Shown here in pieces: positions 1-64,000 of a DNA stretch of 64,000 bases. The stretch is from Jiella avicenniae (GTDB lineage: Bacteria; Pseudomonadota; Alphaproteobacteria; Rhizobiales; Rhizobiaceae). Positions within the stretch are counted from its first letter, which is position 1. Every line of letters starts with the position of its first letter. The notes under the pieces were generated by a model. It had not been told where the DNA came from. It saw only the letters and a program-made list of their open reading frames with translations, and did not search any database. The stretch covers positions 310,001 through 374,000 of the forward strand of contig NZ_JAJUWU010000004.1 of NCBI RefSeq assembly GCF_021390325.1. The letters run 5' to 3'. Both the position numbers and the translations under genes were made by a program.

Positions 1-846
1 GTGGTTCGACAGATAGTCCGGCCGGCCGTTTGCGCCGGGCCGCATCTCGTCGGCATTGTCTTCGCCCGAAAGCGCCGCGGCGGCGAAGCCTTCGCCGATC
101 TCGACGCCCTTCACCGCGTTGATCGACATGAGGCCCGCGGCGATGTCGGCGTCGAGCTTGCCGTAGATCGGCGCGCCGAGGCCGGCGGGAACGCCCTCGG
201 CGACGATCTCGATCACCGCGCCGATCGAGGAGCCGCGTTTTCTGACGCCGTCGAGATGCTCGGCCCAGCGGACGGCCGTCTCGGCGTCCGGGCAGAAGAA
301 CGGGTTCTTCGATGTCTCGGCCCAGTCCCAGCGGGCGCGGTCGATCCAGATGTCGCCGATGGCGACGAGGGCGCCGCGAACCTTCACGCCCGGCACGACC
401 TTGCGGGCGAGGGCGCCGGCGGCGACGCGCACCGCCGTCTCGCGGGCCGAGGAGCGGCCGCCGCCGCGATAATCGCGGATGCCGTATTTGACGTCGTAGG
501 TGACGTCGGCATGGCCGGGACGATAGCGGCGGGCAATGTCGGAATAGTCCTTGGAACGCTGGTCGGTGTTGTCGATCTGGAGCGCGATCGGCGTTCCGGT
601 CGAGACGTATTCGCCCTCCGTCTCGCCCGGCATGGCGCCGGAAAGGACGCGCACCTCGTCGGCCTCCCGGCGCTGGGTGGTGTAGCGCGACTGGCCGGGA
701 CGTCTGCGATCCAGCTCGGCCTGGATCTCCGCGAGCGTGAAGCGGGCGTTCGGCGGCATGCCGTCGACGACGCAGCCGATCGCGGGCCCATGGCTCTCGC
801 CCCAGGTGGTGACGCGGAAGAGGTGGCCGAAGCTGTTGTGCGACAT
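1..846 (-). CDS. aroC: Chorismate synthase (5' part; runs off the window)
   Basis: The minus-strand frame from the ATG at 846 is open for 282 codons to base 1, so the C-terminal part lies outside the window. It begins [20 protein letters not shown], the family signature, and continues with the RRPGQ and [11 protein letters not shown] motifs typical of chorismate synthase. The enzyme makes chorismate from 5-enolpyruvylshikimate-3-phosphate, using reduced FMN, as the last step of the shikimate pathway in the cytoplasm. The match is strong across the whole visible part. Confidence 0.97.
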
Positions 847-1202
847 GGACGCTCGGGACGGGGCGATGGCGGTGCAGAGGTTTCGCGCTTTCTCTACGCG
901 CAAAGCACCATCCGGTGCAAACGGCGACAGTGAAAGCACGGCGCGATCCCTTGCGACGGGCAGGCGCGAGAGCCGAGACGAGCGGAGGGCGATGGCGTCG
1001 CGAAGGTTAAGGAAAGGGTTACCATCCGGGCGAATCTTTCGAAACAATTCTCCACGTCCCGGTACGAGTTTGGACACAATCGGAGGCGAGATTTCCTCCC
1101 GGCCAACGATGGTCCGAAGCCCCGGCGCGGGGCGGCGCGTCCGAAGCGGGGCACGCCGGCGCACTGCCGAAGGGCAGGCGGGGCAAAAGCGAGGAGAAGG
1201 TC
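847..1202. other. Intergenic region, 356 bp, between divergent aroC and DUF1344 gene
   Basis: This stretch must hold the promoters of the divergently transcribed aroC and DUF1344 genes. I see no convincing open frame, RNA gene or clear -10/-35 pair. Open frames crossing it on either strand have poor composition and look like chance readings of G+C-rich DNA. Confidence 0.5.
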
Positions 1203-1451
1203 ATGACGAGACGAATTCTGGCGCTTTTCGCGAGTTCCTTCCTGACCGTCGCCATGTCGATTCCGGCGATGGCGGAAGAGACCGACGGCGTCATCGAATC
1301 GATCGATCCGGAGCATGCGCAGCTGCGCCTGAGCGACGGCCAGGTCTACAATCTGCCGCCGGACTTCGACTACGACGCCATCGCAAAGGGCATGATCGTG
1401 GTGCTGATCTACGACGCCGACGCCGAGCGCCCGCAACTCCGCGCGATCTGA
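1203..1451 (+). CDS. Small secreted DUF1344 protein
   Basis: An 82-residue protein with a clear signal peptide (about residues 1-24, ending AMAEE) and a short beta-rich mature part (DGVIESIDPEHAQLRLSDG, then YNLPPDFDY). This matches the DUF1344 family, which is common in Rhizobiales and has no assigned function. The start ATG follows GAGAAGGTC, giving a purine-rich ribosome site. The gene stands alone on this strand and converges with the ABC transporter operon. Periplasmic location is inferred from the signal peptide. Confidence 0.85.
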   Translation: MTRRILALFASSFLTVAMSIPAMAEETDGVIESIDPEHAQLRLSDGQVYNLPPDFDYDAIAKGMIVVLIYDADAERPQLRAI

Positions 1452-1463
1452 TCGGCGAGCACT

Positions 1464-1494
1464 CTCCGCTTCGCGGAGCCACCGTTCGGACGGT
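1464..1494. terminator. Possible transcription end: two small hairpins between convergent genes
   Basis: Two adjacent dyads, CTCCGC-TTC-GCGGAG (1464-1478) and ACCGT-TCGG-ACGGT (1481-1494), lie just after the DUF1344 stop and before the end of the opposing ABC ATPase gene. No run of T follows either, so intrinsic termination is only a guess from position. Confidence 0.25.
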
Positions 1495-1533
1495 CTGCTT
1501 CCCGTTGCCGGACGCGCGTGCTGCGATCTGCGG

Positions 1534-2295
1534 CTACAGGACCCCCGAATAGCGCTTGGCGATGACCGAAAGCGTCGTCTCGCGCCAGCGGGTGTCGCGT
1601 TCGCCATGGGGCGTGACGATGTCGTGAACGCCGCGGATGCGGGCGGGGCGCTCGGTCAGGAAGACGATCCTGTCCGACAGCTGCACCGCCTCGCGCAGAT
1701 TGTGGGTGACCATCAGCGCGGTGGTCGGCCGCGCCGACCACACCTCGATCAACAGCTTGCGGAGCCGTGTCGCGGTCTGTTCGTCGAGCGACACGAAGGG
1801 CTCGTCGAGGATGAGCAGCGACGGTCGGATGGCGAAGGCCCGCGCCAGGGACACGCGGCGGGCGAGCCCGAGCGAGAGTTCGGACGGATAGCGCGAGCGC
1901 ATCTCGGTCAGTCCGAGGGTCGCAAACAGCGGGTCGAGGTCGCGGCCCGCATCCTCTTCCGGCAAAGCGAGGCGGACGTTCTCCTCGACGCTCCGCCAGG
2001 GCAGGAGCCGCGGTTCCTGAAACACGGCCGCAACCCGCCCGGCGCCGTCGGCGGGCAGCTTCAGCCGGCCTTTGAAATCCGGATCGAGGCCGAGGATGAT
2101 CCTGAGCGTCGTCGTCTTGCCGCAGCCGGACGGGCCGATCAGCGTGGCGAAGCGCCCGGCGGCGACTTCGAAGGCGACGTTCTCGATCGCCCGCACGTCG
2201 CCGCCGTCGGCGCCGCGAAAGGTCTTGCCGCGGATCTCAACCGCGAGCCCGCCTGGGCCGCCAGCGGGTGGAATGGGCTTCGAAAGGTTGGACAA
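1534..2295 (-). CDS. ABC transporter ATP-binding protein (NitT/TauT/SsuB type)
   Basis: ATPase subunit of an importer, 253 residues. Walker A GPSGCGKT lies at about 54-61, the Q-loop glutamine at about 93 (FQEPRLLPW), the signature at 140-147 reads LSLGLARR rather than LSGGxxQR, Walker B LLILDEP is at about 160-166, and the switch histidine is in MVTHN. The family (SsuB, TauB, NrtD) energises uptake of small anions such as sulfonates, nitrate or pyrimidine-like compounds. It is the last gene of the operon binding protein-permease-ATPase. The chosen ATG overlaps the permease gene by 59 bp, so a slightly later start is possible. The substrate cannot be read from sequence. Confidence 0.9.
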   Translation of the reverse strand: MSNLSKPIPPAGGPGGLAVEIRGKTFRGADGGDVRAIENVAFEVAAGRFATLIGPSGCGKTTTLRIILGLDPDFKGRLKLPADGAGRVAAVFQEPRLLPWRSVEENVRLALPEEDAGRDLDPLFATLGLTEMRSRYPSELSLGLARRVSLARAFAIRPSLLILDEPFVSLDEQTATRLRKLLIEVWSARPTTALMVTHNLREAVQLSDRIVFLTERPARIRGVHDIVTPHGERDTRWRETTLSVIAKRYSGVL

Positions 2296-3043
2296 GGAGG
2301 AACTCGATGATCAGCATGACGGCGACGAAGGCGAGCGTATAGGCGAGGATCGCGGCGACGTCGAAGAGCTGGAAATAGAGGTTGATCTGAAACCCGACAC
2401 CGTTCGAGCGGCCGAGCAGCTCGACGACGAGGGCGATCTTCCAGATGAGCGAGATGCCCGAGCGCGACGCCGCGGCGAAATAGGGCTGAAGCTGCGGCAG
2501 GATGACGTGGCGGAGGGTCTTGGCCGGACCGAACCGATAGACCTTCGCCATCTCTTCGAGGTCCCGGTCGAGTGCCCTTGCGCCCTCGCGCAGGGTCACG
2601 ACGGCGTTGGGGATCTTGTTGACCGCAATCGCCCCGATCGCCGCCGCCTCGTTCAGGCCGAACCAGATATAGGCGAGGACGATGATTACCAGCGCCGGGA
2701 CGTTGAGGAAGAGGATCAGCCAGGGATCGAAGAAGCGGTTGGCCTCGCGGTTCATTCCGAGCACGATGCCGATCGCCGAGCCGACCGCCATGGCGATGAC
2801 GAAGGCGCCGGCGACCCGCATCAGCGTCATGGCGAGGTGGAAGAACAATTCGCCGGTCCGGGCGTCGCGCCAGAACGCTTCTGCGACCGCCGGCGGAGCC
2901 GGCAGCACACGGCTGTCCGCGACGATCGCCGCGATCCACCAGATCGCCAGCAATCCGGCCAGCGACAGAAGGGTGACGATGCCGGGCGCGAGACGGGAGG
3001 GAATGCTGCGATCCGCCGCGACCCGATCGAGCTCAAGAGCCAT
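2237..3043 (-). CDS. ABC transporter permease (NitT/TauT/SsuC type)
   Basis: Inner-membrane permease, 268 residues, with about six hydrophobic segments and the cytoplasmic EAA-type loop (LEEMAKVYRFGPAKTLRHVI) that docks on the ATPase. It matches the binding-protein-dependent permease family of the SsuC/TauC group. The ATG at 3043 overlaps the end of the binding-protein gene by 11 bp, indicating translational coupling. It should work with the ATPase downstream and the solute-binding protein upstream as one importer. Confidence 0.92.
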   Translation of the reverse strand: MALELDRVAADRSIPSRLAPGIVTLLSLAGLLAIWWIAAIVADSRVLPAPPAVAEAFWRDARTGELFFHLAMTLMRVAGAFVIAMAVGSAIGIVLGMNREANRFFDPWLILFLNVPALVIIVLAYIWFGLNEAAAIGAIAVNKIPNAVVTLREGARALDRDLEEMAKVYRFGPAKTLRHVILPQLQPYFAAASRSGISLIWKIALVVELLGRSNGVGFQINLYFQLFDVAAILAYTLAFVAVMLIIEFLLVQPFEAHSTRWRPRRARG

Positions 3044-4034
3044 TCTTGCCGTCGTCGTAATAGGTGCCCGGCTCGAGTTCCTTCGCCGGCCCGACCAGCC
3101 TCTCCCCGCCGATCTCGGCGAGCAGCCGGTAGAGCTTTTCGGTATCGGCCTTTTCTTCCGCCGCGGGCCGCGCCGGGATGCCTTCGCGGTAGCGCTCGCG
3201 CAGCGTCGTGAAGGTCTTCTCGTCCTCGGCCTTCATCAGCGGCTTCAGCGCTTCCCAGGCGTCGTCCGACGTCGCGAGACGCTGCTTCGTCGCCTTGTCG
3301 GCGGCGAGGAACGCGGCGATCGCCTGCGGATGCTTCTTGGCGAAATCTTCGCGGAACACCCATCCGATCGAGGCGACCGGGCCGGAGGCGCCCATCTCCA
3401 TCGCCGCGTCGGTGCCCGAGACCAGCGTGCGAAACCCCTCCGCTTCGAGCCGCGCGGCGTAGTGCCAGAAATTCAGGACGGCATCGAGTTCGCCCTGCCG
3501 CGCCTTTTCGGTGAGCAGCGGCGGCGCGCCGTAGACGATGGAATTTTCCGCGGCGAGATCGACGCCGTATTTCTGTTTTCCCAGCGCCTGGACGAGCAGC
3601 CAGTTCTTGTCGAGCGGCCCGCCGGCGACGCCGATCGTCTTGCCCTTGAGGTCACTGAGGGTCTTCACCGGGCTGTCGCCGGCGACCATCAGCGAGCCGA
3701 CCGAGGTCGAATAGGGCACGAAGGTGTAGTCGGCGCCCGACGCCCTGAGGCGCGACACCCACAGCCAGTCGGAGACGATCATGTCGACGCTGCCGCCCTG
3801 CAGCGCGACCGCCGATGCGTCCTCGCCGGCGAAGGCGACGAGTTCGACGTCGACGCCCGCCTTCCGGCCCAGCCCGGCGCGGGTCATCGCGTCGAGTTCC
3901 CAGTTCACCGTCCCGAACTTCAGGACGCCGACGCGGATCGTCGGCGTCTCCTCGCTCTCGGCCCGGGCATTCGGGGCGAGCTGGACGGCGAAAAGCAGCG
4001 CGAAAACGGCCGTCACGGCGCGGATGAGCCGCAT
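3033..4034 (-). CDS. ABC transporter substrate-binding protein (NitT/TauT/SsuA-like)
   Basis: Periplasmic solute-binding protein of 333 residues. The ATG at 4034 is chosen because a strong GGGAGGAT ribosome site lies just upstream and a signal peptide follows at once (MRLIRAVTAVFALLFAV, cleavage near NARA). The mature part has the two-lobe pattern of the SsuA/NMT1 family (TIRVGVLKFGTVNWEL; later DLKGKTIGVAGGPLDKNW). It is the first gene of the three-gene importer operon. Homologues bind alkanesulfonates, taurine, nitrate or pyrimidines. The ligand here is unknown, and no sulfonate or nitrate metabolism genes sit next to it. Confidence 0.92.
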   Translation of the reverse strand: MRLIRAVTAVFALLFAVQLAPNARAESEETPTIRVGVLKFGTVNWELDAMTRAGLGRKAGVDVELVAFAGEDASAVALQGGSVDMIVSDWLWVSRLRASGADYTFVPYSTSVGSLMVAGDSPVKTLSDLKGKTIGVAGGPLDKNWLLVQALGKQKYGVDLAAENSIVYGAPPLLTEKARQGELDAVLNFWHYAARLEAEGFRTLVSGTDAAMEMGASGPVASIGWVFREDFAKKHPQAIAAFLAADKATKQRLATSDDAWEALKPLMKAEDEKTFTTLRERYREGIPARPAAEEKADTEKLYRLLAEIGGERLVGPAKELEPGTYYDDGKNGS

Positions 4035-4130
4035 GACGATCCTCCCAAAATCGACGATGCCCGACATCATGATACGGATTTCGATGGAGGAATGCGATGG
4101 TCCGTCGTCCCGAAACGGCGAAGCCGGGGC

Positions 4131-4721
4131 TCACGATCGCGCGTCGATCGCATCGGCGATCTCGTCGGCCATCTTCAAGAGGCGGACGATCACCGGCACG
4201 ACCAGCGTCAGCGGCGACGGACGGCGGCCCCGGGCGAGCTGCGCCTCGCGGACTTCCGAGGCGATCTGGCCGACGGCCGGGATGAAGCGGATGGCGAGCG
4301 AGATGGCGAGGCTGACCTTCCCGACGTCGAGACCGAGGCGGGCAAGCGGCGATAGACCGCGCTCGATCGCCGCGACGAGATCGCTCGTCCGGGTGGTCAG
4401 CGTCACCAGGCCGGCGGCGAGGACGAGGGCGGCAAAGCGCAGGACGAGGAGGACGGCTTCCGAGGGCGTCGCCAGCCAGAGCTGGGCGAGGACGAGGACC
4501 GCGACGACCACGGCGATCGGCCGGAGCTGAGCCCACAGGACGCGCGGCCCGAAGCCGGCGAGCGCATGGAGCGCCAGCACCGCGAGGAGGCCGATCGCGG
4601 CGAGCGGCAGCGAGGAGACCGCCAGAAGCAGCGTCCCGAAAAAGAGCAGGGCGGCGAGCTTGATCCCCGCCCCGGCGCGATGCAGCCGGCTGTCGCCGGC
4701 GCGGTAGAGCCCGCCGATCAT
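4131..4721 (-). CDS. bioN: Biotin ECF transporter transmembrane (T) protein BioN
   Basis: A 196-residue membrane protein of the CbiQ/BioN family, with about five hydrophobic segments and a cytoplasmic loop with two short Ala-Arg-type motifs (REAQLARGRR). It couples ATP hydrolysis by BioM to biotin uptake by BioY. The ATG at 4721 overlaps the end of bioM by 4 bp (ATGA), so the two are translationally coupled. Longer upstream readings of this frame lie inside bioM and are not real. Confidence 0.9.
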   Translation of the reverse strand: MIGGLYRAGDSRLHRAGAGIKLAALLFFGTLLLAVSSLPLAAIGLLAVLALHALAGFGPRVLWAQLRPIAVVVAVLVLAQLWLATPSEAVLLVLRFAALVLAAGLVTLTTRTSDLVAAIERGLSPLARLGLDVGKVSLAISLAIRFIPAVGQIASEVREAQLARGRRPSPLTLVVPVIVRLLKMADEIADAIDARS

Positions 4722-5392
4722 CCGAGGAGCCGCAGATAGGCATCGATCGCCATCGCCGGCGGTCCGTCGGCGACGACGGCTCCCGCGTCGAAGACCAGGA
4801 CGCGGTCGAAGCTTTCGACCAGCGACAGGTCGTGGGTGACGAGGACGACGTGCTGGTCGAGCCCGCCGACAGCTTCCATGATCCTCTGCGTGTTGCGCCG
4901 GTCGAGCAGGGTGGTCGGCTCGTCGAGCACCAGCCATTCGGGCTTGAGGATCATCACTCCGGCCAGCGCCACCATCTGCCGCTCGCCGCCGGAAAGCTCG
5001 TGGACCAGCCGGTCGTGAAAACCGTCGAGCCCGAAGCGCCGCAGGGTCGCCCGGACTTTCCCGGCGATCTCGGCCTCCGGCAGCTTGCGGCCTTTCAGGC
5101 CGAAGGCGAGATCCTCGCCGACGGTTGGATAGACGATCTGGTTGTCGGGGTTCTGGAAGAGAAACCCCACCTTCCGGCGAACCGCCTTCGCGTCCCTGCG
5201 CGTATCGAGCCCGTCGATCGTCACGCTTCCGCGGCTCGGCAGGAGGAGGCCGTTGAGAAGCCGCGCGAAGCTGCTCTTGCCCGAGCCGTTGGCCCCGATC
5301 ACGCCGATGCGGCGCTCGGCGAGCGTCAGATCGAGGCCGGACAGGACGGTACGGTCGCCGCGATCGAGACGGACGCCGGCAAAGACGATCAT
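4718..5392 (-). CDS. bioM: Biotin ECF transporter ATPase BioM
   Basis: ATPase of the energy-coupling-factor biotin transporter, 224 residues from the ATG at 5392. Walker A GANGSGKS, Q-loop FQNPDNQIVYPTV (typical of ECF ATPases), signature LSGGERQ, Walker B WLVLDEPT and switch VTHD are all present. The ATG at 5392 follows GACGGGGGGCC and matches how family members begin. An ATG at 5416 is also possible and would overlap the end of bioY. The order Y-M-N in one operon makes a complete biotin importer. Confidence 0.9.
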   Translation of the reverse strand: MIVFAGVRLDRGDRTVLSGLDLTLAERRIGVIGANGSGKSSFARLLNGLLLPSRGSVTIDGLDTRRDAKAVRRKVGFLFQNPDNQIVYPTVGEDLAFGLKGRKLPEAEIAGKVRATLRRFGLDGFHDRLVHELSGGERQMVALAGVMILKPEWLVLDEPTTLLDRRNTQRIMEAVGGLDQHVVLVTHDLSLVESFDRVLVFDAGAVVADGPPAMAIDAYLRLLG

Positions 5393-5402
5393 CGGCCCCC
5401 CG

Positions 5403-5960
5403 TCAGGGCCGGCCATGCGCCGGACGGATCATCGGATAGGCGCGCTTGACCATGACGATCGCCGCCGCCGCGAGCCCGGCCTTGATCAGGTCGCCCGGTA
5501 TGAAGGCGGCCGAGCCGGTGGCGGCGGTGGCCAGCGGCACGCCGCCGACGAGCGAGATCCAGGGGATGCCGATGCCATAGAGGACGACGATGCCGCCGAG
5601 GCTCGCCGCGAGGAAGGCGGTGACGAAGTTGAGGCCACGCCAGAACCGCTCGACCAGGAGGCCGGTGACGGCGGCAGCGGCGATCCAGCCGAAGATGAAC
5701 CCGGCGGTCGGGCCGGCGAAGACGCCGAGACCGCCGCGCCCGCCCGAAAGCAGCGGCAGGCCGACGGCGACGAGGAGGACGAAGAGGAGCATCGACAGGG
5801 CGCCGCGCTTCGCCCCGAGAATTCCGCCGGCGAGCATCGGTCCCATCGACTGGGCGGTGATCGGCACGGCGATCGCCGGGATCATCAAGGGAGGGAAGGC
5901 GCCGAGCGCCGCCATCAGGGCGGCGAACAGCGCGACGAGGACGATGTCGCGGGTGGACAA
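5403..5960 (-). CDS. bioY: Biotin ECF transporter substrate-binding (S) protein BioY
   Basis: The biotin-binding membrane component. About 185 residues follow a TTG start at 5960, chosen because AAAGGA lies 8 bases upstream and because the family begins close to this point (STRDIVLVALFAALMA). An upstream TTG at 6014 is the other candidate. Six hydrophobic segments and the BioY motifs PITAQSMG and GPTAGFIFG are seen. I looked for a BioR-type TTATN2ATAA operator just upstream and saw none. With bioM and bioN it should import biotin. No biotin biosynthesis genes are in the window. Confidence 0.9.
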   Translation of the reverse strand: MSTRDIVLVALFAALMAALGAFPPLMIPAIAVPITAQSMGPMLAGGILGAKRGALSMLLFVLLVAVGLPLLSGGRGGLGVFAGPTAGFIFGWIAAAAVTGLLVERFWRGLNFVTAFLAASLGGIVVLYGIGIPWISLVGGVPLATAATGSAAFIPGDLIKAGLAAAAIVMVKRAYPMIRPAHGRP

Positions 5961-6027
5961 GGGTTCGATCCTTTCGAGACGCGAAAACGCGGAACGGCCA
6001 TCGACTGACTTCAAGAGGGCGGAAAAA

Positions 6028-6522
6028 TCAATGGCCGAGATCGGACTGCCGCGTCTCGGCGGACGGAGCGGGCCGCCTTTCGGCCGCCTTCCGGGAAGGG
6101 CCGGAAAGCCCGTTGCGCCACCGCCCGGCGCCGTGACCTGCGAGGATCCAGTAGACGAGGGAAAAGGTGAGCGAGGCGACGAGGATAGCCGTCTGGACGC
6201 TCATATGCGGCACGTTGGAGCCATAGGCGGTCATGAGGACGGCGATGCCGCCGAGGAGCCCCGCGACCATGTGAAGGAGCAGGGCCGAAAGCCCGAACGC
6301 TTCCGTCGCCAGCATGAAGCACAGCCAGGGCACGAAGGCCACGGCGCCGATCTGAATCGTCTGTGCGCCGAAATAGAAGGCGGCCTCGCCGATGAAGACC
6401 GGGTCGAGCGCAGACGATCGGCCCACCTCGACGAAGGGCCAGAGCATCGCGAAGGCCGCCGTGAGGCACGCCGCGACGTAGGCGAGCGGGACGACGAACA
6501 GAAATCTCAGGACCGTGCCCAT
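6028..6522 (-). CDS. Hypothetical four-helix membrane protein
   Basis: I do not recognise this protein. It has 164 residues with about four hydrophobic segments (starting MGTVLRFLFVVPLAYVAACL) and a charged, proline-containing C-terminal tail. GAGAG lies upstream of the ATG. It ends only 14 bases or so before the longest possible bioY reading frame and points the same way, so it may be the first gene of the biotin transport operon. No catalytic motif is visible. Confidence 0.7.
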   Translation of the reverse strand: MGTVLRFLFVVPLAYVAACLTAAFAMLWPFVEVGRSSALDPVFIGEAAFYFGAQTIQIGAVAFVPWLCFMLATEAFGLSALLLHMVAGLLGGIAVLMTAYGSNVPHMSVQTAILVASLTFSLVYWILAGHGAGRWRNGLSGPSRKAAERRPAPSAETRQSDLGH

Positions 6523-6639
6523 AGGCGCGAACTCTCTTTCAGCGACACGGAACCGTCATCGGATCCCGATGCGGCGACTGTAACCTCTCCTGCCGCACCG
6601 TCGAACCCGGGTCGAGAGCAATAAATCGAGGAGAACCCC

Positions 6640-7320
6640 ATGCTTGTCCGATGGATCACCGCCGTTTCGATCGCGACCCTCGGCATCGTCCCGGTTACCG
6701 CCGGGCCGCGCCACGTCGTCGAACTCTTCACCAGCCAGGGCTGCTCCTCCTGCCCGCCGGCGGACGCCTTGCTGCGTCAGATGTCCGGCGACGGACGGGT
6801 TCTCGCCCTCGGTTTTCACGTCGACTACTGGGACCAGCTCGGCTGGAAGGACACGCTGGGCTCGCCCGCCCATTCCGCCCGCCAGCGCGATTATGCGCTG
6901 CGGCGCGGCGACGGCCGGGTCTACACGCCGCAGGCGGTGGTCGATGGCGCCGGCCATGCGGTGGGCTCGAACGCGGGCGCGGTTTCCGGGCTGATGGGGG
7001 CGACGCTGCCGGTCGCGGTCGACCTCGACCGCAAGACCGGCCGGGTCGAGGTCGGCGCCGGGAGCGGCGATGCGACGCTCTACCGGGTCGACTACACGCG
7101 CTCGGCCGCGGTGCCGATCGCCCGCGGCGAAAACCGCGGCCGCACCGTGCAATACGTCAATGCGGTGCGTGGCTTGACGCCGCTCGGCCGGTGGACCGGC
7201 GAGCCGGCGAATTTCGACCTCGGCGACTGCGCCGCGTCCGAGGGCGCCGACGCCTGCGCCGTCATCCTGCAGGCGGGATCGGCGGGCGCGCCCGGCGCGA
7301 TTCTCGGCGCGGCGGATTGA
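6640..7320 (+). CDS. Secreted thioredoxin-like DUF1223 protein
   Basis: A 226-residue protein of the DUF1223 family with an N-terminal signal peptide and the family motif VVELFTSQGCSSCPPAD, a CxxC pair in a thioredoxin-like fold. Further family motifs are HVDYWDQLGWKD and YTPQAVVDG. GAGGAG lies just upstream of the ATG. The function is not established. The CSSC pair suggests a periplasmic redox role, which is inference. The gene stands alone. Confidence 0.88.
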   Translation: MLVRWITAVSIATLGIVPVTAGPRHVVELFTSQGCSSCPPADALLRQMSGDGRVLALGFHVDYWDQLGWKDTLGSPAHSARQRDYALRRGDGRVYTPQAVVDGAGHAVGSNAGAVSGLMGATLPVAVDLDRKTGRVEVGAGSGDATLYRVDYTRSAAVPIARGENRGRTVQYVNAVRGLTPLGRWTGEPANFDLGDCAASEGADACAVILQAGSAGAPGAILGAAD

Positions 7321-7397
7321 GACAAACATCAGGCCGTGACGGCAGTGCTTCGCTGAAAGACAAGCGCCCATTCTACTGCAATCGAGCGAATTCCGCC

Positions 7398-7721
7398 TTA
7401 TCTCGCGCCTCTTTCTCCCCGGAAATGCGCTTCGATGTCGAGGTGCCCTTCGATGATGTCGACGACCTAGAAGGTGGTACGGTCGTCCACGTAGCGGAAG
7501 AAAATGACGTAGCCGCGGAACGGAAAGCTGCGGATATCGGGACGCAGCTCCGGCCGTGGCGTGCCGAGCATCCCCGGAAGTCCGGCGAGGTCGGCACATT
7601 TCCGCCGCAGCACGTCGACGAAGCGCCGTCCGATCGGAAGGCTGCCGCTCTCATGGGTCACGTATGTCAGGATCCGCACCAGATCGGCTTGCGCCGAGGG
7701 CAGATATTTGAGGCGGGGCAC
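7398..7721 (-). pseudogene. parE: ParE-family toxin interrupted by an in-frame amber codon
   Basis: The frame begins with GTG at 7721, one base after the antitoxin stop, and reads as a RelE/ParE toxin (VPRLKYLPSAQADLVRIL, later FPFRGYVIFFRYVDD). A TAG at 7467-7469 stops it after 84 residues. The same frame then continues VVDIIEGHLDIEAHF and so on to a TAA at 7398. This is exactly the conserved C-terminal strand of ParE, so the TAG most simply replaces a GAG. Without the stop the protein would have 107 residues. Either the toxin is dead, or a truncated form is made. The antitoxin looks intact. Confidence 0.75.
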
Positions 7722-7722
7722 C

Positions 7723-7968
7723 TCAATAGCCTTCCCTGGCGAGCTCAGTTGCCCGCGTTTCGAGAGCCGCATCGATCTCTGCTTCGTTCGCCTCGCCGCC
7801 GGCCTCGATCGAGGCATCGAGAGTCCGGCGCAGGTTGGCCAGCTTGGCCTCGCGCTCCTCGACGAGCCGCAGCCCTTCGCGCACGACCTCGCTGGCCGAT
7901 CCATAGCGACCCGACTTCACGGCTCGGTCGACGAAATCCTCCCAGCGTTCTCCAATCGAAACGTTCAT
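7723..7968 (-). CDS. parD: ParD-like ribbon-helix-helix antitoxin
   Basis: An 81-residue antitoxin from the ATG at 7968 (MNVSIGERWEDFVDRAVKSG, then YGSASEVVREGLRLVEERE), the standard ParD/CC2985-family N-terminal DNA-binding half followed by an acidic toxin-binding tail (EANEAEIDAAL). It sits directly upstream of the toxin frame with one base between them. Such pairs repress their own promoter. The toxin gene carries a nonsense codon, so this antitoxin may now be free of its partner. Confidence 0.88.
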   Translation of the reverse strand: MNVSIGERWEDFVDRAVKSGRYGSASEVVREGLRLVEEREAKLANLRRTLDASIEAGGEANEAEIDAALETRATELAREGY

Positions 7969-8125
7969 GTGTTGCCTTCCTGTCCGGCCCGAAGAGGTAG
8001 GAATAACAGAAAAGGCGCAATAATCGTTATCCAAGCCGCACGTGAATCGCGGTCGCGCCCGGGCGCTTCCGCCCTGCTCACTCATACGCAAGAAAGCGGG
8101 AACACTGCTGGGCTACATTTGTCCG

Positions 8126-8245
8126 CTAGCCACCGTTGTGGACGAGCCAAGCCTTCATCTGGGCACTTTCGGCGCGCGACGCCGCGATGGTCGCCTCGGC
8201 CAGCGCCTGGCTCGCCGGACGCTGGGGGCTGCGCAATGGCAAGGC
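8126..8245 (-). pseudogene. Possible remnant of a DUF305-like protein C-terminus
   Basis: Between the antitoxin start and rlmN (7969-8403, 435 bp) no intact gene is visible. On the minus strand, a short frame ending at the TAG at 8126 reads ASQALAEATIAASRAESAQM then KAWLVHNGG, which resembles the last helix of DUF305 proteins. The frame breaks down upstream, where a one-base shift would extend the likeness (PSVRR). This is a weak call made by eye. The rest of the interval shows nothing I can name. Confidence 0.3.
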
Positions 8246-8403
8246 CCGGCGTCCCGAGCATGCGGGCGGCAACTCACATCGCGATCCTGGTCATGCGTCT
8301 CGTCACGACAGGCCCGCGCTCCCGGTTGAGGTCCTCGGGCATTGCGGAGGAGAGATGAAGCTTCTCGCGACTGAAAGGTCAGGGTCGTCGGAGCGCAATC
8401 CCG

Positions 8404-9723
8404 CTATCCGGCGGCGAGTTCGCTGACGCGCGCCGCCTCCAGGCTGTCGCGGTCCTTCTTGCGCATGCGCTCGCTCTCCGACTTGAGCTGGCCGCAGGCG
8501 GCGAAGATGTCGCGGCCGCGCGGGGTACGGATCGGCGAGGCGTAGCCGGCCTGGTTCACGGTGTCGGCGAAGCGCTCGATCTGGTCCCAGTCCGAGCAGT
8601 CGTAGGCGCTGCCCGGCCAGGGGTTGAACGGGATGAGGTTGATCTTCGCCGGGATGCCCTTGAGGATCTGCACCAGCGCCTTGGCGTCCTCCAGGCTGTC
8701 GTTGACGCCCTTCAGCATGACGTATTCGAAGGTGATCCGCCGGGCGTTCGAAAGGCCCGGATAGGCGCGGCACGCCGCGAGGAGATCCTTCAGCGGATAC
8801 TTCTTGTTGATCGGCACCAGCTCGTCGCGCAACTCGTCGCGCACGGCGTGGAGCGAGATCGCCAGCATCACGCCCATCTCCTCCCCGGCCTTTTCGATCA
8901 TCGGCACGACGCCGGAGGTCGAGAGCGTGATCCGCCGCTTCGACAAGGCAAGGCCCTCGCCATCGGAAACCACGGCCAATGCCGCCTTGACGTTGTCGAA
9001 GTTATAGAGCGGCTCGCCCATGCCCATCATCACGACGTTGGAGACGAGGCGCCCCTCCGAGGGCACGATCGCGCCGGCGGGAGTCGTGGCGTCCGGGAAG
9101 TCGCCCAGCCGATCGCGGGCCAGCAGCACCTGGCCGACGATCTCGTCGGCCGTCAGGTTGCGGACGAGGCGCTGGGTGCCGGTGTGGCAGAAGGTGCAGG
9201 TGAGGGTGCAGCCCACCTGGGAGGAGACGCAGAGCGTGCCGCGGCCTTCCTCGGGGATGTAGACCGTTTCGATCTCGACCGGGCGCCCGGCGCCCTTGGC
9301 CGGAAAGCGCAGCACCCATTTGCGGGTGCCGTCGACCGAGACCTGCTCGGTGACGATCTCCGGCCGGGCGATGGTGAAGGCTGCGGCGAGCTTCTCGCGC
9401 AGATCCCTGGAGACGTTCGCCATCTGGCCGAAGTCGGCAACGCCGCGGACATAGAGCCAGTGCCAGAGCTGGGCGACCCGCATCTTGATCTGCCGCCGCT
9501 CGACGCCGACCGAGGCCAGCGCCTCGCCGAGCTCCTCGCGCGAGAGGCCGATCAGCGAGGGCTTCTCCTCGCCGGGCGCTGTGCCCGGCACAGCCGCCGG
9601 AACGGCCTTCGACGCGATCGCCCGTTCGGCCAGCGCGTCTTCGGCCAGCGAGTTTCCGGCCAGGGCGTTTCCGGAAAGTCCGGCGCGCGCCTGCGGTACC
9701 TTCAGATCGATCGAAACGGCCAT
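8404..9723 (-). CDS. rlmN: Dual-specificity 23S rRNA/tRNA adenine-C2 methyltransferase RlmN
   Basis: Radical-SAM methyltransferase of 439 residues that methylates C2 of A2503 in 23S rRNA and A37 of some tRNAs. The cluster motif CTLTCTFC (CxxxCxxC) is present, as are [12 protein letters not shown], the [20 protein letters not shown] block and the C-terminal catalytic region LIPFNPWPG...CGQL. The N-terminus carries about 50 extra residues before the usual start of the family ([14 protein letters not shown]). That extension has a five-residue rhythm ([25 protein letters not shown]). A shorter start is not obvious in the DNA. Confidence 0.96.
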
Positions 9724-9879
9724 GACGGTCCTTCGCGGGAATGTCTCGACGTCGGCCGTTCGCGGACGTCGTCGTCGCGGGGCCCCGCCCGCGGCGGCCC
9801 GCTATTGGCGCGTGGCGCGCCACAAACCCCCTCACCCCCCCCACTTCAAGGTCCGGCGGAATTGCTTCTGCCGTCCGCT

Positions 9880-10689
9880 TCAACTCTCGTCGTTCGGAAT
9901 GTTGAGGATGTGGCCGCAGGCCTTGCAGTGGACGGCATCCGGGTCGTGCCGCGAGAGGCCGCATTGGGGGCAGGGGAAATGCACCTTCGACGGCTTGAAG
10001 ATCGCCTGGGCGAGCTGCACGAACAGGCTGATCCCGATGATCATGACGACGATCGAGGTCAGCTTGCCCCAGGAGCCGTCGAGGGTGATGTCGCCGTAGC
10101 CGGTCGTCGTCACCGAGGCGACGGTGAAGTAGAGCGCATCGAGATAGCCTTCGAGCCCGTCGTTGCGGAAGAAGGTCGTGTAGATGAAGCCCGTCGCCAG
10201 GAACAGGAAGGTGACGAGATTGACCACCGCCCGGGCCGGCAGTTCCCATTCGTCGAGGCCCTTGTGGCGCAGGGGCTGCCACAGACGGCCGGTCTTCGAC
10301 AGGGACCACAGCCGGACGATCCGCAGGAAGCCGAAATTGATCAGCGTTTCGGGCAGGAGCAGGGTGATCAGGATGAACAGGTCGAGCAGGACGACCGGCT
10401 GTTTCAGCCTGTGCCAGGGCCGTCGGGAGGCGAGCAGGCGCGCGCCGATGTCGATCGCCAGAACGGCGGCGACGCTGTAGTCGACATAGAGAAACGCCTC
10501 GGTGTTCTTCAGGACCGGCTGGGCGATGAACAGGGCGATGATGGCGAGATCGACGATCAGCGCCGCCGCCTGGAAGCGCAGCGCCGCCCGGCTGTCGCCG
10601 TGATAGAGACGGCGCAGCGTCGTCCTCAGCCGCGCGAAGGGCCGTTCGTAGCGTGGTACGGCGTCGCTCGGCCGCCTCGATCCGGGCAT
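9880..10689 (-). CDS. Potassium channel family protein with C-terminal zinc ribbon
   Basis: A 269-residue ion-channel protein from the ATG at 10689. The N-terminal half has four hydrophobic segments, including an S4-like stretch with spaced arginines (LRIVRLWSLSKTGRL). Then come a pore helix and the potassium filter TTTGYGD at about 193-199, and a last membrane helix. After the pore a short tail holds two CxxC pairs (CPQC...CKAC) that look like a zinc ribbon, which is uncommon for this family. It probably forms a tetramer in the inner membrane. Frame upstream of 10689 is low-complexity and unlikely to be translated. Confidence 0.88.
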   Translation of the reverse strand: MPGSRRPSDAVPRYERPFARLRTTLRRLYHGDSRAALRFQAAALIVDLAIIALFIAQPVLKNTEAFLYVDYSVAAVLAIDIGARLLASRRPWHRLKQPVVLLDLFILITLLLPETLINFGFLRIVRLWSLSKTGRLWQPLRHKGLDEWELPARAVVNLVTFLFLATGFIYTTFFRNDGLEGYLDALYFTVASVTTTGYGDITLDGSWGKLTSIVVMIIGISLFVQLAQAIFKPSKVHFPCPQCGLSRHDPDAVHCKACGHILNIPNDES

Positions 10690-10936
10690 GGTCTTCCTTT
10701 GCAAGCTCGGCGGCGCAGATAGGGCGGATGTCGGTGCCGGCCGACCCCGCCTCCGTGTCGGCGGCGGGGACGCCGGCGCGTCCGGCCCTGCGACGGGCCG
10801 GAGACTTCGCCGCCGTTTCCCGGGACCGACGGAACTTGCGGTAGCCGATCGAAGCGGGCATCTGCAATGCTTCCCGAATCCGATCGGCGATTGCACATCG
10901 CGGCGCATCGGCACGCCGCATCATGGGAGTTCATCG

Positions 10937-11236
10937 ATGAGCGAGACGCTCGGACCGCGGATTTCGATCACCTACTGCACCCAGTGCCAATGGCTGCTCC
11001 GGGCGGCCTGGATGGCCCAGGAACTGCTGTCGACCTTCGGCCCGGATCTCGGCGAGGTGGCGCTCGTCCCCGGCACCGGCGGCGTCTTCGAGATCCGCTA
11101 CCGGGACGCGAGCGGCGAGGCGCCGATCTGGGACCGCAAGACCGACGGCGGCTTTCCCGAGGCCAAGGTCCTCAAGCAGCGCGTGCGCGACAGGCTCGAT
11201 CCCGGCCGCGATCTCGGCCACAGCGACCGGAAATGA
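10937..11236 (+). CDS. SelT/SelW/SelH-family (Rdx) thioredoxin-fold protein
   Basis: A 99-residue protein with the Rdx-family motif ITYCTQCQW near the N-terminus (Cys-x-x-Cys in place of the Cys-x-x-Sec of animal selenoprotein W) and the C-terminal block GTGGVFEIRY...WDRKTDGGFPEAK. The ATG at 10937 is chosen because family members start here and TGGGAG precedes it. The cytoplasmic redox role is inferred from the family, and no substrate is known. It stands alone, divergent from the potassium channel gene. Confidence 0.9.
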   Translation: MSETLGPRISITYCTQCQWLLRAAWMAQELLSTFGPDLGEVALVPGTGGVFEIRYRDASGEAPIWDRKTDGGFPEAKVLKQRVRDRLDPGRDLGHSDRK

Positions 11237-11578
11237 GGGGAGGGGAACGCGGTGGCGTGCTGGCTGCCCGTCCGTCGTCGACGGCCACGCACGAACCGAG
11301 CCGGACAACGCATGGACGGCCCCTGAAGGCTGGACGGACTGGCCATCCCACCATGGGGACCCAGCATGCAGTTCTGGAAACGGCCGGTCCTCGAAGTCGC
11401 CATCCGGCTGCCGCCTCGGCTTCGCACGTTGCTTCTTTCCTCGTTTCACCGGTGCTCGAAGCGAGGTCGGATGGTCCCCCACCGCGTCGGCCATAGCCGT
11501 TCGCTATTGTGTTCATGCCGACATGTCATTTGCATTTATGGGGTTGAGCCGTAGCGTAGCCGGGCGGAGGACTCACAA
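11237..11578. other. Intergenic region, 342 bp, upstream of the ThDP-enzyme operon
   Basis: No supported gene. Short frames on both strands (for example 11366-11554 plus and 11172-11516 minus) are rich in Arg, Pro and Ser and resemble nothing. The last 70 bases are less G+C-rich (TTGTGTTCATG...CATTTATGG) and probably hold the promoter of the operon starting at 11579. I cannot fix its elements. GGAGG at 11566-11570 is the ribosome site. Confidence 0.45.
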
Positions 11579-13270
11579 ATGCATCATGCTCATACGCAGA
11601 CGCCGGTCATGGTCGAGGCGGCGGACATCCTGCTCCGGCAGCTTCGCCGCCAGGGAATCGACTTCCTGTTCGCCAATGGCGGGACGGACTTCCCGCCGAT
11701 CGTCGAAGCCTATTCACGAGCCGAAAACGACGGCACCGATCTGCCACGCCCGATGGTCGTGCCCCATGAGAACGCCGCCGTCGCCATGGCCCATGGCGTG
11801 TGGCTGGCGACGGGGCGCATGCAGGCGGTCATGGTGCATGTGAACGTCGGCACGGCGAACACGATCAATGCGGTGATGGACGCCTCGCGCGAGCAGGTGC
11901 CGCTTCTGGTGCTCGCCGGGCGCTCGCCCTTTTCCGAAAAGGGCCGTCACGGCACCCGGACCCGCTACATCCACTGGGCCCAGGAGATGTTCGACCAGGC
12001 GGGGATGATCCGCGAGGCGGTCAAATGGGACTATGAGCTGCACCTGCCGGAACAGACCGCGGACGTCGTCGCGCGGGCCTGCGAGGTCGCCGAAAGTACG
12101 CCGAAGGGGCCGGTCTATCTGACGTTGCCCCGCGACGTGCTGGCGGCCCCCAGTATCGAACCCGACACCGTGCCGCCGCGTCCGCCGGTGCGCGCGGGTG
12201 CTCCTCATGCCGAACATGTCGCGGCCATGTCCGAGGCGCTGTCCGCGGCCGAACGCCCGGTCATCGTCACCGCCAATGCCGGGCGTAGCGCGCTTGCCTT
12301 CGAGCTTCTCTCGACGCTTGCCGAGCGCCATGCGATCCCGGTCGCCAATCTGCACCAGCGCTTCGTGTCGATCGCATCCGACCATCCGATGAATGCCGGC
12401 CACGACCCGGCGCCCCATGTGCGCGAGGCCGATGTCGTCGTGGTCCTCGATTGCGACGTGCCCTGGATTCCGAATTTCACCAACCCGCCGGAAGGCTGCA
12501 AGGTGTTCCATGTCGGCGAGGATCCGGTCTTCGCGCGGTATCCGATGCGCAGCTTTCCCTCGGATATCTCGATCGCCGCCGAGCCGGCGATGGTGCTGTC
12601 GGCCCTTCTGGAAGCGATGGTTCCGGACGAGGCCATGATCTCGAAGCGGCGCGAGCGCCTGACGCCGAAGATCGCCGCGAGCCGAAAGGCGCTGGCCGCC
12701 AAGGCCGAGCCGAAAGACGCGCTGACGCCGGAATATGTGAGCCGGGTGATCGGCGAACTGGCCGGGCCGGAGGCGGTGATCGTCAACGAATATCCGCTGC
12801 GCGTCGAGCATTGCGAGCGCACCTTGCCCGGCACCTATTACGGCCTTTCGCCCGCCGGCGGTCTCGGCTGGGGATTGGGCGCGGCGCTCGGCATCAAGCT
12901 CGCGTCGCCGGAGAAGACGGTGATCGCCACGCTCGGCGACGGCGCCTACATCTTCGCCAATCCCACCGCCTGCCACTGGGCGGCCGAGGCCCATGGCATT
13001 CCGGTGCTCACCATCATCTTCAACAATGCTCTCCATGGCGCGGTCCGCAACGCCACGATGGCCATGTATCCGCAAGGGGCGGCGGCCAAGAGCGCGGGCC
13101 GGATGCTCGCCGATCTCTCCCCGTCTCCCGCCTTCGAGTGCCTTGCCGGCGCCGAGGGCCATGGCGAGCGGGTGGAGACCGTCGACGGGCTGAAACCCGC
13201 CCTGGAGCGGGCGCTGGCGGCGGTTGCCGAGGGACGGCAGGCGTTGGTCAACGTGGTGGTGGACTACTGA
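11579..13270 (+). CDS. ThDP-dependent enzyme of the acetolactate synthase / benzoylformate decarboxylase family
   Basis: A 563-residue ThDP enzyme with the three usual domains. The N-terminal PYR domain has the catalytic glutamate in VPHENAAVAMAHG. The central FAD/nucleotide-like domain follows. The C-terminal PP domain has the ThDP motif GDGAYIF...FNN. GGAGG precedes the ATG. It is the first gene of a tight operon: its TGA shares an A with the ATG of the FMN dehydrogenase. That pairing, a 2-hydroxyacid dehydrogenase followed by a 2-oxoacid decarboxylase or lyase, recalls mandelate dehydrogenase with benzoylformate decarboxylase. The substrate is unproven, and acetolactate synthase itself is unlikely because no regulatory subunit is present. 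Confidence 0.85.
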   Translation: MHHAHTQTPVMVEAADILLRQLRRQGIDFLFANGGTDFPPIVEAYSRAENDGTDLPRPMVVPHENAAVAMAHGVWLATGRMQAVMVHVNVGTANTINAVMDASREQVPLLVLAGRSPFSEKGRHGTRTRYIHWAQEMFDQAGMIREAVKWDYELHLPEQTADVVARACEVAESTPKGPVYLTLPRDVLAAPSIEPDTVPPRPPVRAGAPHAEHVAAMSEALSAAERPVIVTANAGRSALAFELLSTLAERHAIPVANLHQRFVSIASDHPMNAGHDPAPHVREADVVVVLDCDVPWIPNFTNPPEGCKVFHVGEDPVFARYPMRSFPSDISIAAEPAMVLSALLEAMVPDEAMISKRRERLTPKIAASRKALAAKAEPKDALTPEYVSRVIGELAGPEAVIVNEYPLRVEHCERTLPGTYYGLSPAGGLGWGLGAALGIKLASPEKTVIATLGDGAYIFANPTACHWAAEAHGIPVLTIIFNNALHGAVRNATMAMYPQGAAAKSAGRMLADLSPSPAFECLAGAEGHGERVETVDGLKPALERALAAVAEGRQALVNVVVDY

Positions 13271-14523
13271 TGGCGCGCTCGGGCGGATGGGGCGCCGGCT
13301 CGCGCAGCGACGCGGCGTCCCAGGCATTGCAGCGTCATCCGACCTATGAGTTCCTGGAAGCGCGGGCGAAGCGCCGTATCCCGCGCTTTGCCTGGGATTT
13401 CGTCCATGGCGGCACCGGCGCGGACTACGGCATCGACGTCAACCGCCGGGCGCTGGACGGCGTCGAGATCGTCCCGCGCTATGGCGTGATGGGCAAGGCC
13501 GCGACGGAAACGGAGATCTTCGGACGCCGCTACTCCGCGCCGATCGGCATCTCGCCCGTCGGCATGGATGCGCTCGCCTGGCCGGGCAGCTCACGCTGCC
13601 TGGCGCGGGCCGCCCGCGACGAGAACATCCCCTACATCACCGGCACCCTGGCCGACAGCGCGCTGGAAGAGGTGGCCGAGATCGCCGGGCCGAACGCCTG
13701 GCTGCAGCTCTACGGCTTTCCGCGGGACGACCATCGGGTGACGTTCGACATGATCGCCCGGGCGGAAGCCGCCGGCATGTCGGCGATCGTCGCGACGCTC
13801 GACGCGCCGGTTCGCGCCAAGCGCCCGCGGGATCTCGCCAATCGGCTCGTCGTCCCCTTCCGCACGCGGCCCTCGACCGTCTGGCAGGTCGCGACTTCGC
13901 CCGCCTGGGTGCGCGCGCTGATGAAGGCCGGCATGCCCGGCTTCGGTTCGATTGCGCGCTACGTGGACGGCGAGCCGACCCTCGACCGGGTGGCGTCCTT
14001 CGTGCAGAAGGAGCTGATCGGAAGTTTCAGCTGGGACGAGGTTTCCCGCATGCGCCGGGCCTTTTCGCGCGCCGTCGTCGTCAAGGGCGTTCTGCATCCC
14101 GACGATGCCGAGCGCGCCGTCTCGGCCGGTGTCGATGCGATCATGGTGTCGAACCATGGTGGCCGCCAGTCCGACGCCGCGCCCGCGCCGATCGACGTGC
14201 TTCCGGGGATCGTCGACCGGGTCGCGGGTCGCGCGAAAATCCTGTTCGACAGCGGCATCCGCTCCGGCCTCGATGCCGCCCGGGCGATCGCGCTCGGGGC
14301 CGACGCGGTCTTTTGCGGCCGCGCCTTTCTCTGGGGTCTGGGCGCCGCCGGCGACGAGGGCGGCGCCTTCGTCGCGCGGATGCTGCGCGAGGAGCTCGCC
14401 GTCGCCATGGCCCAGTCCGGCGCGTGGACCGTGCCGGAGCTGCGCGAGGCGACGATCCGTCATGTCGGTCGCTTCGACTTCCCGGCCCGCGCCGCGCAAT
14501 CCGTCCCGCTCGCGGCCCAATGA
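13270..14523 (+). CDS. FMN-dependent alpha-hydroxyacid dehydrogenase
   Basis: A 417-residue enzyme of the glycolate oxidase / L-lactate / (S)-mandelate dehydrogenase family. The active-site block SNHGGRQSD holds the catalytic histidine and an arginine. Phosphate- and FMN-binding segments LFDSGIRSGLDAARA and GADAVFCGRAFLWG follow. It oxidises a 2-hydroxyacid to a 2-oxoacid with FMN. The start overlaps the ThDP-enzyme stop by one base and its end overlaps the next gene by four, so the three genes are co-translated. Together with the ThDP enzyme it could turn a hydroxyacid into an aldehyde one carbon shorter. The real substrate is not visible. Confidence 0.9.
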   Translation: MARSGGWGAGSRSDAASQALQRHPTYEFLEARAKRRIPRFAWDFVHGGTGADYGIDVNRRALDGVEIVPRYGVMGKAATETEIFGRRYSAPIGISPVGMDALAWPGSSRCLARAARDENIPYITGTLADSALEEVAEIAGPNAWLQLYGFPRDDHRVTFDMIARAEAAGMSAIVATLDAPVRAKRPRDLANRLVVPFRTRPSTVWQVATSPAWVRALMKAGMPGFGSIARYVDGEPTLDRVASFVQKELIGSFSWDEVSRMRRAFSRAVVVKGVLHPDDAERAVSAGVDAIMVSNHGGRQSDAAPAPIDVLPGIVDRVAGRAKILFDSGIRSGLDAARAIALGADAVFCGRAFLWGLGAAGDEGGAFVARMLREELAVAMAQSGAWTVPELREATIRHVGRFDFPARAAQSVPLAAQ

Positions 14524-15011
14524 GCACGCCGCAGGAAATCCCGCCGCTCTGGGACTGGACGCTCGAGCGCTATCGCCGCGACGGCGTCGCGCCTCTCTGT
14601 CTCGCGCTGCAGGAGCGCCACGGCGCGGACGTCAATCTCCTCTTCCTCGCGCTCTGGCTCGCCGCCACCGGCCGCGCGCTCTCGCCCGATGACGATCCGG
14701 GCGTGGCCGTCGCGGCGTGGCACAGAGAGATCGTCCTCCCGCTCCGCAGCGCCCGGCGCGCGATGAAGGGCTGGCCAATGCCCGAAAACCGCCCGACCCC
14801 GGAGGAACGGGATAGGGTTCGCGCGAAACTCCAGGCAGTCGAGATCGAGACCGAAAAGCTGGAGCTGGGGCTTCTGGAGGCATGGTCGACGGGCGCGGAG
14901 CTGGCTCCGGCGGATGCGAGTCCCGCCACCGCGCTCGCCAATCTCCGCCACGTCCTGCCGGCGGCGAGCGACGATCCCGGCCTCGCGAAGCTGGCGGAAT
15001 TAGCCGACTAA
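14520..15011 (+). CDS. TIGR02444 family protein
   Basis: A 163-residue protein matching the TIGR02444 family: WDWTLERYRRDGVAPLCLAL, then DVNLLFLALWLA and VLPLRSARRAMKGWP. The family is widespread in proteobacteria and has no assigned function. It is predicted soluble and mostly helical. Its ATG overlaps the end of the FMN dehydrogenase gene by 4 bp (ATGA). Why it is coupled to this operon is unclear, since in many genomes it lies near unrelated housekeeping genes. Confidence 0.85.
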   Translation: MSTPQEIPPLWDWTLERYRRDGVAPLCLALQERHGADVNLLFLALWLAATGRALSPDDDPGVAVAAWHREIVLPLRSARRAMKGWPMPENRPTPEERDRVRAKLQAVEIETEKLELGLLEAWSTGAELAPADASPATALANLRHVLPAASDDPGLAKLAELAD

Positions 15012-15135
15012 GTATACGGTCTCTCCGAGCTGTCTCAGATTGCTCGGCCGTCCACACACTCGTGGCGCGCTCGATGAACCCATGGTTTCGACGCTCGCGT
15101 GAGGCCAGGATTTCGGCAGCCCACATCTCAACGGC

Positions 15136-15262
15136 GTCATCCTCGGGCCTGTCCCGAGGATCTACTACCGGTGACACGACAGAAGCGTCACCCGGCGATC
15201 TTCCTCCCTCGGAGAGCCCCACGAACAGCCCGGTAGATCCTCGGGACAAGCCCGAGGATGAC
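15136..15262. repeat. Paired palindromic intergenic repeat
   Basis: The 320-bp gap 15012-15331 contains two inverted copies of a 30-bp palindromic unit. One (15136-15165) begins GTCATCCTCGGGCCTGTCCC. The other (15232-15262) is its near-perfect reverse complement and begins GGTAGATCCTCGGGACAAGC. Each copy is itself a hairpin (CCTCGGG / CCCGAGG). About 65 bp separate them. Palindromic GTCATCC...GGATGAC units of this kind are scattered through many alphaproteobacterial genomes. No gene is seen in the rest of the gap. Confidence 0.8.
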
Positions 15263-15331
15263 GGCGCGGAGGGGCGTCCGGATTTCATCGAAATCCGCGT
15301 GGCTCGACCAATTGATCTGCGGCGCGTCCAA

Positions 15332-15922
15332 TCAAGCGTCCGTATCCTTCCACCGCCGCACCGTCCCGAGGTCGATGTCGAAGAGGTCGAGCACCCGCCC
15401 GATCGTGTGGTCGACCATGTCCATCAGCGTTTCGGGCTTGGCATAGAAGGCCGGCACCGGGGGGGCGATGATCGCGCCCATTTCGGAGAGTTGGGTCATC
15501 GTCCGGAGATGGCCGGTGTGGAGCGGCGTTTCGCGCAGCATGAGGACGAGGCGGCGGCGCTCCTTCAGGACGACGTCGGCTGCACGGGTGAGCAGCGTCG
15601 AGGTGACGCCGCCGGAAATCTCCGACATCGAGCGGATCGAGCAGGGCGCGACGATCATGCCCATGGTCTTGAACGAGCCCGACGAGATCGAGGCCGCAAT
15701 GTCCTCCTGACGCCAGGCGACGTCCGCCAACGCCCGGATCTCGGCGATCTTCATGGTCGTCTCGTAGGCGGCGGTGATTTCCGCCGAGCGCGACATGATC
15801 AGATGCGTTTCGATGGGCGTGTCTTTGAGCAGTTCGAGCAGACGAATCCCGTAGATCGTGCCGGAGGCCCCGGAAATGCCGACGATCAGCCGCTGGCGCG
15901 GTCCTGTTGCCCTGTCTGTCAT
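15332..15922 (-). CDS. ubiX: UbiX-type flavin prenyltransferase
   Basis: A 196-residue flavoprotein that makes prenylated FMN, the cofactor of UbiD-type decarboxylases. The nucleotide-binding loop GISGASGTIYG, the APCSIRSMSEI block and the RETPLHTGHLRTM segment are diagnostic. It is downstream of the LysR gene on the same strand, and only that regulator separates it from the divergent UbiD gene. Its job is therefore most likely to supply cofactor to that UbiD (HmfG role in furan clusters) rather than ubiquinone synthesis. A housekeeping role cannot be excluded. Confidence 0.93.
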   Translation of the reverse strand: MTDRATGPRQRLIVGISGASGTIYGIRLLELLKDTPIETHLIMSRSAEITAAYETTMKIAEIRALADVAWRQEDIAASISSGSFKTMGMIVAPCSIRSMSEISGGVTSTLLTRAADVVLKERRRLVLMLRETPLHTGHLRTMTQLSEMGAIIAPPVPAFYAKPETLMDMVDHTIGRVLDLFDIDLGTVRRWKDTDA

Positions 15923-16011
15923 CGTCCTCCCCGCGGTGCGCCGAACGACACGGGAGCATGCGGGCTCATCACGGTCCAGTGCTTTCCGGCGATGATTGTC
16001 ATAGCGCGCCG

Positions 16012-16935
16012 TTATGGCGTCGCGCCGATCGCCTTGGTCAGATCGGACGAGACCTCGATCATGCGCTCGCGCAATTCCTCGACGAAAAGTTCGGCTGCCC
16101 GGCTGAGGGGCCGCGCCGTGTTCGACAGACAGACGAGCCGGCGGGGCACCGAAGGCACGATGGGGTGCATGCGCAACCGCCCGGTTCGCAAGGCCCGATG
16201 GACTGCGATCGGCGGCAGGATGGTGGCAAAGCCGCTGTCGGGCAGGAACTCTTCGATGGTCTTCAACTCGTCGAACTCGAAACGCGGCGCAAGCGTCGCG
16301 TCATGGGCCGAAAACGCCGCGTCGATGATCAGGCGCAGCCCATGGCGTTGCGAGGGGATGACGAGATCGCGCTCGGCCGCCTCGCGGGGATGGAGCGTCG
16401 CCGGCAGGGGCGGATGGGCGATGTCACAGATCAGCGCCAGATCCTCGTTGATGATCGGCAGCGTGTCGAACCCCCGGCCGCCCCGCGATGGCGTGTTGAC
16501 GATGACGAGGTCGAGCTGGGCCGTCCGCAGCATCTCGATCAAATCCGTCGTGTAGCCGCCGGTCGCGCGCAGCGTCACCTCCGGATAGCGGCCGTGGAAG
16601 ATACGGAGCGTCTCCGACAGTGCATTGTTGGCGACGGAGGAGACCGCGCCCAATGAGACGTGGCCCTTCACCGTATCGCCGCCGATCGTCAGCGCGCGCC
16701 GCGCCTGTTCCACCTCGCGCAGGATCGGCTGGAAGCGGCGATAGGCATCGTCGCCGGCATGGGTGGGCACCATGCCCTTGGGCGTCCGGTAGAACAGCTT
16801 TTGCCCGATCGATTCTTCCAGCCGCGCGAGCTGCACGCTGACGGCCGGCTGCACGATGTTGAGCCGCTCGGCGGCGCGGGTGACCGACGCCTCCTCGTAC
16901 ATCGCGACGAAATAGCTCATCTGCCGAAGATCCAT
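16012..16935 (-). CDS. LysR-family transcriptional regulator
   Basis: A 307-residue regulator from the ATG at 16935 (preceded by GGGAGGGGAAGC). Residues 1-60 form the winged helix-turn-helix (ASVTRAAERLNIVQPAVSVQ). The rest is the effector-binding domain. It is divergent from the UbiD gene with 105 bp between them, and upstream of ubiX. LysR proteins of this arrangement usually activate the divergent operon in response to a substrate or intermediate, so a furan- or aromatic-carboxylate is the likely signal. That part is inference from position. Confidence 0.93.
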   Translation of the reverse strand: MDLRQMSYFVAMYEEASVTRAAERLNIVQPAVSVQLARLEESIGQKLFYRTPKGMVPTHAGDDAYRRFQPILREVEQARRALTIGGDTVKGHVSLGAVSSVANNALSETLRIFHGRYPEVTLRATGGYTTDLIEMLRTAQLDLVIVNTPSRGGRGFDTLPIINEDLALICDIAHPPLPATLHPREAAERDLVIPSQRHGLRLIIDAAFSAHDATLAPRFEFDELKTIEEFLPDSGFATILPPIAVHRALRTGRLRMHPIVPSVPRRLVCLSNTARPLSRAAELFVEELRERMIEVSSDLTKAIGATP

Positions 16936-16961
16936 CGCTTCCCCTCCCATAACGCAACGAT

Positions 16962-16992
16962 ATGGATGCCATCATCCCAAATTGTTGGCAAT
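16962..16992. promoter_or_regulatory. Candidate LysR operator between lysR and the UbiD operon
   Basis: Two short palindromes lie about 20 bp apart (centre to centre) in the 105-bp divergent gap: ATGG-ATG-CCAT at 16962-16972 and ATTG-TTGG-CAAT at 16981-16992. Spaced dyads of this size fit the binding and activation sites of a LysR tetramer. I infer the role from position only. Confidence 0.4.
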
Positions 16993-17040
16993 GATGCCTC
17001 GGACCGCACTAGCCTCGAAATCGGCAAGGGAGGACGCCAA

Positions 17041-18462
17041 GTGGATCAAACCGTCGCAGTTTCGCGAAGCGATCAGGACGGGGCGGGGAACGCCTATACC
17101 GATCTGCGCGGCTGGCTGAAGCGGCTCGAAGAGACCGGCCGTCTCGCGATTGCCAGGCCGGAAACGGCCCTGCACTTCACGCTCGCCGGCATCGCCAATC
17201 GCAACGACGGCGACCGGGCGACGATCTTTCCCAATCCTTCCGGACATTCCGGTACGGTCGTCTCGGGCCTCCTGTCCCAGCGCGCCTGGATGGCCGAGGC
17301 GCTCGGCATTGCCGAGGACGATCTGCTCGATCGCTTCCATGACGCCGAGAAGCATCCGCTCACGCCGGTCGAGATCGACGATGCGCCCTGCCAGGAAGTC
17401 GTCCACGAGAACGATTTCGATCTGGCAGACCTCCTGCCGATCCCGGTCCACAACGAGCATGACAGCGGCGCCTACATCACCGCCGGCCTGCTCATCTCCG
17501 CCAATCCGAAGACCGGCATCCAGAACGTCGCGATCCACCGGCTGCAGTTGTCCGGCCCCCGCGAACTCGGCGCCCTTCTCCTGCCGCGCCATACGCTGGC
17601 CTTCACCGACGCGGCGGAGGCGGAGGGTGCGGACCTTCCCGTCGCGATCGTCATCGGCGCGAGCCCGGCCTGCATGCTGGCGAGCCAGGCGATCGTGCCC
17701 ATCGATTTCGACGAGCTCGGCATTGCCGGCGCGCTCTGCGGTGCCCCGCTGGAGGTCGTGCGCTGCAAGGGGTCGCACCTCGTGGTGCCGGCCCGTTCGG
17801 AGATCGTCATCGAAGGGCGCTTGCGTGCCGGCAAGCGGGCCCCGGAAGGGCCGTTCGGCGAATTCCCGCAATATTACGGCGAGCGGGACGACCGTCACGT
17901 CATCGAGGTCGACCGGGTGACGACCCGGCGCAAGCCGCTGTTCCACACGATCGTCGGCGGCGGGCTCGAACATCTGCTTCTCGGCGGCATTCCCCGAGAG
18001 GCGACGATCCTCGCCGCGATGCGCCGCTCCCATCCCGGCGTCGTCGACGTCCATCTCTCGCGCGGCGGCGTCTGCCGCTACCATCTCTACGTCAAGCTCA
18101 AGCGCCGCGAGGCCGGCGAGGCGAAGAACGTGATCCTCGCCGCACTCGCCGCCCATTACGACATCAAGCATGTGATCGTCGTCGACGAGGACGTCGACAT
18201 CCACGATCCGACCGAGGTCGAATGGGCGGTGGCGACCCGCTTCCAGGCCGACCGCGACATGCTGGTGATCCCCGGCAGCCAGGGCTCGAAGCTCGACCCC
18301 TCGACCCAGAACGGTCTCGGCTGCAAGACCGGCTTCGACGCGACCGTCCCCGCCGGCTCACCGGAGTTCAAGTTCCGCCGCATCCGCGTGCCGGGCGAGG
18401 AGGAGATCGACCTCGAGGCCGCCCTCGATCCCACCGTGACCATCAAGGATGTGTTGTCGTGA
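17041..18462 (+). CDS. UbiD-family prenyl-FMN decarboxylase (probable furandicarboxylate decarboxylase, HmfF-like)
   Basis: A 473-residue UbiD-type decarboxylase from a GTG at 17041, chosen because AAGGGAGGAC lies just upstream. The prenyl-FMN/catalytic region EGPFGEFPQYYGERDD (about residues 273-288) and the C-terminal EVEWAVATRFQADRDM block are typical. The family adds or removes carboxyl groups on aromatic, heteroaromatic or alpha,beta-unsaturated acids. UbiX close by and a complete 2-furoate operon facing it suggest 2,5-furandicarboxylate to 2-furoate. 4-Hydroxybenzoate, vanillate or pyrrole-2-carboxylate are alternatives that sequence alone does not exclude. Confidence 0.88.
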   Translation: MDQTVAVSRSDQDGAGNAYTDLRGWLKRLEETGRLAIARPETALHFTLAGIANRNDGDRATIFPNPSGHSGTVVSGLLSQRAWMAEALGIAEDDLLDRFHDAEKHPLTPVEIDDAPCQEVVHENDFDLADLLPIPVHNEHDSGAYITAGLLISANPKTGIQNVAIHRLQLSGPRELGALLLPRHTLAFTDAAEAEGADLPVAIVIGASPACMLASQAIVPIDFDELGIAGALCGAPLEVVRCKGSHLVVPARSEIVIEGRLRAGKRAPEGPFGEFPQYYGERDDRHVIEVDRVTTRRKPLFHTIVGGGLEHLLLGGIPREATILAAMRRSHPGVVDVHLSRGGVCRYHLYVKLKRREAGEAKNVILAALAAHYDIKHVIVVDEDVDIHDPTEVEWAVATRFQADRDMLVIPGSQGSKLDPSTQNGLGCKTGFDATVPAGSPEFKFRRIRVPGEEEIDLEAALDPTVTIKDVLS

Positions 18463-18620
18463 CCGACGCCGACTATAACCGCCGGGATTTCCCGGCGCGT
18501 CCGTGCCGTCGGATGGCGGCACGATCAACGCCTGGGGAGACGCCGGCGTCCGGCGTCGAGGTGGACGGGAATTTCGTCAGGCCCCACCCATCGGTCCCGG
18601 GAGACGTTCACCGCACCTGA
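18459..18620 (+). CDS. Possible small coupled ORF of unknown function
   Basis: A GTG at 18459 overlaps the UbiD stop (GTGA), and the frame runs 53 codons (VTDADYNRRDFPARPCRRMA, rich in Arg and Pro). I recognise nothing in it. A different frame across the same DNA reads PSDGGTINAWGDAG, so this may be the decayed start of a larger gene instead. The rest of the 199-bp gap before the TAXI gene holds that gene's ribosome site (GGGAGGAG). Confidence 0.3.
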   Translation: MTDADYNRRDFPARPCRRMAARSTPGETPASGVEVDGNFVRPHPSVPGDVHRT

Positions 18621-18661
18621 CGACCACACCCAACCGAACCGCGAAGGGAGGAGATCGCGAA

Positions 18662-19657
18662 ATGAACATCTTCAAGAGAACGTTGGCCGCAGCCGGCGCC
18701 CTGATTCTGGCGACCACGGGAGCCATGGCCCAGGAGGGCGAGCCGGTCAGCCTGAAATTCGCCTCGTTCAACGTCGGCGGAAGCTGGTACATCTACGCCA
18801 CGACGCTCGCCGACATCGCCCAGAAGGCGCTGCCTGAAGGCTCTACCGTCGAGGTTCTTCCCTATCAGGGCGGCGTCGGCAATCCGATCCTGGTCAATCG
18901 CGGCGAGGCCGATCTCGGCCTGTCCTTCTCGGCGCTGTCGAACTGGGCACGCCAGGGCATCGTCAGCTTCAAGGAGCCACATGAGGACATTCGTGCCCTC
19001 ATCGGCGGCCTCAACGTGCCGCACCGTCTCGGCATCGTGGTGCGCAAGGACGCGGGGATCACCAGCCTCGACCAGGTCAAGGACAAGGCCGTGCGGCTCG
19101 TGACCGTGCAGCGCGGCGGCGCCGGCGAGGCGCTCGCGCAGATGGCGTTGGAAAGCTACGGCCTCACCTATGATGATGTCGAAAAGGCCGGTGGCCGCGT
19201 CACCAACATCGATTTGCCGGTGGCGATCCAGCAGCTGCGCGACGGCCAGGCCGACATGTTCATTCACAATATAGGCTACCGCCAGCCGGACGTGATGGAG
19301 CTCGCGCTCGGCGGCGACATCACCTTCATCCCGCTCGGCGAAGAGCAGATGAAGTCGATCTCCGAAAAATACGGCCTCCAGACCGGCCTGTCCGTGCGGG
19401 CCGGCGAGTTCGAGGGCGTCGAGGAAGCCGTTCCCTCGGTCGGCTATCCGACCGGCGTGATTGTCAATGCGAACATGTCCGACGATACGGCCTATTCGAT
19501 CGTCAAGGCGGTCTGCGAGAACCAGGAAAAGGTTCGCGAGGCGCATTCGAGCCTCGCCGAGTTCGACTGCAAGACTGCGGGCGAGCCCGGCCGTAACGGT
19601 GGCGTGCCGCTGCATCCCGGCGCCGAGCGCTACTACAAGGAACAGGGCTGGATGTAA
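18662..19657 (+). CDS. TAXI-family TRAP transporter solute-binding protein
   Basis: A 331-residue periplasmic binding protein. The ATG at 18662 follows GGGAGGAGATCGCGAA. A signal peptide ends near AMAQ (about residue 24). The mature protein has TAXI-family features: GGSWYIYATTLADIAQ, YQGGVGNPILVNRGEADLG and a C-terminal HPGAERYYKEQGW block. It delivers a carboxylate to the TRAP permease encoded downstream. Being between UbiD and the permease, its ligand is probably a furan- or aromatic (di)carboxylate. TAXI ligands are poorly known, so this is inference. Confidence 0.92.
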   Translation: MNIFKRTLAAAGALILATTGAMAQEGEPVSLKFASFNVGGSWYIYATTLADIAQKALPEGSTVEVLPYQGGVGNPILVNRGEADLGLSFSALSNWARQGIVSFKEPHEDIRALIGGLNVPHRLGIVVRKDAGITSLDQVKDKAVRLVTVQRGGAGEALAQMALESYGLTYDDVEKAGGRVTNIDLPVAIQQLRDGQADMFIHNIGYRQPDVMELALGGDITFIPLGEEQMKSISEKYGLQTGLSVRAGEFEGVEEAVPSVGYPTGVIVNANMSDDTAYSIVKAVCENQEKVREAHSSLAEFDCKTAGEPGRNGGVPLHPGAERYYKEQGWM

Positions 19658-19693
19658 TCCAGACAGCCGGGGTCTGAGGCTTTGTCCTTTCGC

Positions 19694-19738
19694 GTGACCT
19701 CATCCGAAAAAGTCACGCGGCTTCTCGGCATCATGCTT
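19694..19738. repeat. Imperfect intergenic repeat, copy 1
   Basis: A 45-bp stretch beginning GTGACCTCATCCGAAAAAGT and ending TCGGCATCATGCTT. It is similar to the copy at 19896-19938 in the same orientation. Both lie in the 314-bp gap between the TAXI and TRAP permease genes. Similar GTGATCTGATCCGAAAA...TCGG-ATCATG units recur in Rhizobiales genomes. Confidence 0.65.
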
Positions 19739-19770
19739 CAGGCCCCGGCGCCTCTTTCGTCTGGCTCCAG

Positions 19771-19800
19771 CGTCATCCCGCATCGAGGGCGGGATGACGC
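19771..19800. repeat. Palindromic intergenic repeat
   Basis: A near-perfect palindrome, CGTCATCCCGC-ATCGAGG-GCGGGATGACGC, between the two 45-bp repeats. It is related to the GTCATCC units at 15136-15262. It could form a strong RNA hairpin inside the TAXI-TRAP transcript and so shift the ratio of binding protein to permease. That effect is inference. Confidence 0.7.
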
Positions 19801-19895
19801 GGCCGAAAAATCTGGCGGTCATGCCCGCTGGTGTCGCGACGACCCGTCAGGCCGCATCGGGTCTGGTGCCGAGCCCCGCCGTACCATTGCTTTCC

Positions 19896-19938
19896 GTGAT
19901 CTGATCCGAACGGGTTCGCGGCCTTTCGGCATCATTTT
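19896..19938. repeat. Imperfect intergenic repeat, copy 2
   Basis: A 43-bp stretch beginning GTGATCTGATCCGAACGGGT and ending TCGGCATCATTTT, in the same orientation as the copy at 19694-19738. It ends about 30 bp before the TRAP permease start. Nothing else is seen in the gap. Confidence 0.65.
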
Positions 19939-19971
19939 CCAACCACAAGCCCAGTCGCCGGAACGAAACCG

Positions 19972-21891
19972 ATGAAGCCGTTGCAGTATGCCATACGCGG
20001 TGTGGCGATCGCGCTGACCCTGCTCCAGCTCTGGACCATCCTGGTCGAGCCGCTGCCGCTGATCCTGCACTACGTGCTGTTCCTCGCGGCGACCCTGATC
20101 CTGGTCTTCGGTGAGACCCTCGATCAGCGCACGGGTCTGCAGAGGATCATCGATCTCGCCCTGATCGCCGCGACTATCGGTTGGGCGGTCTTCATGGCCC
20201 TCAACATCGAGCGCTACGTCACCCGGATCGCCTTCGTCGACCGGCCGACCACCGGAGACGTGATCGCCGGCGTGGCGCTGATAGTCACCCTGTTCGAGGC
20301 AACGCGCCGGGCCGCCGGCTGGGGGCTCTTCGTGATCGCGCTGCTGTTCACGGCCTATGCCTTCTTCGGCAATGTCCTGCCGATCTCGATCGGCCATTCG
20401 GGCATGTCGCTGTCGCGCTTCATCGACGTGCAGGTGTTGTCCAACAACGGCATCTTCGGCATCCCGCTCGGCGCCGTCGTCAGCTATATCTTCTTCTTCA
20501 TCCTGTTCGCCACCTTCCTGGAAATTTCCGGCGGCGGCCAGCTCTTCATCGATCTCGCCTTCTGGCTGACCGGCCGCACCCGCGGCGGACCGGCGAAGAG
20601 CGCCGTCATCGCGTCGGGCCTGATGGGCTCGATCAACGGCTCGGCGGTGGCGAACGTCGTCGGCACCGGCACCTTCACGATCCCGCTGATGCGCCGCTTC
20701 GGCTACAAGCCGCCTTTTGCGGCGGCCGTGGAAGCGGCATCCTCCACCGGCGGCCAGTTGATGCCGCCGATCATGGGGGCTGCCGCCTTCGTCATGGTGG
20801 AGCTCACCGGGCTCGACTATGTCACGATCCTTCTCGGCGCGGCGGTTCCCGCTCTCCTCTACTACCTCGCCATTCTCTTCGCGGTCGATCTGACGGCCAA
20901 GCGTGACGGCCTGCGCGGCCTCAAGGGCGACGAGATGCCGGATGTGAAGACCGGCCTTTGGAAGCGCCTGCATCTGCTCCTGCCGCTGGTCATCCTCGTC
21001 TACATGATGATCGACGGCTCCTCGCTCGCCATGGCCGCGATCTATGCGCTGGCGGCGACGGTCGCCGTCTCGATGATCACCAGGGAAACCCGGCTGACCT
21101 TCTGGAAGGTGGTCGAGGGCTTCGAGAAATCGGCCATGTCGATCCTGATCGTCGCCGTGCCCTGCGCCATGGCGGGGCTGATCATCGGCGTGATCGTCCA
21201 GACCGGCATCGGGCTCAAATTCACCGGCTTCATCCTGGCGCTCTCCGAGGGCAGCCTGCTTCTCTCCCTCATCGCCGTCATGGTGGCCTGCATCATCCTC
21301 GGCATGGGCATGCCGACGGTCTCGGCCTACATCATGGTCGCGATCCTGATGGCGCCGGCACTGACCCAGCTCGATCTCTATATCCTGTCGGTCCACCTCT
21401 TCATCTTCTACTTCGCACTTCTCTCCTTCGTGACGCCGCCGGTGGCGCTGGCCTCCTACGCGGCGGCCGCGCTCGCCCAGACCAATTCGACGACGACCGG
21501 CTGGCAAGCCTTCAAGCTGACGCTGCCGGGCTTCCTCATTCCCTTCGCCTTCGCCTACAACCCGGCGCTGGTGATGAACGGCGAGTGGTGGGAGGTGATC
21601 TGGGTCACGGCCACCTGCGCCTACGGCATCTTCGGCATCGCCGGAGCCTTCGTCGGTACGCATTTCCGCCGCTCCACCACGATCGAGCGGGCGGTTGCCC
21701 TGGTCGCCGCCATCCTTCTGATCTCGCCCGAAGGGATCACCGACATCATCGGCGCCGTGCTGATGACCGGAATGCTCGCCTGGCAGCTGCAGCGGCCGAA
21801 CGATGACGCCGAAGCGTCGGCCAAGACCGGCCCGCAGCCCGCCGAGACCCGTGAACCGTCCGTCCAGGAGATCCCCCGCCATGCCGGCTGA
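19972..21891 (+). CDS. TRAP transporter fused permease (4TM + 12TM)
   Basis: A 639-residue membrane protein. The small DctQ-like part (about residues 1-120) is fused to the large DctM-like part, as is usual for TAXI-type TRAP systems. Family motifs include GSINGSAVANVVGTGTFTIP, EAASSTGGQLMPPIMGAAAF and GMGMPTVSAYIMVA. It should import the TAXI protein's ligand using the sodium or proton gradient. Its end overlaps the aldehyde dehydrogenase start by 11 bp, so the two are coupled. Confidence 0.94.
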   Translation: MKPLQYAIRGVAIALTLLQLWTILVEPLPLILHYVLFLAATLILVFGETLDQRTGLQRIIDLALIAATIGWAVFMALNIERYVTRIAFVDRPTTGDVIAGVALIVTLFEATRRAAGWGLFVIALLFTAYAFFGNVLPISIGHSGMSLSRFIDVQVLSNNGIFGIPLGAVVSYIFFFILFATFLEISGGGQLFIDLAFWLTGRTRGGPAKSAVIASGLMGSINGSAVANVVGTGTFTIPLMRRFGYKPPFAAAVEAASSTGGQLMPPIMGAAAFVMVELTGLDYVTILLGAAVPALLYYLAILFAVDLTAKRDGLRGLKGDEMPDVKTGLWKRLHLLLPLVILVYMMIDGSSLAMAAIYALAATVAVSMITRETRLTFWKVVEGFEKSAMSILIVAVPCAMAGLIIGVIVQTGIGLKFTGFILALSEGSLLLSLIAVMVACIILGMGMPTVSAYIMVAILMAPALTQLDLYILSVHLFIFYFALLSFVTPPVALASYAAAALAQTNSTTTGWQAFKLTLPGFLIPFAFAYNPALVMNGEWWEVIWVTATCAYGIFGIAGAFVGTHFRRSTTIERAVALVAAILLISPEGITDIIGAVLMTGMLAWQLQRPNDDAEASAKTGPQPAETREPSVQEIPRHAG

Positions 21892-23338
21892 CCTGCTCGC
21901 CCAAATCCGGATCGGCCGCCGCATCGTCGACACGGCGGCGACCCACCCCTCGATCAATCCGGCGACCGGGGAAACCCTGGGAGCCATCGCCGACGCCGGC
22001 GTCGAAAAGGCCGAGATGGCGATCGAGGCCGCGCGCCACTGCTTCGACCATTCCTTGTGGGCGCAGTCGCCGCGCCTGCGTCAGGACATCCTGCTCGCCT
22101 GGGCGAGCGGGCTCGAAGCCATCACCGAAGAGGCCGCGCGCTGGCTGACGCTGACCAACGGCAAGCCGCTCGCCGCCGCCAGGGGCGAGATCGCCGCTTC
22201 CGTCAGCGAGATCCGCTATTATGCGGGGCTCGCCCGCCACAATCCCGGCCATGCGATGGAGGTGGCGCCCGGCGAAGTCTCGGTCATGCTGCGCGAACCG
22301 GCGGGCGTCGCCGGCATCATCGTGCCCTGGAACGCGCCCGCGGTGCTCCTGATCCGCTCGCTCGCGCCGGCGATCGCGGCGGGCTGCACGTCGGTCATCA
22401 AACCCGCGCCGCAGACGGCCGCCTTCACCGATGTCTGCCTGCGCCCGCTTCTGGAACTGCCGCAATTGCCGGATGGGGCGATCTCGGTCCTGCCGGAAGC
22501 GGGTCACGCGGTCTCTCAGGCTCTCGTCACGAGCCCGGCGGTCGACGTCATCTCCTTCACCGGCTCCAACGCGGTCGGCCAGTCGATCATGGCCGCCGCC
22601 GCTCCCACCATGAAGAAGCTGTCGCTCGAACTTGGGGGAAAAAGTTGCTGCATCGTATTGGAGGATGCCGACGTTGCCGCGATCGCGCCTAAACTGGCGG
22701 CGGCCGCGACCATCATTTCCGGCCAGCAATGCACGGCCGCCCGGCGCATCCTCGTCCATGAAAGCCGGTTTGAGGAGACGAAGGCGGCGCTCGCCGCCGC
22801 GCTCGAGGCAACGAAGATCGGCGACGGCCTCGATGCTGGAACCCAGATGGGCCCGCTGATCAGCGCCGCCGCACGCGATGCCGTCAAGACGCGAATTGAG
22901 GAAGTCTTCGACACGGCGGACGAGGTGGTGCTTCGCCATTCCGTCCCCGCCGACGGGCCTGCGGGTTCGGCCTTTCTGACGCCCTCGCTCGTCGCCCATC
23001 ACGATCCGAAGGCCGATTTCTGTCAGGAGGAGATCTTCGGCCCGATGCTGGTCATCGAGCCTTTCTCAAACGAAGTCGAAGCCGTCGCCAAGGCGAACGA
23101 CACGGTCTACGGTCTGTCCGCCTCGGTCTGGACCAATCGCGGCGACGCCGCCTGGCGGATCGCCCGGGCGTTGCGCGACGGTACGGTCTGGATCAACGAC
23201 CACAACAAGCTCTTCGCCGAAGCCGAAACCGGCGGCTATCGCCGCTCCGGCCTCGGCCGCCTCCACGGCTTCGACGCGCTGCTCGACTTCTGCGAACTCA
23301 AGCACGTCTACCAGAATGTCGGCGTTGTCGGGATGTGA
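21881..23338 (+). CDS. NAD(P)-dependent aldehyde dehydrogenase
   Basis: A 485-residue ALDH-superfamily enzyme from the ATG at 21881. The general-base glutamate is E250 in LELGGKS and the catalytic nucleophile is C284 in GQQCTAARR. The Rossmann motif FTGSNAVGQ and the substrate-site block EEIFGPMLVI are also present. It is the last gene of the UbiD-TAXI-TRAP operon. In this setting it may oxidise a furan aldehyde (furfural, 5-formyl-2-furoate) to the acid. Benzaldehyde-type substrates from the ThDP-enzyme operon are an alternative. Substrate choice cannot be read from sequence. Confidence 0.92.
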   Translation: MPADLLAQIRIGRRIVDTAATHPSINPATGETLGAIADAGVEKAEMAIEAARHCFDHSLWAQSPRLRQDILLAWASGLEAITEEAARWLTLTNGKPLAAARGEIAASVSEIRYYAGLARHNPGHAMEVAPGEVSVMLREPAGVAGIIVPWNAPAVLLIRSLAPAIAAGCTSVIKPAPQTAAFTDVCLRPLLELPQLPDGAISVLPEAGHAVSQALVTSPAVDVISFTGSNAVGQSIMAAAAPTMKKLSLELGGKSCCIVLEDADVAAIAPKLAAAATIISGQQCTAARRILVHESRFEETKAALAAALEATKIGDGLDAGTQMGPLISAAARDAVKTRIEEVFDTADEVVLRHSVPADGPAGSAFLTPSLVAHHDPKADFCQEEIFGPMLVIEPFSNEVEAVAKANDTVYGLSASVWTNRGDAAWRIARALRDGTVWINDHNKLFAEAETGGYRRSGLGRLHGFDALLDFCELKHVYQNVGVVGM

Positions 23339-23381
23339 TCCTGCGGCGCGTCGCCGGTCTGCGGCGGCGCGCCCTTCGGAT

Positions 23382-24650
23382 TCAGTGGGCGCCACCCGTC
23401 GACGTGGCTTCCTTGCGAGCGCCGGCCGTCGGCCACTCGACGAGGGCCGAGATTGCGGCGCCGGCGAGAAGCGCCCAGAACGGCGCGCTGATGCCGAGGA
23501 TCGAAATGTTCGACATGGCGACGATCAGGGCGACGAAGGCGCCGATCTGGTAGCCGGCGGACTTCGAGAAGGCCGACTGGAAGGCCATGACCAGAACGTT
23601 GATCATCGCAAGCCCCGCAACCGCGCCGATGAGCGGGCCGGGCAGCATCAGGATCAGCGGCACGACCGCGCCGGCGAAGACGCCGAACGCCGCAAAGAGG
23701 ATGCCGTTGACGACCGTCGCGCCATAGCGCCCCTGTCTGTCCTCGCCCGCCTGATCGGAGGAGCAGATCGCCGTCATCGGCCCTGCGATGTTGGCGTTGT
23801 GCCCACCGAGGAAACCCGCGAGGATTCCCCCGATCCCGGAAATGATCGTCATGGCGTTGACGGGCGCGCGATAGCCTTCGGCGAGGAGAACGCCGGTCGC
23901 CTGCGCGTTCTCGGCGCCGACGACGAGGATCGCCAGCGGAACGGCGATGGCCAGGAACGCATCGATGGTGAAGGTCGGTGCCGTGAATTCCGGCATGACG
24001 AAGCTGATCCCGGCTTCGCCCGTTCCGAAGGAGCCTGTCAGTGCCACCGCGACGAGGCCGACCACGAGGGCGGAGAGCACCGGCGGAATCACTTTCACGA
24101 AGCGCATGGACAGGAAGAACGCGATCGTCGCCGCGCCCACCACGATCGGCAGCTTGCCGACCGCATCGACCGCGCCGATACCGAAACGAATCAACGCGCC
24201 GGCGATCATCGCCATGACGATCGGCATCGGAAGCCAGCGCATCACCTTGCCGATGAGACCGGTGACGCCGAGGATGAGGACGAGCACGCCCGCCATGATG
24301 AAGGCACCGACCGCCTGGTCGAAGGAGAAGGTCGCGAGCGAACCGGCGACGAGGGCCGCGCCGGGGATGGAATAGGCGCCGGTGATCGGCATCTTGTAGT
24401 TCAGCGCCATGATGAAGCTGATCAGGCCGCCGAGTCCGTAGATCGCCAGGAGCCAGGCCACGGTCTGGCCGTTGCTCAGATTGCCGGTATCGGCAGCGCC
24501 GATGACGATCAGCGCCGGTCCGGAGCATCCGAAGATCGCCGCGACGAGCCCGGCGCTCATCGTCTTCGGATTGACGTTTGCCGGCAGGTCGCGAAAGCCC
24601 GCGCCAATTCCCGGCCCGGGCTCCACGAAGCCGCGTTTCGTCCTGTCCAC
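23382..24650 (-). CDS. BenE-family benzoate/H+ symporter-like transporter
   Basis: A 422-residue membrane protein with about 12 hydrophobic segments, of the BenE family (PALIVIGAAD, GAYSIPGAAL, GGHNANIAGPMTAICSS). The GTG at 24650 is chosen because GGGAGGA lies five bases upstream. The ATG at 24668 has no such site. It is the last gene of the furoyl-CoA operon, so it probably takes up 2-furoate or a related monocarboxylate rather than benzoate: no benzoate ring-cleavage genes are in the window. Family membership is firm, the ligand is inferred. Confidence 0.9.
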   Translation of the reverse strand: MDRTKRGFVEPGPGIGAGFRDLPANVNPKTMSAGLVAAIFGCSGPALIVIGAADTGNLSNGQTVAWLLAIYGLGGLISFIMALNYKMPITGAYSIPGAALVAGSLATFSFDQAVGAFIMAGVLVLILGVTGLIGKVMRWLPMPIVMAMIAGALIRFGIGAVDAVGKLPIVVGAATIAFFLSMRFVKVIPPVLSALVVGLVAVALTGSFGTGEAGISFVMPEFTAPTFTIDAFLAIAVPLAILVVGAENAQATGVLLAEGYRAPVNAMTIISGIGGILAGFLGGHNANIAGPMTAICSSDQAGEDRQGRYGATVVNGILFAAFGVFAGAVVPLILMLPGPLIGAVAGLAMINVLVMAFQSAFSKSAGYQIGAFVALIVAMSNISILGISAPFWALLAGAAISALVEWPTAGARKEATSTGGAH

Positions 24651-24717
24651 TTTTATCCTCCCTTTCATGGAGGGGCCGTCCGGCCCTCCGCCGGACGATG
24701 CCCCTCGTCGATGCGGC

Positions 24718-25524
24718 TCAGCGGCCGGTGAAGTTGGGCTTGCGCTTTTCGTGGAAGGCTTCGACGCCTTCCTTGAAGTCTTCCGACTGGCGCAGGCGGC
24801 TGTAGTTGAGCCCTTCGAGCTCGATCGCCGTCGTCAGGAAGGCGTCGTCGGTCTCGTTCAGCATCTTCTTCGCCGTGCGCTGGGCCATCGGCGAGAACTC
24901 CAGGAGCTCGTCCACCAGCGCGTCGACGGTTTTCTCGAGATCGGCGTCGGCGACGCATTCCGTGGCGATGCCCCAGGCTTCGGCCGTCTTGCCCGGAATG
25001 CGCTTGGAGCGCATGACGATGTCCTTCGTCCGGGTGACGCCGACGATCTTCTGGAGCCGCGCCGAACCGCCGGAGCCGGGGATCTGGCCGAGCTTCTGCT
25101 CGGGCAGGGCGTAGCGGCAGGTCTCGGACACGATGCGGAAGTCGCAGGCGAGAGAGATTTCGAAGCCGACGCCGAAGGTGTAGCCGCGATTGGCGGCGAT
25201 CACCGGCTTCGAGCAGCGGGCGGGTGCGGCGATGTTCCAGGCGAGCTTGGAGACGTGCTCGGGGCTTGCTTCCATGAAGCCCTTGATGTTGCCGCCCGAC
25301 GAGAAGTGCTCGCCCTCGCCGGCGAGCACGATGATGCGGACGCGATCGTCCTCGTCCAGCGTCTCGAAGACGAGGCGAAGCTGGTCGCGCTGGCCCATCG
25401 AGACGACGTTGTAGGGCGGGCGCGACAGGATCACGTCGGCGCGCTGCTTGGCCGGATCGATCGTCACCTTGAAGCCGTCGAGCGTAGCAAGCCGCGGGTC
25501 GGTGAAGGAATAGGGTTCGCTCAT
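24718..25524 (-). CDS. hmfE: Crotonase-fold enzyme, probable 2-oxoglutaryl-CoA hydrolase (HmfE-like)
   Basis: A 268-residue enoyl-CoA hydratase/isomerase-family protein. The oxyanion-hole segments (FSSGGNIKGF and YTFGVGFEISLACD) and an acidic residue in LPEQKLGQIPGSGGSARL are present. It lies directly after the CoA ligase gene. In the known furoate pathway the matching enzyme acts after ring hydroxylation and opening, releasing 2-oxoglutarate and CoA. Without the neighbours it could only be called a crotonase-family protein, so the specific name rests on context. Confidence 0.78.
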   Translation of the reverse strand: MSEPYSFTDPRLATLDGFKVTIDPAKQRADVILSRPPYNVVSMGQRDQLRLVFETLDEDDRVRIIVLAGEGEHFSSGGNIKGFMEASPEHVSKLAWNIAAPARCSKPVIAANRGYTFGVGFEISLACDFRIVSETCRYALPEQKLGQIPGSGGSARLQKIVGVTRTKDIVMRSKRIPGKTAEAWGIATECVADADLEKTVDALVDELLEFSPMAQRTAKKMLNETDDAFLTTAIELEGLNYSRLRQSEDFKEGVEAFHEKRKPNFTGR

Positions 25525-25542
25525 GGTGGGTCCTCGGATGGT

Positions 25543-27099
25543 TCAGGAGTGTTGGGCGTCGTTGCCCGAAGGCGCGGTCTTTTCCGCCTCGAAGTCGCCG
25601 GAAACGAGCATGCGGCGCAGCAGCTTTCCGACCGGCGATTTCGGGATCTGGTCGACGAACACGTAAGCGCGCGGGCGACGGAAATTGGCGAGACCGGAGG
25701 TCTTGCAATGGGCGTCGAGATCGGCCTCGGCGACGAGCCGAGAGCGCTTGACGAAGGCGGTGACCACCTTGCCCCAGCGCTCGTCGGGAAGCCCGACGAC
25801 GGCCACTTCCTCCACGGCCGGATGGAGCGACAGGCAGCTCTCCACTTCGACCGGCGAGACGTTTTCCCCGCCGGTGATGATCATGTCGTCGGCACGGCCG
25901 GTGACGAAGAGATCGCCGTCCTCGTCGAAATAGCCGGTGTCGCCGGTGAAGTACCAGCCGTCCCGGAGCGACTTGGCGGTGGCTTCCGGGCGCTTCCAAT
26001 AGCCCTCGAACGCCTCGTCACCTTTCAGCGACGCGACGATCTCGCCCTCTTCGCCGGGCTTTGCACGGGTCTCGGCGTCATTGGCGCCGAGCGGCACCAC
26101 GCGGATCATCTGGTTGAGGCCGGAGCGTCCCGCAGAACCCGGCTTCAGCGGCGCCTTCTGGTCGATCGTGCAGGTATAGACCTCCGACGAGCCGTAGTGA
26201 TTGACGAAGAGCTCCGGCTGGAACGCCTCGTTCAGCTTCTTCATCAGCCCGTCGGTCATCGAGGCGCCGGCAAAGCCGAGCTTCGTCACCGAGGCGACGC
26301 GCTCCTTCGAGAAGGCCTTGTGATGCAGGATGTCGTGATAGAGCGTCGGCACGAGATAGAGGTTGGTGACCTTCTTCGTCTCGATCGCCCTCAGCGCGCC
26401 CTCGACATCGAAGCGCCGCAGGCAGACGAAGGCGCCCCCGATCAGCGAGGTGGCGAGCAGCGAGCGGACGCCCATCGTGTGATAGAGCGGCATGACGCCG
26501 AGCGTGCGCTCGCCATGCCGGTAGAGGTTCTGGGCGACATGGGCGATGGCGGCGGCGCGCTCGGCCCGGTGGCGGCGCGGCACGCCCTTCGGCCGTGACG
26601 TCGTGCCGGAGGTGTAGAGCATCAGCGACCAGTCGTCGGCCGAGGCTTGCGGGGTCGCGTCGGCGGCCTTGGCGGCCAGCATGTCGTTCAGGGAATGAGC
26701 GCCGCCTTCAGCGTCGCCCGCGATCACGCGCGGAAGGTTCTGCGCTTTTCCAGACTCTGCCACGGCCTCGGCGGAGACATCCTGATAGAACAGCGCCTTG
26801 GCCTCCGAGTCCGCCAGCGCGTAGTCGATCTCGTCGGGTTTCGCCCGCCAGTTGATCGGCGTGATGACGATGCCGGCGAGCTGGCAGGCCCAATGGAGGG
26901 AGGCGTTCTCCCAGCGGTTCTGCATGACGGTCACGACGTGGTCGCCTTGCTTCAGACCCATCGCATCGAGGCCGTCGACGAGGGCCGAGATCTTTGCGAA
27001 CCATTCGCCATAGGTGAGGTCCAGATCGCCGTCGGAGATCGCCAGCGCGTTCGGATCGCGCTCGACGCTGGCGAGAAGGCTGGTGCCGAGATCAAGCAT
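25543..27099 (-). CDS. hmfD: Acyl/aryl-CoA ligase, probable 2-furoate-CoA ligase (HmfD-like)
   Basis: A 518-residue AMP-forming ligase. The P-loop motif LMLYTSGTTSRPKGVP, the NHYGSSEVYT motif, the adenylate-binding GWYFTGDTGYFDEDGD segment, the hinge GRADDMIITGGENVSP and the C-terminal catalytic lysine region PKSPVGKLLRR are present. It resembles chlorobenzoate- and furoate-CoA ligases. The ATG at 27099 follows AAGGAGGAG and overlaps the iron-sulfur subunit gene by 8 bp. It should activate the acid with ATP and CoA so that the molybdenum enzyme can hydroxylate the ring. Confidence 0.83.
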   Translation of the reverse strand: MLDLGTSLLASVERDPNALAISDGDLDLTYGEWFAKISALVDGLDAMGLKQGDHVVTVMQNRWENASLHWACQLAGIVITPINWRAKPDEIDYALADSEAKALFYQDVSAEAVAESGKAQNLPRVIAGDAEGGAHSLNDMLAAKAADATPQASADDWSLMLYTSGTTSRPKGVPRRHRAERAAAIAHVAQNLYRHGERTLGVMPLYHTMGVRSLLATSLIGGAFVCLRRFDVEGALRAIETKKVTNLYLVPTLYHDILHHKAFSKERVASVTKLGFAGASMTDGLMKKLNEAFQPELFVNHYGSSEVYTCTIDQKAPLKPGSAGRSGLNQMIRVVPLGANDAETRAKPGEEGEIVASLKGDEAFEGYWKRPEATAKSLRDGWYFTGDTGYFDEDGDLFVTGRADDMIITGGENVSPVEVESCLSLHPAVEEVAVVGLPDERWGKVVTAFVKRSRLVAEADLDAHCKTSGLANFRRPRAYVFVDQIPKSPVGKLLRRMLVSGDFEAEKTAPSGNDAQHS

Positions 27100-27604
27100 T
27101 TTCGGGGGTCTCCTCCTTCATGCGTGCTTGCGCCGCGAGCGCCGCCTTGACGATCGGCGCGTAGCCGGTGCACCGGCAGAGATGGCCGGACAGATGTTCG
27201 CGGATCGCCTCCTCCGAGGCGTCGGGCTCGCGCGTCAGCAGCGCGTCGAGGCTCATCAGGATGCCGGCGGTGCAGAAGCCGCATTGGAGCGCGAAGTGCT
27301 CGCGAAACGCCGCCTGAAGGGGCGACAGCTCGCCGGCGGCGGGCTCCAGCCCCTCGACCGTGCGGATGTCCGCGCCCTCGGCCTGGGCCGCCAGCATCAG
27401 GCAGGCGCGCACCGGCTCGCCGTCGAGCTGCACCGTGCACGCCCCGCAGACACCGTGCTCGCAGCCGACATGGGTGCCGGTCGCGCCGACGACATGGCGC
27501 AGGACGTCGGTCAGGAGCATCCGCCCCTCGGCCTCGGCCGTGACCTCGCGCCCGTTCAGGCGGAAGGTGATCGCATGCCGCCTCTCGCGGTTCAGCTTCG
27601 GCAT
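27092..27604 (-). CDS. hmfC: 2Fe-2S subunit of molybdenum hydroxylase (furoyl-CoA dehydrogenase small subunit)
   Basis: A 170-residue iron-sulfur protein. The N-terminal plant-ferredoxin-type cluster has C48, C53, C56 and C68 (CEHGVCGAC...C). The C-terminal helical cluster has C108, C111, C143 and C145 (CGFC...CRC). Both 2Fe-2S sites of the xanthine dehydrogenase family are therefore complete. It passes electrons from the molybdenum subunit to the FAD subunit. GGAGG precedes the ATG at 27604. It overlaps the genes on both sides by 8-13 bp. Confidence 0.92.
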   Translation of the reverse strand: MPKLNRERRHAITFRLNGREVTAEAEGRMLLTDVLRHVVGATGTHVGCEHGVCGACTVQLDGEPVRACLMLAAQAEGADIRTVEGLEPAAGELSPLQAAFREHFALQCGFCTAGILMSLDALLTREPDASEEAIREHLSGHLCRCTGYAPIVKAALAAQARMKEETPENA

Positions 27605-28422
27605 TGTATGGCCTCCTCGACGGTCCGGCGCCCGAGCTTGCGGACGAGGTCGCGGCGATAGCGGGCGCTGGCGTGCAGGTCGTCGCGGGCGTTCAGCGCC
27701 CAGGCGAATTCGTTGAGTGCGTCGTCGAAACCGTCATCGGACGGGGAGGGGAGTTCGGTCACCTGGGGCGTATCGGCGACGCCGCCGATGGCGAGGCGGT
27801 TCCTGCCGTCCGGCCTAGCGATCGCGGCGCAGGCGACGATGGCGAAATCCCCATGCCGCCGCGCGACCTCGTGAAAGGCGGTGCCGGTTCCCATGGCGTG
27901 AACGGGAAAGGAGACGGCTTCGATCATCTCGCCGGGCGCGACCGCCGTTGCCATCATGCCCATGAAGAAATCGCTCGCCGGAAGAACCCGCGCCTTTCGG
28001 CGGCTCCTGAGATGCACTCGGCCTTGCAGCGCCAAAAGCGCCAGCGGCAGTTCGGCGCTCGGATCGGCATGGGCGAGCGAGCCGCAGATCGTGCCCCGCG
28101 CCCGGGTCTGGGCATGACCGACCCAGGGCATCATCGCATTCACAAGAGGCAGAAGCTTTGCCAGCGGCGCCCAGCGTTCGAGCTCGACCTGACGCACGCC
28201 GGCGCCGATGACGATCGATCCCTTGCGCTCCTCGATCCGCTTCAGCTCGGCGAGCCGGGTGATGTCGACCAGCACAGAAGGCCGCGCGAGGCGCATGTTG
28301 AGCATCGGCACGAGCGACTGGCCGCCGGCGATCACCCGGGCCTCGTCGCCCGCTTGAGAGAGCGCGTCGAGCGCCTCGTCCAGGGTTTCGGCGCGCACAT
28401 AGTCGAACGGAGCCGGCTTCAT
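27592..28422 (-). CDS. hmfB: FAD-binding subunit of molybdenum hydroxylase (furoyl-CoA dehydrogenase medium subunit)
   Basis: A 276-residue CoxM/XdhB-type protein from the ATG at 28422, which overlaps the large-subunit stop as ATGA. The FAD motifs VIAGGQSLVPMLNMRL and TICGSLAHADPSAELP are present. Only three cysteines occur in the whole chain and there is no four-cysteine 4Fe-4S loop. That argues against 4-hydroxybenzoyl-CoA reductase (HcrB) and for an oxidative enzyme such as furoyl-CoA dehydrogenase. Confidence 0.9.
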   Translation of the reverse strand: MKPAPFDYVRAETLDEALDALSQAGDEARVIAGGQSLVPMLNMRLARPSVLVDITRLAELKRIEERKGSIVIGAGVRQVELERWAPLAKLLPLVNAMMPWVGHAQTRARGTICGSLAHADPSAELPLALLALQGRVHLRSRRKARVLPASDFFMGMMATAVAPGEMIEAVSFPVHAMGTGTAFHEVARRHGDFAIVACAAIARPDGRNRLAIGGVADTPQVTELPSPSDDGFDDALNEFAWALNARDDLHASARYRRDLVRKLGRRTVEEAIQCRS

Positions 28423-31400
28423 CGGCCACCCCCGATCAGGTCCTTGATCCGTCCGAACCACCCAACTCCCGGCACTTTGCCCCCTCCGGCATGGTTGGCG
28501 AGCGCCTTGAAGAACTGGCCGATCACCACGCGTGCCGCCCCATCGAGCAGCCGCCCGCCGACCGAGGCGACCTTGCCGCCGATCGCGGCCTCGTAGGAAT
28601 AGGCGATCCGGGTCCTGCCGCTTCCCAGATCCTCGAGCGTGATCCGCCCCGAGCCTTCGCCGAAGCCGAGCGCCCCGACCGTCCTGCCGGTGAGCGTGAC
28701 GGCGTTCGGCTCGTCGAGATCGGAAAGCGCGATGTCTGCCTTGTAACGGCCCTTCACCGGGCCGACGCCCAGCGTCACGTCCGCCTTGAACTGGGTTTCC
28801 GACACCTTCTCGACGCCGTGGGAGCCCGGAATGATCGCATCGAGCGTCGCCGGGTCGAGCAGCATGCGCCACACGTCTTCCCGCGACGCCGCGACATCCG
28901 CCGCGCCTTCACCGGTCAGCTTGCGCTGGCCGCCGGGTGACAATTCCTCCGCAGGCTTCGGCGTCATCTTCGGCTGCGGTTCCTCGCTCTCATCGAGACG
29001 AGCGAGCAGGCCGGCGATGCTGCTCGGCGACAGCGGCAGGGTCAGATCGTCGGCGCCGATGGCGTCGGCGACGGCATTGGCGATGCAGACGGGCGTCGAC
29101 ATGCAATTGCCCTCGCCCACGCCCTTGGCGCCGAGCGGTGTGAAGGGCGACGGGCTCTCATGATGGAGGATCACCGGCTCCGGCACCTCCATCACGGTCG
29201 GGATCAGATAGTCGGCAAGCGTGCCCGACTGGAAGCTGCCATCGGCACCGTAGGCGTATTCCTCCAGCAGTGCGGCCCCCAGCGCATGGGCGAACCCGCC
29301 GCGCACCTGGCCCTCGACCATCGCCGGATGCAGGATCGTGCCGCAGTCGTGCATCGTCACGTAGCGGTCGATCCGGGTCTCGCCGGTCGCGGGGTCGATC
29401 TCCACCCCGCAGAAATCGAAGATGAAGCCGTGGCAGAGCGAAGAGTTCACCTCATCCTCGCGGGTCGGCGCCTGGAGTTCGTCCGGCGTCCAGAACACCG
29501 TCTCGCGGATCGTCTGGTCGACCGAGCCGGGCAGCGTGCCGGGCGCCCAATGGGCCGCCGCCGCCACGCGGGCAAAGGAGACGGAGTTGTCCGGATTGGT
29601 GCGCGACAAGGCACGGCCCTTGGCGAAGTCGACGTCGTCGGTCTTGACGTTCAACTGAGCGGCGGCGATCTCGGCGAGCTTCACGCGCAGCCGGTCGGCT
29701 GCAAGCTTCGCTGCTCCCGCAACGGCCGGTGCGAAGCGGCTCGAATAATTGCCCGACGCGATCGACCAGGCGTCGCGGGACGTATCTACATCGGCGAGGA
29801 CGGAGATCGTCTTCGGATCGAGGCCGAGAGCGTCGGCGACGACCTGCGACAGCACCGTGCGATGGCCCTGGCCCTGGGGCACCGAGGCGACCTTGACCGA
29901 GACCGCGCCGAGCGGATCGATGGCGACGGTCGCGGTCGCCTGCGCGCCGTTCTTCGGACCGGCCTTTTCGCGCTGCTCGGGCGACAGGACCGTGGTGATG
30001 TAGCCCATATTGGAGACGGAGGGCTCGACCACGGCGGCCATGCCGATACCGTAGAGCCGGCCTTCGGCGCGCGCCGCATCCCGCCTCTGCTTCAACTCGT
30101 CGAGCCCGCCCTCTTCGACCGCCCGGTCGAGCGCCGTTTGGTAGTCCCCGGAGTCGAGCAGCGCGCCGCTTATGGTGCGATAGGGAAAGGCGTCGGCGGG
30201 GACGAGATTGCGCCGGATGACGGCGAGCGGATCGAGGCCGAGATCCCTGGCGACCCGCTGCATCAGCCGTTCGAGCGCGAAATAGATTTGCGGGCCGCCG
30301 AAGCCGCGATTGAGCCCGGTCGGCGTCTTGTTGGTGAGGACCACGCGGTTGCGGATCGACAGATTCTCGATCGCGTAGGCGCCGGTCATGTTGCCATGCA
30401 TGCGATAGAGCGTCGCCGGCTCGGGCGCGCGCAGATGCGCGCCGCAATCCTCGATCTGGTCCCAGGCAAGCGCGGTGATCCGCCCATCCGGTTCGACGGC
30501 CGCTTCCAGCGTCGTCACCCGGTTCGTTGCCGAGACGGAGGCGGCGAGATGTTCGAGCCGATCCTCGATCCACTTGACCGGGCGACCGGCGATCCGCGCT
30601 GCCACCCCCATCAGGATCATGTAGGGAAAGACGCCCTGCTTGATGCCGTAGCTGCCGCCGGAAGACGGCGGCGTCTTCAGCCGCATCCGGTTGCCGGGCA
30701 CGTTCAGTGCGCGGGCGACCACCGCATGGATCGAGAACGGACCCTGGAAATTGGCGAGGATGTCATAGGCGTCCTCGCCCGGATCATAGCTCGCGACGAC
30801 GCCGTAGGTTTCGATCGGCGTGCAGGAATTGCGCGGATAGGTGACCTCGACTTTCACCCGCCGCGGGGCCGAGGCGAAGGCCGCATCCGGATCGCCGTAG
30901 GAGAAGGAGCGCTCGTTGATCAGGTTCGAGCCGAGCGACGGATGCAGAACCAGCGCGTCGCTCTTCAGCGCCGCAACCGGTTCCACAGCCGCCGGGAGAA
31001 CTTCATAATCGACCGCGACCTTTTCGGCCGCGTCCTCGGCGAGATAGCGGTTCGCCGCGACGACGATCGCCACCGGCTCGCCGACATAGCGCACCCGGTC
31101 CGTCGCGACCGGCCAGCATTCGACGTCGGCCTTGACGCCGACGGTCATCGAGCGCGTCAGGCGCATGACGTCCTCGCCGGTGACGACGGCGGCAACGCCC
31201 TTGGCGTTCAGGGCCTCGGTCACGTCGATCGATCGGATCACCGCATGGCCATGGGGCGAGCGCACGATCGCGGCTTCGAGGGTGCCGGTCCGCGTCGCGA
31301 GATCGTCGATGAATTGTCCCCGGCCGGTCACCAGCGCGGCATCCTCGACACGCGCGAGCGAACGTCCGACCCAGCGGTCGGCGGTCGGATTGATCGTCAT
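28419..31400 (-). CDS. hmfA: Molybdopterin large subunit of furoyl-CoA dehydrogenase fused to a CoxG domain
   Basis: A 993-residue protein. Residues 1 to about 790 are a xanthine dehydrogenase-type molybdenum subunit: N-terminal RVEDAALVTGRGQFIDD, PPSSGGSYGIKQ, LNRGFGGPQ, PQGQGHRT, and the catalytic glutamate E763 in GVGEGN. After a short linker, about residues 828-993 form a separate CoxG/SRPBCC-like domain (GEGAADVAASREDVWRMLLD, later IIPGSHGVEKV). CoxG is normally a separate membrane-associated protein of CO dehydrogenase clusters. The ATG at 31400 follows GGGAGGCTCA. In context it hydroxylates furoyl-CoA at C5. Other heteroaromatic-CoA substrates are possible. Confidence 0.85.
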   Translation of the reverse strand: MTINPTADRWVGRSLARVEDAALVTGRGQFIDDLATRTGTLEAAIVRSPHGHAVIRSIDVTEALNAKGVAAVVTGEDVMRLTRSMTVGVKADVECWPVATDRVRYVGEPVAIVVAANRYLAEDAAEKVAVDYEVLPAAVEPVAALKSDALVLHPSLGSNLINERSFSYGDPDAAFASAPRRVKVEVTYPRNSCTPIETYGVVASYDPGEDAYDILANFQGPFSIHAVVARALNVPGNRMRLKTPPSSGGSYGIKQGVFPYMILMGVAARIAGRPVKWIEDRLEHLAASVSATNRVTTLEAAVEPDGRITALAWDQIEDCGAHLRAPEPATLYRMHGNMTGAYAIENLSIRNRVVLTNKTPTGLNRGFGGPQIYFALERLMQRVARDLGLDPLAVIRRNLVPADAFPYRTISGALLDSGDYQTALDRAVEEGGLDELKQRRDAARAEGRLYGIGMAAVVEPSVSNMGYITTVLSPEQREKAGPKNGAQATATVAIDPLGAVSVKVASVPQGQGHRTVLSQVVADALGLDPKTISVLADVDTSRDAWSIASGNYSSRFAPAVAGAAKLAADRLRVKLAEIAAAQLNVKTDDVDFAKGRALSRTNPDNSVSFARVAAAAHWAPGTLPGSVDQTIRETVFWTPDELQAPTREDEVNSSLCHGFIFDFCGVEIDPATGETRIDRYVTMHDCGTILHPAMVEGQVRGGFAHALGAALLEEYAYGADGSFQSGTLADYLIPTVMEVPEPVILHHESPSPFTPLGAKGVGEGNCMSTPVCIANAVADAIGADDLTLPLSPSSIAGLLARLDESEEPQPKMTPKPAEELSPGGQRKLTGEGAADVAASREDVWRMLLDPATLDAIIPGSHGVEKVSETQFKADVTLGVGPVKGRYKADIALSDLDEPNAVTLTGRTVGALGFGEGSGRITLEDLGSGRTRIAYSYEAAIGGKVASVGGRLLDGAARVVIGQFFKALANHAGGGKVPGVGWFGRIKDLIGGGR

Positions 31401-31470
31401 TGAGCCTCCCTGACGCCGCATTGGGCGCCGTTTGCGGGAGATTAGACGCGCACGCTCATGGCCGGCGATC

Positions 31471-31500
31471 CCGAGGAGTCGCGCGGCTTACCGAGGAGTC
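31471..31500. promoter_or_regulatory. Direct repeat with 20-bp period, candidate AraC operator of the furoyl-CoA operon
   Basis: The decamer CCGAGGAGTC occurs twice without mismatch, at 31471-31480 and 31491-31500, with 10 bp between copies, so the period is 20 bp. It lies immediately after the araC stop and 71-100 bp upstream of the large-subunit start. AraC-family activators bind direct half-sites about two helical turns apart at such a distance from their promoter. The role is inferred from spacing and place. Confidence 0.55.
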
Positions 31501-32352
31501 TCAAAATCGGTCGCGGGTGAGGGCGGAGACCGTCCGGAACGTGGTCGGCGACGAGCCGACGTGATCGTGGAAGAATCGCGAGAAATGCGCCGGCGCCGAG
31601 AATCCGAGGCCGTCGGAAACGGTGGCGAAGGATGCGGTCCCTTCCGCCACCGCCGCGACGGCCCGCTCCATACGCACGACGTTCAGATAGATGCGGGGGC
31701 TGACGTTCAGCGAGGCCTCGAACAGGCGAAAGAAATGCGCCCGCGACAGGCCGACGTCGCTGGCGAGCCTGTCGATGTCGGTGACTGCGCCGGGGTCGGC
31801 CCGCATCGTCTTCGTTGCCTTGCGGATACGATGATCGACGGCCGAAGCGGCTGCAAGCCGGAGCGAGGCCGGCGTATCGCGCCAGGCGGCGAAGCGTTCG
31901 ATCACCGCGATCATCAACCCGGCCAGGAGCCGCTCGTGCTCAGCCTCGTTGCCCGGATCGCGGACCATCGCCTCGGCGAGTATCCGCGAAAGCGATCGAA
32001 TCCGCGGGTTCGTCGCGCCGACGGGATCGGGAAAGAAATCCGGCGCGCCGCTCGCCTTCCAGTTCGGTCGGAACTCGCCGAGCCAGCTCGGCTCGATGTA
32101 AAGCGCCAGGATGACGGTCGCCGGCTGCCCTTCGAAATGGGCATAGGCGTGGGGCTCCCAGGCATTGATCAGAACGGCGCTCTCATCGGTCAGCGGCACG
32201 ACGCGCTCGGCGACGGAAAACTGCGTGTCGGCCCCCTCGACCTTCAGGAGCACATGGCAATGGGGATGGGCGTGGCGCACGAGCGGGCGATCCATGTCGA
32301 GCAGCGCGACACGGCCGAAGCTTCCTCTCGCAAGTCGCAGCGCATTCGACAT
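31501..32352 (-). CDS. AraC-family transcriptional regulator
   Basis: A 283-residue regulator. The N-terminal half is a cupin-like sensing domain (VRHAHPHCHVLLKVEG, then INAWEPHAYAHF). The C-terminal 100 residues contain the two helix-turn-helix motifs (IDRLASDVGLSRAHFFRLFE and FATVSDGLGFSAPAHFSRFF). It is upstream of, and in line with, the molybdenum hydroxylase operon, with 100 bp between. It is the obvious candidate activator of that operon in response to 2-furoate or furoyl-CoA, by inference from position. Confidence 0.93.
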   Translation of the reverse strand: MSNALRLARGSFGRVALLDMDRPLVRHAHPHCHVLLKVEGADTQFSVAERVVPLTDESAVLINAWEPHAYAHFEGQPATVILALYIEPSWLGEFRPNWKASGAPDFFPDPVGATNPRIRSLSRILAEAMVRDPGNEAEHERLLAGLMIAVIERFAAWRDTPASLRLAAASAVDHRIRKATKTMRADPGAVTDIDRLASDVGLSRAHFFRLFEASLNVSPRIYLNVVRMERAVAAVAEGTASFATVSDGLGFSAPAHFSRFFHDHVGSSPTTFRTVSALTRDRF

Positions 32353-32567
32353 TCGCCATCGATATCACAGCCTTGGTGCGAAAGCATTATGGATGGTGGG
32401 CCGACGGAACACCGGAGCTTGGGAACGAGCCGAGACGAATCGTCCCGTCACGCCGCTTTCCGCCGCAGGGCCCGTCCCCACCATGGGCATCGCGCCTCGC
32501 GCGAAGCCTACCCCGCCAGCGGCAAGTGATCGATCGTCCGGGAAATCGGGAAGCATTGCCAGAAGAA

Positions 32568-32643
32568 TGGTACGCCCAACGGGACTCGAACCCGTGTTTC
32601 CGCCGTGAAAGGGCGGCGTCCTAGACCGCTAGACGATGGGCGC
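32568..32643 (-). tRNA. tRNA-Glu (anticodon UUC)
   Basis: The minus strand folds as a cloverleaf: acceptor GCGCCCA pairs with TGGGCGT (first pair G-U, common for tRNA-Glu), D-arm TCGTCTAGCGGTCTAGGA, anticodon loop CTTTCAC with anticodon TTC in a CCGCC/GGCGG stem, and T-arm ACGGGTTCGAGTCCCGT. The 3' CCA is encoded (32568-32570). It reads GAA and GAG codons. Confidence 0.95.
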
Positions 32644-32653
32644 GGCGAGGGGC

Positions 32654-32682
32654 TGTATACGGATGATTTCGGCGCTTCGCAA
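32654..32682 (-). promoter_or_regulatory. Promoter of the tRNA-Glu gene
   Basis: On the minus strand TTGCGA (32677-32682) and TATACA (32654-32659) are separated by exactly 17 bp. The -10 box ends 10 bp before the tRNA 5' end, so the leader would be only a few bases. This is a close match to the housekeeping sigma-70 consensus. Confidence 0.65.
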
Positions 32683-32880
32683 GCGACCCCGGCGGATTTT
32701 CCCCGGCCGGGGTCCGACCGCCCAACCGAGGCTCGGCTCGATCGCCATCCGGCCGGCGCGAGCGTCGGTTCCGGCCGAGGATTTGCCGGCGCTGCAGCGG
32801 GACGGCGAGATCGATCGGCGTCCGGGCGCGCCACCCTCGGGGCTGCCCGTCACCGGACGTTCTCCGCCCCGGCGCGCCGG

Positions 32881-35800
32881 CTATTTTGCCGGCGAGGGTG
32901 CGTCGTCCGTGGCATCGGGGGCTTCGTCGACGCCGGAGCCGTCCGCCGGGCCGCGACGCCGCTCGCGGTTCTGCCACGGGAAGGCGATGCCCGGCCTGTC
33001 GGCACGCGCGATCGGGCCCTCCTGCGAGCGTTCGGTCTCCCGGCCCCAGAGCTTGCCCCTGCGGCCCTCGGCGATGCGCTCGAAGAAGGCGAAGAGCGAC
33101 GGGACGATGAGGATGCCGACGAAGGTCGCGGCCACCATTCCGCCGATCGCGGCCCAACCGATGGCATTGCGCGAGGCGGCGCCCGCCCCCGATGCGGTGA
33201 CCAGCGGGATGAGGCCGAGGACGAAGGCCAGCGCCGTCATCATCACCGCCCGGTAGCGCTGTCGGCCGCCGAGGACCGCCGCCTCGGTGATCTCCATGCC
33301 GTCCCGTTCCCGCCGCTCCTTGGAGAACTCGACGATCAGGATGGCGTTCTTCGCGGCCAGCCCGATCAGCATCACCATGCCGATCTGCGAATAGACGTTG
33401 GACGACTGGCCGAAGACGAGAAGGGCGGTTGTCGCGCCGGCCGCCGCGACGCCGATCGACAGCATCACCGCAAGCGGCTGCAGCCAGCTCTCATATTGGG
33501 CGACGAGGAAGAGATAGGCGAAGACGAAGGCGAGGGCGAAGACGAGATAGGTCACCGATCCGGCCTGCCGCTCCTGATAGGACGTTCCGGAGAAGGCATA
33601 GGTGTAACCCTCCGGCAGCGTCTCGTCGGCGACCTCCTGCAGCGCCGTCAGCGCCGCGCCGGAGGAATAGCCCGCCGCCGCGTTGCCGGTGATCTCCGGC
33701 GCGGTGAAGAGATTGTAGCGCGGCAGCGTATAGGGTCCGAAGGTCGTCGAGACGTTCACCACGGTGCTCAGCGGCACCATCTCCCCGCGAGCGTTCTTGG
33801 CATGAAGATCGGCGATGTCGCCCGGCGCGGCCCTTGCCGGAGCGTCCGCCTGGATGCGCACCTGATAGACCCGGCCCTGATAGAGGAACTGGTTGACGTA
33901 GTTCTCGCCCATCGCCGAGCCGATGGTGTCGTAGATGTCGGAGACCGACAGGCCGAGCGTCTCGGCGCGGTCGCGGTCGATGGAGACGTAGAGCCGCGGC
34001 ACGTCGGTGGAGAAGGTGGTTCGCGCGCCGGAGATTTCCGGCCGCTGGTTGGCGGCACTGACGAAGGAGCGCGCCACGGCGGCGACTTCGGCCGGATCCT
34101 GGCCTTTCTGCGCGAGGAGCTCGAAGGTGAAGCCGCCGACCGAGCCGAGACCGGGGATCGGCGGCGGCGGAAAGGCGGCGACCGTGACGCCGGGGATCTG
34201 CGAGAACTCGGCGTTCAACTGCCCGAGCGTCTCGAAAACGCTCTTGCGCTCGCCCCAGGGCTTCAACGTGATGATGCCGAGGCCGCCGGACGAGATCCGC
34301 GCCGAGTTGAGGATCGAGAAGCCGGGGACCAGCACATACGCATTGACGCCCTCGGTCCGCTTGATGATCTCGCCGACTTCCAGCATCGCTTCGGTGGTCC
34401 GCTGCAGCGATGCTCCCGAGGGCAGCGAGACGTCGAACAGGATCGCGCCCTGGTCCTCGTCGGGCAACAGCGTCGAGGACAGGCTGGTGAAGCTCAGGGC
34501 CGCGATGCCGATCGCGACCATCAGTCCGAGGAGCGCCAGCGCCACGCGACGGACGAGGAAGCCGACGACGCCGGCATAGCCGTTGCGCGCTTTGGTGAGG
34601 CCCCAGTTGAAGGCGCGCAGCGGCCCCCAGGCGCGCGTCGGCGGGCGCATCAGGATGGCGCAGAGCGCCGGCGTCAGGGTCAGCGCGACGAGGGAGGACA
34701 GGAGGATCGAGGCCGACAGGGCGATGCCGAACTGGCGGTAGAGCTGGCCGGTGAGGCCAGGCAGGAAGGTCGTCGGCACGAACACCGCGAGCAGCACCAG
34801 CGTCGTCGAGATGATCGGTCCGGTGATCTCCCCCATGGCGACATGCGTCGCCTCGACCCGGTCGATGCCGCGCTCGGTCATGTTGCGCTGGACGTTCTCG
34901 ACCACCAGGATCGCGTCGTCGACGACGAGGCCGATCGCCAGGATCAACGCCAGCAGCGTGATGACGTTGATGGTGAAGCCGATGACGAGGAGGATCGCGA
35001 AGGTCCCGATCAGCGACACCGGGATCGCCAGAGCCGGGATCAGCGTCGATCGCCAGTCCTGCAGGAAGACGAAGACCACGACGACGATGATCAGCGCGGT
35101 GACTGCGAGGGTGAAGATGATCTCCTCGATCGTCGCCGAGACGAAGGTCGTGGAGTCGTAGATGACCTGGTACTGCAGGCCCTCCGGAAAGCCGGGCTTC
35201 AGCTGCTCCAGTTCGGCCTTCACCGCCGAGACGGTCTCGATGGCATTGGCGCCGGGCGACTGGTTCACCTGGATCGTCTGGCCGGGCTTGTCGCCGACGA
35301 AGGTATTGACCGCATAGCTCTGGGCCCCGAGCTCGACCCGCGCGACGTCGCGCACCCGCACGATGGCGCCGTTGTCGCCGGTCTTGACGACGATGTTGGC
35401 GAACTGCTCGGGCGAGGAGAGCTGGCCCTGGGACGTGATGGTGTAGACGGTCGCCTGGCCGTCCGGCGCGGGCGAAGCGCCGACCTGGCCGGTCGAGGCC
35501 GGCAGGTTCTCGGCCTGGATCGCAGCGGAGATGTCGCTCGCCGACACGTCGAGCGCCGCCATCTTCCGCGGGTCGGTCCAGATCCGCATCGCGTAGTCCG
35601 ACGGGCCGAGGACCTGCGCGTCGCCGACCCCCCGAATGCGCTGGATCGCCGGCACCACGTTGGTCGACAGGTAGGCGCCGGATTGAATCGGATCGAGATC
35701 GGGATTGGTCGAATAGAAGGCGACCGCGAGGAGGAAGTTCGGCGAGCGGGTGCGCACGGTCACGCCCTGGCGGGTCACCGCTTCCGGAAGCTGCGAGGTC

Positions 35801-36144
35801 GCCAGCTGTACCCGGTTGGAAACGTTCACCTGGGCGATGTCGGGATCGGTGCCGATGTCGAAGGTGATCGACAGCGAATAGTTGCCGGAATCCGTCGAGG
35901 TCGAGGACATGTAGGTCATGTTCTCGACGCCGTTGATGGCGCGCTCGAGCGGCGCGCCGACGGCTTCGGCGAGGACGGTGGAGTCGGCGCCCGGATAGCT
36001 CGCCGAGACGCTGACGGTGGGCGGCGTGATGTTCGGATATTGCTGGATCGGCAGCGTGAAGATCGCCAGCAGTCCGGCAAGGACGATGACGACCGAGACC
36101 ACGCCGGCAAGGCGCGGGCGGCGGATGAAGATGTCGGAGATCAC
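32881..36144 (-). CDS. RND efflux pump inner-membrane transporter (HAE1/AcrB family)
   Basis: A 1087-residue hydrophobe/amphiphile efflux pump with 12 membrane helices and two large periplasmic loops. The proton-relay acidic pair is seen in TM4 (GLVVDDAILVVENV) and the relay lysine in TM10 (GLAAKNAILIVEFSKE). It ends with a charged tail of about 50 residues. Its ATG overlaps the adaptor stop (ATGA). With the adaptor it would export drugs or solvents through a TolC-like channel encoded elsewhere. Substrates are not readable. A long open frame on the opposite strand is only a shadow. Confidence 0.96.
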   Translation of the reverse strand: MISDIFIRRPRLAGVVSVVIVLAGLLAIFTLPIQQYPNITPPTVSVSASYPGADSTVLAEAVGAPLERAINGVENMTYMSSTSTDSGNYSLSITFDIGTDPDIAQVNVSNRVQLATSQLPEAVTRQGVTVRTRSPNFLLAVAFYSTNPDLDPIQSGAYLSTNVVPAIQRIRGVGDAQVLGPSDYAMRIWTDPRKMAALDVSASDISAAIQAENLPASTGQVGASPAPDGQATVYTITSQGQLSSPEQFANIVVKTGDNGAIVRVRDVARVELGAQSYAVNTFVGDKPGQTIQVNQSPGANAIETVSAVKAELEQLKPGFPEGLQYQVIYDSTTFVSATIEEIIFTLAVTALIIVVVVFVFLQDWRSTLIPALAIPVSLIGTFAILLVIGFTINVITLLALILAIGLVVDDAILVVENVQRNMTERGIDRVEATHVAMGEITGPIISTTLVLLAVFVPTTFLPGLTGQLYRQFGIALSASILLSSLVALTLTPALCAILMRPPTRAWGPLRAFNWGLTKARNGYAGVVGFLVRRVALALLGLMVAIGIAALSFTSLSSTLLPDEDQGAILFDVSLPSGASLQRTTEAMLEVGEIIKRTEGVNAYVLVPGFSILNSARISSGGLGIITLKPWGERKSVFETLGQLNAEFSQIPGVTVAAFPPPPIPGLGSVGGFTFELLAQKGQDPAEVAAVARSFVSAANQRPEISGARTTFSTDVPRLYVSIDRDRAETLGLSVSDIYDTIGSAMGENYVNQFLYQGRVYQVRIQADAPARAAPGDIADLHAKNARGEMVPLSTVVNVSTTFGPYTLPRYNLFTAPEITGNAAAGYSSGAALTALQEVADETLPEGYTYAFSGTSYQERQAGSVTYLVFALAFVFAYLFLVAQYESWLQPLAVMLSIGVAAAGATTALLVFGQSSNVYSQIGMVMLIGLAAKNAILIVEFSKERRERDGMEITEAAVLGGRQRYRAVMMTALAFVLGLIPLVTASGAGAASRNAIGWAAIGGMVAATFVGILIVPSLFAFFERIAEGRRGKLWGRETERSQEGPIARADRPGIAFPWQNRERRRGPADGSGVDEAPDATDDAPSPAK

Positions 36145-37898
36145 TCTGTCGCACCTCCGCCGCCGCTGCCGCCTTCGGCCGCGCCACCCGAGTCCGCCGC
36201 CTCGCCCCCTGCCGCTTCACCGCTTCGTGGCGTGCCGCCGCCAGCCGGTGCCGCCTCCGGTTGGGCATTGCCGTTTCCGGCCTGCGCACTCGCCGGCCGC
36301 GGCGAAACCTTCTGGCCCTCCTTCAGCGTCGCCGCGCCCCGCACCACGACGTTCTCGCCGCCGCTCAGCCCCTCCGTCACCGCGACTTCGCCGGGATCGA
36401 GCGTGCCGTCCGAGCCATCGGCGGCGACGGTGATCATCCGACGTTCGATCGTGTCGTCGTCCTTGACGATCAGGACGGAGCGGCCCTCGCGGGAGAGTTG
36501 CACCGCCGTCTGCGGGATCACCGGCAGCCGCGGCGGGGCCTTCTGCGTCGTCACCAGCGTGACGTTCTCGTTCGGCAGGAGATAGCCTTCCGGATTGGGA
36601 AAGCGGATCCGCGTCTCGATCGTGCCCGTGGTGGCGCTGACCGTGTTGTCGACGAAGTCGAAGGCGCCGGTCGGCCGATAGTTCGAGCCGTTCGGCAGGA
36701 CCAGCGACAGGACGAAGTCTTCCGCCTCCTGTGCGGAAGAGGCAACCTCCTCGCCTTCGCCGCCGACTTCCTCGGCCCCGGCCGGCGGGCCCGACGAACC
36801 GGCCGCGGCGGAGCCGTCGGCGGAGGGGGCCTCGGCGGTTTGCGGGTCGTCGGAGCCGGCATCGGCCGGCTCGGCCGTGTCGGCTGCGGTGGCTGCCGCC
36901 TGCCGGCCTTCCGGCCCGTTCTGCTCGGGATCGTCGCCGGTGGCATTGCCGCCGGAGTTCCCGCCGGCATTCGTCCGATCGCCCGACGCTTCGGCGTCGG
37001 CCCCTCCTGCGGGCTGCGCTTCGACCGGCGGCGGCTCGGAACTGCCGATGCCGAGTTTCTTCCAATTGATCAACTGGCCTTCGCCGATCGGGAAGACGCC
37101 CCAGATCGGATCCATCTGGATGAGATTGGCGAGGGCGCCGCTGCCGTTCGACACGTAATTGCCGGCGGTGATCAGCGGTGCGGAAATCGTCCCGTCGATC
37201 GGCGCGACGATCCGGGTGTAGCCGAGGTTCAGCTCGGCCTGCTGCACCGCCGCCTCGGCCTGGAGCTGGGTTGCCTGGGCGGATTCGAAGGCCGCCTGCG
37301 CGTCGTCGAGGGTCGACTGGCTGACGGTGCCGCTCTGGGCCAGTTCCTTGCTGCGCGCCAGGCTGCGCCCGGCCTGGTTCAGCTGCGCCTGGGCGCCCGA
37401 GAGCTGCGCTCTCGCCGAGGCGAGCGCGGCATCGTACTGGGCCGTCTCGATCTGGAAGAGAAGGTCGCCCTTCCGGACGGTCTCGCCCCCCTTGAAGGCG
37501 ACGGTGTCGAGATAGCCCTCGACGCGGGCCTGGATCGAGACCTGCTGGATCGCCGCGATCCGGCCGATGAATTCGAACCGGTCGCCGACCGGCTTCACCG
37601 TCGCCGTCTGGGTGATCACCGCCGGCGGCGGCTGGTTGCCGGCCTGCTGGGTGCCGCCCGGCCCGGAGCCGCCGGACCCGTCGTCGTCGCTGGAGCCGAG
37701 AAAGGAGAGGAAGTCCGGCAGTTCGATCTTTCCGATCAGCGGCAGGTCGAGCGTCGATCCGGCGCTCTGCTCCTGGCCGCCCTGGCCGCCTTCTTCGGAT
37801 TGCGCCAGCGCCGGGCTGCCCGTCAGGCAGAAGACGCCCAGCGTCGCAGCCAGAAGGGCGGCTGACGACAACCAACCGGGCGCGATGTTTCGTGTCAT
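36141..37898 (-). CDS. RND efflux periplasmic adaptor with large low-complexity insert
   Basis: A 585-residue membrane fusion protein from the ATG at 37898. There is a signal peptide (about 1-32), a Gly/Asp/Gln-rich linker to about 90, then lipoyl, coiled-coil hairpin (AQLSGAQAQLNQAGRSLARS) and beta-barrel domains. Between about residues 287 and 392, inside the beta-barrel domain, about 105 residues of Ala/Gly/Glu/Pro-rich sequence are inserted. The usual fold resumes at LSLVLPNGSNYRPTG and FVDNTVSATTGTIETRIRFP. The C-terminal 50 residues are also low-complexity. Normal adaptors have about 380-420 residues. It pairs with the downstream RND pump. Confidence 0.92.
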   Translation of the reverse strand: MTRNIAPGWLSSAALLAATLGVFCLTGSPALAQSEEGGQGGQEQSAGSTLDLPLIGKIELPDFLSFLGSSDDDGSGGSGPGGTQQAGNQPPPAVITQTATVKPVGDRFEFIGRIAAIQQVSIQARVEGYLDTVAFKGGETVRKGDLLFQIETAQYDAALASARAQLSGAQAQLNQAGRSLARSKELAQSGTVSQSTLDDAQAAFESAQATQLQAEAAVQQAELNLGYTRIVAPIDGTISAPLITAGNYVSNGSGALANLIQMDPIWGVFPIGEGQLINWKKLGIGSSEPPPVEAQPAGGADAEASGDRTNAGGNSGGNATGDDPEQNGPEGRQAAATAADTAEPADAGSDDPQTAEAPSADGSAAAGSSGPPAGAEEVGGEGEEVASSAQEAEDFVLSLVLPNGSNYRPTGAFDFVDNTVSATTGTIETRIRFPNPEGYLLPNENVTLVTTQKAPPRLPVIPQTAVQLSREGRSVLIVKDDDTIERRMITVAADGSDGTLDPGEVAVTEGLSGGENVVVRGAATLKEGQKVSPRPASAQAGNGNAQPEAAPAGGGTPRSGEAAGGEAADSGGAAEGGSGGGGATE

Positions 37899-38208
37899 CC
37901 GGAATTCCAAGTCTCTGCCGATCGACATCCCGACCGGTTGCGGTTTTCGGCTTGCCTGGCGGATATATGGCGACGGCCCGAGAACCCAACCCGTCGACGG
38001 TTCACGGGAGCGTGGGCCGATCGGTCGGCGGCGACGGATCGATCCGGAAAAGACGTGGAGGCACCTGCCGCATCGCCGGCCGCAAGGCGGAGGAAAGCTC
38101 GCGCCGCCGCCCTTGGCGCCGGGTGACCCGGCGCGATTTCGCCGCGAGATCGACGCTTGGCCGTCGATGTCGGGCCTCTGCTCGCCGGCGTCCCGCCCCC
38201 CCCCCGAC
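37899..38208. other. Intergenic region, 310 bp, with a C10 homopolymer
   Basis: Between the Rrf2 gene and the efflux adaptor. A run of ten C (38196-38205; ten G in the direction of transcription) lies three bases beyond the rrf2 stop codon. I see no clear promoter or terminator in the rest. The efflux promoter must lie here unless rrf2 and the pump genes share a transcript. Confidence 0.5.
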
Positions 38209-38610
38209 TCAGGCGGCGACGGCAGCGAGCGTGACGGTGGCGAAGCGCTCGAGCAGCAGCGCTTCCGCCGCCTCGAAAGCATCGTCGAGGGCCGCGTTCA
38301 CCGCCTGCTCGACCAGGCGGGCCGTATTTTCCCGGCGGTTGCCGACGGCAAAGAGCGCCGGCTCACCGAGCGCCGCGTTGACGTCCCGCAGCGTCACCCG
38401 GTCGAAGTCGCAGGCGATGGACCAGCCGCCGTTCGGCCCGCGCTCGGAGCGGACGAAGCCGGCGTCCCGGAGGCCCGCCATGGTCCGGCGGACGACGACG
38501 GGATCGGTCGACATGCAGGTGGCGAGGTCTTCCGACGTCATCGGCCTGCCTCGGGTCTCCATGTGCAGGAGCGCATGGAGGACGGAAGAGAGGCGGCTGT
38601 CGCGTTTCAT
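38209..38610 (-). CDS. Rrf2-family transcriptional regulator
   Basis: A 133-residue Rrf2 protein with the N-terminal winged helix (SSVLHALLHMETRGRPMTSEDL, read with HTH VVVRRTMAGLRDAGFV) and the family block GPNGGWSIACDFDRVTLRDV. Only two cysteines are present, so the three-cysteine iron-sulfur site of IscR/NsrR is absent. It is more like the YwnA/redox or ligand-sensing members. It precedes the RND efflux genes on the same strand and may regulate them. No strong ribosome site is seen, but the start fits the family. Confidence 0.9.
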   Translation of the reverse strand: MKRDSRLSSVLHALLHMETRGRPMTSEDLATCMSTDPVVVRRTMAGLRDAGFVRSERGPNGGWSIACDFDRVTLRDVNAALGEPALFAVGNRRENTARLVEQAVNAALDDAFEAAEALLLERFATVTLAAVAA

Positions 38611-38699
38611 GGAACTTCGATTATTACGATTTATACCGTCTTGCAGGACGGCCGCGCGTCGCCGGGCCGAGTGATGCTCGGAAGTGGTGCCGAAAACGG

Positions 38700-38729
38700 A
38701 AAAAGGGCTACCCCGCCGGGCAGCCCTTC
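38700..38729 (-). terminator. Rho-independent terminator of the autotransporter gene
   Basis: On the minus strand AAGGGCT and AGCCCTT form the outer stem around a G+C-rich loop, followed by TTTTTC. It lies about 52 bp after the autotransporter stop codon and before rrf2. Confidence 0.75.
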
Positions 38730-38780
38730 TCTGCAAGCTCGGATCGCCGGACCTGTTCAGCCCGCTCCGACGTGTCGGGT

Positions 38781-40634
38781 TCAGAACTTGACGGTCAGCA
38801 TCGCCTTCGCCGCGTGGCTGACGTCGATCGTGTCGGAAAAGCCCACCGAATAGGAGAGCGACCCGGCGACGTCGTCGGTGAAGGACGCTTCGGCGCCGGC
38901 GCCGAGCACGAAGCCCCGGCCGGAAAGGTCGTCGAAGGCGGCGAAGGAATTCTGCGACGGGCTGCCCGAAATCCGCGACACGATGCCCGCGTCGTCGCTG
39001 GTCAGATTGTCCTCGTAGCCGATCCGCCCGGTCAGCCTGGCCGGGCGGCCGAAGGCCTCGGTGGCATAGGCGAGATCGAGGTTGGCGGCGCCGAACAGCG
39101 CGTCGCGATCGTAGCCGTCGTACTGGATGCGGGCGGCAAGCCCCGACTCGGTGAAGTCGTCGACGTCGAAATGCAGATAGGTGAGGGACAGGCTCGGCGT
39201 CGCGGTGAGGTCGCCGAAGGCCATCGGATAGGCGATCTCCGCCCCGACGTCGTAGACCACCGCATTGGTGTCGGCGCCGCCATTGGCGACGCCGGGCAAC
39301 AGCGTGACGCGCTCGATGTCGTTGAAGTCGGCATGGGCTACGCCGGCCGTCGCGCCGAGCTGGAAGCCGTGCATCATGGTCGCGGCGTAGAGATCGGCGG
39401 CGAAGGCCTGCGTGTCGTAGGTGATCGGCGAGTCGTCGACCGAGCCGTTGGAATAGCTGACGGAGCCGCCGACGAGGGCGTCGCCGAGGAAGGCGTCGTA
39501 GCCGAGGCGGACGGTGCCGACGCCGTAGTCGTAGCCATGCATGCCGTCGCCGTCGCCGCGGTCGTACCAGTTGCCGCCGAAGCTGGTGTGGAAACCGGCG
39601 GCCCCGGCGCCGCCGGCGAGCACCTTGCGCCCGCGCTCGAAGGCCGAGGAGGCGCCCTCGTAGCGATCGAGGATCGCGGTCTCGGACATCGAGCCGACAT
39701 TCACCGCCTGCTCGCCTGCGGTCAGATAGTCGAGGACCAGCGCGGCGAGGAGTTGATGGCCGGCCGTGGTGGGGTGGACGTTGTCGAAGAAGAGGTACTG
39801 GTTCTGCTCGGCCTGGGTGCCGTTCAGGCAGCTCGCGACGAAGCGGCATCCGTCGGTGGCGTTGTCGAAGCCGAAGCGCTGCGGGTCGGCGATGACCGCG
39901 GAAAAGACGCGCTCGACGTCGACGAGATGGGTGTCGGTGCCGGGATTGGCCGCTGCCGAGGCGAAGACCGCCTGGCTCAGCGCCGCGTTGAAGGTGTCCG
40001 AAGCGAACGATCCGACGAACTGCGTGGTCGGCGAGCCGTTGAACTGCGGCGTCAGGCCGAGATCGGGCAGGTTGAGAACGACCACCGTCGGGGCGCCGAT
40101 CTGAGAAAGGGTTCCGGCGGCCGTGCCGACGTTCTGGGCGGCAAGTGTCGCAGCCCCGGCGATGCTGGCCGGCGTTGCCGTCGGAAGCGCCGCAGCCTGG
40201 AAGATGTCGTTCGCCCCACCGAGAAGCGTCACGACGTCGTTGGCCGCGAAGGCGCCGTCCTGAGCCTGGAAGAAGCCGATCTGGTCAGGAATGCCCGGCG
40301 GCGACGCGCTCAGGTTGTCCGTCCGGGCGCCGCCGAAGGCATAGTTCTGGTTCGCGGTCGGATCGATGGGCACGCCGCCGAGAAAGGCTGCGCCGGCCGT
40401 CTGCATCGGTCCGTTCAGATATTCGGTGAAAACCTGGCCGTTCGAATAGTGGCCGTTGAAGTATGGCGGAGAAGCGGGGGTGGTCCCGGCCGTCGCAGCA
40501 TAGAGATTGCCGTTGTCGCTCAGGCTGTCGCCGAACGAAACGACGGCGCCGATGTCCCGTGCCATGGCCGGCTGTGCCGCCAACGCGACGATGGTCGATG
40601 CGAAGAGGCCCTTCGCCAGACGAGTTTTCAGCAT
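38781..40634 (-). CDS. GDSL-esterase autotransporter
   Basis: A 617-residue type V secreted protein. After a signal peptide (about 1-25, ending AMA) comes a GDSL/SGNH esterase domain with FGDSLSDNGN (nucleophile Ser), GGANDIF (Asn) and the Asp-x-x-His motif FFDNVHPT. The last 260-270 residues form an autotransporter beta-barrel ending in a C-terminal phenylalanine (VKF). The passenger is probably displayed at the cell surface, hydrolysing esters or lipids as EstA/ApeE do. The start at 40634 lies within a perfect hairpin (see separate entry). The gene stands alone. Confidence 0.93.
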   Translation of the reverse strand: MLKTRLAKGLFASTIVALAAQPAMARDIGAVVSFGDSLSDNGNLYAATAGTTPASPPYFNGHYSNGQVFTEYLNGPMQTAGAAFLGGVPIDPTANQNYAFGGARTDNLSASPPGIPDQIGFFQAQDGAFAANDVVTLLGGANDIFQAAALPTATPASIAGAATLAAQNVGTAAGTLSQIGAPTVVVLNLPDLGLTPQFNGSPTTQFVGSFASDTFNAALSQAVFASAAANPGTDTHLVDVERVFSAVIADPQRFGFDNATDGCRFVASCLNGTQAEQNQYLFFDNVHPTTAGHQLLAALVLDYLTAGEQAVNVGSMSETAILDRYEGASSAFERGRKVLAGGAGAAGFHTSFGGNWYDRGDGDGMHGYDYGVGTVRLGYDAFLGDALVGGSVSYSNGSVDDSPITYDTQAFAADLYAATMMHGFQLGATAGVAHADFNDIERVTLLPGVANGGADTNAVVYDVGAEIAYPMAFGDLTATPSLSLTYLHFDVDDFTESGLAARIQYDGYDRDALFGAANLDLAYATEAFGRPARLTGRIGYEDNLTSDDAGIVSRISGSPSQNSFAAFDDLSGRGFVLGAGAEASFTDDVAGSLSYSVGFSDTIDVSHAAKAMLTVKF

Positions 40635-40663
40635 CGTTGATCCCCCCATACGATGCTGAAAAC
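40624..40663 (-). promoter_or_regulatory. Hairpin masking the start codon of the autotransporter mRNA
   Basis: A perfect 13-bp inverted repeat (TTTTCAGCATCG plus one further pair on each side) occupies 40624-40636 and 40651-40663. In the mRNA the 3' arm contains the start codon (CG-AUG-CUGAAAA) and the 14-nt loop carries the ribosome site GGGGGGAUCAA. The start would be paired when folded. This is what a translational switch such as an RNA thermometer or protein-bound operator would look like. The function is inference. Confidence 0.6.
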
Positions 40664-40854
40664 AAAAGCCTATCGAGTGCCGTTGACGCAAGCGTCAGAT
40701 CGGCACTTCGACGCGGGGAGGAACGTCTTGGCCCCCGTCTGTCACCGAAAAGCCGCAAAGCCGGAGCGTGGCGCCGAGACGGACCCTGCGGATACGGGCG
40801 AGCCCGGCTCGTCTGTGGACGATCGGCGGAACCGGCGAATGCTCGCCCCTCGAC

Positions 40855-40884
40855 GGAAAAAGGCCGCCCCGGAGGACGGCCTTT
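40855..40884 (-). terminator. Rho-independent terminator of gap
   Basis: On the minus strand AGGCCG and CGGCCT form a stem around TCCTCCGGGG, followed by TTTTTCC. It lies about 30 bp after the gap stop codon. Confidence 0.8.
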
Positions 40885-40911
40885 CGCAAGCGTCGTTCGA
40901 TCCAGGGCGCC

Positions 40912-41928
40912 TCAGGCGTCGTGCATCGCGACGGCGGTGTCGTTCATGCGGTTCGAGAAGCCCCACTCGTTGTCGTACCAGGACATCACGCGCACCAGCG
41001 AGCCTTCCATGACCTTGGTCTGGTCCATGTGGAAGATCGAGGAATGCGCATCGTGGTTGAAGTCCGAAGAGACGTTCTTGTCGTCGGTGAAGCCGAGGAT
41101 CCCCTTGAGCGGACCGGACGTGGCGGCGGCGCGGATCGCCTCCTGGATTTCCTTGACGCTGGTGTCGCGCTTGGGAACGAACTTGAAGTCCACCACCGAG
41201 ACGTTGGGCGTCGGCACGCGGATCGCCACGCCGTCGAGGCGGCCGTTGAGTTCCGGCAGGACGAGGCCCACGGCTTTCGCCGCACCGGTCGAGGTCGGGA
41301 TCATCGACAGAGCCGCGGCGCGGGCCCGGTAGAGATCCTTGTGCATGGTGTCGAGCGTCGGCTGGTCGCCGGTATAGGAGTGGATGGTCGTCATGAAGCC
41401 CTTGTCGATGCCGATGGCGTCGTTGAGGACCTTGGCGACCGGGGCGAGGCAGTTGGTCGTGCAGGAGGCGTTGGAGGCGATCCTGTCGTCGGCCGTCAGC
41501 GTCTGATGGTTGACGCCGAAGACGATGGTCTTCTCGGCTCCGGAGGCGTTCGACAGCGGACCGGAGATCAGCACCTTCTTGGCGCCGGCTTCCAGATGCG
41601 CTGCGGCCTTGGCCGGATCGGTGAAGATGCCGGTGCATTCCATCGCCACGTCGATGCCCATGTCGCCCCATGGCAGGGCCTTCGGATCGCGCTCGGCCGT
41701 CACCTTGATCTTGCCGCGGCCGACGTCGATCGTGTCGCCCTCGACGGTGACGGTGCCCGGGAAGCGGCCGTGGACGCTATCGTAGCGGATGAGATGGGCG
41801 TTGGTCTCCACCGGCCCGAGATCGTTGATCGCGACGACCTCGACGTCGGTGCGGCCGGACTCGACGATGGCGCGCAGGACGTTTCGTCCGATACGGCCGA
41901 AGCCGTTGATTGCAACGCGAACTGCCAT
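40912..41928 (-). CDS. gap: Glyceraldehyde-3-phosphate dehydrogenase, type I
   Basis: A 338-residue GAPDH. NAD-binding [14 protein letters not shown], active site [12 protein letters not shown] (catalytic Cys), histidine region [11 protein letters not shown] and C-terminal [13 protein letters not shown] are all present. AGGGAG lies before the ATG. It interconverts glyceraldehyde-3-phosphate and 1,3-bisphosphoglycerate in glycolysis and gluconeogenesis. It follows tkt on the same strand, as usual in Rhizobiales. The pgk gene that often comes next is absent, replaced by the autotransporter, and a terminator follows gap. Confidence 0.97.
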
Positions 41929-42084
41929 GTTTGTTTCTCCCTGAAGGGTGCTCGGAGCCGGATTCGAAGCCGGGCTGTAGCCCCGCCGGACGGACGAATC
42001 AAGTTTGCGGCGCCGTCAGCTTTTCTCAAGGCCGGCATGAATTTTCCAACGGGGGCAGCGCGCCGCCCGCCGGTCGTCGGCGCT

Positions 42085-44091
42085 TCACGCGTCCTCGGGC
42101 GTGTCCTCTCCACCCAGCCGTTCCATCACGGCGTCGACCACCGCTTCGGCGGTGATGCCGAAATGCCGGTAGAGTTCCGGCGCCGGGCCGGAGGCGCCGA
42201 AGCCGTTCATGCCGACGAAATGCCCGTCGCGACCGATGAGCTCGTCCCAGCCCTGGCGGATCCCCGCCTCGATGGCGACCTTGAAGCTCGGGTCGTCGGT
42301 CAGCGCGCGGCGGTATTCGGCGGTCTGGCGGCGGAACAACTCGAAGGAGGGAACCGAGACGACGCGGGTGGGGATGCCGGCCCGCTCGAGTTCGGCCCTC
42401 GCCTCGACCGCGATCTCGACCTCCGAGCCGGTCGCGTAGATCGTCACCTTGGCCTCTCCCGACGCGGGATCGATCTCGTAGGCGCCGCGGGCGCTGCGGT
42501 TCTCGTCGTGCTCGTCGAGGCGAAGCGTCGGCAGGGCCTGACGCGACAGAGCGAGAATCGAGGGCGCCGCACGGTTCTGCAAGGCAAGCTGCCAGCATTC
42601 GGCGGTCTCGACCGGGTCGGCCGGCCGGAACACCAGGAGATTGGGAATGGCCCTGAGGGCGGCGAGCTGCTCGACCGGCTGGTGGGTCGGCCCGTCTTCG
42701 CCGAGACCGATCGAATCGTGGGTCATCACGTAGATCGCGCGAATGCCCATCAGGGCGGCGAGGCGAAGCGACGGCCGGCAATAGTCGGAGAAGGCGAGGA
42801 ACGTCCCGGAATAGGGGATGATCCCGCCATGCAGCGCCATGCCGTTCATCGCCGCGGCCATGCCGTGCTCGCGGATGCCGTAATGGACGAAGCGGCCGGA
42901 GTAGTCGCCGGCGGTGATCGCCGCCATCTGGCTGGTGCGGGTGTTGTTCGATCCGGCGAGATCGGCCGAGCCGCCGATCGTTTCCAGGACGATGGCGTTG
43001 ATCTCCTCGAGCGCCATTTCTGACGCCTTGCGACTGGCGACCGCCGGGCGCTCTTCGTTCATCCGGCGCTTGAACCGGTGCAGCGCCTGGACGAAGCCGC
43101 TCGGCAGGTCGCCGCGCATGCGCCGCTCGAACTCGCCGCGGGTTTCCGCGTCGACGGCGGCGAAGCGGGTTTCCCAGGCCTTGCGTCTGGCGCTCGATCT
43201 GAGGCCGGCGAGCCGCCACTGGTCGAGGATATCGGACGGGACCTCGAAGGGCGGATGGGGCCAGTCGAGCGCCTTGCGCGCGGCGGCGATCTCCTCGGCT
43301 CCCAGCGGCGAGCCATGGGCCTTTTCGGTGCCGCCCTTGTTCGGGGCACCGAAGCCGATCGTCGTCCTCGCCGCGATCAAGGTCGGCCGCTCGCTCGCCT
43401 TGGCCGTCTCGATGGCGCCGGCGATGGCGTCGTGGTCCTGGCCGTCGCAGGACAGCGCCTGCCAGCCGCAGGCTTCGAACCGTTGCAACTGGTCGGTGGA
43501 ATCGGCGAGCGAGACCTTGCCGTCGATGGTGATGCCGTTGTCGTCCCACAGGAAGATCAGCTTGGAGAGCTTCAGGTGACCGGCGAGCGAAATCGCCTCC
43601 TGGCTGATCCCCTCCATCAGACAGCCGTCGCCGACGAGGGCGTAGGTGGTGTGATCGACGACGTCGTCGCCGAAGCGCGCATTGAGGATCCGCTCGGCGA
43701 GCGCCATGCCGACGGCGTTGCCTGCGCCCTGGCCGAGCGGCCCGGTGGTCGTCTCGATGCCGGCGGCGTGGCCGTATTCCGGATGACCGGCGGTCTTCGA
43801 TCCGAGCTGGCGAAAGCGTTTGATCTCGTCGATGCCGATGTCGCGGTAGCCGAGCAGGTAGAGCAGGCTGTAGAGCAGCATCGAGCCGTGGCCGGCCGAA
43901 AAGACGAAGCGGTCGCGGTCCGGCCAGTCGGGTTTGGTGGGGTCGAAGGTGAGGAAGCGGGTGAACAGGACGGTGGCGATGTCGGCCGCCCCCATCGGCA
44001 GGCCGGGGTGCCCGGACCCGGCCGCTTCCACCGCGTCGGCCGAGAGGAACCTGATCGCGTTCGCCATCAGCTGGCGCATTGGCGTCGTCAT
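42085..44091 (-). CDS. tkt: Transketolase
   Basis: A 668-residue ThDP enzyme from the ATG at 44091 (GGGGAG upstream). The N-terminal domain has [28 protein letters not shown] and the ThDP motif VGDGCLMEG...WDDNG. The middle domain has the catalytic-region [14 protein letters not shown] and [14 protein letters not shown]. It moves two-carbon units in the pentose-phosphate and related pathways. It lies upstream of gap on the same strand and divergent from the DUF4164/zapA genes. A longer frame upstream of 44091 overlaps the promoter region and is unlikely to be translated. Confidence 0.97.
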
Positions 44092-44368
44092 CGCGAAGGA
44101 CTCCCCGTCATGCCCCTTGGCAGGATCTGGCCGCCGGATGAGGGGCCGCCGAGACGCGCGGCTTCCATCATAAGCTCTCGGCCCTGTCAACGAAACCCTG
44201 GTCGCCGGAGGCCTCGGCGAAGGAGCCGCGCTTTCCTTGCCGGCCCCGAGCGGTTAAGAGCAGTAAGGCCCTTTCCGGCCCAACCGCACCGAAACTCCAA
44301 GGGAGCGCCGCCGTCCGGCGGGCGGGCCGCGATCCTTGGACAGCTCGTGATCTGTGGAGAGACCGTGG

Positions 44369-44647
44369 ATGCCGCATGACGATCCGTTCGACGCAGCCAG
44401 GATGCGACTTCGCACGGCGCTCGAACGGTTGGAAGGAGCCGTCGACGCCCGCCTCGAACGCGAAGGCGCCTTGCGGAGCGTCGACGCCGAGGTGCAGCGC
44501 CAGACCGCCGACCGCGGCCGTCTCGCCCGTGAGCTCGACGCCGCGCTGGCGCGGGGCGAGCGTCTGGAACAGGCCAATCGCGAAGTCTCCAAACGCCTCG
44601 TCGACGCGATGGAGCGAGTCCGGAAGGTGCTCGACCAGCACAAGTAA
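44369..44647 (+). CDS. DUF4164 coiled-coil protein
   Basis: A 92-residue, highly charged, helical protein (heptads through RLRTALERLEGAVDARLERE and AEVQRQTADRGRLARELDAA) matching DUF4164, a small family found beside zapA in Rhizobiales. The ATG at 44369 is chosen since GGAGA lies at suitable distance. A GTG five codons earlier is the alternative. The position suggests a part in cell division or ZapA regulation, which is not shown. Confidence 0.82.
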   Translation: MPHDDPFDAARMRLRTALERLEGAVDARLEREGALRSVDAEVQRQTADRGRLARELDAALARGERLEQANREVSKRLVDAMERVRKVLDQHK

Positions 44648-44748
44648 TTCAGCCGAGGTTGGACGACGGGCGGCCGTGACCTATCCGTTTCGTGGCAGGT
44701 GCGGAGTATGAGGGACGCTCGTCAGCCGCGATTCGAACGGGAACGAAG

Positions 44749-45111
44749 ATGCCGCAGATTGTCGTCACCATCGACGGAAAGACCTATCGCATGGCCTGCG
44801 CCGAGGGCGAGGAGCAGCACCTCGAAACCCTCGCGGCCGACGTCGACGGCAAGATCGCCGAGCTGCGCGGTTCTTTCGGCCAGATCGGCGATCTGAGGCT
44901 GACCGTGATGGCGGCGATCATGGCGACCGATCAACTCCACGAGGCCCGCCGCCGGCTCGCCGAGCTTCAGGCGAGGCTCGATGCGGACGTGACCGCCCGT
45001 GCGGCCGGCGAAGCCGGTGAAGCGACGACCCGCGAGGAATTCGCCCGGACCCTCGATGAAACCGCCGCCAGCATCGAGCGTATCTCCGCAAAGCTTGCAG
45101 GCGGCCAATGA
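44749..45111 (+). CDS. zapA: Cell division protein ZapA
   Basis: A 120-residue ZapA-family protein (PQIVVTIDGKTYRMACAEGE, HLETLAADVDGKIAEL) with a C-terminal coiled coil. ZapA binds FtsZ and cross-links protofilaments in the division ring. The ATG at 44749 fits the family start. Its stop overlaps the next gene's ATG (ATGA). Confidence 0.93.
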   Translation: MPQIVVTIDGKTYRMACAEGEEQHLETLAADVDGKIAELRGSFGQIGDLRLTVMAAIMATDQLHEARRRLAELQARLDADVTARAAGEAGEATTREEFARTLDETAASIERISAKLAGGQ

Positions 45112-46067
45112 ACGAACACGACATCGAATGCCCACCCCCGCCGGCGGAGCGCCGTGCGGATGGGCCAGTCAGCGTGGACAGGGCCGCGCATCGTCCCGGC
45201 CTTTTGATGCGGGTGGCCTTGTTCCTGTTCTGCGGTTTCTGCGGCCTCGCCCTTTCCGGCTGCGCCGCCGCGCTCAATGCCGTCACGCCCTCCGGCGACT
45301 ACCGGCTTGTCTCCGATCTCGCCTATGCGCCCGGCGAGCGCCGCGTCCTCGATCTCTATCTGCCCAGGCACGTGACGGCGACCGCGCCGGTCGTCGTCTT
45401 CATCCATGGCGGAAGCTGGGATTCCGGCTCCAAGGACATCTATCCCTTCGTCGGCCAGTCGCTGGCGAGCGCCGGCATCGTCGTCGCGATCCCCAACTAT
45501 CGGCTCTATCCGCAGACGAGGTTTCCAGGCTTCGTCGAGGACGCGGCGAAGGCCGTGGCTCACGTCGAGCGGCTGGTCGCGGACAGCCGCGAGGGCATCC
45601 CGAAAGGCCGGCACCCGCTGTTTCTAATGGGCCATTCGGCCGGCGCCGAGATCGCCGGCCTCCTGGCGACGGACGGGCGCTATCTCGCCGCGGCCGGTTC
45701 GTCGATCCGCCGGCTGTCAGGCTTCGTCGGCCTGTCCGGGCCCTACGACTTTCTGCCGCTGACCGAAGAGCGCTACAAGCGCATCTTCCCCAAGGCCGTG
45801 CGCCAGGCCAGCCAGCCGGTGAATTTCGTCTCCGGCGACGAGCCGCCGGCGCTGCTGATCACCGGTGATGCCGACACCACCGTCGATCCGAAGAACACCC
45901 GATCGCTGGCCGCCAGGCTGAAGGCGGCCGGCGTTGCGGTGACCGCCAAGATCTACCCCGGCATCGGCCATGTCGGCACGATTTCGTCCTTTTCGACGGT
46001 TCTGCCCCTCGGCGACCGGCGCATCCGCGACGAGGTGATCGGCTTCGTCGGGAGGCAGGCGAGGTAG
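45108..46067 (+). CDS. Alpha/beta-hydrolase lipoprotein (esterase)
   Basis: A 319-residue alpha/beta-hydrolase of the BD-FAE / carboxylesterase type. The oxyanion motif HGGSW, the nucleophile elbow GHSAGAEIA, and a C-terminal aspartate and histidine (TGDADTTV, YPGIGHVG) complete the triad. The N-terminus has a hydrophobic segment ending in LSGC, a lipobox, about 50 residues in. Translation may really begin nearer that segment (for example at MRVALFLFCG). The present ATG overlaps the zapA stop by 4 bp. The protein is probably a periplasmic lipoprotein esterase of unknown substrate. Confidence 0.85.
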   Translation: MNEHDIECPPPPAERRADGPVSVDRAAHRPGLLMRVALFLFCGFCGLALSGCAAALNAVTPSGDYRLVSDLAYAPGERRVLDLYLPRHVTATAPVVVFIHGGSWDSGSKDIYPFVGQSLASAGIVVAIPNYRLYPQTRFPGFVEDAAKAVAHVERLVADSREGIPKGRHPLFLMGHSAGAEIAGLLATDGRYLAAAGSSIRRLSGFVGLSGPYDFLPLTEERYKRIFPKAVRQASQPVNFVSGDEPPALLITGDADTTVDPKNTRSLAARLKAAGVAVTAKIYPGIGHVGTISSFSTVLPLGDRRIRDEVIGFVGRQAR

Positions 46068-46117
46068 GCCGAAGGGCGGGAAGAAGGCGCGGTCCGGCCG
46101 GCCGCGAGCCTTTCGCC

Positions 46118-47164
46118 TCACGGCCGGATCAGCACCTTCCCGCGGTTGAGACCCGACAGCGCCTCGCCGAGCTTCTCCCCGGCCTCGGCGAGGGAGAGCG
46201 TTTCGGCGACGTCGGTCTTCCAGGCGCCGGAGACGAAGCGCTCCTGAACCGCCTCGAAGGCTTCGCGGCGGGCGTCGGGGGTGGCGCTCGCCATCCATTC
46301 GCTCAGCCAGAAGCCCTCGATCCGCTTCTTCATGAAGACCATCTGGCCGAGGCTCGGCAGTGCCGGAGACTGCGGCGACAGCTTGCCGTAGATCACCCAG
46401 CGCGCGCCGGCCGGCATCGCCGCGAAGATGTCGGCGGAGCGTTGATCGGCGACGGCGTCGAGCAGAACGGTCGGTTGCACCTGGCGCATCGCCATCACCA
46501 GCATGTCCTCGAAGTCTTCCCGCTCGGTGTTGAGGACGGTGCCGACGCCGAGACCTTCCAGCACCCCGCGATGCGCCTCTCGGCGGACGGTGGCGACGGC
46601 GGCGAGATCCAGTTCCTTCGACAGGCGGGCCATCAACTTGCCGAGCTGGCTGGCCCCGGCGGTCATGACGAAGGCCTTCGCGCCGGCCTTCTTCACCAGG
46701 TCGAGCATCGCCCAGGCGGTCATCGGATTGACGATCAGGGCCGCCGCGTCCTCGTCGCGGAGCTTCGGGTGAAGCGGCACGACGGCGCGCGCGTCGGTCA
46801 AGGCGTATTCGGCCCAGACGCCGCTGCCGCCGCGGCTCACGGAGACGGCGACGCGCTGGCCGATCAGCTTGCGGGCCGCCTCGTCCTCGCCGCTCGCCAC
46901 GATCTCCCCCATGCCTTCGAAGCCGGCGGGCGCCCCCTTCTTCCGCGGCTGGCCGTATTCGCCCTTGATGTAGTGGAGGTCGGACGGATTGACGTTGGCG
47001 AGCCCCACCTTGACCAGCACCTGGCTGCCCGAAGGTTTCGGCACCGCGATCTGCGAAAGCTCGCACCAGTCCGACAGCCGCTCGACGGTAGGGCCTTCGG
47101 AGGTTCCGGAATAGCCGTCGTATCGGACGGTCAACGCTTTCATGGTTGCGGGAATCTCGGGCAT
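46118..47164 (-). CDS. Zinc-independent alcohol dehydrogenase / quinone oxidoreductase-like protein (MDR family)
   Basis: A 348-residue medium-chain dehydrogenase/reductase. The GroES-like N-terminal part has NVNPSDLHYIKGEYG and PAGFEGMGEIV. The nucleotide-binding part has a variant Rossmann motif (TAGASQLGKLMA). Catalytic zinc ligands are not evident, so it resembles quinone oxidoreductases and enoyl reductases using NAD(P)H. The ATG at 47164 is preferred over a TTG at 47182. Its end faces the alpha/beta hydrolase gene. The physiological substrate is unknown. Confidence 0.86.
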   Translation of the reverse strand: MPEIPATMKALTVRYDGYSGTSEGPTVERLSDWCELSQIAVPKPSGSQVLVKVGLANVNPSDLHYIKGEYGQPRKKGAPAGFEGMGEIVASGEDEAARKLIGQRVAVSVSRGGSGVWAEYALTDARAVVPLHPKLRDEDAAALIVNPMTAWAMLDLVKKAGAKAFVMTAGASQLGKLMARLSKELDLAAVATVRREAHRGVLEGLGVGTVLNTEREDFEDMLVMAMRQVQPTVLLDAVADQRSADIFAAMPAGARWVIYGKLSPQSPALPSLGQMVFMKKRIEGFWLSEWMASATPDARREAFEAVQERFVSGAWKTDVAETLSLAEAGEKLGEALSGLNRGKVLIRP

Positions 47165-47560
47165 GGTCGCCGCCTTTTCCAAATGTCGTTTTGGCCGCTG
47201 CCATCACCGGTTGATCGGCCGGCTGCCGATCCGGCGCGGCTTCGTCGGCGATATCGGGCGCATCGCGATTGGTGCCAAGGGGGTGAGGCGCCCCGGTTGC
47301 GGCGCCGCTCGCTCGAGGCTGCCTCCGGCCGGAATCTGCAGCGCGGATGCCATGTGGCTACGAGGCGGCGCCTCGCCTCGGCGACCCCCGGCTGTGACAC
47401 GCTCGGTCCACCAGCGGGTGTGAACGGTCATCAAAAATCGATTCTCTGAATTGACAGATGAAGTGAGTAAAAATGTCTGAAAATTTCGCTCTCTTTCCTG
47501 ACTGAAAAATATCCGTAATCTATTTCGGTAGAATGAGGACTTGGAGCGGATCGTGCAGCC
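47165..47560. other. Intergenic region, 396 bp, with an A+T-rich block
   Basis: The first 260 bp are G+C-rich and show no supported gene. From about 47427 to 47535 the composition turns sharply A+T-rich (ATCAAAAATCGATTCTCTGA, TGACTGAAAAATATCCGTAA). It contains TTGACA at 47452 and TAGAAT at 47529, but not at mutual promoter spacing. This is probably the promoter region of the gene at 47561, perhaps with a binding site. I cannot assign exact elements. Confidence 0.4.
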
Positions 47561-47917
47561 ATGGATTATGGCCCGATGAAAGATGGCGCAACATTCGGCG
47601 AGCCGTCGCTCGAACGGTCTCGCGCGGCGAAGGGCAAGTCCTGGTTCCAGGCGCTCGGCATCGTCGAAGAACTGCGGTCCATCGATTATCCGATACCCCG
47701 CATCTTCGTCGACGTTTCGGGGACGACGCTGGGTCTCGTCGGTCTCTACGGTCTGGTTCACGTCGCCCGGAACGGTTGCGTCGATGTGGCCTTCAGGGCG
47801 AGCGGTTCGAGCTGCATGACGGCGAGCGAGAACCCGTTTCTCTACCTCCTGGCGATCTGCGGCATGGGGGTTGCCATGGGTGCCCTGCTGTTCGTTTTCT
47901 TTCGCGCCGATCCCTGA
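47561..47917 (+). CDS. Hypothetical two-helix membrane protein
   Basis: Unrecognised. It has 118 residues with a soluble N-terminal 50 and two hydrophobic segments (TTLGLVGLYGLVHVA and LYLLAICGMGVAMGALLFVF) separated by a loop with two cysteines. GGAG lies 12 bases before the ATG, and a second ATG five codons on is possible. An A+T-rich promoter region precedes it. A coding-like stretch in another frame follows immediately (47914-48114). Confidence 0.65.
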   Translation: MDYGPMKDGATFGEPSLERSRAAKGKSWFQALGIVEELRSIDYPIPRIFVDVSGTTLGLVGLYGLVHVARNGCVDVAFRASGSSCMTASENPFLYLLAICGMGVAMGALLFVFFRADP

Positions 47918-48114
47918 CGTTCGACGCGCCGATCCAAGGAACCCGGCGAAGCTCGCAGGCGGTCGCCGAAGCCGTCGTCGGACGGCAGGCGGAACTCGAA
48001 GCGGCGGGCGCCGCCATGCGCGAACGTCTCGGGGAGCGCTTCACCACGACCGAGATCTACGAGGCCTTCGACCGCCTCGATCGCGAGACGTCGCCGGAAG
48101 TCGCGGCACAGTGA
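47914..48114 (+). other. Coding-like stretch without a good start codon
   Basis: From CTG at 47914, overlapping the previous stop, the frame runs 67 codons to a TGA. It reads like a genuine helical protein end (SSQAVAEAVVGRQAELEAAG, then TTTEIYEAFDRLDRETSPE). No ATG or GTG with a ribosome site precedes it. It may be the end of a gene whose start has been lost, a frameshifted extension of the upstream protein, or chance. Confidence 0.25.
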
Positions 48115-48271
48115 GGCGAGGCGCCGGCGGTTCGCGGCACCCACCGTCGCCACCGATCGCCGACAAGGCGCCACCCATGTCGGTCGAGGCGGAGCAACGC
48201 GCGTCATCGCAGCGTCGGAAGCATCGCAGAGGAGGAGAAAGGGCGGGCCGGACGCAACGCGCCGGCGTCGA

Positions 48272-48631
48272 TCAGCGCTGCGCCTTGCGGGCCTTGCGAG
48301 CGGCATAGCGCTCGTCCCTGGCGGCCTTGCGGGCAGCTTCGTCCTCGACCATCCGGCTGATCAGCTTGTTTTCCTCGGCCTGTTTCGCGGCCTTTTCGGC
48401 TTCCTCGCGCTCGGCGTTTTCGCGCGCGACCTTCTCGGCCTCGGCGCGCTTGGCGGCCTCGCGCTCTTCGCGCGCTGCGACGATGGCGGCGCGTTCGGCG
48501 CGGCGGGCTTCTGCGGCCGGGTCGTTCTGCTTGGCTTTCACCTTTTCGAGGAGCGCAGCCTTGGCATCCCTTGCCGCCGCGCGCCGCTCGACGAAATCCG
48601 CATCCTTGCTCTTCAAGCTTGTCTTGCCCAT
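48272..48631 (-). CDS. DUF6481-like highly charged helical protein
   Basis: A 119-residue protein almost wholly of Ala, Lys, Arg and Glu (KTSLKSKDADFVERRAAARD, long Ala/Glu/Lys helix, ending YAARKARKAQR). It matches the small DUF6481-type proteins found in Rhizobiales and related groups. The function is unknown. The basic, helical character could suit nucleic acid binding. The ATG at 48631 is chosen for family likeness, and no strong ribosome site is visible. Confidence 0.7.
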   Translation of the reverse strand: MGKTSLKSKDADFVERRAAARDAKAALLEKVKAKQNDPAAEARRAERAAIVAAREEREAAKRAEAEKVARENAEREEAEKAAKQAEENKLISRMVEDEAARKAARDERYAARKARKAQR

Positions 48632-48793
48632 CGTGTCTGGAGGAGGCCGGAATCTTGCCGGCAATCGTCTCTCGCCTACGCGCTCGAAGCCGCCGCATCA
48701 AGCCGGCAGAGGGGTCGTATCAAGAAGAATTGCGCCGAAGCTGGCGTGAAATCGCCAGGCGCGGGCGGTCGACCTTTCCGACGACCGAAGGGC

Positions 48794-50263
48794 TCAGGCC
48801 GCGAGGTTCAGCTCTCTGGCGATCGCCTCGATGAGGGCCGTGTCGTCCCCCGCCATGCCGTCCATCGAAGCCATGCGCGCCATGACGATGGCCGCGATCC
48901 TCTCTTCCACCGTGCCTTCCGCATAAGTGTAGTAGATGACGGCCCGCTGCCCGTCGCGGTGGCAGCGCCCTTCGATCTGCTGGAGCTGGATCGCGCTGTG
49001 GCGCATGTCGTGGACGACCAGCGACCGTTCCCGGTCGCCGCCCGGCATTTCGCCCCGATGCAGCGAGATCGACTCCGTCACCGTGAAGACCACCGCGTCG
49101 AGACGGCCGGTCTGGAAGGCGGCGCGCGTTGCCTCGTTGGCCTCGCCCGACTGGTCGCCGTTGATCTCGCCGACGCTCCAGCCCTGGCCTCTGAGGCCGT
49201 CGGCCAGCATCGCGCCGGTCTCGAGAAAGGCGACGGAGACCGCCACCTGCTGGCCGTTGCCGAGGAGATCGCCGGCGAAGTCGGCCGTGCCCTTCACCCG
49301 GATCAGACTGGCCTTCTGGCGAAAGCGCAGGTCGGCCGCCCACCCCGTCGGCCGCCGGGTCGATCCGCCGGCGAGGCCGATCTCCCGGCGGAACTCCCGC
49401 CAGGTCGCCTCGTAGAGCCGTTCGGACGCGGCATCGAGTGCCGTCGGTGCCAGGTCGCGCTGCACTTCGGGCCAGCCGGATATCTGTTCCGGCCGCCGGC
49501 GCATGCCGATCGCATCGGCGCCTTTGTAGAGAAGCTGAGACATCACCCGCCGGTCGGCTTCGTTCGGCTCCCAATTCCAGTTCTTCCAGCGCCCCTTGGC
49601 GCGGCCGATCTTGAGGCGCTTCATCAGCGCGCGGAACTCGTCCATGTCGCCGGTCGAGCCGCCCGTCGCAACGGCGAGGAGCCGGCCGAGATAGGACAAT
49701 TCGTGCGGCGACTGGCCGGCGGTGGCGCTCATGTAAATCGTGAAGTCGGCGGCCGCCGCGAGATGGCGACAGACCTGGCCCTGCTGTGAGGCGGGGTTGC
49801 GGATGCGATGGCTTTCGTCGACGACGACCAGCGGCCAGCGCCGCTTCAGCGTCCCGAGCTTGGCGAGTTCGTTGTTCTTCGCCCGCGTCGAGCGCCGGTT
49901 GCTGGCAGGAGGCGGCGCCATCAGCGACTTGGTGCGCTCGAAATTGACGATGGCGACCTTCTTGCCGGTGGCCGGAGAGCCGGCGATGGTGCGCCGCCAC
50001 TGCGGGATCGCGCCCTTCGGGCAGACGATCAGCACTTCGTCGTCCGCCATCTCACTGATGGCGCTCCAGGCCGACAGCGTCTTTCCGAGGCCCGTGAGGT
50101 CGCCCAGCAGGAAGCCCGGCCGCCCGCGCCGCCGCGCCGCGAGGATCGCCTCGCGCGCCTCGACTTGGTGGGGGCGGGGGTGGAAGACGGGTGCTGCGGC
50201 GTGGGCAAGTTCTGTGGGGGACAAGGCTTTCCTCAGCGAATGGCGATTCGACAGTCGACACAT
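48794..50263 (-). CDS. SNF2-family DNA helicase/ATPase
   Basis: A 489-residue superfamily-2 ATPase. Motif I is GDLTGLGKT (about 54-62; usual SNF2 form is DEMGLGKT), motif II DESH, motif III SATAGQSPHEL, and motif VI QIEGRCHRDGQR. It lacks the extra N- and C-terminal domains of RapA or chromatin remodelers. Short stand-alone SNF2 proteins like this are common in phages and mobile elements. It is transcribed alone beside two toxin-antitoxin pairs and UdgX, so an accessory or defence-related role is possible. No nuclease or methylase partner is visible. Confidence 0.86.
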   Translation of the reverse strand: MCRLSNRHSLRKALSPTELAHAAAPVFHPRPHQVEAREAILAARRRGRPGFLLGDLTGLGKTLSAWSAISEMADDEVLIVCPKGAIPQWRRTIAGSPATGKKVAIVNFERTKSLMAPPPASNRRSTRAKNNELAKLGTLKRRWPLVVVDESHRIRNPASQQGQVCRHLAAAADFTIYMSATAGQSPHELSYLGRLLAVATGGSTGDMDEFRALMKRLKIGRAKGRWKNWNWEPNEADRRVMSQLLYKGADAIGMRRRPEQISGWPEVQRDLAPTALDAASERLYEATWREFRREIGLAGGSTRRPTGWAADLRFRQKASLIRVKGTADFAGDLLGNGQQVAVSVAFLETGAMLADGLRGQGWSVGEINGDQSGEANEATRAAFQTGRLDAVVFTVTESISLHRGEMPGGDRERSLVVHDMRHSAIQLQQIEGRCHRDGQRAVIYYTYAEGTVEERIAAIVMARMASMDGMAGDDTALIEAIARELNLAA

Positions 50264-50341
50264 ACCGAGTGTCTGGCGGCAGAGTGGAATGCGGTCCCGG
50301 TTTCCCGTCTCTCACCACGCGCCGTGACCGGGTATCGCCGT

Positions 50342-50767
50342 CTAGGCCCAGGGGTTCAGGATCGGCAAGCCGTCGATCGTCTCGAAGTCGGCGACGTTGC
50401 GGGTTACCAGTGTGAGCCCATGGACGAGGGCCGTTGCCGCGATGAGGGCATCATTGGTCGGACGGCGATCTGGCACATGGAGGGCCGCGCAACGGAGGAC
50501 CACCCGTTCCGTCACCGGCAGGATCTGAGCCTCGTCGAGCTCCACGCGTCGAGATCGTAGCCATTGCCGAAGTTCGGCACCCTGGCGAGGATCGCGGCGC
50601 TCCATGGATCGCACACCGATCTCCAGCTCCATGAGCGTGATGACGGAAACATATGTGGTGCGAAGTGGTAACGACCTCATGATACCGGTGACGCGATCAG
50701 TGAGAGTCCACGGCTTGCGCGCTGCCGAAATCACGTTGGTGTCGAGGAGATACATCGCCGCGCTCAA
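50342..50767 (-). CDS. vapC: PIN-domain toxin (VapC-like)
   Basis: A 141-residue PIN-domain ribonuclease with the acidic residues of the active site: LLDTNVIS (Asp), LMELEIGV (Glu), TNDALIAATA (Asp), and VTRNVADF. VapC toxins cut tRNA or rRNA when released from their antitoxin. Its ATG overlaps the antitoxin stop (ATGA). It ends with NPWA, close to the NPWHP end of the second PIN protein at 52618. Confidence 0.92.
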   Translation of the reverse strand: MSAAMYLLDTNVISAARKPWTLTDRVTGIMRSLPLRTTYVSVITLMELEIGVRSMERRDPRQGAELRQWLRSRRVELDEAQILPVTERVVLRCAALHVPDRRPTNDALIAATALVHGLTLVTRNVADFETIDGLPILNPWA

Positions 50768-51027
50768 TCGAAGTCGACTTCGCGCGGCAGGCTCTTGTCT
50801 CTCGGCGGATCGAAGTCGAAGTCCGCTTCCGGCCGCCTGTCGGCGAAAAAATCGAGCGCCGAAAGGCGATTTCCCCTCAGCCGCTCATACTCCGCATAGC
50901 TCATCAGCACATGGGTTGGGCGGCCGCGGTCGGTGACGACGACCGGGCCCTCCTCGGCGGCCCGCTTGGCGGCCGAGAGCTTCTGGTTGAACATCCGCGC
51001 GTTCATCTTATGTTCGTGAAACGTCAT
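50764..51027 (-). CDS. Phd/YefM-type antitoxin
   Basis: An 87-residue antitoxin with the Phd/YefM N-terminal fold (NARMFNQKLSAAKRAAEEGP, VVVTDRGRPTHVLMSYAEYE) and an acidic C-terminal tail (EADFDFDPPRD) that would wrap the PIN toxin. It precedes vapC with a 4-bp overlap and represses its own promoter in the usual design. A palindromic site lies just upstream (51040-51071). Confidence 0.9.
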   Translation of the reverse strand: MTFHEHKMNARMFNQKLSAAKRAAEEGPVVVTDRGRPTHVLMSYAEYERLRGNRLSALDFFADRRPEADFDFDPPRDKSLPREVDFD

Positions 51028-51039
51028 CGATCCGCTCCG

Positions 51040-51071
51040 ATGTAGTCTCGATCTGCAATTTGTTACTACAT
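51040..51071. promoter_or_regulatory. Inverted-repeat operator of the phd-vapC pair
   Basis: Perfect 7-bp arms ATGTAGT (51040-51046) and ACTACAT (51065-51071) are 18 bp apart in the 89-bp gap between the antitoxin start and the divergent UdgX gene. This is the expected place for the Phd-VapC autorepression site and may also affect the UdgX promoter. Confidence 0.55.
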
Positions 51072-51116
51072 TCGACGGCTCGCTGCAATCGCGCTGGCGA
51101 TGAGGTTCTCGTTCCG

Positions 51117-52592
51117 ATGTTCGACGCCCGCCTAGCCTTTCCCGCCGATTTCGAAGGCTGGCGGACCGCCGCGCGGACAGCGCTGACGCTCCGACTGCCG
51201 CCGGAAGAGCTGAGCTTCACGATCGGCGATGAGGCGGCCGGCCTCTTCGCCGAGCCTTTGCCGGCGCCGCCGGCGAACGCCCCGCAGCCGACGGTGCCGA
51301 AAGCCTTTCCGGACCTTGCCCGCAAGCTCGTCTGCCACGCCGACGAGGACCGCTTCGTCTTCGCCTATCGCCTTCTGTGGCGGCTCCAGAGCGAGAGGAA
51401 GCTTCTGGAGATCGCCGCCGACAAGGACGTCCTCCGCGCCACCGAGATGGAAAAGGCGGTGCGCCGCGACAGTCACAAGATGAAGGCCTTCGTCCGGTTC
51501 CGCGAGATCGAGGACGGCGAACTCGGGCGCCATTCCGTGGCATGGTTCGAGCCTTTCCACCACACGGTCGAGCTCACCGCGCCGTTCTTCGCCCGGCGCT
51601 TCGCCGGCATGATCTGGACGATCCTGACGCCGGAGCGGACCGCGCACTGGAACGGCGAGGAGCTTTCCTTCCTTCCCGGCGCGACCCGCGACATGGCGCC
51701 GTCCGACGACGACATGGAAGTGCTGTGGCTCACCTACTACGCCTCGATCTTCAATCCGGCGCGGCTGAAGGTGAAGGCGATGACGGCGGAGATGCCGAAG
51801 AAATACTGGGCGAACATGCCAGAGACCGCCCTCGTCAAGCCGCTGATCGCCGGGGCCGAGGCGGCGACGCGTCGCATGCTGGAAACCCGGCCGACGCTGC
51901 CGAGTTTGCACTCGGAAAAGCTCAAGGAGCGCCGCGCCGTGACTTTGCCCCGCATGGAGAAGACGCCGGAGGTCGGCCTCGGCCAATCGCCGGACTCGAT
52001 CGCGGAAGCACGCGACCAGGCCGCCGACTGCCGGGCCTGTCCGCTCTGGGAGCCGGCGACGCAGACGGTGTTCGGCAAGGGGCCGGAAGATGCGCCGGTC
52101 ATCTTCGTCGGCGAGCAGCCGGGCGACCAGGAGGACATCGCCGGCGAGCCCTTCGTCGGCCCGGCCGGCAAGGTGTTCGACCAGGCGCTGGCGGCGGCGG
52201 GCATCGACCGTTCGCAGGCCTACGTCACCAATGCGGTGAAGCACTTCAAGTTCGAGCCGCGCGGCAAGCGGCGCATCCACGCCAAGCCGAACATGAGCGA
52301 GATCAAGGTCTGCCGCTGGTGGCTCGACCAGGAGCGCCGACTGATCGCGCCGAAGCTCATCGTCGCGCTCGGCGCGACCGCGGCGCAGGCGGTGCTCGGC
52401 AAGACCGTGACCATCAAGGCGACGCGCTCCAAGCTGATCGATCTCGACGAGACGACGCGGCTGCTGGTGACCGTGCACCCGTCCTACATCTTGCGTCTGC
52501 CCGACGAAGCGGCGAAAGAACGGGAGACGAAGGCGTTCCGGGCCGACATGGCGCTGGTTCTGGAGACGGTGCCCGAGCTGGCGGTGGGGTGA
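51117..52592 (+). CDS. DUF4130 - UdgX fusion (uracil-DNA crosslinking glycosylase family)
   Basis: A 491-residue two-domain protein. Residues 1 to about 260 match DUF4130/TIGR03915 (FPADFEGWRTAARTAL...KAFVRFREI...AWFEPFHHTVE). Residues about 285-491 are a UdgX-type uracil-DNA glycosylase: CRACPLW (cluster cysteines), motif A VGEQPGDQED (332-339 region), the R-loop KRRIH (384-388) with the histidine that in UdgX links covalently to uracil-DNA, and HPSYILR. UdgX proteins bind uracil DNA tightly and irreversibly. DUF4130 genes are often next to a radical-SAM protein, and none is seen here. The ATG at 51117 fits the family start. Confidence 0.9.
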   Translation: MFDARLAFPADFEGWRTAARTALTLRLPPEELSFTIGDEAAGLFAEPLPAPPANAPQPTVPKAFPDLARKLVCHADEDRFVFAYRLLWRLQSERKLLEIAADKDVLRATEMEKAVRRDSHKMKAFVRFREIEDGELGRHSVAWFEPFHHTVELTAPFFARRFAGMIWTILTPERTAHWNGEELSFLPGATRDMAPSDDDMEVLWLTYYASIFNPARLKVKAMTAEMPKKYWANMPETALVKPLIAGAEAATRRMLETRPTLPSLHSEKLKERRAVTLPRMEKTPEVGLGQSPDSIAEARDQAADCRACPLWEPATQTVFGKGPEDAPVIFVGEQPGDQEDIAGEPFVGPAGKVFDQALAAAGIDRSQAYVTNAVKHFKFEPRGKRRIHAKPNMSEIKVCRWWLDQERRLIAPKLIVALGATAAQAVLGKTVTIKATRSKLIDLDETTRLLVTVHPSYILRLPDEAAKERETKAFRADMALVLETVPELAVG

Positions 52593-52617
52593 GGCGCGTC
52601 CAGGCGGGCTCGCCGAA

Positions 52618-53037
52618 TCACGGGTGCCATGGGTTGACGACGGTGACGCCGCAGTCATCGAAGTCCTTGACGTTGCGCGTTGCGATCCCTGCGCCATGGG
52701 CAGCGGCAATGGCCGCAATCTGAGCATCCAACTCTTTGACGGGGCGCCCGATCGCTCGTCGGTTCGCCCGGATGAGGGCATAGGCCTCGGCGGCTGCCCG
52801 ATCGAAGGGCAGAATGCGGCCTCCAAAATCCTCCGCGAGGGTCGCGTCCAGACTGTTAGCCAGAAGAGTCTTGCGCCGTCCGTCCGGCAGGATGGCGATG
52901 CCGTATCGCAGTTCCGCTTCACTGATCGCCGTGAGGAAAACAGCGTCGATGTCCTGCTGGTTCAACCAGTCGGTCACTCGCTGCTCCGGAAGTGGGCTCA
53001 TCATCTCCGAGACGACATTCGTATCGAGAATGATCAT
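52618..53037 (-). CDS. PIN-domain toxin (FitB/VapC-like)
   Basis: A 139-residue PIN ribonuclease (IILDTNVVSEMM, ISEAELRYGIAILP, ELDAQIAAIAAAHG, ATRNVKDFDDCG), closest in style to FitB/VapC members. All acidic active-site positions are present. It starts immediately after the antitoxin stop (TGAATG), so the two are coupled. Its 3' end converges with the UdgX gene. Confidence 0.92.
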   Translation of the reverse strand: MIILDTNVVSEMMSPLPEQRVTDWLNQQDIDAVFLTAISEAELRYGIAILPDGRRKTLLANSLDATLAEDFGGRILPFDRAAAEAYALIRANRRAIGRPVKELDAQIAAIAAAHGAGIATRNVKDFDDCGVTVVNPWHP

Positions 53038-53388
53038 TCAATCGAAGGTCGGAGGTTCGCGGCTTGGCCCACGTGCTGGCAGGTCGAGTTCGACTCCTCC
53101 GATCGGCTCGAACCTTGCCCGAATTCTCGAAGCGAGGTTCCCATGCGGTACGATCTTCGGTTCGATTTCGCCGAACGGGTCGGAATGCTCGCTCGCGGCA
53201 TCGAACCGACTTTCTCCGCGCTCTCCCTTGGCCGGTGAGTCCGGCGACGGCTGGTCTCCGACGACTTCGAGCGCTTGTTGCAACAGAACCCGCGCTTCGT
53301 CTTCCATCGAGCGGCCGTGTCTGCTTGCTCTGCGGCTGATCTGGTTGGTCGTCTTGTCGTCGAGATCGGTGATGGTCAGGCTCGTCAT
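53038..53388 (-). CDS. FitA-like ribbon-helix-helix antitoxin
   Basis: A 116-residue protein. Residues 1-40 form a FitA-type ribbon-helix-helix DNA-binding domain (SLTITDLDDKTTNQISRRAS, RHGRSMEDEARVLLQQAL). The rest is a longer, less ordered tail than usual (Ser/Pro/Glu-rich), which would cover the PIN toxin. GAGGTGCGGGA precedes the ATG. A 16-bp palindrome lies just upstream. Confidence 0.88.
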   Translation of the reverse strand: MTSLTITDLDDKTTNQISRRASRHGRSMEDEARVLLQQALEVVGDQPSPDSPAKGERGESRFDAASEHSDPFGEIEPKIVPHGNLASRIRARFEPIGGVELDLPARGPSREPPTFD

Positions 53389-53403
53389 TCCCGCACCTCG
53401 GAG

Positions 53404-53419
53404 TATGTTCGCGAACATA
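53404..53419. promoter_or_regulatory. Palindromic operator of the FitAB-like pair
   Basis: TATGTTCGCGAACATA is a perfect 16-bp palindrome, ending 15 bp upstream of the antitoxin ATG. Ribbon-helix-helix antitoxins bind such sites to repress their own promoter. It overlaps the place where the -10 region would be. Confidence 0.65.
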
Positions 53420-53602
53420 TAGGTCGATCTGAACGCGAGATGCCAGATTATTACGTCAGGCGGTCCGTTCAATTGACCGGTCGCCTGATGCGCTTGAGCC
53501 CGTCCGGTCGATGGGCTAAGCCGCAGCCAGATGGTGACAAGGACTGGCACCGGGCGCTTTCGCGCGCCGGATGGCCGGCCGCGACGCATTGGTGAAACGG
53601 AC

Positions 53603-55225
53603 ATGGTCGGGAAAAAGCCGAAACGGGTGACGGCGCGGGTGCCGCGCGGCTTCGTCGATCGGAGCGCCTCCGATCTGCGCGCGCAGGACGCGATGCTGGC
53701 GAAGATCCGGCGGGTCTACGAGACCTACGGCTTCGAGCCGGTGGAGACGCCGGTGTTCGAATATACCGATGCGCTCGGCAAGTTCCTGCCCGACTCGGAC
53801 CGGCCGAACGAGGGCGTCTTCTCGATCGAGGACGACGACGAGCAGTGGATGTCGCTCCGCTACGACCTCACCGCGCCGCTCGCCCGCTATGTGGCGGAGA
53901 ACTTCGAGGCCCTGCCGAAGCCTTATCGCTCGTACCGCGCGGGCTACGTCTTCCGCAACGAGAAGCCCGGGCCGGGGCGCTTTCGCCAGTTCATGCAGTT
54001 CGACGCCGACATCGTCGGCGCGCCGAACGTCTCGGCCGATGCCGAGATGGCGATGATGATGGCCGACACGATGGAGGCGCTGGGCATCCCGCGCGGGCAG
54101 TATGTGATCCGGGTGAACAACCGGAAGGTTCTCGATGGCGTTCTGGAGGCGATCGGCCTCGGCGAGGAGGACGCTGAACGGCGGCTTACGGTGCTCAGGG
54201 CCATCGACAAGCTGGACAAGTTCGGCGTCGAAGGCGTGCGGCTGCTACTGGGTAAAGGTCGCAAGGACGAGAGCGGCGATTTCACGCCGGGAGCGGGGCT
54301 CGGGACTGCCGGAATAGATGTTCTAATCGAGTTCCTTGATGCGAGTTCAGTAGGGGTAGTCCACTCCGCTGCGTTCGAGCCAAAGGAAAACCCCAAATTG
54401 GCTGATATGAAGGGCGGCGTCTTGAGGAAGATGCCAGCTACGCTGGTTCACAATAAGATTGATCTACACGCTAATCAAAAGTTCAGCGACGGCGAAGCGG
54501 AGCTTGATCAGATCAGGCTCCTTTCGGAAATGGCTGGCTACGGCCCCGATCGCATCCGCATCGACCCCTCCGTGGTCCGCGGCCTCGAATACTACACCGG
54601 CCCGGTGTTCGAGGCCGAACTCCTCTTTCCCGTCACCAACGAAAAGGGCGAGGTCGTGCGCTTCGGTTCGGTCGGCGGCGGCGGGCGCTATGACGGGCTG
54701 GTCTCGCGCTTCATGAGCCAGCCGGTGCCGGCGACGGGCTTTTCCATCGGCGTCTCGCGGCTGATGACGGCGCTGAAGAATCTCGGCCGGCTGGAGACCT
54801 CGCGGCGCACCGGCCCGGTGGTGGTCACCGTCATGGATCGCGACCGCATGGCGGATTATCAGGCCATGGCGACGCAGCTGCGCAACGCGCTGAATACCGA
54901 CGAGGCCGGTAACCCGACCGAGGTGCCCGTGCCGGTCGAGGTGTTCCAGGGCAATCCCAAGCAGTTCGGCAAGCAGCTGCAATATGCCGATCGGCGCGAC
55001 GCCCCCTGCGTGATCATTCAGGGCGGCGACGAGAAGGCCGCCGGGAAGGTGCAGGTCAAGGATCTGGCGCTCGGCAAGGAGTTGTCGGCGCAGATCACCG
55101 ACAATGCCGAATGGCGCGAGGCGCGGGCCGGGCAGGAGATGGTCGACTATGCGCCCGAAAGCCCGGACGCGATGATCGCCGCCGTGCGCGCCATCCTGTC
55201 CCGCCAGTCCGGCGGCAAGGGCTGA
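53603..55225 (+). CDS. hisS: Histidyl-tRNA synthetase
   Basis: A 540-residue class II synthetase. Motif 2 reads [20 protein letters not shown], the form found in most alphaproteobacteria that use a tRNA-His without the extra G-1. The histidine-binding segment [13 protein letters not shown] and motif 3 region GGGGRYDGL are intact. Between about residues 233 and 313 the DNA drops to about half G+C (I count 123 of 240 in 54301-54540) with codons rare elsewhere, and the protein sequence departs from the family, though the frame stays open. It is the first gene of hisS-hisZ-hisG. Confidence 0.95.
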
Positions 55226-55231
55226 GCCGCC

Positions 55232-56347
55232 ATGTCCGGCGAGACCATCGGCCCGGCGCTGGATGAGCTGTTTGCGCGGCGCGGCGCGGCGCCGGCGACG
55301 ACGCCGATCATCCTGCCGGCCGAGCCCTATCTCGACACCGCGGGCGAGGCGCTGCGCCGGCGGATCTTCCTTACCCGGGGCGAGGGCGGGGAGAATCTCT
55401 GCCTCAGGCCGGATTTCACCGTTCCCGTCTGCATGCGCCACATCGCCGAGGGCGCCGACCTGCCGCGGCGCTACTCCTATCGCGGCCTCGTCTTCCGCCA
55501 GCGGGCGGACGGGCCGGCGGAATTCGTTCAGGCCGGCATCGAGGATCTCGGCGAGGAGCACCGGGCCGAAGCGGATGCCCGCGCGGTCGCCGATGCCTTG
55601 GCCGGGCTGGAAGCCTGCAGCGTGCCTGCCGAAAGCCTCGACGTCATTCTCGGCGATCAGGGGCTGTTCGAGGCGGTGCTGAGGGCGCTCGGCCTGCCCG
55701 AGGGCTGGCAGCGCCGGCTGATCCGCACTTTCGGCCATGACGGGCAGCTCAGGGCCGCCCTCGAAGGCCTGTCTCGCGGGCCGGACCATGCGCTGGACGG
55801 CATCGAGCCGCAGTTGGTCGAGCTTGCCCGCGACCGCGAGGAAGGCGCGCTGACGCGGCTGATCCGCAGCCGGATGGAGGATGCCGGCCTGCCGCCCCAT
55901 TCCGGCCGCTCGCCCGGCGAGATCGCCGCCCGGCTGATCGAAAAGGTGGCGGTCGCCGAAGCCCGGCTCGGCGAGGGGCCGCTCGAGCTGCTGCAGGATT
56001 TTCTCGCCGTCTCCTGCCCACTCGACGAGGCGGGCGAGCGGCTCGCCGTCGTGATGGGCACGGCCGGGCTCGACCTCGGCCGGGCGATGACCGCCTTCGA
56101 GACGCGCAACCTGGCGCTCCGGGCGGCGAATGTGGATCTGTCGCGGATCACCTATCGCGCCGCCTTCGGCCGGCCGATCGACTATTACACCGGCCTCGTC
56201 TTCGAAGCGCGTGAGAAAGGTGCCGACGAACCGCTCGCCGGCGGCGGGCGCTACGATCGTCTGATGACCATCCTCGGCGCCGACACGCCGATCCCCGCGG
56301 TCGGGTTTTCGCTGTGGCTCGACCGGATCGAAGGGGTGGCGCGATGA
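55232..56347 (+). CDS. hisZ: ATP phosphoribosyltransferase regulatory subunit
   Basis: A 371-residue HisZ, a catalytically inactive relative of HisRS that pairs with short-form HisG to make ATP phosphoribosyltransferase, the first step of histidine synthesis. HisRS-like motifs are kept in weakened form (LRPDFTVPVCMRH, YRGLVFRQ, DYYTGLVFEA, AGGGRYDRLM). It starts 6 bp after hisS and comes before hisG. Confidence 0.93.
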   Translation: MSGETIGPALDELFARRGAAPATTPIILPAEPYLDTAGEALRRRIFLTRGEGGENLCLRPDFTVPVCMRHIAEGADLPRRYSYRGLVFRQRADGPAEFVQAGIEDLGEEHRAEADARAVADALAGLEACSVPAESLDVILGDQGLFEAVLRALGLPEGWQRRLIRTFGHDGQLRAALEGLSRGPDHALDGIEPQLVELARDREEGALTRLIRSRMEDAGLPPHSGRSPGEIAARLIEKVAVAEARLGEGPLELLQDFLAVSCPLDEAGERLAVVMGTAGLDLGRAMTAFETRNLALRAANVDLSRITYRAAFGRPIDYYTGLVFEAREKGADEPLAGGGRYDRLMTILGADTPIPAVGFSLWLDRIEGVAR

Positions 56348-56431
56348 CGACCGGGGCGTTGAGTTCGATTGCGCCCGTGTGCGTCAGGGTAGCGGCTGGG
56401 AAGCTCGCTCGGCTGAGCTTGGCGGCTGGGA

Positions 56432-56672
56432 ACCCCCCTCTGTCCTGCCGGACATCTTCCCCTCAAGGGGGGAGATCGATCTCGCGCGGGACTCGCCGCG
56501 AGGACTGCGTCGTACTGCCTCGCATCAAAGCCGGGTCTGAACGTGCAAACGCGGAGGCGTGGTGGTCCGCCGCTGCTGAAACGTGTGAAATTTCATCGCG
56601 AAGAACAAAGCTGCTGATCTCCCCCCTTGAGGGGGAGATGCCCGGCAGGGCAGAGGGGGGTACGCTGCCGCA
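56432..56672. repeat. Element with long inverted repeats between hisZ and hisG
   Basis: In the 412-bp gap between hisZ and hisG, a 48-bp unit (56432-56479, starting ACCCCCCTCTGTCCTGCCGG) recurs as a near-perfect inverted copy (56616-56672, ending CAGAGGGGGGTA). The copies differ at only a few bases and enclose about 140 bp that code for nothing visible. Units of this type (CCCCTCTGNCCTGCCGG ... CCCTCAAGGGGGGAGAT) are common intergenic repeats in Rhizobiales. The whole resembles a miniature mobile element. Confidence 0.75.
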
Positions 56673-56759
56673 GCGCTTAACGAATGCTCGTTCTTCTTCT
56701 GCGGCTCGTCGTCGACGAAACGACCGACAGGCCGTGCAAGTCGCAGGAGGGAGCAGCCA

Positions 56760-57452
56760 ATGACCATCACCCTCGCCATTCCCTCCAAGGGCCGGCTGAT
56801 GGAGAAGTCGCTCGCGGCCCTGAACGAGGCCGGGATCGTCGTGACCGCCGGCGAGACGCGCTCCTATCGCACCCAGGTCGAGGGCTTCGACGGGCTGGAA
56901 GTGCTTCTTCTGTCGGCCTCGGAGATCGCGCGGGAGCTGCGCGACGGGGCGATCGATTTCGGCATCACCGGGGAGGATCTCGTCCGCGAGACGATTCCCG
57001 AACCCGATCGCGCCGTCGGCGTCGTCGCCCGCCTCGGCTTCGGCCATGCCGACGTCGTCGTCGCGGTGCCCGAGGCCTGGGTCGACGTTCAGGCGATGGA
57101 CGATCTCGGCGACGTCGCCGGCTCGTTCCGGGCGCGGCATGGGCGCCGCCTCAGGATCGCGACGAAATACTGGCGGCTGACCCAGGGCTTCTTCAGCCGC
57201 ACCCACGGCATCCAGAGCTACCGCATCGTCGAGAGCCTCGGCGCCACCGAGGGCGCGCCGGCGGCGGGCTCGGCCGACATCATCGTCGACATCACCTCGA
57301 CCGGGTCGACCCTCGTCGCCAACCAGCTGAAGATCCTGTCGGACGGGGTGATCCTGAAGTCGGAGGCCTGTCTGGTGCGCTCCCATGCGCGGCGGCACGA
57401 GCCGGGTGAGGGCGCCCTGTGTGATGAACTCGCCGGCCGCTTCACGCGCTGA
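56760..57452 (+). CDS. hisG: ATP phosphoribosyltransferase catalytic subunit, short form
   Basis: A 230-residue short-form His[40 protein letters not shown] and the PRPP-binding [18 protein letters not shown] motif are present, and the C-terminal regulatory ACT-like domain of long HisG is absent, which is why HisZ is needed. GGAGGGAG precedes the ATG. Confidence 0.96.
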
Positions 57453-57595
57453 CGGCCGAGCGTCGTCTGGCGTTGGAAGATGTTTCGTAACAAAATGAAA
57501 CCGTTCGGAATGCTGATGGCAAGGTCTCGTTGACGGTCCTCCCGTTAGCTGATGGTCGTGTTTTCAACGACCAGTCGCGAGCGGAGCGCAGCGCC

Positions 57596-58063
57596 ATGTC
57601 CCTGACCATTGGATCCAGCACCACGACGACGAGCGTCCTTTCCAGCGACGACACGAACTCCGGCGTGGACGACGTCGCGGCGATCAAGGACAAACTCGCT
57701 TCCGCCCAGACCGCGCTGAGTGAAGCCGAAGAGGCGGGCGACACCGAAGAAGCGACGACCCAGCAGGCGCTTGTCACCAAATACACCGCCGAACTCGCCA
57801 AGGCCCAGAAGGCCGCCGAAAGCGGCGGCGCTGGCGTCGTGCAGGCTTCCGGCCCGGCGATCGCCGAGAGCGGCGAGGCCAATCCCTACAGGGCGACGGC
57901 CCGGATCGACGTCACGACGCTCGCGGCGAGCGCGGAGACGGACCGGGCGGACGGGACGTCGGACGCGGCAGCCTCCGCCACGGCGGAAGCCGAGCGGGCC
58001 GAGGCCGAATACAAGGCCAACATGCCCCTGGCCGCCGACAAGGCCGAAACGGCGGAGGCATGA
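57596..58063 (+). CDS. Hypothetical Ala/Glu/Thr-rich protein
   Basis: Unrecognised. About 155 residues from the ATG at 57596, with a Ser/Thr-rich start (SLTIGSSTTTTSVLSSDD), a helical middle (DVAAIKDKLASAQTALSEAE, LVTKYTAELAKAQKA) and an Ala/Glu-rich tail. There is no signal peptide or membrane segment. The composition suggests a flexible, partly coiled-coil protein. GGAG lies about 10 bases upstream. Confidence 0.6.
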   Translation: MSLTIGSSTTTTSVLSSDDTNSGVDDVAAIKDKLASAQTALSEAEEAGDTEEATTQQALVTKYTAELAKAQKAAESGGAGVVQASGPAIAESGEANPYRATARIDVTTLAASAETDRADGTSDAAASATAEAERAEAEYKANMPLAADKAETAEA

Positions 58064-58080
58064 CGCCGCCCGCTGCGCCG

Positions 58081-58275
58081 TCAGGCGTAGCGGCGCTCGC
58101 GGACGGTCTCGTCGACGGCGGTCGAGCCGGCACCCGGGCCGGCGAGGACGAGGAAGCCGCCGGCGAGCGCGATGTTCTTCAACAGCGCCGTCTGGTCGCC
58201 GCCATGGACCAGGAAGCCGGTGGCGACGCAGAACAGCCACGAGTGCGATGGCGAAGATCCGCGTCTGGCATTGTC
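58081..58275 (-). pseudogene. Decayed DoxX-family remnant
   Basis: On the minus strand the frame ending at the TGA at 58081 reads FCVATGFLVHGGDQTALLKN then IALAGGFLVLAGPGAGS, the last part of a DoxX-family membrane protein. Just upstream the likeness moves to another frame (CQTRIFAIALVA), so there is a frameshift. The N-terminal half of the gene is missing, with fumC's stop lying only about 35 bp further on. It cannot encode a working protein. Confidence 0.65.
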
Positions 58276-58310
58276 TGAAGACGGTCTGATTGCGGATCCG
58301 TCGTCGAGCC

Positions 58311-59699
58311 TCAGGCCGGCGCGATCATCGTCTTCGGGTCGACGATGCGGTCGTAGTCCTCGCCCGAGACGAGGCCGGAGGCGACCGCCTCCTCGCGCAG
58401 CGTCGTGCCGTTCTTGTGCGCGGTCTTCGCGATGTTGGCGGCGTTGTCGTAGCCGATGGTCGGCGCCAGCGCCGTCACCAGCATCAGCGACTGCTGCATC
58501 AGGCTGGCGATCCGCTCCTCGTTGGCTTCGATGCCGTCGACGCAGTGCTCGGCGAAGCTCTCCATGCCGTCGGCGAGGAGACGGATCGAGGAGAGGACGG
58601 CGTTGGCGATGACCGGCTTGAAGACGTTGAGTTCGAAGTGCCCTTGGGAGGCGGCGACGGTCACCGTCGTCTCGTGGCCGAAGACCTCCGTCGCCACCAT
58701 GGTCAGCGCCTCGCACTGGGTCGGGTTGACCTTGCCGGGCATGATCGAGGAGCCCGGCTCGTTGGCCGGCAGGTTGAGTTCGCCGAGGCCGGAGCGCGGG
58801 CCGGAGCCGAGGAAGCGGATGTCGTTGGCGATCTTCATCAGATCGGCGGCGAGCGTGTTGAGCGAGCCGTGGAAGAAGGTCAGCGCGCCGTGGGAGGCCA
58901 GCGCCTCGAACTTGTTCTCGGCGGTCCGGAAGGGATGGCCGGTGAGCTTCGCGATCTCGGCGGCGATGTCGGTGTCGAAGCCGATCGGGGCGTTCAGCCC
59001 GGTGCCGACGGCGGTGCCGCCCTGGGCCAGCGCCAGGACGCCGTCGAGCGAATCGGCAATGCGCTTCTTCGCCAGTTCGAGCGCCATGGCGTAGCCGGAG
59101 AATTCCTGGCCGAGGGTGACCGGGGTCGCGTCCTGGGTATGGGTGCGGCCGATCTTGATGATGTCCGCGAATTCCTTCGCCTTGCGGTCCAGCGAGGCGT
59201 GCAGCGTCTCCAGCGCCGGCAGGAGCCGGGCCTTCGCCTCGACGACGGTCGCGACATGCATCGCCGTCGGGAAGACGTCGTTGGACGACTGGCTCATATT
59301 GACGTGGTCGTTCGGATGGACGGGCTTCTTCGAGCCCATTTCGCCACCCATCATCTCGATCGCCCGGTTCGAGATCACCTCGTTGACGTTCATGTTCGTC
59401 TGGGTGCCCGAGCCGGTCTGGTAGACGACCAGCGGGAAATGGTCGTCGAGCTTGCCGGCGATGATCTCGTCGGCCGCCTTCTCGATGGCGTCGGCGATCT
59501 CCTGCGGCAGCCGGCCCTTGGCGGCGGAGACGCGCGCGGCGGCCTTCTTGACGGTGGCCAGCGCATGGATCACCGGCAGCGGCTGGCGCTCGAGGCCGAT
59601 CTTGAAATTGTTGCGCGAGCGCTCGGTCTGGGCGCCCCAGTAGCGGTCGTTCGCGACCTCGATGGCGCCGATGGAATCGGTCTCGGTGCGTGTCGTCAT
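58311..59699 (-). CDS. fumC: Fumarate hydratase class II
   Basis: A 462-residue class II fumarase. The signature [42 protein letters not shown] and [15 protein letters not shown] segments are all intact. AAGGAGGGG precedes the ATG. It hydrates fumarate to malate in the citric acid cycle, as a cytosolic homotetramer without an iron-sulfur cluster. Confidence 0.97.
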
Positions 59700-59909
59700 G
59701 GGGGTGCCCCTCCTTCAAGACTGCGTGTCCGGATTGCCAATAGCGGCGGCGGACCGGGATCGAAAGAGCGGCGGCAGGGTAAAATCGTTTGAAATTTGCC
59801 GGGCTGCGACGACTGCGTCAGGAAGGCGCGTTGAAAAACCTTGCCGTTTTGTCATCGCGACCGATTTTCTCGTCACCGACCATTCCCCAATCCCGGAAAG
59901 GATGAAGAC

Positions 59910-60125
59910 ATGAAAACCATGGTGAGGAGCGCCGTCGTCCTGAGCCTCGTGGCAGGCCTCGCGATCAGCGCCGGCTGCAGCCGGACGCAGAAGACGCTGG
60001 CGGGCGCCGGCATCGGCGGCGCGACAGGCGCGGTGGCCGGCAATGCGATCGCCGGCAGCGGCGGCGCCATCGTCGGCGGCGTCGGCGGTGCGGTCGTCGG
60101 CGGGGCGGTCGGCCGGAACTACTGA
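59910..60125 (+). CDS. Small glycine-zipper lipoprotein
   Basis: A 71-residue protein with a lipoprotein signal peptide (lipobox ISAGC at about residues 17-21) followed by a glycine zipper (GAGIGGATGAVAGNAIAGSG, then GGAIVGGVGGAVVGG). Such proteins sit in the outer membrane, resembling the N-terminal part of SlyB/OsmB-type proteins. GGAAAGGATG precedes the ATG. It converges with the porin gene. Confidence 0.82.
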   Translation: MKTMVRSAVVLSLVAGLAISAGCSRTQKTLAGAGIGGATGAVAGNAIAGSGGAIVGGVGGAVVGGAVGRNY

Positions 60126-60130
60126 ACGAG

Positions 60131-60162
60131 AAGGCTCCCGGCCCGCCCGGTCCGGGAGCCTT
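60131..60162. terminator. Bidirectional hairpin between convergent genes
   Basis: A perfect 11-bp stem AAGGCTCCCGG / CCGGGAGCCTT around CCCGCCCGGT lies between the glycine-zipper gene and the convergent porin gene. The T run is short on both strands, so it is a moderate terminator at best. Confidence 0.6.
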
Positions 60163-60193
60163 GCCGAAAAGGTGCGATCGGCCGATCCCCAGA

Positions 60194-61027
60194 TCACCGG
60201 CCGGCGAACTTGCCGACGATCTCGCTGAGGCTGGTGGACACGGCGACGGAGGCGACCACGGTCGACCCGCACTGGAAGGCGCCGGTGCAGAAGGCGTCCG
60301 CATCGATGTCGGTGTCGTGATAGCGCACGTCGAAGGAGACGTTGTCGTTGAACTCGTAGGTCAGCCCGGCATCCCAGACGAAATGCTCGCGGTAGCGGTC
60401 CTTTTCGAAGGCCTGATAGCCGAGCGAGCCGGAAAAGCTCAGATCGTGCGGCAGCGGCACCTCGATCGCGCCCTTGGTGAAATAGCCCGTATCGTCCTGG
60501 CCGAAATAGTTCGGCGCGTAGGCGAAGGTTCCGGTGACCGTCGCGACGTCCTCGAAGGTATAGGACAGCGAGTTGAAAAACTCCGGATAATCCTGATCCG
60601 GCACGTCGTGATAGGTGTAGTAGTAATAGGTCAAGTCGACCGACCAGTTGCCGAAGCTCGGACGCCAGGCGACGAAGGGATCGAACTCCAGATGCGGCTC
60701 CGGCGTACCGAAATCGACGTTCGAGGCGAAGAAGCCGACGTGGAAGTCGTGGAACTTCATGTCAACCGTGCCCTGCAGCGCGGGGGCGCGATCGGTCTGG
60801 GAGTAGCCGCGCAGCGAGACGTAGTCGGTCAGGCCCTCGACCGTGAAGGTCACGTCGAAGACGTCAGGGTCGAGCGAGGATACGGCCTCTTGCCCCCGCG
60901 ACGAGGGGCCGGCCTCCTGCGCCGATGCGGCTGATGCGCCCAGAAGCGCGAATGCCGCGGCAAGGATGCCGGCGGCTGCCGGCGAATACGCGGTCTTTCG
61001 ACGCGAGACGTTTTTCCGGATGTCCAC
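60194..61027 (-). CDS. TorF-family putative porin (Gcw_chp, TIGR02001)
   Basis: A 277-residue outer-membrane beta-barrel protein. A signal peptide ends near ASAQ. The barrel has alternating strands typical of TIGR02001/Gcw_chp proteins (VEGLTDYVSLRGYSQTDRAP, DLTYYYYTYHDVPDQDYPEF). The GTG at 61027 is chosen as the start because GGAGGGGAG lies just upstream. An ATG at 61042 lacks a ribosome site. The solute is unknown. A two-cysteine loop (FCTGAFQCG) near the C-terminus may form a disulfide. Confidence 0.85.
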   Translation of the reverse strand: MDIRKNVSRRKTAYSPAAAGILAAAFALLGASAASAQEAGPSSRGQEAVSSLDPDVFDVTFTVEGLTDYVSLRGYSQTDRAPALQGTVDMKFHDFHVGFFASNVDFGTPEPHLEFDPFVAWRPSFGNWSVDLTYYYYTYHDVPDQDYPEFFNSLSYTFEDVATVTGTFAYAPNYFGQDDTGYFTKGAIEVPLPHDLSFSGSLGYQAFEKDRYREHFVWDAGLTYEFNDNVSFDVRYHDTDIDADAFCTGAFQCGSTVVASVAVSTSLSEIVGKFAGR

Positions 61028-61196
61028 GCCACTCCCCTCCATGTTCGAACATTTGGGCAGGGTAGCGATCGTGGCCGCCGGATAAACCTTCAAATTGCAT
61101 CGCGACGGCATGCCGACGGCCGATGTCACGACCATGTCACAGTCCTGGTCGCGGCTAAGGATGACCGGGAGCAGAATCTTCGAGAGCTGCAGGATG

Positions 61197-61223
61197 AAAA
61201 AAGCCGGGCGCTGGGCCCGGCTC
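61197..61223 (-). terminator. Rho-independent terminator of the OmpA-like gene
   Basis: On the minus strand AGCCGGGC-CCAGC-GCCCGGCT is followed by TTTTTT. It lies about 45 bp after the stop codon of the OmpA-like gene. This is a textbook intrinsic terminator. Confidence 0.88.
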
Positions 61224-61265
61224 TCCGCATCTGGTCGAGGTTGCAAAGCGACGCCGGATCGTTCG

Positions 61266-61928
61266 TCAGCCGGAGGTCAGCGGCGAGATCGAGATCTCCA
61301 CCCGGCGGTTCTGGGCGCGGCCGGATTCCGTCGCGTTGGAGGCGACCGGGCGGCTCTCGCCGAAGCCCTGGGTGTTCAAGCGGCGCGGATCGACGCCTTG
61401 GCTCGCCAGATACTGGCTGACCGACGAGGCCCGCTGCTGCGAAAGCTGGAGGTTGTAGGCGTCCGATCCCTGGCTGTCGGTGTGGCCGTAGACGTCGACG
61501 ATCGACCGGTCGAATTCCTCGAGCACAAGGGCGACGGAATTCAGCGTCGGATAGAAGCCCGGCAGGATCGAAGCCTGATCGGTCGGGAAGGTGATGTTCG
61601 ACGGCATGTTGAGGATGATCCGGTCGCCGACGCGGGTGACGGAGACGCCCGTGCCCTGAAGCTGGGCGCGCAGCTTGGCTTCCTGGTTGTCCATGTAGAG
61701 GCCGATGCCACCGCCGGTCAGCGCGCCGACGCCGGCGCCGATCAGCGCCGCCTTGCCGCCGTCGTGGCCCGTCGCCCGGCCGATCACATAGCCGCCGAGC
61801 GCGCCGACGCCGGCGCCGATGCCGGCGCCGCCGAGCGTGTTGGAGATCTTCTGTTCACCCGTATAGGGATCGGTCGTGCAGCCGGCGAAGGCGGCAGTGA
61901 GGGCGAGGGCGAGGGCGAGTTTCTTCAT
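61266..61928 (-). CDS. OmpA-family lipoprotein with glycine zipper
   Basis: A 220-residue protein. A lipoprotein signal ends at AGC (about residues 14-16). A glycine-zipper region follows (LGGAGIGAGVGALGGYVIGR), and then an OmpA C-terminal peptidoglycan-binding domain with VDVYGHTDSQGS, LSQQRASSVSQYL and GFGESRPVASN. It should anchor the outer membrane to the cell wall, as Pal/YiaD proteins do. It is transcribed alone with its own terminator. Confidence 0.93.
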   Translation of the reverse strand: MKKLALALALTAAFAGCTTDPYTGEQKISNTLGGAGIGAGVGALGGYVIGRATGHDGGKAALIGAGVGALTGGGIGLYMDNQEAKLRAQLQGTGVSVTRVGDRIILNMPSNITFPTDQASILPGFYPTLNSVALVLEEFDRSIVDVYGHTDSQGSDAYNLQLSQQRASSVSQYLASQGVDPRRLNTQGFGESRPVASNATESGRAQNRRVEISISPLTSG

Positions 61929-62169
61929 CGGGACGTGACCAGCCTTTGGCGACGGGCTTTCCGCCCGTTCGCATTGTTCCTTCGATGCGCCGATAGTGAC
62001 CAGAATTGTCGGGATTAGGGCTCGCGGGGCGGCGCGGCGATTTGTCGTGCGTTGTTGCATCGCGACCACGCTCGGCAAGGAGTTCGTCCATCCCGCCTGC
62101 TCGAAGGAGGGGCAGCCCCGGCCGTGGCGCTTCCGCCGCGCGAGGTCTGCGAGGGCCGGTCCGTGTCGC

Positions 62170-63366
62170 TCAGATCCCGGCGGTGCGGACGACGAAGGCG
62201 GCGATGCTCGCCAGGGCCAGCAGCGCGCCGCAGAAGACGATCAGGCGGTTCGCCCAGCCGGTCCGGTCGTAGACCTCGAGGATGGCGGCGACGGCGGCCG
62301 GCAGGGTGATCAGGATCGGGTGAAACCAGTATCCCTTCAAGACGGTCGTGCCGCTCGCCAACACTAGAAGAAGAGCCAGCGCGAAGGACGCGCCGATCGC
62401 CGTCACGAGATAGCGGGTTCCGGCCCCGAGCCGGCCGAAAGCCCCACGCACCGCCCGGCCATCGAGGCGCGCCAGGACCACGGCGGCGAGCGCCACCCCC
62501 AAGAGCGGCCCACAATAGGCGAGAGCCTGGAACGCGAAGTCGGCGAGACCGGCCAGGCGATCGAGAAGCATCGAACCGGAGCCGTGAAAGCCGAACTTGT
62601 CGGCGCTGTCGTCCAGCGTCTCGATCCGCCCGGCCGCCAGCCAGGCGAGCGGTGCGGCGAGAATGGCGAGGAAGGCCACCGCGGCGACGGCGATCCTTGA
62701 TGTCCGAAGGGCGGGGCGAACGGCGCTAAGGGCGAGACCGGCGGCGGCCGAGCCGGCAATCGCGACGAGGCTGTTGTATTTTCCCAGCACGGCGAGGGCC
62801 GCGCTGGCACCCATCAGGGCGTACGAACCCGTCGTCCGGCGGCGCAACGTCACGAGAAACGCCAGCTGGAAGAGGGCTGTGAACAGCATGCCGCTGAGCG
62901 AGTGGCTGAAGGTGCGCTGCGCTTCCCATCCGACCGTCGGCATCAGGAACAGGCCGAGCGCCGCCGAGGAGGCTCCCTGGCGCGAAAGCTGCAATTCGCG
63001 GCCGATCCCGTAGAGCGTGGTCGCCAGGAGAATAAGGACGGTGAAGCGGGTGACGTAGATCGCCGCGATGTCGCTTCCCACCACCAGATCGACGAGCTTG
63101 ATCAGCCAGGTGTGGAGCGGCGGCTGGACGCCGCTGTAGCCGAACGCCCACCGGCCCATTTCGGCGAGCTGCTGGCGGTCGTCGAAGCCCGGAGGGGGAC
63201 TGGCGACGACGTTGATGGCGAGATTGGCGAGATAGACCAGCGCGACGAAGACCAGCGGCAGGGGCAGGGGGCCGAGCCGCGCCGAAGCGAAGCGCGCGAC
63301 GGCGGCATCGAGCATGGCGGTTCTGGCGAACAGGCGGCGGAGACGGCCGGGCGAGCCGGCGTCCAT
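62170..63366 (-). CDS. GT39/ArnT-like membrane glycosyltransferase
   Basis: About 398 residues from an ATG at 63366. A TTG at 63438 gives a longer form. It has 10-12 hydrophobic segments and, in the first periplasmic loop, an acidic FDDRQQLAEMGRWA segment followed by GVQPPLHTWLIKL, the pattern of dolichol/undecaprenyl-phosphate-sugar glycosyltransferases (PMT/ArnT). Such enzymes add sugars to lipid A, polymers or proteins at the outer face of the inner membrane. The acceptor is unknown, and no other glycosyltransferases are nearby. Confidence 0.82.
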   Translation of the reverse strand: MDAGSPGRLRRLFARTAMLDAAVARFASARLGPLPLPLVFVALVYLANLAINVVASPPPGFDDRQQLAEMGRWAFGYSGVQPPLHTWLIKLVDLVVGSDIAAIYVTRFTVLILLATTLYGIGRELQLSRQGASSAALGLFLMPTVGWEAQRTFSHSLSGMLFTALFQLAFLVTLRRRTTGSYALMGASAALAVLGKYNSLVAIAGSAAAGLALSAVRPALRTSRIAVAAVAFLAILAAPLAWLAAGRIETLDDSADKFGFHGSGSMLLDRLAGLADFAFQALAYCGPLLGVALAAVVLARLDGRAVRGAFGRLGAGTRYLVTAIGASFALALLLVLASGTTVLKGYWFHPILITLPAAVAAILEVYDRTGWANRLIVFCGALLALASIAAFVVRTAGI

Positions 63367-63532
63367 GGGATCGTCCGTGACGGTCAAGAAATCATCCGAA
63401 GAAAATGGTCGGCTGTCAGCAGCAGTCCGCGCATTCAAAAATGTCGCCGGTCCCTGCCGCTGCCGGCCTTCGTCGGTCTTCTAAGTGATAGTGTCGGAAT
63501 CGTCCAATCGAGTTGCCTGCGGAACGCTACCC

Positions 63533-64000
63533 TCATGACTTGAAGGAGTGTTCGCGATGCCACTCGAGAAACTGAGGCAGCGGGCGGGCCGAGGGATGGT
63601 CTGGCGGAGTGGCTCGACCATTGCGATTGAGCAAAGATCTCACTGCATCCAAGTCATTCACATGTCTCGAAATCATGATGTCGAGGTTGTTGGAAAGGCT
63701 GACCAGGCCACGATCGAACATCCAATGGATCGTTCCAGAAAGCGCGATGCCGTTTCCAATCACATCCGGTCCTCCGCTTTCGACGGGCTGAATGTGGGCG
63801 GCCTCCACTTCTGCGCGACCTCCGCCATTGACGAGCTTGAGCCCGGTCAAGGCGCAGCGGGAGTCGTATGCTTTCAGGACGACGCGCCTGAACATGCGAT
63901 CTCGATAGTCTCTCGAAACCAATTGCCGTTCTCGGTCCCCGATCGAACCGGCGGCATAAGGTGCTTGCTCTTCGGCGAATTGGAAACCTGCATCGCCGAT
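63533..64000 (-). CDS. HNH endonuclease (C-terminal part; start outside the window)
   Basis: The minus-strand frame is open from base 64000 to the stop at 63533 (155 residues visible). It contains an HNH domain: YDSRCALTGLKL, AEVEAAHIQPVESGGPDVI, GIALSGTIHWMFDRGL, and ends PQFLEWHREHSF. This matches the HNH restriction-endonuclease-like proteins often found as stand-alone genes. An ATG-initiated shorter version inside the window would lack conserved N-terminal sequence, so I read it as partial. Confidence 0.86.
   Translation of the reverse strand: MGDAGFQFAEEQAPYAAGSIGDRERQLVSRDYRDRMFRRVVLKAYDSRCALTGLKLVNGGGRAEVEAAHIQPVESGGPDVIGNGIALSGTIHWMFDRGLVSLSNNLDIMISRHVNDLDAVRSLLNRNGRATPPDHPSARPLPQFLEWHREHSFKS

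Follow-up and report, generated by a model that had tools for sequence, protein, structure and literature searches.

A probable hmf-type locus for furandicarboxylate and 2-furoate in Jiella avicenniae, with a possible hydroxy-acid branch and an HmfA with its own probable membrane anchor

What does a Jiella avicenniae gene cluster that brings together a UbiD-type decarboxylase, a molybdenum hydroxylase and two transporters break down, and how does it differ from clusters already described? We analysed a window of 64,000 nucleotides (contig NZ_JAJUWU010000004.1, positions 310,001 to 374,000), in whose numbering all coordinates are given; statements cited to PMC-numbered papers refer to the sections available of each. 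On sequence grounds, we are confident that the locus is an hmf-type catabolic cluster for furandicarboxylate (FDCA) and 2-furoate. Its gene set is already known together from Cupriavidus and Pseudomonas, and this kind of locus is not new. Relative to that kind, however, it may show two extras: a possible furan hydroxy-acid branch on the left side and an HmfA that has its own probable membrane anchor. The genes that an earlier note had listed between 15332 and 32352 are all present as open frames with family matches.

The locus consists of two convergent halves that meet between 23338 and 23382. The FDCA half starts on the minus strand with a UbiX flavin prenyltransferase in the HmfG/PsfC role (15332..15922; TIGR00421 236.8 bits, cut-off 108.9) and a LysR-type regulator that probably serves this half (16012..16950; Pfam HTH_1 and LysR_substrate). 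The plus strand continues with a UbiD decarboxylase with a GTG start (17041..18462), a TAXI-family TRAP solute-binding protein (18662..19657; TIGR02122 181 bits, cut-off 84.35), a fused TRAP permease (19972..21891; TIGR02123 625.2 bits, cut-off 320.65) and an aldehyde dehydrogenase with a putative PsfA-like role (21881..23338; Pfam Aldedh 447.1 bits), relatives of which at 63–70% occur in four other hmf loci. UbiD and UbiX are each the sole copy in the genome. As the earlier note had reported, there is no GMC-type oxidase in the locus, the two GMC matches of the genome lying elsewhere, and the locus yielded no HMF oxidation gene of the PsfG or HmfH type. In this half, the TAXI-TRAP pair, a possible FDCA importer, would bring in furan dicarboxylate, UbiX would make prFMN for the conversion of FDCA to 2-furoate by UbiD, and the aldehyde dehydrogenase would turn 5-formylfuroate or furfural into FDCA or furoate.

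The assignment of UbiD rests on close homology. Its closest solved relative, at 409 bits, is structure 6h6v, named PtHmfF (PMC8988006); the next different enzyme scores 225. In alignment columns, the catalytic R, E and E and the furan-pocket His are present here and identical in 37 of 37 relatives, and the second Arg of the pocket is kept here and in 35 of the 37, a set from which we dropped seven copies (L001, L085, L087 and L131, which are the gene itself, and L088, L089 and L090, which equal L091–L093) and places aligned over fewer than about 380 residues. In more distant UbiDs (26–31%) the His column is occupied by other residues. The enzyme is thus of the HmfF type, as had been proposed, and FDCA is its probable substrate. 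The locus could instead serve thiophene-2-carboxylate, pyrrole-2-carboxylate or related five-ring acids by the same chemistry, given that the pyrrole enzyme PA0254 accepts heteroaromatic acids over a modest range that includes thiophene-2-carboxylate (PMC7976604). We find this quite improbable: PA0254 reaches only 85–88 bits against the J. avicenniae UbiD, the His kept by the latter has been described as key to furan specificity (PMC7976604), and the gene run is the same as in hmf loci.

The furoate half lies entirely on the minus strand and comprises a BenE-type transporter (23382..24668; TIGR00843 207.5 bits, cut-off 203.4), the crotonase-fold enzyme HmfE (24718..25524; Pfam ECH_1 168.7 bits), the AMP-forming acyl-CoA ligase HmfD (25543..27099; Pfam AMP-binding 222 bits), the 2Fe-2S subunit (27092..27604; Pfam Fer2_2 99.8 bits) and FAD subunit (27592..28422; Pfam FAD_binding_5 160.7 bits) of a molybdenum hydroxylase, HmfA, the molybdopterin subunit of the predicted furoyl-CoA dehydrogenase (28419..31400; Pfam MoCoBD_1, MoCoBD_2 and COXG), and an AraC-type regulator that probably serves this half (31501..32352; Pfam HTH_18 64.4 bits). 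The ligase, the crotonase and the aldehyde dehydrogenase each score below the cut-offs of all their 25 best NCBIfam models. We compared 80 loci found with the ligase as query, all counts covering the stretch taken around each. The order hmfA-B-C-D-E is collinear in all 72 loci holding relatives of all five genes, and the grouping is therefore not due to chance. Crotonase relatives at 60% or more occur in 77 of the 80, AraC at 50% or more in 68 and BenE at 60% or more in 30. By contrast, TAXI matches reaching 30% are confined to two of the loci, where the pair is at most weakly present, and we rejected TAXI-TRAP as a usual hmf component; a match at E ≤ 1e-60 is found in 2 of 297 genomes of the order, J. 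avicenniae being one, and the pair is missing from the congener G304. A plasmid locus of Cupriavidus oxalaticus is 55–72% identical to that of J. avicenniae, much like the 59–80% between Pseudomonas pseudoalcaligenes CECT 5344 and C. basilensis HMF14 (PMC6678421).

By homology, HmfD would convert furoate, which BenE may import as suggested earlier (PMC6678421), to furoyl-CoA; HmfABC would hydroxylate this at C5 with water, electrons passing through the 2Fe-2S and FAD subunits, and HmfE, alone or with another hydrolase, would lead to 2-oxoglutarate. The relatives in collinear hmf loci agree with the earlier view that the molybdenum subunits, ligase and crotonase are probably of the hmf kind. 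The gene set resembles those of Pseudomonas umsongensis GO16 (PMC12064950) and of CECT 5344, the latter with benE and araC (PMC6678421). The accompanying claim that each step is covered overstates the case, as the lactone-opening step has no assigned gene (PMC6678421).

Two other identities were considered for the molybdenum enzyme in place of furoyl-CoA dehydrogenase: CO dehydrogenase and 4-hydroxybenzoyl-CoA reductase. Among solved structures, the large subunit matches CoxL best, at 404 bits, and its C-terminal domain is CoxG-like. Large-subunit relatives from hmf loci, however, score 1196–1708 bits where complete, and ligase and crotonase are adjacent in every complete core locus. CoxL carries a characteristic Cu-binding loop motif, whereas the conserved active-site loop of the large subunit reads PTGLNRGFGGPQ in the alignment and does not match it, which speaks against CO dehydrogenase. 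The FAD subunit matches 6-hydroxypseudooxynicotine, CO and quinoline enzymes over its length; the beta subunit of 4-hydroxybenzoyl-CoA reductase (HcrB) matches at residues 10–117 only, with 33.8 bits. With three cysteines in all, the FAD subunit lacks the 4Fe-4S cluster loop of that reductase, a feature already pointed out from the sequence. We rejected both alternative identities as exceedingly improbable and retain furoyl-CoA dehydrogenase.

Each half probably has one nearby operator, through which the FDCA half would be under the control of LysR and the furoate half under that of AraC. The probable LysR operator is an interrupted palindrome in the divergent LysR–UbiD promoter (16971..16995), identical in the congener G300, with one change in G304 and different in L036 and L003; it occurs once in the 5.17-Mb genome when up to three mismatches are allowed. 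The probable AraC operator, a direct repeat with a 20-bp period upstream of hmfA (31465..31502, minus strand), also occurs once in the genome. Its pattern was found in 33 of 74 upstream regions in a first form and in 63 of 74 in a looser form written after the misses of the first were known, against 0 and 1, respectively, of 14,800 single-base shuffles. Of the 11 regions missed by the looser form, L004 and L065 have no site by eye and the other nine look like variants.

These separate regulators and predicted operators would also fit two independent pathways that are neighbours merely by chance, the left not feeding the right. At least 50% identity to UbiD is reached nowhere in the stretch examined for 42 of the 72 core loci, and most of the same-genus genomes listed lack the left half, UbiD matches being found in 3 of 10 with J. 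avicenniae itself counted. Such a chance pairing is nevertheless very improbable: UbiD at 50% or more is near in the other 30 of the 72, in several different orders, and the step from FDCA to furoate is a proven link in GO16, in which a ΔhmfF strain failed to grow on FDCA and grew on furoate (PMC12064950). We therefore favour two halves that act in series. The gene order had been called distinctive; the layout is indeed rare, with UbiD downstream of and convergent with hmfA-E in 1 of 72 core loci and in the congeners G300 and G304, but the genes themselves are known together.

Among the closest known systems, the GO16 cluster shares hmfA-E, hmfF, a UbiX-type accessory protein and FFCA dehydrogenase, and likewise has LysR for the upper genes, AraC for the lower genes and two transporters; psfG, psfD, hyd and HmfT/HmfI are also listed for it (PMC12064950). 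J. avicenniae differs in its TAXI-TRAP and BenE transporters, its convergent halves and the ThDP and FMN genes on the left. CECT 5344 shares hmfABCDE followed by benE, together with an AraC-type activator, and has psfD beside araC; the available sections do not mention a UbiD half (PMC6678421). Plasmid pDSHI01 of Dinoroseobacter shibae shares UbiX, LysR, UbiD, aldehyde dehydrogenase, AraC and hmfA-E in a single run, UbiD to hmfE in the same direction, with an ABC transporter after hmfE and TIGR02444 beside UbiX; past TIGR02444 come genes for an SDR and for a TRAP binding protein. Plasmid pAB510a of Azospirillum sp. B510 shares UbiD, hmfA-E, UbiX, LysR, aldehyde dehydrogenase and the ThDP and FMN dehydrogenase genes; there, ThDP, the FMN gene, UbiD and hmfA-E lie on one strand, with a frame between that resembles a sodium symporter by eye, and no AraC match. 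A DUF2390/TIGR02444 protein, a frequent UbiX neighbour, is also encoded here (14520..15011, plus strand; TIGR02444 89.3 bits, cut-off 48.3). We rejected it as an hmf-only part: in 30 loci from 77 genomes with a match, examined over stretches of about 3.3 kb or less, UbiX was near in 10, without a UbiD match there.

The first extra is the CoxG domain at residues 833–971 of HmfA (28491..28907, minus strand; PF06240 93.4 bits, cut-off 22.2). COXG lies at the C-terminus of all 29 HmfA proteins scanned. A predicted model of the domain matches 2pcs, 2ns9 and 8uds (Mycobacterium smegmatis CoxG) and has the SRPBCC fold in common with these CoxG proteins of CO dehydrogenase systems, from which it differs in being fused to the molybdenum subunit. 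According to its structure title, 8uds is anchored to lipid by its C-terminal stretch, and the HmfA domain likewise has a C-terminal stretch. In 75 proteins, the last 20 residues carry a net charge of +1 to +6 (median +3); the hydrophobic moment of the tail is above the median found elsewhere and below its 90th percentile, and its pLDDT is low. The full-length HmfA model is weak (mean pLDDT 70.3, pTM 0.56), and no claim here rests on it. Elsewhere in the genome there is a CoxG-like frame that stands by itself, together with two weaker CoxG matches, so that the domain is not confined to HmfA.

The fused domain with its basic tail suggests a membrane or quinone coupling of HmfA, and it probably keeps the enzyme at the membrane. 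Whether it goes beyond a plain anchor and carries quinone, making furoyl-CoA oxidation respiratory, is a closer call, and we lean somewhat against it. CoxG is described as a protein that binds menaquinone and hands the electrons of CO dehydrogenase on to the quinone pool (Kropp et al. 2025, cited in PMC13240472), and the M. smegmatis protein is among those that the predicted domain model matches. A CoxG-like protein of Sulfolobus, in contrast, serves only as an anchor for G3PDH, an enzyme that reduces quinones in its absence (PMC11962113), and Oligotropha CoxG is cited in the same paper as bringing its enzyme to the membrane with no enzymatic effect. The hmf literature, in the sections available, does not name the natural electron acceptor of furoyl-CoA dehydrogenase; PMC8941161 has both CoxG and furoyl-CoA, mentioned apart.

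The second extra lies at the left edge, where a ThDP-dependent enzyme of the PRK08327 family, a possible keto-acid decarboxylase (11579..13270, plus strand; NCBIfam NF006203 675.6 bits, cut-off 456), is probably part of the locus. Its stop is overlapped, at position 13270, by the start of an LldD/MdlB-like FMN-dependent alpha-hydroxy-acid dehydrogenase (13270..14523, plus strand; Pfam FMN_dh 372.6 bits, the best NCBIfam model falling below its cut-off). The earlier note had passed over the genes at 11579–15011, which include these two, as well as the CoxG domain of HmfA and the operators.

The two genes might be unrelated neighbours with no part in furan breakdown, a reading to which we give appreciable weight, though not the greater share. 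Both are absent from G304; among the 80 ligase-found loci, the ThDP gene occurs in one and the dehydrogenase in none; and Roseomonas marmotae has a 55% ThDP relative with no UbiD in the stretch examined. Of 22 places outside the J. avicenniae genome with ThDP relatives, we examined 20 (G486 and G761 were left out). In these stretches around 43–53% relatives, many of them short, HmfF-like UbiD is lacking in 17 (three have a distant UbiD at 26–31% and 14 none) and present in three, all of one genus. Yet the two best of 893 plasmid records for ThDP, at 59%, are the Azospirillum hmf loci L138 and L139, with the dehydrogenase (49–50%) beside it, and G300 retains both genes, ThDP at 88% and the dehydrogenase at 90%; both thus stand with HmfF-type UbiD on two Azospirillum plasmids and in a congener. 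The ThDP gene alone directly follows HmfF-type UbiD in Roseomonas L065 and in L172, L174 and L178, three genomes of another genus. In the ThDP tree, the UbiD-linked rows do not form one clade; they need three label changes, a number as low as which was reached in none of 500 shuffles, although near-copies favour such clustering.

We accordingly weigh a role for both genes in the pathway. In the mandelate pathway, mdlB, mdlC and mdlD encode members of the FMN hydroxy-acid dehydrogenase, ThDP enzyme and aldehyde dehydrogenase families, and these three families are common to this locus, L138, L139 and G300. The ThDP enzyme here fits PRK08327 and not, as in the mandelate pathway, benzoylformate decarboxylase, against whose model it scores 180.6 bits, below the cut-off of 493. 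Together, the two genes could make up a mandelate-like branch; a candidate substrate is 2-furylglycolate, which is obtainable from glucose via the fungal compound cortalcerone. Both extras can be joined in one scheme, which we consider unlikely as a whole. The FMN dehydrogenase would oxidise a furan alpha-hydroxy acid, for example 2-furylglycolate or its 5-carboxy form; the ThDP enzyme would decarboxylate the keto acid to furfural or 5-formylfuroate; and the aldehyde dehydrogenase and HmfF would then supply furoate. Furoyl-CoA oxidation would be respiratory because the CoxG domain of HmfA itself would draw quinone from the membrane.

FDCA serves as a monomer for bioplastic, and the heating of biomass produces furans that act as inhibitors; furan acids arise from heated sugars and from a bioplastic. 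The decarboxylase, the transporters and the operators of this locus, which come from another bacterial family, would therefore be useful parts. The fusion of CoxG to HmfA makes quinone coupling of furoyl-CoA dehydrogenase directly testable. If the mandelate-like branch is real, the locus extends further than the hmf loci in the available literature, and if the genes for the ThDP enzyme and the hydroxy-acid dehydrogenase are part of the pathway, they would suggest natural furan substrates of a class absent from that literature.

All the genes that the earlier note had listed for this furandicarboxylate (FDCA) and 2-furoate locus are open frames that match a protein family and lie where that note placed them. 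Its pathway interpretation is correct in the main, but it overstated completeness, as no gene is assigned to the opening of the lactone (PMC6678421), and lacked a CoxG fusion, candidate operators and a front end to the left of UbiX, which are described here. In the left (FDCA) half, UbiX and LysR read leftward, and UbiD, a TAXI binding protein, a fused TRAP permease and an aldehyde dehydrogenase read rightward in that order. The right (furoate) half reads entirely leftward, in the order AraC, HmfA, FAD subunit, 2Fe-2S subunit, ligase, crotonase and BenE, and the two halves converge at 23338-23382. None of the aldehyde dehydrogenase, ligase and crotonase passes an NCBIfam cut-off (25 models listed for each). 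Next to AraC, a long minus-strand frame (32881-36144) resembles an RND efflux pump by eye. Elsewhere in the 5.17-Mb genome, two GMC-oxidoreductase matches lie beyond the window (contigs C2:140872-141762 and C50:28450-29322).

Similar gene sets occur in other bacteria, and the locus is therefore of a known kind. A Dinoroseobacter shibae plasmid has a single run of UbiX, LysR, UbiD, aldehyde dehydrogenase, AraC and hmfA-E, and a Cupriavidus oxalaticus plasmid carries LysR, UbiD, UbiX and hmfA-E. According to excerpts of PMC12064950, Pseudomonas umsongensis GO16 has a similar set and, without hmfF, fails to grow on FDCA but does grow on furoate; P. pseudoalcaligenes has BenE after hmfABCDE together with an AraC-type activator (excerpt of PMC6678421). 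Among the best 80 of 576 loci confirmed in a ligase search, 72 hold relatives of all five hmfA-E genes in the fetched stretch, collinear in every case; AraC is present at 50% or above in 68 of the 80 and BenE at 60% or above in 30. UbiD, at 50% or above, lies near 30 of the 72 core loci, and the convergent, downstream UbiD layout is found in one of them (L036) and in two congeners, G300 and G304. Of the 10 genomes listed for this genus, 3 have a UbiD match, counting that of the window, so the FDCA half is patchy.

The genome has a single UbiD and a single UbiX. Among solved structures, the best match of the UbiD is PtHmfF (6h6v, identified as such in an excerpt of PMC8988006) at 409 bits, and the second is a variant chain of that protein; the next different enzyme is an indole-3-carboxylate enzyme (225 bits), and the pyrrole enzyme PA0254 scores 85-88 bits. 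Counted by column, all 37 relatives compared share the catalytic R, E and E as well as the furan-pocket His, and a second Arg is kept in 35, with Lys in the other two. As excerpted, PMC7976604 describes H297 as key to the furan specificity of HmfF, with N318 as its PA0254 counterpart. Because the conserved His aligns with position 296 of the PtHmfF chain, we take it to be this residue.

LysR and AraC probably bind at separate predicted sites. The putative LysR operator, ATCATcCCAAattgTTGGcaATGAT (16971-16995), lies between LysR and UbiD and is the only occurrence in the genome at up to three mismatches; it is identical in G300 and has one change in G304, and L036 and L003 do not keep the exact sequence. 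The araC-hmfA gap contains a direct repeat with a 20-bp period, whose pattern occurs once in the genome. A first form of the pattern matches 33 of 74 hmfA-upstream regions and none of 14,800 single-base shuffles; a looser form, composed after the misses of the first were known, matches 63 of 74 and one of 14,800. Seven extra matches fall beyond the tested stretches, in five Bradyrhizobium hmf loci (L057, L068, L071, L079 and L082, near 0.4-1.3 kb, minus strand), in L056 (near 3.5 kb) and in L094, where hmfA is on the opposite strand. Those in the Bradyrhizobium loci and L056 may mark further regulon genes.

The role of the aldehyde dehydrogenase is predicted from its place in hmf loci, with relatives at 63-70% in those of Dinoroseobacter, two Azospirilla and Bosea. 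Transport roles of the locus genes are likewise predicted. G300 has the TAXI-TRAP pair at 86-88%; in G304 it is missing from between aldehyde dehydrogenase and UbiD. Each of these congeners has a second pair (L091, L092), 34-46% like the first, whose TAXI protein has a 65% relative in a Pseudolabrys hmf locus (L075); transport genes seem to be swapped frequently at these loci. G304 also has an SDR and frames that by eye resemble DctP, DctQ and DctM, and in G300 an enolase-superfamily gene, below every NCBIfam cut-off, sits between TAXI and UbiD. Our search of the open-access literature found no report linking TRAP transporters with furandicarboxylic acid and hmf.

HmfA ends in a Pfam CoxG domain in all 29 proteins scanned, the window's and 28 drawn from 70 full-length ones among the best ligase-search loci. 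A structure model of its last 190 residues (mean pLDDT 78.3, tail low) matches 2pcs, 2ns9 and Mycobacterium smegmatis CoxG 8uds, the last titled 'minus lipid anchoring C-terminus'. The C-terminal 20 residues of 75 HmfA proteins have net charges between +1 and +6 (median +3), against a median of 0 elsewhere, where 7% of stretches reach at least +3; the median hydrophobic moment of the tail is 0.53 versus 0.39 elsewhere, below the 90th percentile there (0.57). Excerpts describe separate CoxG-like proteins that anchor partner enzymes (PMC11962113) and CoxG as a quinone carrier for CO dehydrogenase (Kropp et al. 2025, cited in PMC13240472). We propose quinone coupling through the CoxG domain of HmfA. 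A literature search listed no paper with both CoxG and HmfA; the one that has CoxG and furoyl-CoA (PMC8941161) treats them in separate places in its excerpts. Elsewhere in the genome, a CoxG-like frame of 173 codons stands alone (contig C10:56000-56419), and two weaker matches to CoxG are found on C45 and C49.

The front end, missed by the earlier note, comprises three overlapping genes left of UbiX: a ThDP enzyme (11579-13270), an FMN hydroxy-acid dehydrogenase (13270-14523) and DUF2390 (14520-15011). The first two belong to the families of the mandelate pathway; membership of the ThDP enzyme in the benzoylformate decarboxylase family was ruled out by family-model comparison. The DUF2390/TIGR02444 gene adjoins UbiX (15332-15922) here and in G300, G304, D. 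shibae, Roseomonas L065 and Bosea, where the two share a 4-base overlap; in L141 the pair lies at 10395-11518. UbiX was also found within 10 of 30 DUF2390 stretches, with no UbiD there, and the DUF2390 protein is a possible UbiX partner.

Several loci link the ThDP gene to UbiD. Among 893 plasmid records the top two matches, both at 59%, are from Azospirillum sp. B510 and A. oryzae, where it occurs alongside the dehydrogenase (49-50%) and the UbiD, UbiX, LysR and aldehyde dehydrogenase genes; in B510 the same locus continues from UbiD into hmfA-E, which were not found in the A. oryzae stretch fetched, the ligase match there being on a different plasmid. In Roseomonas L065, UbiD is followed directly by the ThDP gene, one more frame and hmfA. 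G300 retains ThDP enzyme and dehydrogenase at 88-90%, and G304 has neither in a stretch reaching the contig end. In three genomes of another genus (L172, L174, L178), a 47-48% ThDP relative directly adjoins an HmfF-like UbiD that keeps all five of the catalytic and pocket residues; this is a different locus around the same pair, ordered AMP-ligase, UbiD, ThDP enzyme, SDR (6025-12753 in L174), its AMP-ligase only about 31% like HmfD. Against the link, no HmfF-like UbiD was found in 17 of 20 fetched stretches, several of them short, around 43-53% ThDP relatives, nor a UbiD in that around a 55% relative in Roseomonas marmotae. A 29-row tree groups the window's ThDP enzyme with those of G300, Azospirillum, Roseomonas L065 and R. 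marmotae (97/96), and UbiD-linked rows overall require three label changes.

Excerpts report that 2-furylglycolic acid has been made from glucose through cortalcerone, a compound of fungi (reference cited in PMC7910265), and list it in a tobacco root exudate (PMC3813511), so a natural substrate is conceivable. We hypothesize that the ThDP enzyme and the FMN dehydrogenase may form a mandelate-like front end, for which a natural furan hydroxy acid would be a conceivable substrate.
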